From contig CATLAR010000006.1 of the NCBI GenBank assembly GCA_949878495.1, forward strand, positions 1 to 38,944: a stretch of DNA of 38,944 bases. Direction: 5' to 3'. Positions within the stretch are counted from its first letter, which is position 1, and each line of letters begins with the position of its first letter. The notes beneath the pieces are model-generated. The model searched no databases. It was not told the DNA's origin and saw only the letters and a list, made by a program, of their open reading frames with translations. This document shows, one piece after another, positions 1-38,944 of this stretch. The translations under genes and the position numbers were made by a program. This DNA is from an uncultured Christensenella sp. Its GTDB lineage: Bacteria; Bacillota; Clostridia; Christensenellales; Borkfalkiaceae.

Positions 1-2
1 TC

Positions 3-1580
3 CGCTACGTAAACGAACTTATCTGCGGTCGCGCCGCGGCTCTTGCAAAAAAATACGGCTTTTCGCAAGCCTCGGTGCAGCCCTCGGTTGTCTATCCCCA
101 GCACGTAAGCAAAAACTACGTAGCCGAGCTGGAAAGATTGATAACTCTGGCTTTCGACTCGCCGCCTTCGTCTGTTCTTTCGATGACCAAAGCGCTTTGC
201 GCGTACGCAATGCTCACCAAACGCATTAAAACGGGCGAGAGCGTGCTCATTTTCAATCTCGGCGAAGAACAGGTTTCCGTCGTCAAAACGTCGCTTTTGA
301 AAACGGGCGTGGCGGTGGACGGCGCGGACGGTCACAACGATCCCGCGTATCTCGGCGGCAACGACATAGACGACGCCGTCGCAAGGTTTCTCGAACGCGA
401 GATGGCGGGGCGCGAGAGTATGGGCAGACCGTCGAGCGGAGAGGACGGCTATCAGGCGGAAGGCTCTTTGAATTCCAAGCAGTATCTTTTCGTCAAGGAC
501 ATAAAGACGGCGAAGGTCATTTTCGGAATGCCGTCTTACGAGCGCGTTTTTAAGGACGGCGTACCCGTATGCGTTTCCCGCGATTTGTACGTTCAACGCA
601 GTATTACCCGCGAGCGGTTTTTGCAATGCACGGGCATTGCAGACGGCACGGGCGCGGCGAAACTCATTCTCGACTACGTTACCGAGGAGCTTGACCGTCC
701 CGTAAACGACGGCGTTAAAAAGATATTTTTCAGCGGCGGTCCCGTAGAAACGTACGGGCTTATCGACTTTTTGAAAAATGCTCTTGCAAAGCGCGTCAAG
801 GTTCTTACCTTCGAAAACCCCGTCGAGAGCTACGAGGGCGTTGAAAACGACGGCTTCAATATCCTCTCATACGAGGACGCGCTTTACGCTCCCGCGCTCG
901 GTTGCGCGCTTGCGGATATAAATAAACTCGACATACAGACGGTGCTCGCGCTCTCTTACGGGCTGAGGCTGTTCCTGTACGAGGGCGAGATACCCTATCT
1001 CGAACTGCTCGTAAACAAGGGCGACGTGTTGCCGCCCGAAGGTGCGGAGTTCTTCACGCCGCGACCTAAGGACAAAATCGGGCTTACAACCTCGCGCAAC
1101 AGCGTTAATTCCGCGCCGATGCATATTATGAGTACGGTGCTCAGCCGCGAGGATATAGCGGCGGGCAAGGACTCGCACCGTTTAGAATACGTCACGACTA
1201 GCGCGGGGCGTTGGTACCTGAGGGCGGACCCCAACAATAAGCGCGTTATGACCAAGCTGGTCAAATATGCGGGCGTGAAAATGCTCAACGGTTCGGAAAA
1301 CAAGAACGCGGGCGTTATTTATTACTACTACAAAAACACGCGGGTGCGGCTTATCGACAAGGTTTACGCCGTAATCGGCGTGCAGATAGACGGCGAAGGC
1401 CGCGCAAGACCGTACGCCGAAAACGACAGGGCACGGAACGGCAACGACACGGTTACCATTTTCTATCTATGGGATATTAAAAGGAACGGCAGGCTTATTC
1501 ACCGCGCGGGCGACAGGGAAGTAGTCTATAAGAAGGATATTAAGTTCGACTTCGACATAGACGAAATGCAGTTCAGTTAG
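3..1580 (+). CDS. Hsp70/DnaK-like ATPase, 5' end truncated by window edge
   Basis: Frame open from base 3 (RYVNELICGRAAALAKKYGF...). Hsp70/actin-fold motifs: phosphate-2-like 'GESVLIFNLGEEQVSVVKTSL', 'LGGNDIDDAVARFLE', adenosine-loop-like 'KKIFFSGGPVETYGLIDFLKNAL'. The listed ORF start at 75 is internal. Confidence 0.8.
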   Translation, partial: RYVNELICGRAAALAKKYGFSQASVQPSVVYPQHVSKNYVAELERLITLAFDSPPSSVLSMTKALCAYAMLTKRIKTGESVLIFNLGEEQVSVVKTSLLKTGVAVDGADGHNDPAYLGGNDIDDAVARFLEREMAGRESMGRPSSGEDGYQAEGSLNSKQYLFVKDIKTAKVIFGMPSYERVFKDGVPVCVSRDLYVQRSITRERFLQCTGIADGTGAAKLILDYVTEELDRPVNDGVKKIFFSGGPVETYGLIDFLKNALAKRVKVLTFENPVESYEGVENDGFNILSYEDALYAPALGCALADINKLDIQTVLALSYGLRLFLYEGEIPYLELLVNKGDVLPPEGAEFFTPRPKDKIGLTTSRNSVNSAPMHIMSTVLSREDIAAGKDSHRLEYVTTSAGRWYLRADPNNKRVMTKLVKYAGVKMLNGSENKNAGVIYYYYKNTRVRLIDKVYAVIGVQIDGEGRARPYAENDRARNGNDTVTIFYLWDIKRNGRLIHRAGDREVVYKKDIKFDFDIDEMQFS

Positions 1581-1617
1581 AAACCTCGTCAATCGGTTTC
1601 CCTTCGGGTGTAAGCCG

Positions 1618-1650
1618 AGTAGATGGTTCGAATCCACTTTGCCCTCCCCA
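1618..1650 (+). other. tRNA 3'-half-like fragment (T-loop and CCA-like end)
   Basis: 'GGTTCGAATCC' T-loop-like core followed by 'ACTTTGCCCTCCCCA'. Preceded by a hairpin 'GGTTTCCCTTCGGGTGTAAGCC' resembling a long variable arm. No 5' half is found. Confidence 0.3.
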
Positions 1651-1661
1651 ATGGAAGAGCG

Positions 1662-1729
1662 TTACCCCGCCTTGCCTTTCTGCTTAGGCGAAAGCGAAAA
1701 CGGACGGATGAGGGGTATAGGCGAGGTAA
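1662..1729. repeat. Intergenic hairpin/palindromic element
   Basis: TTACCCCGCC (1662-1671) pairs with GGCGAGGTAA (1720-1729) with one mismatch, in the gap before the SNF2 gene. Confidence 0.45.
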
Positions 1730-1759
1730 TAAACCCGAAATGCTAAGGAGTAACGGGAA

Positions 1760-4627
1760 ATGAAAGAAGAGAATTTCGAAATTAAATTTACCGACGGCGC
1801 GTTTACTGCCGACGAGCAGAAGAGCAATCTTCAGGGCAGAAAGCAGTTTACCCAAAAAGTAGCCGCCGCGGAAAAATACGTTGAATCGCTCGACAGTCAG
1901 GACGATTTCAGAAAACTCGTCATAGACCGCTCGTTCTATAAAAAGAACGCGGGGAGCAAGTACGGCATTCCCTTCGACAGAAGCATTCACTCCGCCGACG
2001 GAAGCGTTATTCTCACCGATCAGGAGCGCGCCGCCGAAAGGTTTTTGCGCGATCTGCGCGGGTTCGGTTTGCTTGCCGACGTAGTGGGAAGCGGTAAAAC
2101 GTACGAAGCGGGAGTAATTTTAAGCGAGCTTGCCGTGCGCGGCAAGGTGCGTTCGCTGCTTATCGTCGCGCCCGATCAGGTCTTTGAAAGCTGGGTCGGC
2201 GTGCTCGAAAATAAGTTCGGTTTGGGCAAAGGCGTTCTGTATCATGTCAAAAAGAGCGATAACCCGCCCTCGCTCAACGACGTTCTGAACGAAGTGGGTG
2301 TTACCAACGACGGCGGGTTTATGCGCACTAACCGTCCCGTAATAGTCGACGTGGACGTGTTTTCGCAGTGGCGTTACGCCGATAAATTTCTCGCCGACGT
2401 AGTAGTCGTGGACGAGGCGCATCACCTCAGCGAGGAAGCTGGCAAGTACGCGGGCGCAATGAAACTGCTGTCGGAGATGATGCAGACCAAGAAAAAAGCC
2501 GAGGCGACTTACTGTTTGCTTCTGACGGCGACGCCTCATTCGGGCAACCTTGAAAACATGTTCCGTCTGTGGTATTTCGTAAGGTGCAAGGGCGGCAACC
2601 CGTCCGACTTCGAGGTGAAGGACGACAAGGACAGGAGCAAACAGTACCGCGACGAGAAGCAGTACTATAAGGAATACATATGCCGCGGTGCGTCCAACGT
2701 CACGGAGTTTATAAGAAAAGTTAAGTATCAGGAAGTAGTTCAGAACTTCCCTTCCGAGTTCTACGACTATCTTAAAAAGACGGGCGAGGAAAAGACCTTC
2801 GACCGGAAATCCGAATACGACCGCTGTCTTTTGGCGGACGCGTTTCTGAACCTGCCCGAAAACGAGGAGCTTGCGTTCGGCGTTGAAAACAGCATTGCGC
2901 ACGCTTATCACAACGGCGTTTTATCCATTATGATAAGGCAGGGCAACGACCGCGGTAAGCGCAAAAAGATTTTCAACTATCTTTTTTATCCCCTTTCGCG
3001 CGGTCTTAAAAATATCGAATTCGCGGGTTTCGAGGGCGAAAAAATCACCGTCGATTTCGGCGATCTGAACGAGGCGGAGTTTCCCAAAATAAAGGGCAAA
3101 AAACTCTATCTCGACGAATACGTGCGGGGATATATCGAAGATAACGGCGGGCATCTCAAATTCGAGCAGGCTTACGCCGACGTAGTAAACCATCTTCTGG
3201 GCGCGCTTAAAGAAGCCGACCCTCAAAGCGAAGAAATTTTCAACAAGACCGGCTACGTCAATTATTACGCCAACAGAATCGCTTCCTGTCCCGCGGGTAT
3301 TGCGGAGAATACGCATATCGTGCCCGTAACGCTTTCGGGCGATAAGCTCGGCTACAAATTCGAGCTTGCGAAGTCCATTTTAAGGCGGCACGAGGGGCTG
3401 AGAGTGCTTGTGTTCTTCGATTACGAAGCCGGCAAAAACGATAAGTGTTGCGACGAGTTCTGCGCCGCGCTCAAAGCCGACGGCGAATTCGGCGACAGGG
3501 TGATAATAGGCGACGGCAAGTCGAATGTGGAAAAAATCGTAAACGCGTTCAATGCGCGCGAGGACGCTATACTCGTTGCGACCGACCCCAAGTTTACCGA
3601 GGGCGCGAACTTACAGGAATCGAACATTATCATTAACTATCAGGTTACGCCCGACCCGCTGGCGATGGACCAGCGCATAGGACGAATTTTCCGTCTGGGG
3701 CAGAAAAGCGACGTGTTTATTTACTCGCTCGCCGATATGAACAGACTCGAGGGTTTTGCGCTCGCGTATTTCTCGGCGATAGGGCTTTTGTCGAGTAACA
3801 GCGGCGACGCGACCATTCTCGCGGGCAGTAACTCCGACCAGATGGTGGCGGTGCGTTGCCGCGAATGCTCGCGCGTAAAACTGATGCCCCGTCAGGACTA
3901 CGAGGAAAAGAAGAGACGGCGTTCGAACGACCTCATTTGCCGCGCGACGCGCGCCTGCGAGGAGCTCAGCCCCGACGGCAAGGGTACGGAGATGACGGAA
4001 ATCACCGTCTACGACTTCAAATGCGACTGCTGCGGAACGGTGCTCACGCGCTCGGTTTCCGAGGGATATATGTGCCTTTCGCATGTTGCGGGCGGCGAAA
4101 AGGGCAAGATGTGCAACTCGGGCGAGCGGGGCGACAGGTCGGTTTATTGCCGCAAGATTTGCGCGCTGTCGCATTGTTCGAGATTTGAAAACGACAAACG
4201 CCTTGCGGGCAAGTGTCCCGCAATTAAAACTTACAGACAGAAACCCAACGTTTCGGACGCGGAACTTATGCGTATATGCGCAATGTGTACGAACGCGGCG
4301 TGCTGGGACGGCTGTAAGATAACGGGGTCCAATAAAGACCAGATTGCAAACTGTTCGGACTGCGAATACGCGGGGTGTTCGCCCGCGCCGCATTCCCTCG
4401 ATTTCGACGAGCGGTGGGAGGCTTATTGCCCTATGCCCTCGTGTAAGACCCGCCGTCCGCGCGGCAAACTGCGCCCGATAGTGGCAAGAACGTTCGCAAC
4501 GTTTATTAACGAACTCTGGAAGTTCAGCCACGACGGCGGCGAGAGTTTCTGCACCACGCTCGGCAACGAGGCGAACAGGGTTTCCGAAGTCAGGCGGATT
4601 TTGGAGATAAGCAACAAAAGCGAGTAA
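1760..4627 (+). CDS. SNF2-family (SF2) helicase with Cys-rich zinc-binding C-terminal region
   Basis: Motif I 'LLADVVGSGKTYEAGVIL', motif II 'VVVDEAHHLSE', motif III 'LLLTATPHSGN', motif V/VI 'ATDPKFTEGANLQESNIIINYQVTPDPLAMDQRIGRIFRLGQ'. Many CxxC pairs after about aa 695. RBS AAGGAG at 1745-1750. Confidence 0.9.
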   Translation: MKEENFEIKFTDGAFTADEQKSNLQGRKQFTQKVAAAEKYVESLDSQDDFRKLVIDRSFYKKNAGSKYGIPFDRSIHSADGSVILTDQERAAERFLRDLRGFGLLADVVGSGKTYEAGVILSELAVRGKVRSLLIVAPDQVFESWVGVLENKFGLGKGVLYHVKKSDNPPSLNDVLNEVGVTNDGGFMRTNRPVIVDVDVFSQWRYADKFLADVVVVDEAHHLSEEAGKYAGAMKLLSEMMQTKKKAEATYCLLLTATPHSGNLENMFRLWYFVRCKGGNPSDFEVKDDKDRSKQYRDEKQYYKEYICRGASNVTEFIRKVKYQEVVQNFPSEFYDYLKKTGEEKTFDRKSEYDRCLLADAFLNLPENEELAFGVENSIAHAYHNGVLSIMIRQGNDRGKRKKIFNYLFYPLSRGLKNIEFAGFEGEKITVDFGDLNEAEFPKIKGKKLYLDEYVRGYIEDNGGHLKFEQAYADVVNHLLGALKEADPQSEEIFNKTGYVNYYANRIASCPAGIAENTHIVPVTLSGDKLGYKFELAKSILRRHEGLRVLVFFDYEAGKNDKCCDEFCAALKADGEFGDRVIIGDGKSNVEKIVNAFNAREDAILVATDPKFTEGANLQESNIIINYQVTPDPLAMDQRIGRIFRLGQKSDVFIYSLADMNRLEGFALAYFSAIGLLSSNSGDATILAGSNSDQMVAVRCRECSRVKLMPRQDYEEKKRRRSNDLICRATRACEELSPDGKGTEMTEITVYDFKCDCCGTVLTRSVSEGYMCLSHVAGGEKGKMCNSGERGDRSVYCRKICALSHCSRFENDKRLAGKCPAIKTYRQKPNVSDAELMRICAMCTNAACWDGCKITGSNKDQIANCSDCEYAGCSPAPHSLDFDERWEAYCPMPSCKTRRPRGKLRPIVARTFATFINELWKFSHDGGESFCTTLGNEANRVSEVRRILEISNKSE

Positions 4628-4660
4628 TCAGACCGTCGTTTACGGCGTTAAAGGTGAATT

Positions 4661-6319
4661 ATGGCTAAAATCATAGTAGGTCAGGAGTACGCCAAAGAAT
4701 TCGAGAGTATCTGCGCCCTTTACGGGGGCGGGTTCCTCTCCTCCGACGTACATATAAAAAAGGCGCACGGCTCGGTCATTCAGACCCCGACGCATACATT
4801 CGAGTTCCGCGAAAAGGAGCACGGCGTCAACGGCTCGGGCGAGAACGAGGAACAGACGCTTGCGTTCAACAAGGACGGCGCAAGCTGGTTTTCCGCGCTC
4901 CGCGGCGAGAAGTTCGACAGCGGCAACGCCGATTGGAAACAGCTGATAATGGACGTCGCCGCCGATTATCACAAGCATTATTCGCTTATCGAATTCCGGC
5001 ACACGGCGTCCAAAGCCTCGTACGCCGAAGAACGCCGTCTGCGCGACAGGTTCAAAACGGGTTTTATAGACAGAGTATTCCCCGACGGCGTTTCGTTCAC
5101 GGTAGCCGAAAACAGGCGCACCGCGCCCGAAAATTATTACGCGGTGTCGATGCGCCTTGAAATCAACGGCGGCGGCGAAAGCGCGCCCGTGCTCGGAAAA
5201 CTCTATTTCCGCGACGGCGGCGACGGCAAACTTACCCCCGTATCCGCGCGGGAAGCCGAGCGCGTTCAGGTGTTTATCGAAAGCGCGGTGCCCGCGGAAA
5301 ACGACGTTGAAACCGCGGGGTTTATCGACGTCGCGCTCGTCGGTAAAGTATTCTCGGGGCTTGAAAAAACTTTCAGGGGCGGCAAGTTCGCAGACTATGC
5401 CGCGTTCAACGGCAAGTATAAACGGGAGATTAAAAACCTGCTGGCGCAGCTTGCCACCAGCGAGATAAAGTCCCTCGAATGCACGAACGTAAAAGTGCTC
5501 GGTATTTCGCACGTGGAATGGGAACGCTCGGTTTACGACGTTTATTACCGCGGGCGCAACGTTCTCGAACTCACCGCGGGCGTTAACGGCACGGTATCGC
5601 TGACCTGCTCCAACTGCGGTGAAAACGCCCTTCTCGTCGACGGAAACAGAGTGGTTTTCAAGGACGGCAACGCGGACGTGGAACTCAACTTCGAAAGGGA
5701 CGATCTGGGGCTTACCCCCAAACATATAGCGCAAATACGTGAGTCGGGCGAGATAAACGACCATCTGTTTACGGTGGCTTGCAAAGAAAACCCGAGAAAC
5801 CGCGACTGCACGCGCGTCGTGTGCGCTTCGCAGGCGATAAACGTCGCCGTCGGTATAAATCCCGACGGCTCGGAAATTTACGAGCGCAAATGCCGCGGCT
5901 GCCGTTATCCCGAAATTATCTTCACCGATATTTTTTCGGACGGGGACGGGGTCGGCAAATATACGCCGAGGCTGCAGTTCGCAGCGGATACGCTTTCGCT
6001 CGTCGACGTGCCCACCGTCAGGTGCCGCTGTTGCGGGCGGGAATTTACCGTTTCGGCAATGCCTGCAAATAAAATTTGTCATTTCTGTGCGCGCGACGAC
6101 AAGTCGTCCGCGGCTAAAAAACTTTACAGAAAATACGCGGGAATGCTTTCGCTCGGCGTAAGGCTGGCGCACCTTTTCGCAAAGAAATATTGCAAAGAAG
6201 AGGACAACGTCATTTTGTTCGAGCTGGGGCGCGACTGCTACGTTTTCGATAAGCTCAACTTTAAAGAACGCGGGTTTATCAAAAAGCCCGAAAAGGTTGT
6301 CAGAGGGGTGTTAAGATGA
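4661..6319 (+). CDS. Uncharacterized Cys-rich protein with several zinc-ribbon-like CxxC pairs
   Basis: Long ORF in the operon, overlapping the next gene by 4 nt. CxxC motifs: 'TCSNCGENA', 'RKCRGCRYP', 'VRCRCCGREF', 'KICHFCARDD'. Confidence 0.8.
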   Translation: MAKIIVGQEYAKEFESICALYGGGFLSSDVHIKKAHGSVIQTPTHTFEFREKEHGVNGSGENEEQTLAFNKDGASWFSALRGEKFDSGNADWKQLIMDVAADYHKHYSLIEFRHTASKASYAEERRLRDRFKTGFIDRVFPDGVSFTVAENRRTAPENYYAVSMRLEINGGGESAPVLGKLYFRDGGDGKLTPVSAREAERVQVFIESAVPAENDVETAGFIDVALVGKVFSGLEKTFRGGKFADYAAFNGKYKREIKNLLAQLATSEIKSLECTNVKVLGISHVEWERSVYDVYYRGRNVLELTAGVNGTVSLTCSNCGENALLVDGNRVVFKDGNADVELNFERDDLGLTPKHIAQIRESGEINDHLFTVACKENPRNRDCTRVVCASQAINVAVGINPDGSEIYERKCRGCRYPEIIFTDIFSDGDGVGKYTPRLQFAADTLSLVDVPTVRCRCCGREFTVSAMPANKICHFCARDDKSSAAKKLYRKYAGMLSLGVRLAHLFAKKYCKEEDNVILFELGRDCYVFDKLNFKERGFIKKPEKVVRGVLR

Positions 6320-9300
6320 AGAAAAGCAACAAGATATTCCTTTTAATATGCCTCGGTCTGGCGTTCGCCGTCGATTTTTCGGTTATGGTGTTTTTGCTCG
6401 TCGGCGGCGTTCAGGGGCAGTTCTGGCTGTTCCCCCTGTTTTTCGCGCTGTTCGACGCCGCGTTCATTTTACAGGCTATATTTTCAAACTTCCGCTTTAA
6501 ATATACCGTAGCGGAAATAATTTCTTATCTCGCGCTGTCAATCGTTGCGCTCTGCATAATGCTTTGGGCGGACGTTTTCCCAGGTGGCGAAACGTACTTT
6601 ACCGACGGCGCGGCGGCGCTATGGTTTGTCCTGCATATCGCGGGGTTAATTACTTCGCTTATCTGCTATCTGCGCGCGGCTGACTTTTTAAGGGGAAAAA
6701 TAGGCGCGGCGGTAGCCGCCCTGTTCATTGCGGCTTGCGGTGCGGGCGCGGGCTATTACGGCGTCAGCCTTGCCGCAAACGGCTTTCTTGGCCAGGGTCC
6801 CGAAACTTCGGTGCGTCCGCTTTCCTACGAGTACCTCGAAGAGTCCGACTCGTACGCGGTAAAACGCGTGCTGAACGGCAAGGGTACGAGCGTGACTGTT
6901 CCCGACGAGTTTAACGGCAAAAAAATAACCCGCATTTCTTCTTCTATTTTCTACGACGCGGGTATTACCGACGTAACGCTCGACTGCGCGCCTACGGTTG
7001 AGATCACAGATAATTTCGTCGCGAAAGAGGGCGTTACCATTCACACGCCCCGCGCAAATGCCGACGCGTTCAGAAGAAATTTCTTCGGCGGCAAGTATTA
7101 CTCGCTCGCCAACGCGGTCGCGCCTTACGACCTTGAAAACGACGAGGTTTTCGTGACTTTTTCATATGACGCGGAGGCTTTGGAGTCGGCTGGCGACAAG
7201 TTTTTGCCCACGTATATAGCAAAGAAGGGCACGAGGTTCGACCTCGGTTATTTCAAGGATATTCCCTATGCATTGCGCGCGGACAGACGCTCCGACGAGG
7301 ATCTGTTCTGGTGCTTGTCGTCAAACGGCGGCAAAATGCTTTCACCACTCGTACTTGAAAACGGCGACGGGTTAAACGGCGCGACTCTCAACGAAAACGC
7401 GCCTAAAATCAAAGTCGGGTTCGAGCGCGTTTACAAGGTCTATCCCGTTATGGACGAAATCTCGTCCACGTACGTGAACAACGACAAGAAGTATTTCCTT
7501 GCCGACGAGTTCGAATACTCCGTTGTAAACGGCGCTACTCTCGATTATAAGCTCACCGTTCCTCAATTCGCCGACGAAATCACGTCGAGGATTACCAGAA
7601 ATGGTTTTGATCTAGAATGGTGGTACGCCAACGGCAACCGCACGGCACAGTTTTTGCGTTGCGAATCGCTATCGGCGCTGCTCGAACGCGGACTTACGAC
7701 CGACGGTATTTCGTCAAGCCCCGACTTCGTTACGCTCGCGCCCCATTGGGAAATGGTCGCGCCGGACGTGATTATGACTACCGACTGTGCGGACAACGCC
7801 GTCGTTTACGGTGAAAATATTAACTTCTCCGTTGACGCCGTTTCGCTCGTCGACGGTGCGGTTATGACCTATTATTGGGAGCGCAAGGACAGTTTCGGGC
7901 AGTTCCTTACGATAGACAACAAGACGGACGGCTATTCCAAATATAACTTCCTCGAAAGCGAGGCGGGCACGTATTACTGCACCGTTACGGTGACGGCGGA
8001 CTGTACTTCGCTTTCTTCGAACCGCACCGGCTCGGTTGAAGTCAAACTCAACCCCAGACCTTTAACCGTTGAATGGACTTATCCGCAAAACGACGTTTAC
8101 GACGGCAATTATAAACAGATTACCTGTGAAATCGTCGACGGTGTGATAAACAACGACAACGTAAGCCTTTTTTACAACGAGTCCAACAGAGTAAAATACG
8201 CGGGCAGGCATTATGTTTCCGTAGGGCTTGCCGTGGGCGGCACGGGCAGGTACACTATCGCTAACGAAAGCTCGGTTTCTTTCGAGATTAAAAAAGCGCC
8301 GTTATATATCGCGTTCTCTGAAGTTGAAACCGTTTACAACGGTTACGACCAAGCCCCGGAGTATACCGTGACAGGCGAGGTTGAAACCGACGTCGGCGGC
8401 GTTCGGTTTAACCCCGTTTCCGCCAAAAATTCGGCGGGCGTTTACGATTACGCGCTGGTTATCGGCACGGATACGATATCTTCCTGCTATTACATTGAGG
8501 GTTGTACTTCGCCCGTCGAATGCAGCTTTACGGACAACCGCATAGTAACCAAGTTTACTATCAAACCTTACGGGGTAGACGTCAGCTGGAGCGTGGTGGG
8601 CGTGAATACGGGCACTTCGGACAGATTTACTTACGACGGCAAGTCGCACACGGTAACCGCGACGGCAAAGGGCGTTTCGGGTACTAATATAATTGTAGAC
8701 GTAACCGTTCCCGTAGTCAGAGACGCTGGAGATTACGCGATAACCGCATCCTGCCGCAGTACCAACTACACCGTTAAGAGCGGCGGAGAAAAGACGGTTA
8801 TTATAGATAAAAAGACGGTAACGCCGACTTACGGCAGCCTTAAACTCATTTATAACGGTGGGTTGCAGACTCCCGAAGCGTATGTTTACGGCGTGGGAAC
8901 CGACCCTTCTACCATTCCCGTAAACGGCACGGGCGGCGCGAAGAACGTAGGTACGTATACTTTCACGGCTACGACCCCCGCAAACGCCAATTACGAGCTT
9001 ACGGGTGAAAGCAGCAGACAATTTACTATTGCGCCGTATACCGTGCGTATAAACTGGTCGGATAATTACGTGATTTACGACGGCAAACCGCATTTGCCCA
9101 AAGCCTCCGCGCAGGGGCTTGGCAGCGACGGCGAGCTGTCCTTCAAAGTGGATTTTATTCAGGGCGGTTCGCCCGTAAATTCGGGCAATTATGCCTGCCG
9201 CGGAACTATAATCGACGGCGATAAATATCTTGCGGCAAATTACGTCATAGACGGCAATTACGGCGATTTGTCGCAACTCGTAATCGACAGGGCTACCCTC

Positions 9301-9600
9301 AACGTCAACCCCGACGATTTGGTTATCTCCGCGGGTGAAACCGCGGCAAGCGTGCAACAGCGGCTTACTTACTCCGTGACGGGCTTCGTCAACGGCGAAA
9401 AGCGTGGCGATTTCAATTTCGGTTCGGTTTATATAGAGATCGTCGACGCGCGCGGCGTCGTCATAAGTAACGGCGTTGCGCTCACCGCAGGTACTTATAC
9501 GCTGAGGGCTTGCACCTCTTACGGAAATCACGACCAGCCGCTCGGCGGAAGCAACTACGTGCTGCATTTCGGCACGGGTACGCTTACGGTCAGAGGGTAG
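6316..9600 (+). CDS. Polytopic membrane protein with BspA-LRR-like segment and repeated MBG/bacterial Ig-like ectodomains
   Basis: About five hydrophobic helices in the first ~170 aa, then 'SVTVPDEFNGKKITRISSSIFYDAGITDVTL' (BspA-LRR-like), then repeated units such as 'VYDGNYKQITCEI', 'VYNGYDQAPEYTVTG', 'TYDGKSHTVTATAKGV', 'IYNGGLQTPEAYVYG', 'IYDGKPHLPKASAQG'. Confidence 0.8.
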   Translation: MKKSNKIFLLICLGLAFAVDFSVMVFLLVGGVQGQFWLFPLFFALFDAAFILQAIFSNFRFKYTVAEIISYLALSIVALCIMLWADVFPGGETYFTDGAAALWFVLHIAGLITSLICYLRAADFLRGKIGAAVAALFIAACGAGAGYYGVSLAANGFLGQGPETSVRPLSYEYLEESDSYAVKRVLNGKGTSVTVPDEFNGKKITRISSSIFYDAGITDVTLDCAPTVEITDNFVAKEGVTIHTPRANADAFRRNFFGGKYYSLANAVAPYDLENDEVFVTFSYDAEALESAGDKFLPTYIAKKGTRFDLGYFKDIPYALRADRRSDEDLFWCLSSNGGKMLSPLVLENGDGLNGATLNENAPKIKVGFERVYKVYPVMDEISSTYVNNDKKYFLADEFEYSVVNGATLDYKLTVPQFADEITSRITRNGFDLEWWYANGNRTAQFLRCESLSALLERGLTTDGISSSPDFVTLAPHWEMVAPDVIMTTDCADNAVVYGENINFSVDAVSLVDGAVMTYYWERKDSFGQFLTIDNKTDGYSKYNFLESEAGTYYCTVTVTADCTSLSSNRTGSVEVKLNPRPLTVEWTYPQNDVYDGNYKQITCEIVDGVINNDNVSLFYNESNRVKYAGRHYVSVGLAVGGTGRYTIANESSVSFEIKKAPLYIAFSEVETVYNGYDQAPEYTVTGEVETDVGGVRFNPVSAKNSAGVYDYALVIGTDTISSCYYIEGCTSPVECSFTDNRIVTKFTIKPYGVDVSWSVVGVNTGTSDRFTYDGKSHTVTATAKGVSGTNIIVDVTVPVVRDAGDYAITASCRSTNYTVKSGGEKTVIIDKKTVTPTYGSLKLIYNGGLQTPEAYVYGVGTDPSTIPVNGTGGAKNVGTYTFTATTPANANYELTGESSRQFTIAPYTVRINWSDNYVIYDGKPHLPKASAQGLGSDGELSFKVDFIQGGSPVNSGNYACRGTIIDGDKYLAANYVIDGNYGDLSQLVIDRATLNVNPDDLVISAGETAASVQQRLTYSVTGFVNGEKRGDFNFGSVYIEIVDARGVVISNGVALTAGTYTLRACTSYGNHDQPLGGSNYVLHFGTGTLTVRG

Positions 9601-9601
9601 C

Positions 9602-9680
9602 CCCATCTCATCAGTCCCTTACGGGACAGCCGAGATTCCTCTTGCCCTCGCATTGAGGATAGGGGCAGGGGTGAGGTGCT
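9602..9680. repeat. Intergenic nested hairpin element
   Basis: ATCTC(9605-9609)...GAGAT(9632-9636) encloses GTCCC(9614-9618)-TTAC-GGGAC(9623-9627). A second hairpin-prone segment follows (CCTC gcatt GAGG). Confidence 0.45.
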
Positions 9681-9728
9681 TATATGATTTTACTTTAAAC
9701 GGAGAGGCGTGCAAAAGGAGTTTAGTTT

Positions 9729-10853
9729 ATGATATGTGAAAAATGTAAAAGATCGTTCGAGCGTCCGCTCGAGCTGTACAACGGCGACTGGGCTTGCCCG
9801 CTATGTCACGAGTCGCTCACGCTTTCCAATATCAGACTCGTCGTCACCGACGAAACGGAAGAGCTTTTTAAAATGTCCGAGGTCTGTTATCTGCGCGCGC
9901 TCAAAACTCCGCCCGCAGACAAAAAGGCGTATTCCGACCTTCTGACAAAAGCCGTAGACTTCTGCAAAGAAGCCGCGCACCGCGGTCACCCCAAGGCGCT
10001 TTTGAGACTTGCATATCTTTATGACGCAGGCTATTTCTCGATAGACGGCTCTGAGGCGTTCAGGCTCGCATACGACTATTACAAAGCCGTATGGAAGGGT
10101 AAAATCAATGATATGCGGGGGTCTAAGGCTAACGCGGACTACTCCGAGGGCGGCATGAAGGTGCGAAAAAGCGCGGCTCGGCTGTACCTCAACCTGCTAA
10201 AAAACGCGCCCCCGAAAATGCGCTCGCTCGACAGATACCGCTACGATTCGGAACTTCGCGCCGTCAAGGACGCGGGGTTGTACGAGTCGGGCGGCGACTC
10301 GGCTTCGTACGGCGTTATCGCGGGCGACAGGGCGGGCAGAATCTGCGAAATTCTCGATTCCTGCTTCTCGAAAGAACACGCGCCGCTGTTTGGGCTTATG
10401 ATGGTAAGTTCCGGGGAGTTTTCCGCGCTTGCCAAAATGACCGAAACTGGCAGAACGGGCGTAAGGAATAAACTTCTGCGCATTGCCGAAAAGGTTGATC
10501 TGTATCTTGTAGACGTGACGCGCGGCGTTCCCAGAGCCGTAAGAAACACCGGCGACCTGGCAGTAGCCGACGGGAATTACTGTCTGTATTTCTTCAACAC
10601 TCAGGGCAAGCACGCGCTGTCGGGCGGCAAAATGAACGCCGTAAGAAAGTCGCTCCAAAGGGGGGATTCGGTGACGGATTTCGCGCGCGTAAACGAGCTT
10701 ATTTCGATAATATCACGGGGGGAAGAGTACTGCGACTACGTATTCGGCGACGATGATATTACCGTGCATAAATCCAAAACCGAGAGCGTGGGACACGCGC
10801 TGGGCGACTTAATCAAAACCGTACAAAAAAACGTTTTACGAGGTGAAGCATAA
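9729..10853 (+). CDS. N-terminal zinc-ribbon protein with weak Sel1/TPR-like helices
   Basis: 'MICEKCKRSFERPLELYNGDWACPLCHES' (CxxC...CxxC), then 'AVDFCKEAAHRGHPKALLRLAYLYDAGYFSIDGSEAFRLAYDYYKAV' (Sel1-like). RBS AAAAGGAG upstream. Confidence 0.75.
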   Translation: MICEKCKRSFERPLELYNGDWACPLCHESLTLSNIRLVVTDETEELFKMSEVCYLRALKTPPADKKAYSDLLTKAVDFCKEAAHRGHPKALLRLAYLYDAGYFSIDGSEAFRLAYDYYKAVWKGKINDMRGSKANADYSEGGMKVRKSAARLYLNLLKNAPPKMRSLDRYRYDSELRAVKDAGLYESGGDSASYGVIAGDRAGRICEILDSCFSKEHAPLFGLMMVSSGEFSALAKMTETGRTGVRNKLLRIAEKVDLYLVDVTRGVPRAVRNTGDLAVADGNYCLYFFNTQGKHALSGGKMNAVRKSLQRGDSVTDFARVNELISIISRGEEYCDYVFGDDDITVHKSKTESVGHALGDLIKTVQKNVLRGEA

Positions 10854-12328
10854 TGAACGAAAAAATCGAGAGAATAATCGCGGCGTGTACGCGTAACGGC
10901 GTGCCGCTCAATAAAAACTTCAACGTTACGTACCTTTCCACTCACGGCTATTACGAGGGACCGCAACAGCTTGCGGGCAAGGCTCTCGACGATCTGGACA
11001 GACTGTGCCGCCTCGGTATTAACGCGGGGTTCGACAGCCAGCTCAAATCTGCGATAGATAAGCTGTCGGATATGGTAATAGGACTTACAAACGTTAAACA
11101 GGGCGACGTGCGCGAGCTTGCCAAAGCCGACGGACAGCGCAACAAAATATTGGAGAACGTGCGCGAGGCGAGCTATCCAAGCCTCGACGTAACCAAGACG
11201 GTAAGTATGTACGTTGCAACTTCGGTCGAGGCGATAGACACCATAATATCGCTGTCGAGCGAGGACGAGATTTTCTCGACCGTAGACAAAAGGCAGATAG
11301 AATATCTCAATCAAAGCAAACAGAAGCTCGGCGAGATAAACGCCGCGCTGTTCAAGGTTATGGAAACGGGCAGCGTTGCGGCGAAAGCCAACGCCGAGCG
11401 CGCGTGCGAGCTTATCCGCAAATGGCGGCTGGACTGCTCGCGGTTTATGTGCACTTCGCGTTCGGTCGGCTATCTCGACGACGCGATAGAAGTAATCAAC
11501 GAATGGGGCAAACAGTTCGTCGCGCCTCTAAAGCGCGACAAGGCAAAGGAATTGCCTGTGTTTATCCGCGATGAAATGTCGATAATCGCAGACAGCCGCG
11601 CTGGACTGGAAACGCTTAGCGTGTTTAACGCGAGAATAGAGGCTCGCCGTCAGGAACTTGATAAACAGCAGAGCGAAATAGATAAGGAAAGACAGACCTG
11701 CGAAGGCTTGAAAGCGCAGCTTTCCGCGCTCGAAAACAGAAAAAAAGAGATTGCCCGCGAGCTAATGAACACGGGCGACAAGAACAAGGCTAACCGTGAC
11801 GTGGCGGAAGTAAGGCGGCAGTCGGACGCGCTCGAAGCCGATATCAAGGCGATAGAGGGCAACGGCAGGCTCGCCAAAAAGGAAAAGGATTTACGCAACC
11901 GCAGAAACGTTACCGTTTCCATTAAGCATATCTGCGATATGCTCACGGACAACAAGAGCGACCTCGTGTTCCTTGCCAAAGTATTACAGCATGTTGATTT
12001 CAACTCGCTCGTAGGCGTTATGACGGGCAGAACGGGGGATCTGGAAGAGGCTTCCAACAGCATTGCGCAAATCCGCGTGCGTGTGGAAAACCTCTACAAC
12101 GCGTACGTTATCACGGGCACGGGGCTTGAAGAGGACCAGCGCGCCGTCGACAGCGTAATGCTCGACGAAATGATTTACGAGGAGCAGCCGCAGACCGAGC
12201 TTAACGCCGAGGGCGTGGACGCGGAGCTTGCCGAGCTTATGAAAGCTATGGAAAGCGGCGAAGAGAAAGAGGAAGAAACGCGCGAGGCAGTGCGCAGGAT
12301 AGTACCCCTCGGCGACGACGATAAATAA
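10853..12328 (+). CDS. Coiled-coil protein with acidic amphipathic C-terminal tail
   Basis: Starts at the stop of the preceding gene (TAATG). Long heptad-like region 'IEARRQELDKQQSEIDKERQTCEGLKAQLSALENRKKEIARELMN'. C-terminal 'EGVDAELAELMKAMESGEEKEEETREAVRRIVPLGDDDK'. Confidence 0.8.
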   Translation: MNEKIERIIAACTRNGVPLNKNFNVTYLSTHGYYEGPQQLAGKALDDLDRLCRLGINAGFDSQLKSAIDKLSDMVIGLTNVKQGDVRELAKADGQRNKILENVREASYPSLDVTKTVSMYVATSVEAIDTIISLSSEDEIFSTVDKRQIEYLNQSKQKLGEINAALFKVMETGSVAAKANAERACELIRKWRLDCSRFMCTSRSVGYLDDAIEVINEWGKQFVAPLKRDKAKELPVFIRDEMSIIADSRAGLETLSVFNARIEARRQELDKQQSEIDKERQTCEGLKAQLSALENRKKEIARELMNTGDKNKANRDVAEVRRQSDALEADIKAIEGNGRLAKKEKDLRNRRNVTVSIKHICDMLTDNKSDLVFLAKVLQHVDFNSLVGVMTGRTGDLEEASNSIAQIRVRVENLYNAYVITGTGLEEDQRAVDSVMLDEMIYEEQPQTELNAEGVDAELAELMKAMESGEEKEEETREAVRRIVPLGDDDK

Positions 12329-14238
12329 TGGCATTCAAGGACGATTTAGAGAGAATCAACACTCTCTATTACAATTCGACGGCTGTTGCGGAGCTTAAAA
12401 AGGGGCTGGACGAGCTGGATAAAATGCTGTCGGGCGGGTGGCTTAACGCCGCCAACAGCGAGAACGCCGAAGCGCTCTATTGCCGCATTTTCGTCAAAAT
12501 AAAGTTGTTGAAGTATCTTTCGGGGTATTCCGACGGCGAGCGCGGGGAGCTGGAAGAATATATTCTTTCGGAGTACCGTAACGCCGAAAAAAAGGGTTAT
12601 AAAAAGACCTGCGCCGTTATGGACGGCGCGAAAACGCTTATAAAGTTCGTGCACGGCGTAGTTTCGTTTGTCGCCGATGCGGACGAAACGCTGAGAGCGG
12701 GCGTTACGGGCGCGCAGTGCGACGCGGTTATCTCCAGCCTCGAAGCTATGAAGGGCGACGTCGAACGCGCGGAGATAACTTCACCGTTCGGCGACGGCGT
12801 AAAGTTTACCGACGTAAAAGAGGGGCTTATCCGTCGGCTTGAGGGGGGCATTTCCGCCGCCCAAAGGCGCAAGAGCGAGGAGCGCGCGGGCAAGGTAGGG
12901 CATTTTCTAAGAAAAATTTCCGACAAATACCTGCTTTACGAATATTATCCGTTGCCCGACTACGACGAAGGCGGCGGCAAGTACACCTGCGTGGTGTGCA
13001 CGCCGTTTATCGAAGAGGCGCGCCTTTACGCCGCCCGCGCGGTTGCCGACGGCGTTGCCGTTTACGAGGCCGACGCGACGGTTTTTGAGGGCTATACCGA
13101 CGATTACGTCGCCGACTTTTTTAACCACGTAACCGAGCTGAAAGCGGGGCTTATACTCACCAACGCCGAAAAGCTGGGCGAAGGTAAGAAAAAACTGCTG
13201 TATAGGGGCGCAATGCTCGCGGGTAAGCGGGGCGTGAACGTGTTCATTCACGATGACGACGGCGACGGCAGGGAATACGAAAAATGCGTTGAATATTCCG
13301 CCGACGACGGGCGGCTAAGCCCTCGCGACGTGGGAATAAGCTATATTTCTATGCCCTATTTCAAGGACGTGTGCGCCGAGTTCGAGGCAAAGGGACTCAT
13401 AGCCGGCGGCGCGGACTACGACGGGCTGAAAGAAATGGCGTTTATGGGCTTTATCGGGCTTAATCGGGTAGTCGCCGACTTTATCGCGGGCGCGGATTGG
13501 CGCAAGACGGGCAAAAAACTTTCTGCGGCGAACACCGCGGCGGCGCGTAGATACCTGCAAACGCTGAAAAATTCTTACCTTTTCATAGACTCGGGCTGGG
13601 GCGATTTCTCGTCGTGCATTATCAAAAAGGAACGCACGCACGAGGGATTCGACTACGACGGCGTGAGGGATATAGACCTTGAAAACGTGCGAAAGATAGT
13701 AGAAAGCGAGCATTCCGTTTTCGCAAAATGCGGAATGATAGCGCGCTACTGCACGCTCGGCGGCGGTGACAAGACCGATTGGGAGCTGGTCCCCCGCGAG
13801 GAAATGCTCAGCCGCGTTACGCTGGCGACAAGGCTCGTTTTCCGCATAATGCGGGTGGAAACTTCGCCCGAGGTGGAAATCCTCGACGCGCTCGACAACC
13901 CCACTGCGGGCGGGCTGTGCTGTAATAACGGCAAACTTATTCAATACAAATCCGACTGCTGTAAGAATTGGAGCTGGATGGTGGACGCAATCGTTCACGA
14001 AAGTTTCCACGCGTTGCAGGCTAAACTTCGCCTGGGCGGGTGGTCGGAATGGTATTACGAGCAGATGGGCATTACGCGCGGCAGGGTGGAAAGGTGGACT
14101 TTCACCAACAATATTTACGACGGAAACACGAGTTCCAAACTTTACAAAGTGCACATCGTCGAAGCCGACGCGCGCGCGTTCGAAATCGACTGCGACGACG
14201 GGCGCAACTACGCCTGGAACACGATAGATTTTAATTAA
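12328..14238 (+). CDS. Uncharacterized protein with C-terminal zincin-like metallopeptidase motif (HExxH)
   Basis: 'VDAIVHESFHALQAKL' (HESFH, nt ~13996-14010), followed by 'HIVEADARAFEIDCDDG', a possible third-ligand Glu (ExxxA/EAxxF-type). Start overlaps the preceding stop. Confidence 0.75.
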   Translation: MAFKDDLERINTLYYNSTAVAELKKGLDELDKMLSGGWLNAANSENAEALYCRIFVKIKLLKYLSGYSDGERGELEEYILSEYRNAEKKGYKKTCAVMDGAKTLIKFVHGVVSFVADADETLRAGVTGAQCDAVISSLEAMKGDVERAEITSPFGDGVKFTDVKEGLIRRLEGGISAAQRRKSEERAGKVGHFLRKISDKYLLYEYYPLPDYDEGGGKYTCVVCTPFIEEARLYAARAVADGVAVYEADATVFEGYTDDYVADFFNHVTELKAGLILTNAEKLGEGKKKLLYRGAMLAGKRGVNVFIHDDDGDGREYEKCVEYSADDGRLSPRDVGISYISMPYFKDVCAEFEAKGLIAGGADYDGLKEMAFMGFIGLNRVVADFIAGADWRKTGKKLSAANTAAARRYLQTLKNSYLFIDSGWGDFSSCIIKKERTHEGFDYDGVRDIDLENVRKIVESEHSVFAKCGMIARYCTLGGGDKTDWELVPREEMLSRVTLATRLVFRIMRVETSPEVEILDALDNPTAGGLCCNNGKLIQYKSDCCKNWSWMVDAIVHESFHALQAKLRLGGWSEWYYEQMGITRGRVERWTFTNNIYDGNTSSKLYKVHIVEADARAFEIDCDDGRNYAWNTIDFN

Positions 14239-14252
14239 AGAGGGGAAAAGTT

Positions 14253-17200
14253 ATGGCGGATTATCTCGACGGGTTTATAAAGGAGCTTTTGCATCTTGAC
14301 GACGTCCGCACCAACAGACTTATAGACGCGGGTAGCGACGGCGACAAAATCAAAGGCTACCGTCTGTCGTCGGAGGGCGGGCTTTCGTGCGCGAAAATGC
14401 TCTGCGCTATAAAAAACGGCGTGGGCAAAGTCAGCAACCGCACCGTGCTGAAAGACAGCGCGCTCGTGCGCACGAACGTGGATAATCCCGCGGTGGAAAA
14501 GTGGCTTTGGCGCGACCTTTCGGGGTCGAGCGATCCCAAAGCTCTAGACGCGTTTATTACCGACGCGTATAAAGCGCTCAATTTAAAGGGCAACAACCCG
14601 CTGTTTCTGGGGCTTGGCGCGCTCGAATGGGAAGTCGCCGTGTCCGACGAGATTAAAAAGGTCTGCTCGCCCCTTCTGATATTCCCCATTAAACTCATAC
14701 GCGGCACCGCAACGAGTTCGGTGGAAATCGAGTTCGTCGACGACGACGCATATTTCAACCCCTGTCTTATCGAAAGACTCAAAAGGGATATGACGGGCTA
14801 CGTTTCGGGTAACTTCCCCTCGCCCAACGGCGGAACGGACTTCGACGAGCCGATAGACCTTGATAAACTCGATTTAAGTTATTTCGACAAGGTCGACGCG
14901 CACGTTAAAGAATGCGCCGAGGGCGCGGGCGGCGCGTTCGCGTTCAACCGCGACGCGCTTATTATAGCGCAATACAGCCACGCCGACGTTTGTATGTACT
15001 ACGACGTTCGCCGCAACCGCGAAAAGATAGACTCGCACCCCCTTATCCGCAGGATATTCGGGGAGAAAGTCGACCTTCCGCCCGTGGACGAGAGCGCGGG
15101 TGAACCGCGTTTCGTTCTGCCCAAAGACAGCGTTCAGGAGGACATTATCCGCAGGATAGTACGGGGGCAATCGCTCATCGTCAAGGGACCTCCGGGCACT
15201 GGTAAAACGCTGACAATCGCAAATATAATCGCCGCTCTGCTTGCCAGAGGGAAGAAGGTTATTTTCGCTTCGAAAAAGCTTTCCGCGCTTGCAGAGGTCA
15301 ACGCAAAACTGCCCGAAAATTTAAGAAAGTTCGTAATGCTTCTGGACTACGAAACCGAGCAGAAAGCCGCGGCGGTAAACCCCGCCGACGTGAAGCGTTC
15401 GTTTAAAGCGCTTGTAAAAGAGCGTTCGGAATACCATTTCGACGGCGCGGCTTCAAGCGGCTACGAAAAGGCGGTGCGTGACTGCGCGGACGCCGTTCTG
15501 GAAATAAACGAATATTTCAAGGACGTTTTCGCAAGCGGCTATTACGACGTTATCGACTCATATTACAAGAGCAACCTGCCCGCCTTGCCTTTCGCAACTT
15601 CCGACGAGGTCGCAAAGGTGTCCGCGAGCGAGTACAACGGGCTTCTGAGCGAGGTCGAGGACGCGGGCAAGTTCTGGAATATAATGACCGACGGCAAAGG
15701 CGGAATCGCGGAATGTCCGTGGTTCGGAGTCGGAGATTTAAAGGATACCGAGGGCGCGTTAGCCCTTAACTCCGCCATATGCGGGGGTATAAGCAAAATA
15801 AATGCCGCTTTGCAAGAACTTGGACTCGACGAAGCGGACGAGCTTCGGCTGGGCGATCTGTATCTGACGGCGGGCGGGAACGTGCTTTCGCGCACAGACG
15901 TCGAAAAACTGCTTGCGGCCAAACTGCCAGTAGATTACGCGGAAATTACCAAAGTTCTCAACGCGTACGAAGAGCGCGCCGAAAACGCGCCCGCGGGGTT
16001 TGCGTTCAAAGACGGCGGCGCGGCTTGTTTTAACGATTTAGCCGTCGCAGCGGAAGAATTGAAAAAATACGGCGGGGATACGCCGCTCACCAACGGGCGG
16101 ATAAAATTGCTCGGCGACCACGCGTATTTGTTTTTCGTCAACGGCGAGCCGTATACTTCGCTGCAGTTTGAAAGACTTTGCGAGTTGGTGAAGAGCGTTC
16201 GGGAATACGAGGATAAGGCGAAAGAGCGCGAGTTCGATTGTCTTGCCATGCTCGATAAACTCGAAAGCGGAGACTACGCCGAGGCGCTTAAAACCTATGC
16301 GAGAATTTCGCCCTACGCTTCAAACGGCAAAAAGAAAATAGGCTTTTTCGACTTCAAGGGCAAAAAGGCATATAAATATCTGCTTACCAAAACTTCCCGC
16401 AGAGAGCCAAAACTCAAGGATATTGCGGGGGCAATCGTCGCTTTAAGGGACTTCGAGGATAACGCGGAAGAAGCGCGCGTGATAAAAGGGTTTATCGGGC
16501 GCGTCTTAGGAGGCAGAATGCTTACCGACGACGAGCTTGCCTGCGCTTATTTCGTGGCGGATACCTGCCGCGAAAAAGCCGACGCGTTCGGTTTCGTGGG
16601 CGCGGCAACGAAAGCCTGTTCCGTACTCAAACTTTGCGCGGAAGAATGCTCTACTCCGCATTCGTTCACCGTTGACGAGCTTTTAAAAAGCCGCGAAGTT
16701 TACCTTCTGCGCGCCGAGCTTAAACGACTCGTCGAGAGCATTTGCCAAAGCGCGCAAATTTCGGATTCGGGCGACGAAATAGTCGCCGCCAGATCGTTCG
16801 CAACCGTTTTACGCGCAAAGGGTTTGAAGCCCTTCAAAAACCAAACCGAAAAGCTTGTCGAATACTTCGAAAAAATAAAAGAGCTCGGCGCGGCGTTCGC
16901 CGAAGAAACGGGGCTTTGCGCAAAGAAAATGCGCACTTTCGGCGTGACTTATTTCGAAAGCGTTTACACCGTAAACCCTTGGAAAGTGACCGTGGCGGGA
17001 CTTAAACGCTTTGCCTCGCAAGCCGAAAACCGCGCCGTTTTAAGCGCGGCGGCGGGCTACCATAAGATTACCGCGGATAATTCCGTGCTTTCTCTCGCCG
17101 TCTTTTTCGCTTACCTTGAAAAGGGCGAAGTATTCGTGGAAAGCGGCAGATTCGGGGAGCTGTTCGAGCATTCGTTCAGCAAATTGACCCTTGACTATGC

Positions 17201-18755
17201 TTTAACGAGGCTGGGTAAACGCCGCAACGGACTTGGTAAAAACGCCCAGCTTGCCCTCGACAAATTCGAGCGCGCGGAGGGCGAAATGCTCAAATGCAAC
17301 GCCGGTTTAATCGAAAATCTGTGTATGTCGAGAATAGACGCCGACGACCCCGATTTCGCGTTCCTTAACGCCGACCGCGGCGCGCCGCGGTCGCTTAGGT
17401 ATCTGTTCAAAACTCAGGCGGAGGCAATCGTCAAGCTCAAACGCTGTTTCATTTTATCTCCGTCCACGGCGAGCGTTCTGTTCCGACCCGAGGCGTTCTC
17501 GGACTTCGACGTCGTTATCGTGGACGAGGCGAGCCAGCTCGAACCCGTAAATCTTCTGTCCGTGCTCGTGCGCGCAAAACAATGCGTGCTCGTCGGCGAC
17601 GAGTTCCAGATGCCGCCGCTCACTCATTTCAAAGTCAAAAACAAGGGCAGGATAGACGATATCGACAGCGAGCTCGCGCTCGACAGCGATATATCGGCGC
17701 TCAGCCTCGCACTGCATAACGAGGCGTTCGAGTCCCGCGAGCTTTTGTGCCATTACCGAAGCAACACCGAGGCGCTGATAGCGTTCTCGCAGCGCGAATT
17801 TTATCCGTATATGCGCACCTTCCCCGCGGCTTTGCCCTTTGCGGACGGGCTGGGGTTCGAGGACGTGTATACGCCCGAGGGTTGCAGCGAGGGCGGCGTG
17901 AACGAAACAGAAGCGCAAAAAGCCGTTGAAAAACTTGCCGAACACTTTGAAAAGTATTATAATGAGGATACGGGCGTGCTTTCGCGCTCGGTCGGCGTTG
18001 TTGCTTTCGGCGAAGCCCAGCTTGCCAAAATAACTTCGCTCGTTCAGAAAAACGCCGCGCTTAACGCGAAAATCGAACGCGCGATAGAAAAATTCGACGA
18101 CCTGCCCGAAAAACTCGTCTTTTTCAGGACGATAGAAAGCGTTCAGGGACAGGAAACCGACCATCTCATTTTGTCGATAACTTACGGGCGCGACAAAAAC
18201 GGCAACGTCCGCCTTATTTTCGGCGAACTCAACCGCGACGCTCTCGGCAAAAATATCTTCAACGTAGCGGTAACTCGCGCGCAGAGCTTCGTTACGGTTA
18301 TACACTCGCTCACCGCCGAGCAGATTTCGGCTAACGCGCGGATAAAGTTCATAGGCGACTATCTCGCGCTCGTCAGAAAGTATTCCGACGGCGGGCGCGA
18401 CAGATTCCTGTCCACCCTTCCCGAAAAGGGCGCGAACTTTATTTCAAGCGTTTGCGACTATCTCGCCGAATGCGGAATCACGCGCGAGCGCATCGTCGTA
18501 GGTTACGGCGTGACGGACGGATCCGTCAAAATTCCCGTCGCGGTGCTTTCGAAGGACCTGACCCGTGCCGAACTGGGTATCTGGTGCGAAACGCCCGTGC
18601 TCAAAAAGTACGATTATCTCGACTATAACGTCCGTTACGTGCGCTCGCTTATCGGCCGCGGCTGGAATATTTACAGAATTTCCGCGCACGAGTGGTACGA
18701 CAACGGCAAGTTCGAGAAAGACGGGCTGAAAAAAGTAATTTCAAAACTCATTTAA
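14253..18755 (+). CDS. Large SF1 (Upf1/Dna2-like) helicase with DUF4011-like N-terminus and degenerate Vsr/REase-like C-terminus
   Basis: Motif I 'QSLIVKGPPGTGKTLTIANIIAALLARGKKVIFASKK', motif II 'DVVIVDEASQLEPVNLL', motif III 'CVLVGDEFQMPPLT', 'ESVQGQETDHLILSITYG', motif VI 'NVAVTRAQSFVTVIHS'. About 780 aa between motifs I and II. N-terminal 'NPLFLGLGALEWEVA...SPLLIFPIKLIR'. C-terminal 'LIGRGWNIYRISAHEWYDN'. Confidence 0.88.
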   Translation: MADYLDGFIKELLHLDDVRTNRLIDAGSDGDKIKGYRLSSEGGLSCAKMLCAIKNGVGKVSNRTVLKDSALVRTNVDNPAVEKWLWRDLSGSSDPKALDAFITDAYKALNLKGNNPLFLGLGALEWEVAVSDEIKKVCSPLLIFPIKLIRGTATSSVEIEFVDDDAYFNPCLIERLKRDMTGYVSGNFPSPNGGTDFDEPIDLDKLDLSYFDKVDAHVKECAEGAGGAFAFNRDALIIAQYSHADVCMYYDVRRNREKIDSHPLIRRIFGEKVDLPPVDESAGEPRFVLPKDSVQEDIIRRIVRGQSLIVKGPPGTGKTLTIANIIAALLARGKKVIFASKKLSALAEVNAKLPENLRKFVMLLDYETEQKAAAVNPADVKRSFKALVKERSEYHFDGAASSGYEKAVRDCADAVLEINEYFKDVFASGYYDVIDSYYKSNLPALPFATSDEVAKVSASEYNGLLSEVEDAGKFWNIMTDGKGGIAECPWFGVGDLKDTEGALALNSAICGGISKINAALQELGLDEADELRLGDLYLTAGGNVLSRTDVEKLLAAKLPVDYAEITKVLNAYEERAENAPAGFAFKDGGAACFNDLAVAAEELKKYGGDTPLTNGRIKLLGDHAYLFFVNGEPYTSLQFERLCELVKSVREYEDKAKEREFDCLAMLDKLESGDYAEALKTYARISPYASNGKKKIGFFDFKGKKAYKYLLTKTSRREPKLKDIAGAIVALRDFEDNAEEARVIKGFIGRVLGGRMLTDDELACAYFVADTCREKADAFGFVGAATKACSVLKLCAEECSTPHSFTVDELLKSREVYLLRAELKRLVESICQSAQISDSGDEIVAARSFATVLRAKGLKPFKNQTEKLVEYFEKIKELGAAFAEETGLCAKKMRTFGVTYFESVYTVNPWKVTVAGLKRFASQAENRAVLSAAAGYHKITADNSVLSLAVFFAYLEKGEVFVESGRFGELFEHSFSKLTLDYALTRLGKRRNGLGKNAQLALDKFERAEGEMLKCNAGLIENLCMSRIDADDPDFAFLNADRGAPRSLRYLFKTQAEAIVKLKRCFILSPSTASVLFRPEAFSDFDVVIVDEASQLEPVNLLSVLVRAKQCVLVGDEFQMPPLTHFKVKNKGRIDDIDSELALDSDISALSLALHNEAFESRELLCHYRSNTEALIAFSQREFYPYMRTFPAALPFADGLGFEDVYTPEGCSEGGVNETEAQKAVEKLAEHFEKYYNEDTGVLSRSVGVVAFGEAQLAKITSLVQKNAALNAKIERAIEKFDDLPEKLVFFRTIESVQGQETDHLILSITYGRDKNGNVRLIFGELNRDALGKNIFNVAVTRAQSFVTVIHSLTAEQISANARIKFIGDYLALVRKYSDGGRDRFLSTLPEKGANFISSVCDYLAECGITRERIVVGYGVTDGSVKIPVAVLSKDLTRAELGIWCETPVLKKYDYLDYNVRYVRSLIGRGWNIYRISAHEWYDNGKFEKDGLKKVISKLI

Positions 18756-18767
18756 GGAGAGAATATA

Positions 18768-19532
18768 ATGCCAAGCAACGAAGTAAAACAGATTGACCCC
18801 TTCGACAAGGAAGAAAAAGCCGTCAAGGAACAGCTTGACAAAATCACCAAGGCGAGGGAACAGCAGAGGTACGAAAAATCCGTAGAGGATTCCAAAAGGA
18901 ACTTCAAGGCGAAAAAGGATAAGCTCGCCGACCGCGCAGCCGACTTTTTGCTTAAATACGGCAAGGACGATTACCGCACGCAGATAATGATAACCTTCCT
19001 TGACGTGGCGTTGCAGATGGAGGACGCAATCAACCTCACCCACGATATGGGAATGGCTATGGGCTGTATAACCGAAGCTATCGGGTGTATGGACGATATT
19101 CTCAAGATAAACGGCTTGCAGATACAGAGCACGCTCGCCGTCAACTACGGTTTCTTTGCGCGTTGGAAGCGTAAACGCGAACTTAACAAGGCCGTGAGAA
19201 ACAACGCGGGCAGAATGAAACAGATTTGCGATACGCTTGTCGGTAATCAGGAAATGGCTCAGGCAATCGTCAATTCGCTGAGGAAATCGAGCGTGAAAAT
19301 GCAGAATATGATGCAGAAGAACGCCGAAAAACAGCGCAAAATCGAGAAAAAAGTCAACCCTGCCGCCGCGGGTAAACCGTCCGCCGCGGAATCTATGGTT
19401 ACGGAGCTTGCGCGTTCCCGCGCTGGCGAAGATGCTTCGGGCGGAAGCGTAAACGGCGGAGTTACGGGCGGTACTACCGCGCCCGACGCGCCCGCAAGCG
19501 GCTCGGGCACCGTAGATATAAGCGATATTTAA
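18768..19532 (+). CDS. Basic all-helical coiled-coil protein, candidate ESCRT-III/Snf7-like substrate of the adjacent Vps4-like ATPase
   Basis: 254 aa, Lys/Arg/Glu-rich helices, central Met/Gly/Ala-rich 'MEDAINLTHDMGMAMGCITEAIGCMDDILKINGLQIQSTL', low-complexity Gly/Ala/Pro tail. Immediately upstream of the AAA gene. ORF is certain; ESCRT-III assignment is tentative. Confidence 0.5.
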   Translation: MPSNEVKQIDPFDKEEKAVKEQLDKITKAREQQRYEKSVEDSKRNFKAKKDKLADRAADFLLKYGKDDYRTQIMITFLDVALQMEDAINLTHDMGMAMGCITEAIGCMDDILKINGLQIQSTLAVNYGFFARWKRKRELNKAVRNNAGRMKQICDTLVGNQEMAQAIVNSLRKSSVKMQNMMQKNAEKQRKIEKKVNPAAAGKPSAAESMVTELARSRAGEDASGGSVNGGVTGGTTAPDAPASGSGTVDISDI

Positions 19533-19544
19533 CGGGGGTGGGAT

Positions 19545-20699
19545 ATGTCCGGTTTCGGAAAAAAAGGACCTTCTAATCCCGACGGACAGTCGGTTGAAGA
19601 GCTTGAAAAACAGTACGCGGCGACGGTAGATAAAATCCGCGCCATACTCGCGGGCAGAAAGGACAAGCGCGATTTGAGCAACGCGGACAAGTCCAAACTG
19701 CGCACGGAGTATTTGCGCGCGTCGCAGCTCGCGCAAAAACTTTCCACCCGACACACCGATAACGACAAGGTGGAAAAGTACAAGCAGGACGCCGTAAAAC
19801 TGTCCGCCCGAGCAACGGAGTACGGCTCGGCGATAAACAGCAAAATACCCTCAACGACGTTCGACGACGTGAAGGGACTTGACGAAGTAAAGAAAATAGT
19901 CAAAAGTTTTATTTTCATTGCACAGAACCCCGAAATTATAAAGCATTATAAGATCGAGGGCGGGCTGGGAATGCTTATGTACGGCGCTCCCGGCACGGGT
20001 AAAACGATGTTTGCGGAAGCCATTGCAAACGCTCTGCGGCTGCCCCTTTTCGTCGTTACCCCCGCGGATATATTCAAATCTTACGTGGGTGAGTCGGAAG
20101 CGGCGGTACGCCAGATTTTCGACGAAATCGACGCTTGCCCCGACGGCGCGATACTTTTCGTAGACGAATGCGAGTCTATTTTTTCGCGGCGCACGAGCGA
20201 CACCAAGGACTATAAAGCGGCGGTCACGACCGAGCTTTTACAGCGCATTAACGGCTTCGGCGTAAACGGCAGTAAGCGAATAATAATCGCGGCGACCAAC
20301 CGTCCCGACGTAATCGACCCCGCGTACCTGCGTTTCAAGAGATTTTCGCACCGCGTGCACGTCACGCCGCCCGACCTGAACGCCAAACGCGCGATTATCG
20401 AGAGCAAGCTCAAGGGCATAGAACTTTCGGGAATTACCACCGAAGAAATTCTGGAAATGACGGAAAATTATACGGCGGCAAAAATGCCTATCGGCACCGT
20501 CAGCGTGAAAACGGCGTACTATTCGGCGGCGGATATATGCGGAATAATAGAGGAAACGTGCCGTCTTGCGCTTGAAAAAATACAGGAAGCGCAGTCGAAA
20601 ATCCCCATTCCGCTTACGCGGGAAATGTTTGAAACTTCGTTCAAAAAACTCAGGCCGAGCATCAGCGCGGAGCTTCTCAAAGAATACAACGACTTTTAA
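19545..20699 (+). CDS. Vps4/katanin-like classical AAA+ ATPase with MIT-like N-terminal helical region
   Basis: Walker A 'MYGAPGTGKTMFAEAIA', pore loop 'FKSYVGESEAAVRQIF', Walker B 'AILFVDECES', sensor 1 'IIIAATNRPDVIDPAYLRFKRF', sensor 2 region 'YSAADICGIIEETCRLAL', C-terminal 'EMFETSFKKLRPSISAELLKEYNDF' typical of the Vps4/katanin/Cdc48 clade. The N-terminal ~90 aa is predicted helical by eye. Confidence 0.82.
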   Translation: MSGFGKKGPSNPDGQSVEELEKQYAATVDKIRAILAGRKDKRDLSNADKSKLRTEYLRASQLAQKLSTRHTDNDKVEKYKQDAVKLSARATEYGSAINSKIPSTTFDDVKGLDEVKKIVKSFIFIAQNPEIIKHYKIEGGLGMLMYGAPGTGKTMFAEAIANALRLPLFVVTPADIFKSYVGESEAAVRQIFDEIDACPDGAILFVDECESIFSRRTSDTKDYKAAVTTELLQRINGFGVNGSKRIIIAATNRPDVIDPAYLRFKRFSHRVHVTPPDLNAKRAIIESKLKGIELSGITTEEILEMTENYTAAKMPIGTVSVKTAYYSAADICGIIEETCRLALEKIQEAQSKIPIPLTREMFETSFKKLRPSISAELLKEYNDF

Positions 20700-20707
20700 G
20701 AAAATTC

Positions 20708-20738
20708 AAAAGCTCGGTGGCGACGCCCCCGAGCTTTT
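20708..20738. terminator. Hairpin terminator between the AAA operon and convergent yitT gene
   Basis: AAAAGCTCGG (20708-20717) and CCGAGCTTTT (20729-20738), perfect 10-bp stem. Confidence 0.85.
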
Positions 20739-20755
20739 AATAAACGCAAAAATAT

Positions 20756-21673
20756 TTAAAGCGTGTTTCTGAAACCCTTGCCGAGTATCTCGTTCGTGTC
20801 CGTAAGGATAACGAACGCGGCGGGGTCTACGCTATGAATCTTTATTTTAAGCCGCAACGCTTCCGCGCGGTTGCAGACGATAAGCATTATCGTCTTATCT
20901 TCGCCCGTGTACCCGCCCTGCGCGGTAAACGACGTATAACTTCGGTGCATACCGTCAATTATATACGGCGCGATAAGTTCGGGGTTGGAAGTTATAATCG
21001 TAACGTATTTACTCTTGCCAATGCTCTCTATAACGCTGTCGATAAGGAACGCTTTGAAGAAGAGTCCGAGTATCGAATAAAGACCCGTCCGCAAATCGAA
21101 AATGAAGAACGTTGACGAAGCGATTATAAGGTCGGTGGCGAACAGCGCTTTTCCTATGTCCATTTTCGTGTATTTTTTGACTATCAGCGCGACTATGTCC
21201 GTCCCGCCCGAGCTTGCGTTGCAGTTGAAGAGTATCGCCGCGCCTATGCCCGTCAAAAGCATTGCATACAAAAATTCAAGAAATTTTTCGTCCGTAAGCG
21301 GCAAAGTTACGCCCGTTACGCGCATTATCTGCTCTATAATCCACATTTCAAACGTGTACATAAGCGAGCAATACGCCGTCTTGAAAGTACAGCCTTTGCC
21401 AAGGAAAATAAAGCCTATTAATATCAGCAGCGCGTTGAGAATCATCATTATGACCGACTGAGTCATAAACGCTATATGCGGCGTTATGTAATTCGAAAGA
21501 ATAATCGCAATGCCGCTCACGCCGCCCGTGGCGAAGTTATTGGGGCCCTTGAAGAAGAATACCCCGAACGCGATCATAAGAACGCCGAAATTGAGTATGA
21601 TCCAATGCAGGATTGTACTCTTTATTTTTTTGCGCTTTTCCTGCGGTGTAAGTTGTTCTTTCGTCTTTTTCAT
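20756..21673 (-). CDS. YitT family membrane protein (DUF161 + DUF2179)
   Basis: 'LNFGVLMIAFGVFFFKGPNNFATGGVSGIAIILSNYI', 'NCNASSGGTDIVALIVKKYTKMDIGKAL', C-terminal DUF2179-like 'VTIITSNPELIAPYIIDGMHRSYTSFTAQGGYTGEDKTIMLIVCNRAEALRLK'. Confidence 0.9.
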   Translation of the reverse strand: MKKTKEQLTPQEKRKKIKSTILHWIILNFGVLMIAFGVFFFKGPNNFATGGVSGIAIILSNYITPHIAFMTQSVIMMILNALLILIGFIFLGKGCTFKTAYCSLMYTFEMWIIEQIMRVTGVTLPLTDEKFLEFLYAMLLTGIGAAILFNCNASSGGTDIVALIVKKYTKMDIGKALFATDLIIASSTFFIFDLRTGLYSILGLFFKAFLIDSVIESIGKSKYVTIITSNPELIAPYIIDGMHRSYTSFTAQGGYTGEDKTIMLIVCNRAEALRLKIKIHSVDPAAFVILTDTNEILGKGFRNTL

Positions 21674-21710
21674 AATTTTCCCAAAATAGCCGAGATTCCC
21701 GTAAGAACTC

Positions 21711-22784
21711 TTATATCGTTCCGCCGAAGCCTTTGCCCAGAATTTCGTTTGCGTCGGTAATTATCACAAACGCCTCGGGGTCGATTTCGCGTATCTTGAT
21801 TTTGAGTTTAAGCGCCTCGTTGCGTTTGCAAACGGTAACCATAACTTTTTTCTTTTCGCCCGTGTACCCGCCTTCCGCGTCGTACATCGTAAAGCCGTGG
21901 TTTATGACCTTTAATATGTAGTCGGATATAACTTCGTAATGCCGCGTTATTATCGTTATGTATTTGGTTTTACTGATGCTCTCTATCACGCCGTCGAGAA
22001 GGAAGGACTTCGTGAACAGACCCAGCATCGAGAACAGCGCCGACGACACCGTAAACGTATAGAAAGATATGAGCACTATAATCATATCGATAAGCATTAA
22101 CGCCATTCCTACGTTCAGCGAGGTGTATTTTTTGAGTATGAGCGCGATAATATCGGTGCCGCCCGAGCTTGCGCCGCAGTTGAATATAAGCGCGCCGCCC
22201 ACTCCGAACAGCAGTATCGCGTAAACGAGTTCGAGCAACGGCTGTCCGCCCGTCCATTGCGCAACGCCGTCGATTCTTACGATTTCGCCCGCAGGGTCCA
22301 GCACCCATTCGGCAGTCAACGGTTTTTCAAGAGGGCACACGACTTCAAGCAGGTAAATAATTCCCGTATACGCCAGCGAGCAGAAAATAGTGCGGATAGT
22401 GCATTGCTTGCCCAGAACTATAAGCCCGATGACAAGCAGCAATACGTTTATAATCGCCATTATCACGCCTTGCGAGAAAATTTCCGCAACAGCCTTGGGT
22501 AAAAAGCTGTTTATGATAATAGCCACGCCCGCAATGCCGCCGAGCGTGAGATTGTTGGGCGTCTGGAAGAAATAAACGCTGCACGACATCATAATGATGC
22601 CCACTACGAGCAGCGTCCACCTTAGAACGGTGCGCTGTCTTTTCTGTTTTACGGTGAGTATTTTGTCGCCGTAAACTTTCGGCTTTTCAGCCTGCGTTTC
22701 GGCAGTTTCTCCGCCTTCCGCGGGGGGGATTTCCGTTTCGCTTACGGAATTGTTTTCTTCGTTTTGAATGATCTCTTTGTTCAT
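21711..22784 (-). CDS. YitT family membrane protein (DUF161 + DUF2179), paralog of neighbour
   Basis: 'NCGASSGGTDIIALILKKYTSLNVGMAL', 'ITIITRHYEVISDYILKVINHGFTMYDAEGGYTGEKKKVMVTVCKRNEALKLKIKIREIDPEAFVIITDANEILGKGF', closely similar to the adjacent gene. Confidence 0.9.
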   Translation of the reverse strand: MNKEIIQNEENNSVSETEIPPAEGGETAETQAEKPKVYGDKILTVKQKRQRTVLRWTLLVVGIIMMSCSVYFFQTPNNLTLGGIAGVAIIINSFLPKAVAEIFSQGVIMAIINVLLLVIGLIVLGKQCTIRTIFCSLAYTGIIYLLEVVCPLEKPLTAEWVLDPAGEIVRIDGVAQWTGGQPLLELVYAILLFGVGGALIFNCGASSGGTDIIALILKKYTSLNVGMALMLIDMIIVLISFYTFTVSSALFSMLGLFTKSFLLDGVIESISKTKYITIITRHYEVISDYILKVINHGFTMYDAEGGYTGEKKKVMVTVCKRNEALKLKIKIREIDPEAFVIITDANEILGKGFGGTI

Positions 22785-22813
22785 TTGCCGTCTCTCTGTT
22801 TTTAGTTAATTTG

Positions 22814-22842
22814 ATGATAACATACCCGATAAAATAAGTCAA
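22814..22842 (-). promoter_or_regulatory. Sigma-70-type promoter for the yitT pair
   Basis: On minus strand TTGACT (837-842 of 22.8 kb) - 17 bp - TATCAT (814-819), about 30 bp upstream of the start codon. Confidence 0.7.
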
Positions 22843-22884
22843 TTTAAACGCGCGAATTTGCTTGCCGATTTATAAAAATGCATA

Positions 22885-22913
22885 TTGATTTCACGGTTGC
22901 CGTGTGGTATAAT
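22885..22913 (+). promoter_or_regulatory. Sigma-70-type promoter, predicted TSS at or next to the lipoprotein ATG
   Basis: TTGATT (22885-22890) - 17 bp - TATAAT (22908-22913); ATG at 22920. Confidence 0.7.
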
Positions 22914-22919
22914 ATAGAT

Positions 22920-23171
22920 ATGGAAAAAACTGTAAAAATTACCGTATTCATATTCGTTTTAATACTGGCGCTTTCGGCGGCGGCGCTTGTCGGCTGCAAG
23001 CCGGCAGAAACTTACACTCTTTTATATATCGTAATAGAAACTCAGGTGACGGCGGTTGCCTACGAGGGTTATGAATTTGTCAAATGGTCGGACGGCGTTT
23101 TTGATACCGTAAGAACGGATACTTACATTTCTAATTTTAATGTTCAGGCTATTTATGAAAAGATTAATTGA
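22920..23171 (+). CDS. Small lipoprotein with InlB B-repeat-like C-terminus
   Basis: MEKTVKITVFIFVLILALSAAALVGCKPAE: signal peptide with lipobox; then 'YEGYEFVKWSDGVFDTVRTDTYISNFNVQAIYEKI' resembles an InlB-type repeat. The longer ORF start at 22878 lies upstream of the -10 box, so 22920 is preferred. Confidence 0.6.
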   Translation: MEKTVKITVFIFVLILALSAAALVGCKPAETYTLLYIVIETQVTAVAYEGYEFVKWSDGVFDTVRTDTYISNFNVQAIYEKIN

Positions 23172-23195
23172 AATAAATTATAAGGAGATATATTT

Positions 23196-23231
23196 ATGAA
23201 ACAACCAAGACAACACCACAAAAGTAATTAA
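23196..23231 (+). CDS. Possible 11-aa micro-ORF with strong RBS (MKQPRQHHKSN)
   Basis: TAAGGAGATATATTTATG, then 10 sense codons and TAA, followed by a hairpin terminator. Confidence 0.3.
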   Translation: MKQPRQHHKSN

Positions 23232-23278
23232 TCGGCTTGATAATTGCTGTGGTAAAGTCGGAACGGGTGTTGGTTTTT

Positions 23279-23314
23279 ACGGCGGGGCGGGAAATTCGCT
23301 CCGCCGTATTTTTT
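23279..23314 (+). terminator. Rho-independent terminator
   Basis: ACGGCGG (23279-23285) with CCGCCGT (23301-23307), then ATTTTTT. Confidence 0.8.
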
Positions 23315-23333
23315 AATTTCGCTTTTGCGCGTA

Positions 23334-23362
23334 TTGACTTTAAGGCGGTAAAGTTGTATAAT
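23334..23362 (+). promoter_or_regulatory. Sigma-70-type promoter for GH13/glgB genes
   Basis: TTGACT (23334-23339) - 17 bp - TATAAT (23357-23362), SD TGAGGA, ATG 23384. Confidence 0.75.
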
Positions 23363-23383
23363 ATTTTCATATGAGGACTTGCA

Positions 23384-25426
23384 ATGATTAACCGTAACGC
23401 GCTTTTCGCCGACGAAACGCCGCTTTTCAAAACTCCTTACGAGCCCGACGCGGGAGATACCGTATCGCTCGTTTTGCGTACGCTCGCAAACGACGTTTTG
23501 CGCGCGGAAGCGGTTATTAACGGCGTAAACCATAAAATGACCAAATTCAGAACGGACGAGCATTTCGATTACTACCGTTTTTCCTTTAAGTGTACGCGCA
23601 AAAAAGTCGCCTATCATTTCGTCGTCGCCGACGAGGACGATATGGTTTGTTACGACCGTTCGGGTTGCGCGGAAAACAGTCAGCCCGAGTTCGAATTTTC
23701 CTTTATCCCCGGCTTTAAAGTTCCCGATTGGGCAAAAGGCGTAGTGTTCTATCAGATTTATCCAGACAGGTTTTGCAACGGCAACCCCGATAACGACGTC
23801 GAGGATAACGAGTACTACTACACGGGCGGGCATTCAAAGCGCATACGCGAATGGTATAAGTTTCCCGACGAGCTGGACGTGCGCTGTTTCTACGGCGGCG
23901 ACTTGCAGGGCGTAAGTCAAAAGCTCGATTATTTGCAGGATCTGGGCGTGGAAGCCATTTACTTCAACCCGCTTTTCGTTTCGCCGTCAAACCATAAATA
24001 CGACACGCAGGACTACGACTATATCGACCCGCATTTAGCGGTAATAGAGGACGACTGCGACCACGCGTTGCAGGCTTGGGAGAAACACAACGGCTTTGCG
24101 CCAAAGTACATTGCCCGCACAATATCCCGTAATAACCTTGAAAAATCCAACGAATATTTCTCCGCGCTCGTCGAAGAAATTCACTCGCGCGGAATGAAGG
24201 TCGTCATAGACGGTGTGTTCAATCACTGCGGCTCTTTCAATAAATGGATGGATCGCGAGGGCGTTTATCTCAATAAGCCCGGCTATGAAGCGGGCGCGTA
24301 TCAGTCTGAAAAAAGCCCGTACAGAAATTACTTCAAATTCGACAAAAACGAGGCAAGGAGCGAGTACGAGGGGTGGTGGGGATTCCCCACTCTGCCCAAG
24401 CTCAACTACGAGCAGAGCCGCGAACTCGAAGAGTATATCCTTTCGCTGGGCGCAAAGTGGGTGTCCGCGCCCTATAATGTGGACGGCTGGCGGCTGGACG
24501 TTGCCGCGGACCTTGGTCACAGCCCGAAATATAATCACTGTTTCTGGAAAAAATTCCGTGCCCGCGTCCGCGCGGCTAACCCCGAGGCGTTCATATTCGC
24601 CGAGCATTACGGCTCACCCGAGGCGTGGTTCGACGGCTGCGAGTGGGACTCGGTAATGAACTACGACGCGTTTATGGAACCGGTCAGCTGGTTTTTGACG
24701 GGTATGGAAAAGCACAGCGAGGCGTTCGATTACGGCAAACTTTGGGACGGGAAGCAGTTCTTTAATCTTATTTTCAAGAATATGGCTAAATTCCCGCGTC
24801 CGTCCCTCGATTCGGCGCTTAACCAGCTTTCCAATCACGACCATTCGCGGTTTTTAACGCGCACGAACGGCACGGTGGGTACTACTAAAACGCGCGGACC
24901 GCACGCGGCGGGCTACGGCGTTGATAAAAGAATAATGCAGCTTGCCGTGTTAATGCAGATGACCTGGGTCGGCTCGCCCGGCGTTTATTACGCGGACGAA
25001 GCGGGGCAAGTCGGCTGGACCGACCCCGACAGCCGCCGCACTTATCCTTGGGGAAACGAGGATAAAGAGCTGATTGCCCTGCACAAATCGGCAATCGCGC
25101 TGAGAAAAAAAATAAAATGTCTGAAATCGGGCAGCATTAAACCGCTTGACGCGGGCATAGGATATATCGCGTACGGCAGGTTCGACGGGGATGAATGTTG
25201 CGCGGTAGTAATAAACTGCACGGATAAAGAAATCTCGCTGAACGTGCCCGTGTGGGAAATGGGCGTTCCGCACGACGGCGCGGAAATGACTTTGAAGTTT
25301 GCCTGCGGGAGCTGGGGCTATACCGAGTACGAGGAAAAAAGCCCCGTGCGGCACGGCAGGTTGTTTTTGACTCTGCCCGAAAAATGCGGTTGCGTTTATC
25401 GCTACGCATTCAACGCCGACGCTTGA
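23384..25426 (+). CDS. GH13 family alpha-amylase/neopullulanase-like glycosidase
   Basis: 'VFYQIYPDRFCNGNPDND', 'DLQGVSQKLDYLQDLGVEAIYFNPLF', 'GMKVVIDGVFNHCG', 'NVDGWRLDVAADLG', 'IFAEHYG', 'LSNHDHSRFLT'. Confidence 0.92.
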   Translation: MINRNALFADETPLFKTPYEPDAGDTVSLVLRTLANDVLRAEAVINGVNHKMTKFRTDEHFDYYRFSFKCTRKKVAYHFVVADEDDMVCYDRSGCAENSQPEFEFSFIPGFKVPDWAKGVVFYQIYPDRFCNGNPDNDVEDNEYYYTGGHSKRIREWYKFPDELDVRCFYGGDLQGVSQKLDYLQDLGVEAIYFNPLFVSPSNHKYDTQDYDYIDPHLAVIEDDCDHALQAWEKHNGFAPKYIARTISRNNLEKSNEYFSALVEEIHSRGMKVVIDGVFNHCGSFNKWMDREGVYLNKPGYEAGAYQSEKSPYRNYFKFDKNEARSEYEGWWGFPTLPKLNYEQSRELEEYILSLGAKWVSAPYNVDGWRLDVAADLGHSPKYNHCFWKKFRARVRAANPEAFIFAEHYGSPEAWFDGCEWDSVMNYDAFMEPVSWFLTGMEKHSEAFDYGKLWDGKQFFNLIFKNMAKFPRPSLDSALNQLSNHDHSRFLTRTNGTVGTTKTRGPHAAGYGVDKRIMQLAVLMQMTWVGSPGVYYADEAGQVGWTDPDSRRTYPWGNEDKELIALHKSAIALRKKIKCLKSGSIKPLDAGIGYIAYGRFDGDECCAVVINCTDKEISLNVPVWEMGVPHDGAEMTLKFACGSWGYTEYEEKSPVRHGRLFLTLPEKCGCVYRYAFNADA

Positions 25427-25507
25427 CGGTTTGCTTCGATAAAACGCCGAATCTGCGGCATATATCGTGGGTAATTAATAAAAACAGCAATTTTTTAAGG
25501 GGGACTT

Positions 25508-27535
25508 ATGGATAATAAATTTTTCGGGGAGCTGGACAGATACCTGTTCCACCACGGCACGCATTACGAGCTTTATAACAAAATGGGCGCGCATTTGCGC
25601 GAGATTGACGGCGTTCGCGGCGTGCATTTCGTGCTCTGGGCACCTAACGCCAAAGCCGTTTGCGTGGTATCCGACGGCAACGGCTGGACGCCCTGGCGGG
25701 ACGTTATGGAAAAGGTCGACGACGCTATGTGGGAGCTGTTCGTCCCCGGTATGTGCGAGGGCGTAAAGTATAAATATCTTATAGTCGGCGCGGACGGCGG
25801 CGAGGTTATGAAAATAGATCCGTACGCGTTCCGTTCCGAGCTTCGCCCCGCAAACGCTTCCGTTGTTGCAAACCTCGACAATTATAAATGGGGTGACAAA
25901 CAGTGGCGCAAAAGCAAAAAGGGCGAAAACTTCCTTGAGAAGCCTATGTCCGTTTACGAGGTGCATCTCGGAAGCTGGAAAAAGGACCTTTCCAAGTGGG
26001 ACGAGGACCAGTATTTCGACTACCGCAGGCTCGCGCACGAACTCGCCGAATACGTCGGGTATATGGGTTATACGCACGTAGAACTGATGGGCATTTGCGA
26101 GTATCCTTTCGACCCGAGCTGGGGCTATCAGGTTACGGGTTATTTCTGCCCTACGGCGCGCTACGGCTCGCCCGAGGACTTTATGTACTTCGTAGATTAT
26201 ATGCATTCGCAGGGGATCGGCGTTATCCTCGATTGGGTGCCCGCGCATTTTCCCAAGGACGCGTTCGGTCTTGCCAACTTCGACGGTACGCCCCTTTACG
26301 AATACGCCGACCCGCTTCGCGCGGAATACCCCGAGTGGGGAACGAAGGCGTTCGACCTCGGCAAAAAAGAGGTGTCGAACTTCCTTATCGCCTCGGCGTT
26401 TTTCTGGGTTGAAAAGTACCATATCGACGCGCTTAGAGTGGACGCCGTCGCGGCAATGCTCTACAACAGTTTCGGGCGCGAGCAATACCGTCCCAACGTC
26501 TACGGCGGCATAGAAAATCTTGAAAGTTTCGAGTTTTTCCGTCATCTCAACAGCGTTTTAAGACAGCGTACGGAAGCGTTTCTCATTGCCGAGGACAGCT
26601 CGATTATCGACGGTATAACCAAGCCCGCGAAAAAAGGCGGGTTCGGGTTCGGGCTTAAATGGAATATGGGCTGGATGAACGATTCCATTAAATACTATAA
26701 CACCGACCCAATTTTCAGACCCTACTATCATTGGATGATGACTCATACTCTCGAATACATATTCAACGAGAGTTATATGCTCGTTTTGTCGCACGACGAG
26801 GTCGTTTACGGCAAGGGCAGTATGATAAACAAGTTCCCCGGCAGTAAAGCCGATAAATTGAAGAGCCTTAAAACCTGCTATACTATGATGATAGGTCACC
26901 CCGGCAAGAAACTGCTGTTTATGGGGCAGGACTTCGCGCAGGAAAGCGAGTGGAACTTCAAAAAGGGGCTTGATTGGTGGCTGTGCGACGTGGACGAACA
27001 CCGCGACGTGCTAGGTTGCTGGCGCGCGCTTTTGCACCTTTATAAGGAGCGCCCCGTTCTGCACAACGACTGCGGAGGTCCGAATACTTTCGAGTGGATA
27101 AACAGCGGCGATTTCCACCGCAACATTTTCACGTTCATAAGGCGCAACCCTTGGAATTACAACAACGCTTTGGTGTTCGTTTGCAATTTTGCGCCCGTAG
27201 ACAGGGCGGAAATGGGCGTGGGCGCGCCCGTGCCCGGCGTTTACAAGCGTATTTTTACTACCTATTCCGAGGACAGTCCGTTTGAAATAGAGGCTAAGGA
27301 AGAGCTTTGCGACGGCAGAAAATATAAGCTGACGTTCGATTTAAGACCGCTTGAATCTGTCGTGTTCGAGGTGCCTTATATCGAGGCGACCGAAGCCGAG
27401 CTGAAAAAGGAAAAGACGGTTAAAAACCGCATTAAGCGCACGCACAAAGAGGCGACGACGGATAATTCGCACGTGCCGCAGGTCACCGTGCCCGAGGAAA
27501 TGCTCCCCGCAAAAAAGAAAACGACCAAGAAATAG
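25508..27535 (+). CDS. glgB: 1,4-alpha-glucan branching enzyme
   Basis: 'GVHFVLWAPNAKAVCVVSDGNGWTPWRDVM', 'YEVHLGSWKKD', 'THVELMGICEYPFDPSWGYQVTGYFCPTARYGSPEDFMYFVDYMHSQGIGVILDWVPAHFPKD', 'ALRVDAVAAMLY', 'LIAEDSS', 'LSHDEVVYGKGSM'. Confidence 0.95.
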   Translation: MDNKFFGELDRYLFHHGTHYELYNKMGAHLREIDGVRGVHFVLWAPNAKAVCVVSDGNGWTPWRDVMEKVDDAMWELFVPGMCEGVKYKYLIVGADGGEVMKIDPYAFRSELRPANASVVANLDNYKWGDKQWRKSKKGENFLEKPMSVYEVHLGSWKKDLSKWDEDQYFDYRRLAHELAEYVGYMGYTHVELMGICEYPFDPSWGYQVTGYFCPTARYGSPEDFMYFVDYMHSQGIGVILDWVPAHFPKDAFGLANFDGTPLYEYADPLRAEYPEWGTKAFDLGKKEVSNFLIASAFFWVEKYHIDALRVDAVAAMLYNSFGREQYRPNVYGGIENLESFEFFRHLNSVLRQRTEAFLIAEDSSIIDGITKPAKKGGFGFGLKWNMGWMNDSIKYYNTDPIFRPYYHWMMTHTLEYIFNESYMLVLSHDEVVYGKGSMINKFPGSKADKLKSLKTCYTMMIGHPGKKLLFMGQDFAQESEWNFKKGLDWWLCDVDEHRDVLGCWRALLHLYKERPVLHNDCGGPNTFEWINSGDFHRNIFTFIRRNPWNYNNALVFVCNFAPVDRAEMGVGAPVPGVYKRIFTTYSEDSPFEIEAKEELCDGRKYKLTFDLRPLESVVFEVPYIEATEAELKKEKTVKNRIKRTHKEATTDNSHVPQVTVPEEMLPAKKKTTKK

Positions 27536-27539
27536 AGGA

Positions 27540-28946
27540 GTGAGATCTATGGATGAAAAAAACAGAATTATAGACGAGATTTGCGGCAACGAAGCCGCGA
27601 AAAAAGGTCTTGCAAAGCGGCGTGAAGAAGCGCTTTCGCTGTACGCGGCAGAGCGTTACGCCGAAGCCGTGAAAATCTGGCTAGAGGTGTGCGACGGAGA
27701 TGCCGAGTCACTGTATATGCTGGGGTTATGCTATAACCGCGGGCAGGGTGTGGGAAACCTTTCCCAAGAGGAAAGAAGCGCCGCGGCAAGCGGTTATTTC
27801 CTAAAAGCCGCCGAGCTCGGACATGCGGGCGCGCAGTGTTTCGCCGCGCTCTGCTATAACTTCGGCTCGGGCGTTGAAAAGGACGACGGAAAGATGATCT
27901 ATTGGTTTAAAAAGTCCGCCGAACAAAACAACGCGCAGGCAATGAACAATCTCGGGTATTTCTGCGAGAACGGGATAGGTTGCGACGATCCCGACCGCCG
28001 CTACGAAGAGGCGTTCGAATGGTACCGCAAGTCGGCGGCGCTCGGTAATCCCACGGGGCAACTCAACGTAGGTATTTGTTACGCAGAGGGCAACGGCGTT
28101 GAAGCGGACGAAGAAGCGGCGTTCGCATATTATTCTCTCGCCGCGGAAAGCGGGCTTGCCGAAGCTCAGTTCAGGCTCGGCGAATGCTACGACGACGGTA
28201 TGGGCGTTGCGGCGAACCCGACAGAGGCTTTCAATTATTACAAAAAAGCCGCCAAACAGAACCACGCCAAGGCGCAATGCTACGTAGGTTATTGTTATCA
28301 GTACGGCGAAGGCGTGCCGTGTAATTTAAACGAGGCGGTGAGCTGGTACGAGCGATCCGCGGCTAACGATTATTTTCAGGCGTATTGCAACCTCGGCTGT
28401 TGTTACGAGGATGGAGAAGGCGTTCGTCGGGATATGAAAACGGCGATAGCTATGTACGAAAAGGGCGCGGAGCTTGGAAGCGTGATGGCGAATTACAATC
28501 TCGGCAACGTTTACGCGTTCGGTAAAGGCGTGAAAAAGGATAACGACCTCGCCGTAGAGTACTACCGCCGCGCCGCCGAAGACGGCTTGGCGGAAGCGCA
28601 GTATAATCTTGCTCAGCATCTTTACAAGGGCTTGGGTGTGGAGCAGAGCGACGAAGAAGCGGCGTATTGGTTTTTGCAGGCGGCGAAGGCAGGCGACGCG
28701 GACGCTCAGTACAAAATAGCCAGCTTTTATATGGAAGGAACGGGCGTGGAAGAGGACCCGAGAGAGGCGTTCGGCTGGTTCTACAAGTCGGCAATGCAGG
28801 GCGACGGGGACGCGCAGTACGCTCTGGGCTATTTTTACGAGGACGGAATAGGCGTGGAACGTGATATCGAAGAGGCGCGCGAGTGGTACGAAAGGTCGGC
28901 GGCGCAGGGCAATAGGCTGGCTAAAAAGGCGCTTAAAAAACTTTAA
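27540..28946 (+). CDS. Sel1-repeat (SLR/TPR-like) protein, about 11 repeats
   Basis: Repeated ~36-aa units such as 'AEAQFRLGECYDDGMGVAANPTEAFNYYKKAAKQNH'. Confidence 0.92.
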   Translation: MRSMDEKNRIIDEICGNEAAKKGLAKRREEALSLYAAERYAEAVKIWLEVCDGDAESLYMLGLCYNRGQGVGNLSQEERSAAASGYFLKAAELGHAGAQCFAALCYNFGSGVEKDDGKMIYWFKKSAEQNNAQAMNNLGYFCENGIGCDDPDRRYEEAFEWYRKSAALGNPTGQLNVGICYAEGNGVEADEEAAFAYYSLAAESGLAEAQFRLGECYDDGMGVAANPTEAFNYYKKAAKQNHAKAQCYVGYCYQYGEGVPCNLNEAVSWYERSAANDYFQAYCNLGCCYEDGEGVRRDMKTAIAMYEKGAELGSVMANYNLGNVYAFGKGVKKDNDLAVEYYRRAAEDGLAEAQYNLAQHLYKGLGVEQSDEEAAYWFLQAAKAGDADAQYKIASFYMEGTGVEEDPREAFGWFYKSAMQGDGDAQYALGYFYEDGIGVERDIEEAREWYERSAAQGNRLAKKALKKL

Positions 28947-28948
28947 TA

Positions 28949-30457
28949 ATGGATAAAGATAATCTTATTGACGAAATAATCGGCGCGTTCGGAAAGGAAG
29001 GCGCCGACGGGGAAAGCGAGCAGGGCGATATTTACCAACGCGCGAGCGAGTTGTACGAGAAAGGCGAGTACGAGGCGGAAGCGAAACTCTGGTACGAAGC
29101 GGCGAAGCAGGGCGACGCGCATGCGCAATACTGTATCGGGGCGTGTTATCTCGAAGGTTCGGGCGTTGAGTACGACGCGGAAGCCGCCGTTGGATGGCTG
29201 AAAAAATCGGCGGAACAGGGCAACTCCCGCGCGCTGTTTTGTCTGGGGAAATGTTACGAGCTCGGCGAGGGCGTCGAACAGGACTATGCCGCCGCGTTGG
29301 GTTATTACGAGCGTGCGGCGGAAGGCGGGGACGAGGACGCGTTTTATGCGATAGGTCTGCTATATGCCGAGGGCAAAGGCGTTGAAGAGGACCATAAAGC
29401 GGCGGCTTATCAGTTTGAAAAAGCCGCTAATCTCGGGCATACGCACGCAAAATATCTGCTTGGCGAATGCTATATAGACGGCGACGGTACGGAACTGAAC
29501 GAGGCTGAGGCGATACGCCTTTTCAAAGAGGCTTCGGAAGACGGTTGCACTCCCGCGCGGTTCAGGTTGGGCGATTGTTATCTCAACGGCATAGGCGTGG
29601 AAAAGGACGCGGCGCGCGCCGTCGAATATTACCGGTTGGCGGTTGAGCGCCGGTTTGCTCCCGCCGAGTACGCTCTGGCGAAACTTTACGACGCGGGCGA
29701 ACGCGTAGACCGCGATTACGGCGAGGCGGCCAGGCTGTTCAGGCTTTCCGCCGAACACGGTTTCGTCGACGCGCAGAACGAATACGGTTGGTGTCTTTTG
29801 GTCGGTAAGGGCGTTAAGAAGGACGTTTACGAGGCGGCTAAGAATTTTCGGCGCGCCGCAGAGCAAGGGTGCGTCCGCGCGCAATACAACCTCGGCAAGT
29901 GTTACGAAGAGGGCGTAGGCGTTATATCCGACCTTGAAAAAGCCTATAATTGGTATCTGAAAGCCGCGGAGGGCGGCGACGACAGGGCGCAACTTTCCGT
30001 CGGATGGTGTTATCAGGCGGGTAACGGCGTTAAATTCAACGGCGTGGAAGCGTTCAAATGGCTTTACAAGTCGGCGGTGCAGGGAAACTCTCAGGCGGCA
30101 AGCGACGTCGGCTACTGCTACGCCAAAGGCATAGGCGTTAAAAGGAACGCGAAAAAGGCTTTTGAATACTATATGCAGGCGGCTGAAGCGGGCGGAAAGA
30201 TGGGCGCGTATAACGTCGGCTGTTGTTACCGCAGCGGCTCGGGCGTTAAAAAGGACAAGTTAAAAGCCGCGGAGTGGTACGAAAAGGCGGCGAGCGCGGG
30301 GGATACCGACGCTATGTTAATGCTCGGGAAAATGTACGAGCGCGGCGAAGTCGGCAAAGATTTAGACAAGGCGCGCTATTGGTACAAACTTGCGCTGGAC
30401 GGCGGCGCGGAGATTGCGGAATATATTTTAAACAAGAAAAAATTCAGGAAAGTATGA
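28949..30457 (+). CDS. Sel1-repeat protein, about 12 repeats, tandem paralog of the preceding gene
   Basis: Repeated units such as 'SRALFCLGKCYELGEGVEQDYAAALGYYERAAEGGD'. N-terminus 'MDKDNLIDEIIG' resembles the upstream gene's 'MDEKNRIIDEICG'. Confidence 0.92.
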   Translation: MDKDNLIDEIIGAFGKEGADGESEQGDIYQRASELYEKGEYEAEAKLWYEAAKQGDAHAQYCIGACYLEGSGVEYDAEAAVGWLKKSAEQGNSRALFCLGKCYELGEGVEQDYAAALGYYERAAEGGDEDAFYAIGLLYAEGKGVEEDHKAAAYQFEKAANLGHTHAKYLLGECYIDGDGTELNEAEAIRLFKEASEDGCTPARFRLGDCYLNGIGVEKDAARAVEYYRLAVERRFAPAEYALAKLYDAGERVDRDYGEAARLFRLSAEHGFVDAQNEYGWCLLVGKGVKKDVYEAAKNFRRAAEQGCVRAQYNLGKCYEEGVGVISDLEKAYNWYLKAAEGGDDRAQLSVGWCYQAGNGVKFNGVEAFKWLYKSAVQGNSQAASDVGYCYAKGIGVKRNAKKAFEYYMQAAEAGGKMGAYNVGCCYRSGSGVKKDKLKAAEWYEKAASAGDTDAMLMLGKMYERGEVGKDLDKARYWYKLALDGGAEIAEYILNKKKFRKV

Positions 30458-31368
30458 TAAAAGACTTACAGCAAAAAATACTCGAACTTAAAAAACAGAA
30501 CGACGTTTGCATACTCGCGCATAGCTATACGACCGCGGATATATGCGAAATAGCCGATTTTACGGGCGACAGCTACGCGCTTTCGATAAGGGCGAAAACG
30601 GCGCCGCAGAGCACCGTTGTAATGTGCGGCGTGCGGTTTATGGCTGAAACGGTTAAAATGCTTGCGCCCGAAAAGAAGGTCGTGCTTGCCAATCCGCAGG
30701 CGGGGTGTCCTATGGCGGAACAGTTTTCCCCCGCATATATAGCGCAGATAAAGGCTGCGCACCCCCATTACGCGGTAGTTGCTTACGTCAATACGACCGC
30801 AGAACTTAAAACGCTTGCCGACGTTTGCGTAACGTCGTCTTCAGCGGTCAAGATCTGCCGCGCCCTGCCCGAAAAGAATATACTGTTTATTCCCGATATC
30901 AACCTCGGTTCGTACGTTAAATCTCAGGTTCCCGAAAAGAATTTCAAAATGCTCGAAGGCGGCTGTCCCGTCCACGCGAAGATAACCCGCGGCGACGTGC
31001 TCAGCGCCAAAAAAGCGCACCCCGCCGCGCTGTTTCTGGTTCACCCCGAATGCCGTCCCGAAGTCGTCGAACTTGCCGATTACGTCGGTTCGACATCGGG
31101 TATTATGGACTTTGCGGAAAAATCGTCCGCGCGCGAGTTTATTATCGGCACGGAAAACGCCATCGTCTGCCACCTTAATTACAGGTGTCCCGACAAGCGT
31201 TTTTATCCCCTTTCAAAGGAACTTTTGTGCCGCGATATGAAGATAGTCAGCCTTCACGACGTTTACGCCGCAGTCGCGGGAACGGGCGGCGAGGTTATCC
31301 GAATGGACGAGAGCGTGCGCGCAAAAGCCGTAAAGAGCATTGAAAGAATGATAGAGTTGGGCGGTTGA
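30454..31368 (+). CDS. nadA: Quinolinate synthase A
   Basis: 'ILAHSYTTADICEIADFTGDSYALS', 'VVMCGVRFMAETVKMLAPEKKVVLANPQAGCPMAE', 'FIPDINLGSYV', 'LFLVHPECRPEVVELADYVGSTSGI', 'LLCRDMKIVSLHDVY'. ATG at 30454; the ORF-track start at 30274 is inside the preceding gene. Confidence 0.93.
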   Translation: MIKDLQQKILELKKQNDVCILAHSYTTADICEIADFTGDSYALSIRAKTAPQSTVVMCGVRFMAETVKMLAPEKKVVLANPQAGCPMAEQFSPAYIAQIKAAHPHYAVVAYVNTTAELKTLADVCVTSSSAVKICRALPEKNILFIPDINLGSYVKSQVPEKNFKMLEGGCPVHAKITRGDVLSAKKAHPAALFLVHPECRPEVVELADYVGSTSGIMDFAEKSSAREFIIGTENAIVCHLNYRCPDKRFYPLSKELLCRDMKIVSLHDVYAAVAGTGGEVIRMDESVRAKAVKSIERMIELGG

Positions 31369-31377
31369 GGTATTGAT

Positions 31378-31767
31378 ATGATGATAACGACGAAGGGCAG
31401 AAACGCTCTTAAAATTATGATTGATCTGGCGCAGCATTACGGCGATGGCTACGTTTCGCTTGCCGACGTTGCCGAACGCCAGAAAGAATCGGTCAAGTAC
31501 CTTGAAAGCACCGCCGCGCAGTTATCGGCGGCGGGTCTGGTAGTCAGCGCAAGGGGCAAAAGCGGCGGTTATAAACTTTCCCGCGCGCCCGAAGACTATA
31601 CCGCCGCGGAAATTTTGTTGAGCGGCGAAGGCTCGCTCGCACCCGTAAGCTGTCTGGTAAGCGGCTGCGAAAATTCAGATAAATGTATGACTTTGCCTCT
31701 CTTTAAGGAGCTTGACGAAGTAATTATGAATTTCTTAGGCGGCAAAACGCTCAAAGACCTCATTTAA
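31378..31767 (+). CDS. Rrf2 family (IscR-like) transcriptional regulator
   Basis: 'MITTKGRNALKIMIDLAQHYGDGYVSLADVAERQKESVKYLESTAAQLSAAGLVVSARGKSGGYKLSRAP', with putative cluster-ligand cysteines 'SCLVSGCENSDKC'. Confidence 0.92.
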   Translation: MMITTKGRNALKIMIDLAQHYGDGYVSLADVAERQKESVKYLESTAAQLSAAGLVVSARGKSGGYKLSRAPEDYTAAEILLSGEGSLAPVSCLVSGCENSDKCMTLPLFKELDEVIMNFLGGKTLKDLI

Positions 31768-31828
31768 GTTCACAAAAACAGGCTTCTATTCTGCACCGTA
31801 ATTTTTTAATAATTTTAAAAATGCGTTT

Positions 31829-31853
31829 AATTCCTATTGACAAAGTAGGAATT
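31829..31853. promoter_or_regulatory. Putative Rrf2/IscR-type operator overlapping the -35 box
   Basis: AATTCCTA (31829-31836) N9 TAGGAATT (31846-31853), perfect 8-bp inverted repeat. Extra half-site TAGGAATT at 31884-31891. Confidence 0.7.
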
Positions 31854-31865
31854 TATTTATATAAT
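31837..31865 (+). promoter_or_regulatory. Consensus sigma-70-type promoter for cysteine desulfurase/scaffold genes
   Basis: TTGACA (31837-31842) - 17 bp - TATAAT (31860-31865). Confidence 0.85.
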
Positions 31866-31894
31866 TAAATCATACTAACCGAGTAGGAATTAAA

Positions 31895-33085
31895 ATGAAA
31901 ACAGTTTACGTTGACAACGCGGCGACGACCGCAATGAGCGACAGGGCGATAGAGGCGATGACGCCCTATTTAAAGGGTGTATACGGCAACCCGTCGTCGT
32001 TGCATTCCGTCGGACAAACCGCAAAGGAAGCGCTCGACAGCGCTCGCGCGAGGATTGCAAAATGCATTAACTGCGAACCGCGCGAAATTTATTTTACTTC
32101 GGGCGGGAGCGAGGCGGACAACCAGGCTATTCGCTCTGCGGCGGCAAACGGCGCAAGAAAGGGCAAAAAACATATAATAACTACCGTTTTCGAGCATCAC
32201 GCCGTGCTTCACCCCCTCAAAAAACTCGAAAAAGAGGGCTTTGAAGTAACTTATCTCGACGTTCATTCAAACGGGCTTATCACCGCGGAAGAAGTCGCGG
32301 CGGCTATTCGCCCGGACACCGCGCTCGTTACGGTTATGTTTGCAAACAACGAAATAGGCACTATCCAGCCTATCGCCGAGATCGGCAAAATCTGCCGCGA
32401 AAGGGGCGTGATTTTTCACACCGACGCGGTGCAGGCGGTAGGGCACGTGCCCGTGGACTGCGCTGCGCTTAAAGTCGATATGCTTTCGCTTTCGGCGCAT
32501 AAATTCCACGGGGCAAAGGGCGTGGGTGCGCTTTACGTAAGGCGGGGCGTGCCGTTGCAGACCTTCGTGGAGGGCGGCGCACAGGAGCGCGGAAAACGCG
32601 CGGGTACGGAAAACCTTGCGGGTATAGCTTCTATGGCGGCGGCGCTTGAGGAAGCGTGCGAGAAAATGCAAGCCGTTTCGGCTAAGGAGCGCGAATTGCG
32701 GGACAGGCTCATCGACGGGCTTTTAAAGATACCGCATTCCAGACTCAACGGCGACCGTGAAAGCAGACTGCCGTCTAACGTAAATATGTGTTTCGAGGGG
32801 ATAGAGGGCGAAAGTCTTTTGCTACTCCTTGATGCAAAGGGTATTTGCGCGTCGTCTGGTTCGGCGTGCACGTCGGGCTCGCTCGACCCGTCGCACGTTC
32901 TGCTTGCGCTCGGGCTTCCGCACGAGGTGGCGCACGGGTCGCTCAGACTCAGCCTTTCGTCGGAGAATACTCGGGAGGACGTGGAAATCATATTGAGAGA
33001 AGTGCCGAAAGTAGTGGAGTATCTGCGCGGGATTTCGCCCGTGTGGGAGAAACTTGAAAAGGGCGAAGCGCCGCATTTGATATAA
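31895..33085 (+). CDS. Cysteine desulfurase (NifS/IscS family)
   Basis: '[34 protein letters not shown]', PLP-Lys '[22 protein letters not shown]', '[10 protein letters not shown]', catalytic Cys loop '[18 protein letters not shown]'. Confidence 0.95.
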
Positions 33086-33125
33086 CGCGGCTTTAAAATG
33101 CGCAGATAATATACAGGAGTTAATT

Positions 33126-33566
33126 ATGGCTTTATACAGCGAAAAAGTAATGGACCATTTCACTAACCCGCGCAACGTGGGTAAAATAGAGAACGCGGAC
33201 GGCGTTGGCGAAGTAGGTAACGCAAAATGCGGGGATATAATGAAAATATATCTCAAAATCGAAAACGGCATTATCGCCGACGTGAAGTTCAACACGTTCG
33301 GCTGCGGCAGCGCGATAGCTTCGTCGTCGATGGCGACCGAGCTTATCAAAGGCAAGCCTATCGAAGAGGCGCTTGCGCTTACGAATAAAGCCGTTGCCGA
33401 GGCTTTGGACGGGCTTCCCGCGCATAAAATGCATTGCTCGGTGCTTGCGGAAGAGGCTATACGGGCGGCGATTAAGGATTATTACGACAAAAACGGTATA
33501 TCTTACGACAAGTCCGAGTTCCCCGAGCCGCACGACGAGGACGAGCATTTCGCCGAAGAAGATTGA
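33126..33566 (+). CDS. Fe-S cluster assembly scaffold (IscU/NifU N-domain family)
   Basis: 'MDHFTNPRNVGKIENADGVGEVGNAKCGDIMKIYLKIENGIIADVKFNTFGCGSAIASSSMATELIKGK...HKMHCSVLAEEAI' with the three scaffold Cys. Confidence 0.94.
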   Translation: MALYSEKVMDHFTNPRNVGKIENADGVGEVGNAKCGDIMKIYLKIENGIIADVKFNTFGCGSAIASSSMATELIKGKPIEEALALTNKAVAEALDGLPAHKMHCSVLAEEAIRAAIKDYYDKNGISYDKSEFPEPHDEDEHFAEED

Positions 33567-33606
33567 CGGGGTTGAATCCGCGTTAAGAAAATTTGGTTTA
33601 AAAAGG

Positions 33607-33635
33607 TTGAATTTTCACGAAACGTGGGATATAAT
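33607..33635 (+). promoter_or_regulatory. Sigma-70-type promoter placing the TSS at or next to the ATG of the glycosyltransferase gene
   Basis: TTGAAT (33607-33612) - 17 bp - TATAAT (33630-33635); ATG 33643. Confidence 0.7.
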
Positions 33636-33642
33636 ATAACAA

Positions 33643-34812
33643 ATGTATAAACCGAGAGTAATCTTCCCTATGACGGAAGCGGGGCTTGGGCACGTCGTGC
33701 CTATGGAAGGTATCGCCGACGAATTTGAAAAAATGTACGGCGATAAAGTCGAATGCGTGCGTTCGCAATTCTTTACCGAAGGCGGCGACCCCAAGCTGAT
33801 CGAATTTGAAAATAGACTTAAAAACGAAGTCGTAAAACACAATAAAAGTTTTATTTACGGCTTTTTCGCTACGTTCAATATGGAGTTCTGGCGCATACAT
33901 CTTTCCACCTGGGCGACTATGACTTTCCTTGCGTTCGGTTCGCGCAAGCGCGGGATTCGGCATATGGACGAGTTAAGACCCGATTTGGTAATAAGCACGC
34001 ATTGGGCGCCCAATTATTACGCCGTCAAATGTAAGAGTAAACCGCTTACGGCTATGTATTGCACCGACGCGCGCGTCAATCCGCTGTTCAGTTATAAATG
34101 CGATTTGGTTCTCGTTTCGAATACGGTGGGTTATAACGACGCCCGCAGGCGGCACCCGATAAGGTTTAACGACAAAAATTTCAGGCGCGTGCCGTTCATT
34201 ATTAAGGACGCGGCGTTCAAGATCGATACAGACAAGGTAAAGGCGCGCGAAAAGCTCGGTTTCGATACGGATAGGTTTACCGTGGTGGTCGCCGAAGGCG
34301 GTTACGGTATAGGTAAAATGGAAGAGATAGTCAAAATCGTGCTCGAACGCGATTTGCCCGTGACGCTCGTCGCCGTATGCGGCAGGAACGAGGAACTCTA
34401 TAAAAAGTTTCTGAAGCTGGAGAGCAAAGGGCGGACGGATTTCAGACCTATGGGGCTGATTGACAATATGTTCGACGTGCTGGTAACTGCGGACGTTTTT
34501 TGCGGCAAGAGCGGGAGTATGATGCTCGAGCCCTGCTTTTTCGGAATCCCCGCGATAATAACCAAGTATGCGACGGAAATCGAACAGTATATCGGAGAAT
34601 ATTACATCAAACACGTCGGCAGCGCAATTAAGATTTTCAATCCCCAAAAAGTGGTTGATAAAATTGAAGAGTTTATGGCGCGTCCCGAACTTCTACAGCC
34701 GTTAAAGGCGGCGGCGGAAGCTCAGCACGGCAATTACGGCGCGGCGGACAGCGCAAAATGTATTTTTGAAATGCTCTGCCAGAAATACCCGCATTTAAAA
34801 GAAAACTCATAA
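33643..34812 (+). CDS. GT28/MGDG-synthase-like (UgtP-type) glycosyltransferase
   Basis: N-terminal 'VIFPMTEAGLGHVVPMEGIADEF', 'RPDLVISTHWAPNYYAVK', C-terminal 'DVLVTADVFCGKSGSMMLEPCFFGIPAIITKY'. Confidence 0.75.
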   Translation: MYKPRVIFPMTEAGLGHVVPMEGIADEFEKMYGDKVECVRSQFFTEGGDPKLIEFENRLKNEVVKHNKSFIYGFFATFNMEFWRIHLSTWATMTFLAFGSRKRGIRHMDELRPDLVISTHWAPNYYAVKCKSKPLTAMYCTDARVNPLFSYKCDLVLVSNTVGYNDARRRHPIRFNDKNFRRVPFIIKDAAFKIDTDKVKAREKLGFDTDRFTVVVAEGGYGIGKMEEIVKIVLERDLPVTLVAVCGRNEELYKKFLKLESKGRTDFRPMGLIDNMFDVLVTADVFCGKSGSMMLEPCFFGIPAIITKYATEIEQYIGEYYIKHVGSAIKIFNPQKVVDKIEEFMARPELLQPLKAAAEAQHGNYGAADSAKCIFEMLCQKYPHLKENS

Positions 34813-34823
34813 GCAAGATTAAT

Positions 34824-34862
34824 AAAAAATCACCCCCGACATTGAGTCTGGGTGATTTTTTT
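34824..34862. terminator. Rho-independent terminator
   Basis: AAAAAATCACCC ... GGGTGATTTTTT. Confidence 0.88.
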
Positions 34863-34911
34863 AATTGGCAAATAATTTTATCTTTTGTCCGTTGGGGAAA
34901 TTACACGAAAG

Positions 34912-34938
34912 AACGCCATTGGGGCGTTTTCTTTTTTA
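34912..34938 (+). terminator. Second hairpin terminator-like element
   Basis: AACGCC attg GGGCGTT followed by TTCTTTTTT. Confidence 0.65.
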
Positions 34939-34976
34939 TAGCGCATAAACGGGGACAAGTTTGAATATTTTATCGT

Positions 34977-37634
34977 ATGGCTAACTATTGCTTTGAAGAA
35001 AGTTCACAGGTTTTAACCAGACTTTCAACCTCGCTTAACGGTCTCAGCGCGTCGGAAGCGGCGGCGCGGCTTGAAAAATACGGCAAAAACGAGCTTGAAC
35101 GCGGCAAGAAAAGCGGTCCTTTAAAGTTGTTTTTTGCGCAGTTCAAGGATTTTATGACCCTGCTTCTTATAGCTGCCGCGGCTGTTTCGGGCGTAATCGC
35201 TTTCCTGTCAAAGGACAAAAACGACCTTACCGACACCGTAATAATTCTTGCTATTATCTTTCTTAACGCCGTAGTCGGCACTATTCAGCAATACCGCGCG
35301 GATAAGGCTATCGAAAACCTCAAAAAACTGTCCGCAAGCACATGCAAGGTGCGCAGGGCGGGGCGCGAGCTCGTCATTCCTAACGAGGAGCTGACCGTCG
35401 GCGATATCGTACTGCTCGAAGAGGGCGACGTCGTTCCCGCGGATTGCCGCATTATCGAATGCAACTCGCTTACCTGCGACGAGTCGGCTCTCACGGGCGA
35501 AAGCGCGGGCGTGGAGAAAAATCCCGCGCGCATTCACGGCAACAAAGTCGCGCTGGGCAGTATGACGAATACGCTTTTCGGTTCTACGTTCGTGGTGCGC
35601 GGCAACGCCGCCGCCGTTGTTACAGGCGTGGGTATGGGTACGGAAATGGGAAAAATCGCCGCAATGTTGCAGGGCGGCAAAGCCGTCAAAACCCCGCTTG
35701 AAAAAAACCTTAATAAGCTCGGTAAAATAATTTCGGCGTTCGTGCTCGCCGTTACCGCGGTGATTTTTGTAATGGGCATTTTCGTGCGCGACGACGGTCT
35801 TTTAAAAAACTTTATGACTTCCGTAGCTATCGCGGTTGCCGCCATTCCCGAGGGGTTGCCCGCCGTCGTAACCATTATAATGGCTATGGGCGTGCAAAAA
35901 ATGAGCAAGAAAGGCGTGGTTATAAGAAAGCTGAAATCGGTGGAAACGCTGGGCGGCTGTTCGTTCATTTGCTCGGATAAAACGGGTACGCTCACGCAGA
36001 ACAGACTGCGCGCCGAGCGCGCATTTTTCGACGGCAAACCCCGTTCGTTGCAGGATATATCGGGAGTAACCGAGCTTTTACGCTGTATGTGCGCTTGCAA
36101 CGGCGTTAAAGGCGAAAAGGGCAACTATTTGGGCGACCCTACGGAAATTGCCCTTAGGATATGCGCCGACGAATGCGGTTTTGCCGCCGATTATACGCGC
36201 ATTGACGAAATGCCGTTTTCATCGGAACGGAAAATGATGTCCGTTGCGGCGAGCTTCGGCGGGGGCAGTTTTACTTACACTAAGGGCGCGCCCGACGTAC
36301 TTATAAAAAAATGCGTAACAGTTTTGACTGCGGACGGAGTTAAGCCATTTACGCCCGAATTGAAGCAAAAATGCATTGAAGAAAACGACGCTATGTCGGA
36401 CGACGCGCTGCGCGTTCTGGGGTTTGCGTTCTCTGTTTACAGCGGTAAAATAGAGGAGGACGGGCTGACGTTTATCGGACTCGTAGGGATGAGCGACGGG
36501 CTGAAAGCGGGCGCGGCGGAAGCCGTGGACGAATGCAGGCGCGCGGGCGTTGCAACGGTTATGATTACGGGCGACCACGTCCGCACGGCGTTCTCGATTG
36601 CCAAAAAGCTTAATATCGCAAGCGATATGAGCGAGGTTATGACGGGCGACGAGCTTGACGCTCTGCCCAAGCGCGAGCGGGATCGCGCGATAGCGGGTTG
36701 TCGCGTGTTCGCAAGGGTTTCGCCCAAACATAAAAAAATAATCGTGCAGTCGTTGCAGCGCAGCGGCAAGGTCGTTGCAATGACGGGCGACGGAATAAAC
36801 GACGCGCCGAGCATTAAGTGCGCGGACATAGGCATTGCGATGGGCGTTTCGGGAACGGACGTTACTAAGAGCGCCTCCGATATGGTTATAACCGACGACA
36901 ATTTCACGACTATCGTTTCGGCGGTGCGCGAGGGCAGAAGAATTTCGGCGAACATAAAAAAGACCATTCAGTTCTTCTTGTCCACCAATCTTGCCGAGGT
37001 GCTGTCAATATTAATTGCGTCGTTGGTACTGTTCAAATTCGATTTCCTGCTGTCTACGCAGTTGCTGTGGCTCAATCTTATAACCGACAGTTTCCCCGTG
37101 CTTGCGCTGGGTATGGAGCACGCGACGGACGACGTTATGTCACGACCGCCCGAGCGCGCGGAAAAGTCGCTTTTCTGTAAGTCGTCGCTGTGTTCAATAG
37201 CTTTTTACGGCGCGTATATTACCGCCGCGGTGACAGGCGTTTTCGTGTTATCCCTCAATATATGGGGCAATGAATGCGCTACGACGATAACTTTTATGAC
37301 CATTTCGTTTGCCGAGCTGTTTCAGGCTTTCAACGTGCGTTCGGAGCGCGGGTCGGCGTTCAAAAGTTTCTTTACCAACAAAATTTTGCTTGCAACCGTC
37401 GCGGCGGGCGTTGTGTTAAACGTTTTGCTCTGCGTAACTCCGCTTTCGGTGGCGTTCGGGCTGGTAAAACTTAGCGGAATGCAGTGGCTTACGGTCGCGC
37501 TGGTTTCGCTTTCGGTCATTCCCGCGGGCGAACTGTATAAGTTGGTTTTGCGCGCGTTCACGCGCACGAAACCCCGTTATTCGAAGCATATCAGCGGGGT
37601 AACCGCAAAACGGCAGGCTACGGCGGAAAATTAA
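34977..37634 (+). CDS. Cation-translocating P-type ATPase, Ca2+-ATPase (P2) type
   Basis: 'GDIVLLEEGDVVPADCRIIE', 'TGES', 'AIPEGLPAVVTIIMAMGVQKM', phosphorylation motif 'CSDKTGTLTQN', 'MTGDGINDAPSIKCADIGIAMG', C-terminal cation ATPase segment. Confidence 0.94.
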   Translation: MANYCFEESSQVLTRLSTSLNGLSASEAAARLEKYGKNELERGKKSGPLKLFFAQFKDFMTLLLIAAAAVSGVIAFLSKDKNDLTDTVIILAIIFLNAVVGTIQQYRADKAIENLKKLSASTCKVRRAGRELVIPNEELTVGDIVLLEEGDVVPADCRIIECNSLTCDESALTGESAGVEKNPARIHGNKVALGSMTNTLFGSTFVVRGNAAAVVTGVGMGTEMGKIAAMLQGGKAVKTPLEKNLNKLGKIISAFVLAVTAVIFVMGIFVRDDGLLKNFMTSVAIAVAAIPEGLPAVVTIIMAMGVQKMSKKGVVIRKLKSVETLGGCSFICSDKTGTLTQNRLRAERAFFDGKPRSLQDISGVTELLRCMCACNGVKGEKGNYLGDPTEIALRICADECGFAADYTRIDEMPFSSERKMMSVAASFGGGSFTYTKGAPDVLIKKCVTVLTADGVKPFTPELKQKCIEENDAMSDDALRVLGFAFSVYSGKIEEDGLTFIGLVGMSDGLKAGAAEAVDECRRAGVATVMITGDHVRTAFSIAKKLNIASDMSEVMTGDELDALPKRERDRAIAGCRVFARVSPKHKKIIVQSLQRSGKVVAMTGDGINDAPSIKCADIGIAMGVSGTDVTKSASDMVITDDNFTTIVSAVREGRRISANIKKTIQFFLSTNLAEVLSILIASLVLFKFDFLLSTQLLWLNLITDSFPVLALGMEHATDDVMSRPPERAEKSLFCKSSLCSIAFYGAYITAAVTGVFVLSLNIWGNECATTITFMTISFAELFQAFNVRSERGSAFKSFFTNKILLATVAAGVVLNVLLCVTPLSVAFGLVKLSGMQWLTVALVSLSVIPAGELYKLVLRAFTRTKPRYSKHISGVTAKRQATAEN

Positions 37635-37641
37635 AGCAAAT

Positions 37642-37669
37642 AAAAAAGACAGCTTAAGCTGTCTTTTTT
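37642..37669. terminator. Bidirectional terminator
   Basis: AAAAAAGACAGC TTAA GCTGTCTTTTTT. Confidence 0.9.
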
Positions 37670-37680
37670 GGATTCGGAAA

Positions 37681-38220
37681 TTAATAGTTTTCCGCAAGAA
37701 TTTCGAAATAGCTCTTCGGGTGGTTGCAGGTAGGGCAAACATCGGGAGCGTTCGTGCCGACGACAATATGCCCGCAGTTGCGGCATTCCCAGACTTTGAC
37801 TTCGCTCCTTGCAAATACCGCGGCGGTTTCAACGTTCTTCAAAAGCGCGCGGTATCTTTCCTCGTGGCGCTTTTCAATCGCGCCGACAAGGCGGAACTTT
37901 TCGGCAAGCTCCTTAAAGCCCTCGGCTTCGGCGGTCTTTGCAAAATCTTCGTACATATCCGTCCATTCATAGTTCTCGCCGTGTGCAGCCGCTTTGAGAT
38001 TTTGCGCGGTGTTGCCTAATCCGCTCAGCTCTTTAAACCACATTTTAGCGTGTTCTTTTTCGTTATCGGCAGTCTTTAAAAACAGTGCGGAGATCTGCTC
38101 GTAGCCCTCTTTTTTTGCAACGGAAGCAAAGTAGGTGTACTTGTTTCTCGCCTGAGACTCTCCCGCAAAAGCGGCTTCAAGGTTCTTTTCCGTCTGCGTG
38201 CCCTTGTATTTATTATCCAT
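37681..38220 (-). CDS. Rubrerythrin
   Basis: Ferritin-like diiron motifs '[16 protein letters not shown]', 'EKEHAKMWF', '[10 protein letters not shown]', plus C-terminal rubredoxin domain '[31 protein letters not shown]'. Confidence 0.95.
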
Positions 38221-38336
38221 TTTATTAACTCCTTTACCGCATATACCGCGGTTTTGTTTTAATTATATTTTTGTAAAGTTTTAACTTTTTATTTTTTCTA
38301 TTTGCATTGCAATAATTCCTTAAATTTATTAAATTA

Positions 38337-38372
38337 AAAGCCTAAAATTTATTTTAATTCATTTCAGGCTTT
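38337..38372 (-). terminator. Terminator-like hairpin downstream of tRNA-Ala
   Basis: AAAGCCT (38337-38343) and AGGCTTT (38366-38372); T-rich continuation on the minus strand. Confidence 0.55.
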
Positions 38373-38376
38373 AAAG

Positions 38377-38452
38377 TGGTGGAGCTAATCGGGTTCGAAC
38401 CGATGACCTTTTGAATGCCATTCAAACGCGCTACCAACTGCGCCATAACCCC
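38377..38452 (-). tRNA. tRNA-Ala(GGC)
   Basis: Reverse complement GGGGTTATGGCGCAGTTGGTAGCGCGTTTGAATGGCATTCAAAAGGTCATCGGTTCGAACCCGATTAGCTCCACCA folds as a 76-nt cloverleaf with anticodon GGC and encoded CCA. Confidence 0.95.
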
Positions 38453-38535
38453 AAAAAATTAAGTTGTGATAAACCCCTCAATCACCGAGGGAATGTCATT
38501 ACGGCTTGTCGTAGGGACTCCTCCAAGCCGAATGC
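38423..38535. repeat. 113-bp direct repeat, copy 1
   Basis: Identical by eye to 38579-38691 at an offset of 156 bp; includes the 5' 30 nt of tRNA-Ala. Confidence 0.9.
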
Positions 38536-38578
38536 AATTTTGGGGACTACGCCCCAAAGCGTCGGGCAAGCCCTCGCG

Positions 38579-38608
38579 CAAACGCGCTACCAACTGCGCC
38601 ATAACCCC
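38579..38608 (-). pseudogene. Truncated tRNA-Ala copy (5' acceptor strand and D-arm only)
   Basis: Repeats nucleotides 1-30 of the intact tRNA-Ala; the anticodon and 3' half are missing. Confidence 0.8.
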
Positions 38609-38691
38609 AAAAAATTAAGTTGTGATAAACCCCTCAATCACCGAGGGAATGTCATTACGGCTTGTCGTAGGGACTCCTCCAAGCCGAATGC
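38579..38691. repeat. 113-bp direct repeat, copy 2
   Basis: Same sequence as 38423-38535. Confidence 0.9.
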
Positions 38692-38729
38692 CGTTTGCGG
38701 TCGTTGACCGTGTCCGCAATCGTAGGTTT

Positions 38730-38759
38730 ATTGTACAATAAAAGCGCAGGGTTTGTCAA
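38730..38759 (-). promoter_or_regulatory. Sigma-70-type promoter for the tRNA-Ala transcript
   Basis: Minus strand TTGACA (38754-38759) - 18 bp - TACAAT (38730-38735). Confidence 0.65.
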
Positions 38760-38867
38760 GGCTTATGCAAAATTTTACGTAAAATTGTGTTAAACGGGTG
38801 ATATATGGGGGGGTAATAATCCGTGGCATAAATGATATATTAGTAGATAAATTAAGCGTCCAAAAGA

Positions 38868-38897
38868 AAAATACGAACCCATATGGGTTCGTATTTT
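38868..38897. terminator. Perfect 30-bp palindrome, terminator for the flanking tRNA
   Basis: AAAATACGAACCCATATGGGTTCGTATTTT. Confidence 0.75.
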
Positions 38898-38905
38898 AAC
38901 GATTA

Positions 38906-38944
38906 TGGTGGAGATATGGGGATTCGAACCCCAGACCTATACGT
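38906..38944 (-). tRNA. tRNA 3' portion, truncated by window end (anticodon not visible)
   Basis: Minus strand ACGTATAGGTCTGGGGTTCGAATCCCCATATCTCCACCA: T-arm, acceptor strand and CCA. Confidence 0.85.

Follow-up and report, generated by a model that had tools for sequence, protein, structure and literature searches.

The ATPase Vps4 disassembles the membrane-cutting ESCRT filaments in archaea and eukaryotes, and in the IetAS system the partner is a serine protease. ESCRT components were reported in archaea, not in bacteria, by a survey published in 2024 (PMC10936438), and another notes transfers of Vps4 into bacteria without Snf7, with snf7 being displaced (PMC11237479). The window analysed in this study (38,944 nucleotides, the entire contig C6; genome size 1.21 Mb, 92% complete) carries ten genes, g1 to g10, whose products share single traits with these and other systems (Table 1).

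As in ESCRT-III/Vps4 (CdvBC), a classical AAA domain follows an MIT-type domain in g10, and the neighbouring g9 is helical with a short C-terminal motif. Membership requires an AAA protein with an N-terminal MIT domain, which is given in g10 (AAA by Pfam, MIT by fold only), and a partner of the Snf7/PspA family, which g9 fails to provide. A MIT-interacting motif at the C-terminus of the partner is likewise required; here g9 offers a conserved tail whose docking role is only proposed. Furthermore, the cassette differs from ESCRT-III/Vps4 in that g9 is not homologous by sequence, its tail is unlike MIM1/MIM2, and a bacterial locus with eight further genes is concerned. With IetAS (IteA) it shares a Vps4/spastin-like AAA protein (IetA model, 4.5e-35, g10), which is encoded in one operon with a peptidase, but g10 reaches 108 bits compared to the NCBIfam IteA cut-off of 510, so that the equivalog criterion is not met, and the cassette comprises ten genes and a zincin instead of the serine protease. 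The antiphage helicases Hhe/ProA resemble g8 in the helicase and the MTES_1575 architecture. Here, too, the equivalog criterion is not met (370 versus 1500 and 270 versus 2000 bits); g8 also lacks the intact nuclease residue required and is part of an operon. The SNF2 helicase core of g2 is similar to DISARM DrmD and BREX BrxH, from which g2 differs in its score (113 versus 610 bits, again below the equivalog cut-off) and its Cys-rich C-terminus, and the cassette contains neither a methylase nor other DISARM or BREX genes. Mixed chaperone-type NTPases, Hsp70-like parts and inactivated nuclease domains also occur in NTP-dependent conflict systems and CoCoNuTs (PMC7159879, PMC11090510). The cassette differs from these in having no recognised MoxR/vWA, McrBC or HEPN parts, and its gene set was not found in the portions of these accounts consulted.

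The nearest defence models were thereby defence helicases for g2 and g8 and IetA for g10. PADLOC and NCBIfam gave no match to a known system, and a system with this gene set was not found in PADLOC, NCBIfam, Pfam and the open-access papers searched, which are only a part of the literature. A preliminary description had proposed an undescribed multi-NTPase operon, to be given up if the homologs did not co-occur in other genomes or if the cluster matched a characterised system. Neither occurred: the homologs co-occur in 36 other genomes, and no known system was matched.

Table 1. Features of the cassette in the window (aa, amino acids; TM, transmembrane)
Feature	Position	Strand	Basis or remark
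g1, Hsp70/actin-like (ASKHA) ATPase, 5'-truncated	3..1580	+	weak Pfam HSP70/BcrAD in few homologs; motifs
g2, SNF2-type SF2 ATPase with Cys-rich C-terminal region	1760..4627	+	PF00176, PF00271
g2, putative multi-zinc region (residues 700-895)	3857..4444	+	about 20 conserved Cys
g3, zinc-binding protein, family without Pfam match	4661..6319	+	>10 invariant Cys/His
g4, membrane protein, five N-terminal TM segments	6316..9600	+	large fast-evolving Ig/MBG-like region, predicted extracellular
g5, zinc ribbon and Sel1/TPR-like repeats	9729..10853	+	C3, C6, C23, C26 invariant
g6, coiled-coil protein	10853..12328	+	FtsK motor fusion in G434
g7, predicted gluzincin-type metallopeptidase	12328..14238	+	optional, lost jointly with g8
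g7, HExxH zinc motif (H557, E558, H561)	13996..14010	+	third ligand candidate E612
g8, DUF4011-type SF1 helicase	14253..18755	+	optional; PF13086, PF13087, PF13195; Walker motifs intact
g8, C-terminal MTES_1575 (Vsr-like) nuclease domain	18438..18734	+	PF18741 1.4e-5; predicted inactive
g9, helical, proposed g10 client/polymer subunit	18768..19532	+	predicted helices
g9, C-terminal DISDI tail	19515..19529	+	tail form in 27/27 homologs
g10, Vps4-type AAA ATPase	19545..20699	+	PF00004 2.8e-32, weak Vps4_C; KSYVGESE pore-loop-type motif
g10, MIT-like three-helix domain (residues 17-98)	19593..19838	+	AlphaFold pLDDT about 95 in helices
Intrinsic terminator	20708-20738	+	hairpin, -19.4 kcal/mol, z -5

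The ten same-strand genes are a real operon. Their reading frames tile positions 3 to 20699 and, as described before, overlap at 6316, 10853 and 12328 and run into one strong terminator hairpin. One correction is needed: g1 is incomplete, the contig beginning within the gene, and 525 of about 660 aa are present (full-length homologs have about 650-690 aa). Gaps in the homologous loci are short, with medians of at most 17 bp at every junction, or 20 bp between g6 and g9 where g7 and g8 are missing. The gaps of the window between g1 and g2 (179 bp) and between g4 and g5 (128 bp) exceed those of other loci, so that internal promoters are not excluded at these sites. An Rfam search of the g1-g2 gap gave no match to a functional RNA. 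Several homologs carry a sigma-A-like promoter just 5' of g1, found by eye as TTGACA-17-TATAAT in G403. All genes tested (g7 was left out) showed dN/dS values of 0.02-0.35; such an excess of synonymous over nonsynonymous rates in every tested gene points to functional proteins under purifying selection.

Searches with g10, g9 and g3 followed by neighbourhood mapping detected the cassette in the 36 sampled genomes of the order beyond the window's own, several copies being cut by contig ends. The gene order is kept in all of them except G434, where it is permuted. Counted by g3, the cassette is present in 32 of 396 genomes of an order sample and in one of 399 genomes of a phylum sample, the latter being the window's own genome; a class sample gave two convincing cases, both from the window's order. 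Outside this order it is almost absent from the phylum. A g3 match in G1131 was rejected as a separate short zinc protein and probably a chance hit. The commonest form is the complete g1-g10. Exactly g7 and g8 are missing in nine genomes of family f6 (g1-g6, g9 and g10 remain), and g1-g5 alone are found in G152 and probably also in G350. The unit is a g1-g5 core with an optional g7-g8 pair. In G152 the g1-g5 block sits ahead of hrcA-grpE-dnaK-dnaJ and has a recombinase gene upstream.

The flanking genes vary from genome to genome, and it is well supported that the cassette is a discrete chromosomal unit moving as one. In a maximum-likelihood tree of the SNF2 protein g2, family f1 requires four changes, imposed by well-supported branches, and the window's copy stands beside those of family f32 (support 100/99). 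Since the inferred tree thus crosses family lines, it indicates horizontal transfer. In genus g88, the cassette lies at a fixed site near rpsF-ssb and looks vertically retained. A gene-for-gene conserved, horizontally spread and uncatalogued ten-gene unit of this kind is a strong candidate for an undescribed system. The flank proteins (94) were mostly of housekeeping type with few defence matches, leaving a location in defence islands unsupported. No integrase, relaxase or replication family was among the Pfam matches listed for them, which cover the 25 commonest families, and carriage by a mobile element was rejected in the absence of any match to a plasmid, phage, viral contig or IMG/VR.

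Judged by sequence, intact active-site motifs are well supported for the SNF2, SF1, AAA and zincin proteins. The assignment of g1 as Hsp70-like, made in the preliminary description, holds in so far as full-length homologs conserve ASKHA-type motifs (DLGSDT, GGnD.D, lsGG..ET and ED..ApAvG); the Pfam HSP70 scores are only weak (0.008 in 4 of 17 members), and this is the least secure of the putative domain calls. The two helicases do belong to different superfamilies, with the SNF2 set of g2 (GSGKT, DEAH, SATPHSG, QRIGRiFRLGQ) conserved and intact and the Walker motifs of the SF1/DUF4011 protein g8 intact, too. Invariant Cys sets are present in g2, g3 and g5. The protein taken for a polytopic surface protein is g4, with its TM segments and predicted extracellular region. 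Some of its homologs contain MBG repeats, and its outer region is the fastest-evolving, at three to several times the rate of its neighbours; g4 is found in every copy with complete sequence.

In G434, g6 runs on into an FtsK motor (PF01580, 4e-47) with the C-terminus IADIDDITR, and G434 also has an RNA ligase. The metallopeptidase suspected in g7 retains HExxH and the downstream E invariantly (16/16). For g3, g6, g7 and g9 there was no convincing Pfam family, and PDB sequence searches with these four proteins gave no meaningful match. In the nuclease domain of g8 the acidic residue of the IDVAV motif is replaced by P in 17/17 sequences (D to P), while it is kept in six intact paralogs; intact MTES_1575 paralogs occur across the genus. 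DNA cleavage by this domain therefore seems unlikely from its residues, and g8 was ruled out as a restriction-type nuclease effector. No active nuclease, methylase or toxin was recognised in the operon, in line with the earlier remark that no clear killing effector is visible.

The classical AAA+ remodeler of the preliminary description is g10, which is a classical AAA protein by Pfam with an MIT-fold N-domain. The predicted N-domain matched the MIT domains of yeast Vps4 (TM 0.76-0.78, rmsd 2.3-2.6) and archaeal Vps4 (0.77) in the PDB, and Vps4 MIT stands among its best matches at a Foldseek E of about 0.8-1. Values of E near 1 are expected for a small helical domain. Pfam gave no MIT match here; based on the predicted fold and the position ahead of the AAA domain, an MIT-type domain is well supported.

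The model of g9 consists of long helices and is of low confidence (pLDDT 60), being limited by structure predictions from three sequences each. Its top fold matches were Vipp1 filaments (E 0.1, not significant) and BAR proteins. Membership of g9 in Snf7/PspA was rejected at sequence level, as none of 27 members matched Pfam Snf7 and a profile comparison with PspA was no better than the reversed control. Thus, g9 is ESCRT-III-like by architecture and context alone. No match to PspA was found in the genome of the window. All 27 g9 proteins end in [I/Y/F][D/S/G]D[I/V] behind a poorly conserved linker, a pattern present in none of 166 flanking proteins. A looser form was found in 27 of 28 g9 frames compared to 12 of 2519 other reading frames, and at the C-termini of g6 (six convincing cases, seven by pattern). 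A tail common to g9 and some g6 is well supported as a sequence pattern. We read it as a docking tail for g10; the claim arising, that the short C-terminal tails of g9 and g6 recruit g10, is without binding data.

A second, related AAA pair exists in the order. G097, which lacks the cassette, encodes a g10-like AAA protein (35% identity), and TIR proteins, a trypsin-like protease and a protein of 194 aa are encoded nearby. Of 151 genomes, 13 carry homologs of this 194-aa protein, which lie near an AAA gene of g10-like type at all seven loci mapped (7/7); one is fused to FtsK. The best match of the Snf7 model in both G231 and G241 is the gene of the 194-aa protein (E 0.008 and 0.09, below the cut-off). 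With Snf7-like gene/AAA pairs in 7/7 loci and one FtsK fusion, these data support a Vps4-type partner relation within the order, and likewise the recurrence of a link to FtsK motors. Together with the cassette, the Snf7-like/Vps4 loci of the same order bear on the published view that ESCRT beyond PspA is absent from bacteria.

Defence against incoming DNA is the most likely function of the cassette but unproven, there being no functional data. It is favoured because of the similarity to defence helicases and IetA, the patchy transfer and the fast-evolving surface part. As a tentative reading, still short of an even chance, we propose a mobile, membrane-linked multi-ATPase machine that stops the DNA of invading phages or plasmids at the envelope. 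By inference, g9, together with g6, would form helical assemblies near the membrane, anchored via g4; g10 would dock on the tails of g9 and g6 and pull these assemblies apart, by analogy with Vps4 on ESCRT-III. The DNA motors g2 and g8, joined by FtsK in one lineage, would act on DNA at the membrane site, g1, g3 and g5 may be sensing or assembly parts, and g7 might cleave a partner or target. In favour of defence are the conserved order in 36 genomes, the patchy horizontal spread of a discrete cassette with differing flanks, the MIT fold of g10, the tail motif of g9 and g6 including the g6-FtsK fusion, and the related AAA pairs with a Snf7-like gene (7/7 loci, one fused to FtsK). On the other hand, the flanks are mostly housekeeping genes and not defence islands, the g8 nuclease looks dead, g7 and g8 are dispensable, and an active nuclease, methylase or toxin is missing. 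Also against it, g9 lacks sequence homology to Snf7/PspA and has a low-confidence model, and the cassette of genus g88 is apparently vertical. A bacterial ESCRT-like machine, in which a Vps4-type ATPase and a helical polymer with tails are coupled to dsDNA motors, sealing, cutting or segregating membrane and DNA where foreign DNA enters, is rather unlikely. As a candidate system, the cassette would introduce a Vps4-type ATPase with tail-bearing clients to bacterial biology alongside DNA motors.

Alternatively it might be that g9 and g10 are an ESCRT/PSP-like repair or budding pair and g4 the displayed product of an envelope-remodelling or surface-assembly machine without any anti-invader role. 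Relatives of the AAA protein remodel membranes, and the Vipp1 and BAR matches of g9, the presence of g4 in every completely sequenced copy and the missing PspA match in the window's genome agree with this; we regard it as doubtful, since it accounts neither for two or three DNA-type motors nor for the FtsK fusion, and the patchy distribution with transfer does not fit. These motors, the FtsK fusion, the RNA ligase of G434 and the recombinase gene in G152 would suit an integrative element's module for DNA transfer or maintenance, moving or segregating the element's own DNA. Without integrase, relaxase or replication families among the Pfam matches listed for the 94 flank proteins, and without a plasmid, phage or viral-contig match, such a module is improbable. 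A proteostasis or stress operon centred on the Hsp70-like, AAA and peptidase proteins appears very improbable: the peptidase is missing from nine genomes, the SNF2 and DUF4011 helicases remain unexplained and the gene set is not universal in the order, even if chaperone-type ATPases, the zincin motif and the position of the G152 block before hrcA-grpE-dnaK-dnaJ point this way. The function, left open among defence, envelope and proteostasis in the preliminary description, is still open, with proteostasis now the least likely of the three.

Some loci deviate in single genes: g6 and g9 are altered in G452, g7 is present twice in G155 and g9 twice in G368. Between G403 and G499, the identity is 43-61% for g6-g9 compared to 73-85% for g1-g3, g5 and g10, which suggests that the g6-g9 block may have been exchanged or is evolving faster.

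A paralog of the SF1 helicase g8 was found in genomes of the same genus, namely an MTES_1575 helicase of about 1,880 aa (G000:C9:3692-3964 and relatives, loci L135-L146), in which the nuclease residues are intact. Additional g8 copies are likely present in two contigs of this genus, G1276:C18 and G1273:C12.

Two intergenic gaps inside the operon are unusually long. The gap between g1 and g2 (window 1581-1745) contains a single-copy stretch that looks like a tRNA 3' half, for which no match was obtained in Rfam. Short repeats lie in the gap between g4 and g5 (window 9600-9715), and about 20 other sites in the genome match them partially.

Downstream of the operon, one gene similar to the YitT-family pair (Table) was likewise detected in genome G121. 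In G434:C65 the ten-gene system occurs in a permuted gene arrangement (locus L167), with FtsK fused to g6; between g1 and g2 it has an RNA ligase gene together with one for a membrane protein of the CvpA family.

A separate locus type was observed in the same order, Christensenellales, at L026:397-6285 (G097:C22, a genome without the ten-gene system) and at L188-L193. Genome G241 carries tandem copies in this Snf7-like/Vps4-type locus, one of them with an FtsK fusion.

Table. Genes downstream of the operon and components of the separate Snf7-like locus type
Feature	Window position	Context
Two tandem YitT-family membrane proteins	20756-22784	Immediately past the operon's terminator
Pair of neighbouring Sel1-repeat-like proteins (468 aa and 502 aa)	27540-30457	Downstream of glycan genes
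194-aa Snf7-like protein with MIM1-like tail		Separate locus type (L026; L188-L193)
Vps4-type AAA		Separate locus type (L026; L188-L193)
Zinc-ribbon/TIR proteins		Separate locus type (L026; L188-L193)
Trypsin-like protease		Separate locus type (L026; L188-L193)

Follow-up and report, generated by a model that had tools for sequence, protein, structure and literature searches.

ESCRT-III/Vps4 systems (including archaeal CdvB/CdvC) set an AAA ATPase with a three-helix N-domain beside a hairpin protein that carries a flexible linker and a C-terminal motif, the two genes being adjacent. Bacterial VPS4-like AAAs and PspA/Snf7-AAA neighbourhoods were described by Ravi et al. 2024 (PMC11237479), where the partner is PspA, a Snf7 protein bearing a TM segment, or a TPR-6TM protein. 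DUF4011 helicases are represented by the anti-phage families ProA (NF058533) and Hhe (NF042953) and by PADLOC PDC-S37, which have the domain order DUF4011, SF1 helicase and MTES_1575. In IetAS, a defence system, an AAA ATPase is combined with a serine protease, and PMC7159879 describes systems of a zincin with FxSxx-COOH peptides. The locus reported here defines a conserved, multi-gene accessory system of gut Clostridia, in which a nuclease-decayed DUF4011 helicase is coupled both to a zincin and to an AAA motor that has its own tail-tagged partner protein. PMC11237479, PMC10936438 and PMC7159879 deal with systems other than this operon, and no earlier description of it was found in the literature on ProA, on DUF4011 with a protease or on bacterial ESCRT operons.

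The window, that is, the whole stretch of DNA analysed, spans 38,944 nt of a contig (CATLAR010000006.1) from an uncultured Christensenella sp. The last two genes of the conserved six-gene operon are:

18768-19532, + strand: S254, a helical partner protein of 254 aa (ORF with AAGGAG upstream; 31 aligned homologues)
19545-20699, + strand: a classic AAA+ ATPase of 384 aa, below called the AAA (Pfam AAA 2.8e-32; TIGR01243 CDC48 1.8e-60)

A sequence-only reading had taken these two ORFs, which are separated by 12 nt, for a bacterial ESCRT-III-like/Vps4-like pair. Both ORFs exist as it gave them, and that they form a real pair is borne out: S254 lies directly upstream of the AAA, in the same gene order, in all 32 homologous loci that have enough upstream DNA to be testable, a count that omits L044 and L050, whose contigs begin at the AAA. 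Since the homologues are adjacent and in the same order wherever the contig permits a check, this obligate pairing is more than chance.

The conserved gene order is Zn-ribbon/Sel1 protein, coiled coil, zincin, DUF4011 helicase, S254 and AAA, with variable genes downstream. The four genes that precede S254 share its strand, neighbours overlapping or being spaced by no more than 14 nt, and the upstream part of the window is laid out as follows:

1760-4627, + strand: SNF2-like helicase, a possible further operon extension (Pfam Helicase_C and SNF2; a homologue with 59% identity occupies the corresponding position in L062)
4661-9600, + strand: probable operon extension, comprising a Zn-ribbon protein (4661-6319) and a membrane protein with repeats (6316-9600), the genes of which also precede the operon in L062 and L170
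9729-10853, + strand: Zn-ribbon and Sel1-repeat protein, 374 aa (Sel1 in 6 of 17 members; N-terminal CxxC...CxxC)
10853-12328, + strand: coiled-coil protein B491, 491 aa (20 homologues; a conserved, acidic, L[ST]xDDK-like C-terminus of its own)
12328-14238, + strand: zincin metalloprotease C636, 636 aa (HExxH at 13996-14010)
14253-18755, + strand: DUF4011 SF1 helicase, 1500 aa (below-cut-off NCBIfam matches, antiphage_ProA 1.9e-110 and Hhe 2.6e-80; PADLOC PDC-S37 2.3e-113)
18438-18734, + strand: decayed MTES_1575 nuclease domain of the helicase (alignment of 30 homologues)

The membrane protein of the probable extension has 1094 aa, with N-terminal TM segments followed by repeated, beta-rich units. 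Upstream of the SNF2-like helicase, at 75-1580, lies a 501-aa ORF without a Pfam match, in which a GGPVETYGL-like stretch is reminiscent of the actin/Hsp70 fold. At the other end, two adjoining paralogues of YitT-like membrane proteins (20756-22784, - strand) are convergent with the operon.

The helicase retains DUF4011, and its SF1 motifs are intact in 30 homologues. It has the domain order of ProA, Hhe and PDC-S37 but scores far below the family cut-offs (370 of 1500 bits for ProA and 270 of 2000 bits for Hhe), and the nuclease residues have been lost: the canonical IDLA...GIECDG, seen in an archaeal Halalkalicoccus homologue, is changed to IP[IV]A...G[IVL]xCE in nearly all of the 30. As these include the acidic nuclease residues, the MTES_1575 domain is probably inactive. 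A conserved [IVL]xCE motif now stands in their place in this helicase family. The other five conserved genes of the operon also set it apart from known DUF4011 systems, being absent from the annotated DUF4011 neighbourhoods that were looked at. Another large DUF4011 system was seen on the Aristaeella lactis plasmid NZ_CP069422.1 (L119:11713-29472), where a DUF4011 protein lies beside Ser/Thr kinases, a phosphatase, an FHA protein and an AAA ATPase. C636 is regarded as a zincin metalloprotease because of its invariant HExxH and a conserved glutamate downstream (H557, E558, H561 and E612 are invariant in the alignment); weak SprT-like Pfam matches were found in 4 of 21 members.

The AAA alignment, when used to scan 84,980 species genomes, recovered 34 loci at 60-74% identity, below which identity fell sharply to about 32%, representing other AAA families; a scan with S254 alone as query found nothing. 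The hosts are mostly MAGs of gut Clostridia (Borkfalkia, Alloclostridium, Limadaptatus, Protoclostridium and others), together with three of Bacilli or Acholeplasmatales. Distribution is patchy, with occurrences in three further genomes among 60 relatives and, for S254, in 23 of the 396 genomes of the window's order, while samples of the wider class and phylum gave no convincing further S254 match. Two copies of the AAA from the same genus are 69% and 66% identical to that of the window, no closer than a copy from another family (70%), which suggests horizontal spread. The operon looks mobile, and searches for carriage of the pair by phages or plasmids found nothing close, S254 having been sought in plasmids and the AAA in both phages and viral contigs. 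L062 is without the zincin and helicase and keeps the Sel1 protein, the coiled coil, S254 and the AAA, so that the S254/AAA pair is a stable core, while the divergent L169 keeps the zincin, the helicase, an S254-like protein and the AAA. In one genome (G269:C10:44439-45649; L026, L029) two S254-like copies occur in tandem.

Within the AAA lie the following features:

20076-20096, + strand: pore loop 1, KSYVGES (KSYVG invariant in four aligned homologues)
19593-19826, + strand: N-terminal three-helix bundle, residues 17-94, of MIT-like predicted fold (AlphaFold2 pLDDT 78.5; MIT enrichment in Foldseek)

The ATPase motifs are intact: the Walker A GAPGTGKT, the Walker B VDE, the sensor-1 N and two arginines are invariant in the alignment. 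The two motifs that had been cited for the Vps4/katanin clade, KSYVGES at residues 178-184 and RPSISAELLKEYNDF at the C-terminus, are both present, but taken alone they do not point to Vps4. The pore loop has Y where yeast Vps4, human Vps4 and archaeal CdvC carry W (the yeast Vps4 reference sequence was confirmed against PDB chains), and the C-terminal motif is found in Cdc48-type ATPases too. Cdc48-type proteins are in fact the best matches of the ATPase core, CdvC being second among the NCBIfam models, although the AAA differs from classic Cdc48/VCP-type proteins in having a single AAA domain and no double-psi barrel N-domain. Pfam Vps4_C stayed below its cut-off (18.5 against 21.3 bits), and, when read against yeast Vps4, the AAA has no counterpart to about 40 residues of the beta-domain insert between ALEKIQ and PLTREMFE. 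This insert is missing from archaeal CdvC as well.

The AAA family is a single clade in two trees (100/100 and 100/99), apart from IetA. A joint clade with Vps4 was neither recovered nor rejected (p-AU 0.35), one with Vps4 and the bacterial MIT-AAAs was likewise not rejected (p-AU 0.56), and the trees give the family no firm place relative to Vps4, VCP, FtsH or the bacterial MIT-AAAs. In PADLOC the AAA is matched best by IetA (4.5e-35), and, as in IetAS, an AAA and a protease share the operon. Membership of the IetA family was ruled out by the 100/100 separation and by N-domains that have no detectable relation, and the protease here is a zincin, not a subtilisin.

For the N-domain, AlphaFold2 predicts helices at residues 17-35, 46-69 and 73-94, the last of which contains VEKYKQDAVKLSARATEYG, a segment that had been likened to MIT helix 3. 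When the model was compared with the PDB by Foldseek, 10 of the 50 top-ranking chains, from 8 entries, were MIT domains (yeast Vps4, CdvC, MITD1, spastin, calpain-7 and mouse MIT), each with an E of about 1. TM values on the target range from about 0.45 to 0.77 (0.72 for Vps4 9bl8, 0.76 for Vps4 4niq and 0.77 for CdvC 2w2u), with rmsd of 2.3-2.9 A for the best. A query with yeast MIT recovers about 20 of the 177,635 distinct PDB sequences, and because MIT domains are such a small fraction of the database, their over-representation is striking, yet E values are near 1 and three-helix bundles are common. MIT (PF04212) is absent from the Pfam families listed for 28 AAA N-domains, and profile-profile comparison with MIT gave a probability of at most 0.5%, against 48-57% in the positive control, in which the MIT-like domains of other Clostridial AAAs were compared with Vps4/CdvC MIT. 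The proposal of an MIT-type N-domain has partial support from the predicted fold and none from sequence profiles.

In S254 the following parts are distinguished:

18798-19133, + strand: predicted helical hairpin, with helices at residues 11-64 and 69-122 (AlphaFold2, pLDDT about 75-93)
19431-19511, + strand: variable linker rich in Gly, Ala, Ser and Thr, predicted to be disordered (pLDDT <50; 45-93% G/A/S/P/T/N across the family)
19512-19529, + strand: conserved C-terminal tail VDISDI (in the family, [D/G/N]I[S/D]DI[L/I/V])

The model consists of two 54-residue helices folded as a hairpin, followed by weakly predicted helices and a disordered tail; its mean pLDDT is 68, and confidence is confined to the hairpin. 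The firmest trait of S254 is its tail, which is near-invariant, [IVFL][DSG]D[ILV] occurring near the end in 29 of 31 homologues, behind a linker that varies freely. L054 falls outside this pattern with YDDIL, and in the divergent L169 the tail (GDDIL) is kept although the core is barely recognisable (S254 profile E 7e-4). A Pup-like reading of the tail was raised by two weak Pfam matches and dropped.

Between hairpin and linker, residues 123-195 carry a net charge of +13 and a conserved GFFARxKRKR...RNN stretch. This, and the placement of its gene right after that of the helicase at almost every locus, could mean that S254 is a basic adaptor that binds nucleic acid and links the helicase with the AAA; the ATPase would then recycle nucleoprotein complexes, and neither polymers nor membrane remodelling would be involved. 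Such a role is unlikely, as S254 is kept in L062, which has no helicase, and basic amphipathic helices are also found in membrane-binding proteins.

B491 and S254 both combine a variable linker with a conserved C-terminal motif, that of B491 being acidic, and hence the reader of these tails may not be the AAA. One candidate is the zincin of the same operon with its invariant HExxH, which might process or bind both tails in the manner of the FxSxx-COOH peptide systems. We consider this improbable, given that L062 is without the protease gene, yet both the AAA and the tail of S254 (DDISDIL) persist there.

The claim of an ESCRT-type partner was supported in part. The long predicted hairpin, the flexible linker and the C-terminal motif of S254 are the expected layout, but neither Snf7 (PF03357) nor PspA_IM30 (PF04012) is among the Pfam families listed for its 31 members. 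Searches of PDB sequences with profiles of S254 and of the N-domain found nothing beyond chance coiled-coil matches, no Snf7 match was found in the window's own genome, and PspA itself was rejected as the partner of the AAA, there being no PspA in 61 related genomes. Foldseek with the S254 model gave 47 weak matches (E of 1.7 or more), many of them to long-helix proteins. Vipp1, IST1-CHMP1B and CHMP2A-CHMP3 are in this list, though for those to ESCRT-III E is at least 2.8 and rmsd >15 A. Profile-profile comparison of S254 with a bacterial ESCRT-III-like set gave a probability of 5.9%, no better than the 8.3% obtained with an unrelated coiled coil of the same operon as control; because Snf7 against PspA itself reached only about 7% in this test (the reference Snf7 sequence was confirmed against PDB chains for residues 1-150, PspA for residues 1-145), the small profiles leave room for distant homology. 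The I[SD]DIL tail has neither a MIM1 nor a MIM2 consensus, and no partner described by Ravi et al. 2024 (PMC11237479) matches S254, although both share the notion of a bacterial AAA whose partner is of the PspA/Snf7 type or replaces it.

The genetic setting is also not of a membrane type: neither an SPFH protein nor a membrane partner adjoins it, and its context of DUF4011 helicase and zincin is of the defence type. A true, divergent ESCRT-III/Vps4 pair, with S254 as polymer former and an MIT-Vps4 AAA, co-opted into a defence operon for membrane remodelling, would account for the two predicted folds, the tail, the weak fold matches and the unrejected joint clade. It is nonetheless a doubtful explanation, as MIT, Snf7 and PspA are undetected at the sequence level, the beta-domain insert is missing, and the real ESCRT-like loci of the same order (below) look different. 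Only a little less doubtful is a related scheme in which a machine of the ESCRT-III/Vps4 kind, either far diverged or of separate evolutionary origin, works within a defence-type operon, S254 polymers being recruited and disassembled by the MIT-fold AAA through a new C-terminal motif and coupled to the DUF4011 helicase and zincin. Overall, the ESCRT reading of the pair is partly supported, and shared ancestry with ESCRT could not be shown.

The explanation that we prefer, and to which we would give an even chance, is that S254 and the AAA are a dedicated substrate or adaptor and its motor, within an accessory and probably anti-invader operon. It draws on the constant pairing, the core retained in L062, the near-invariant tail, the conserved catalytic and pore residues and the MIT-like fold matches. 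The AAA hexamer would bind the S254 tail by its three-helix N-domain, pull S254 into the pore and so remodel or disassemble assemblies that contain it. The helicase may act on nucleic acid that is foreign or aberrant, scaffolding could be the task of the Sel1 and coiled-coil proteins, and the zincin is the most likely effector. That the operon is probably a defence-type system is argued from homology and distribution, since the helicase is kin to the anti-phage ProA and Hhe families and the operon is patchily distributed. In operation the pair may be analogous to ESCRT-III/Vps4 or to the tail-tagged substrates of other AAA unfoldases, a likeness that is distinct from membership of the ESCRT family, which was not shown. 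If the motor does read the S254 tail through its MIT-like domain, this would be a bacterial parallel to the recycling of ESCRT-III by Vps4, and one that could be tested with two small proteins and a six-residue peptide.

Among the nearest non-family matches of the AAA scan were three Clostridial loci (L064, L065 and L067), from which a fourth, L163, was found in the same order as the window. In all of these, AAAs with MIT-like N-termini adjoin helical proteins of 198-226 aa. L064:6684-10855 (OMYT01000039.1) and L065:7631-10867 (CADAHU010000027.1) encode a 226-aa, Snf7-like protein with a MIM1-like C-terminus, followed by two AAAs with MIT-like N-termini; the L064 protein matches Snf7 over its full length (E 0.054), and Pfam MIT is found below its cut-off (E 0.005-0.008) in the second AAA of each. 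In L163:5684-13415 (G174:C2) and L067:7665-10810 (Anaerocaecibacter muris; Pumilibacteraceae), the genes in a row are those of an SPFH/Zn-ribbon protein, of one or two helical proteins resembling ESCRT-III and of an MIT-like AAA; two of the four loci carry an SPFH protein. The four have the look of genuine ESCRT-III/MIT-Vps4 operons of bacteria and illustrate the form that such a system takes in this group; the pair in the window clearly differs from them. Their ESCRT-III-like proteins end in MIM1-like C-termini such as DDTDERLRRMMQELKS.
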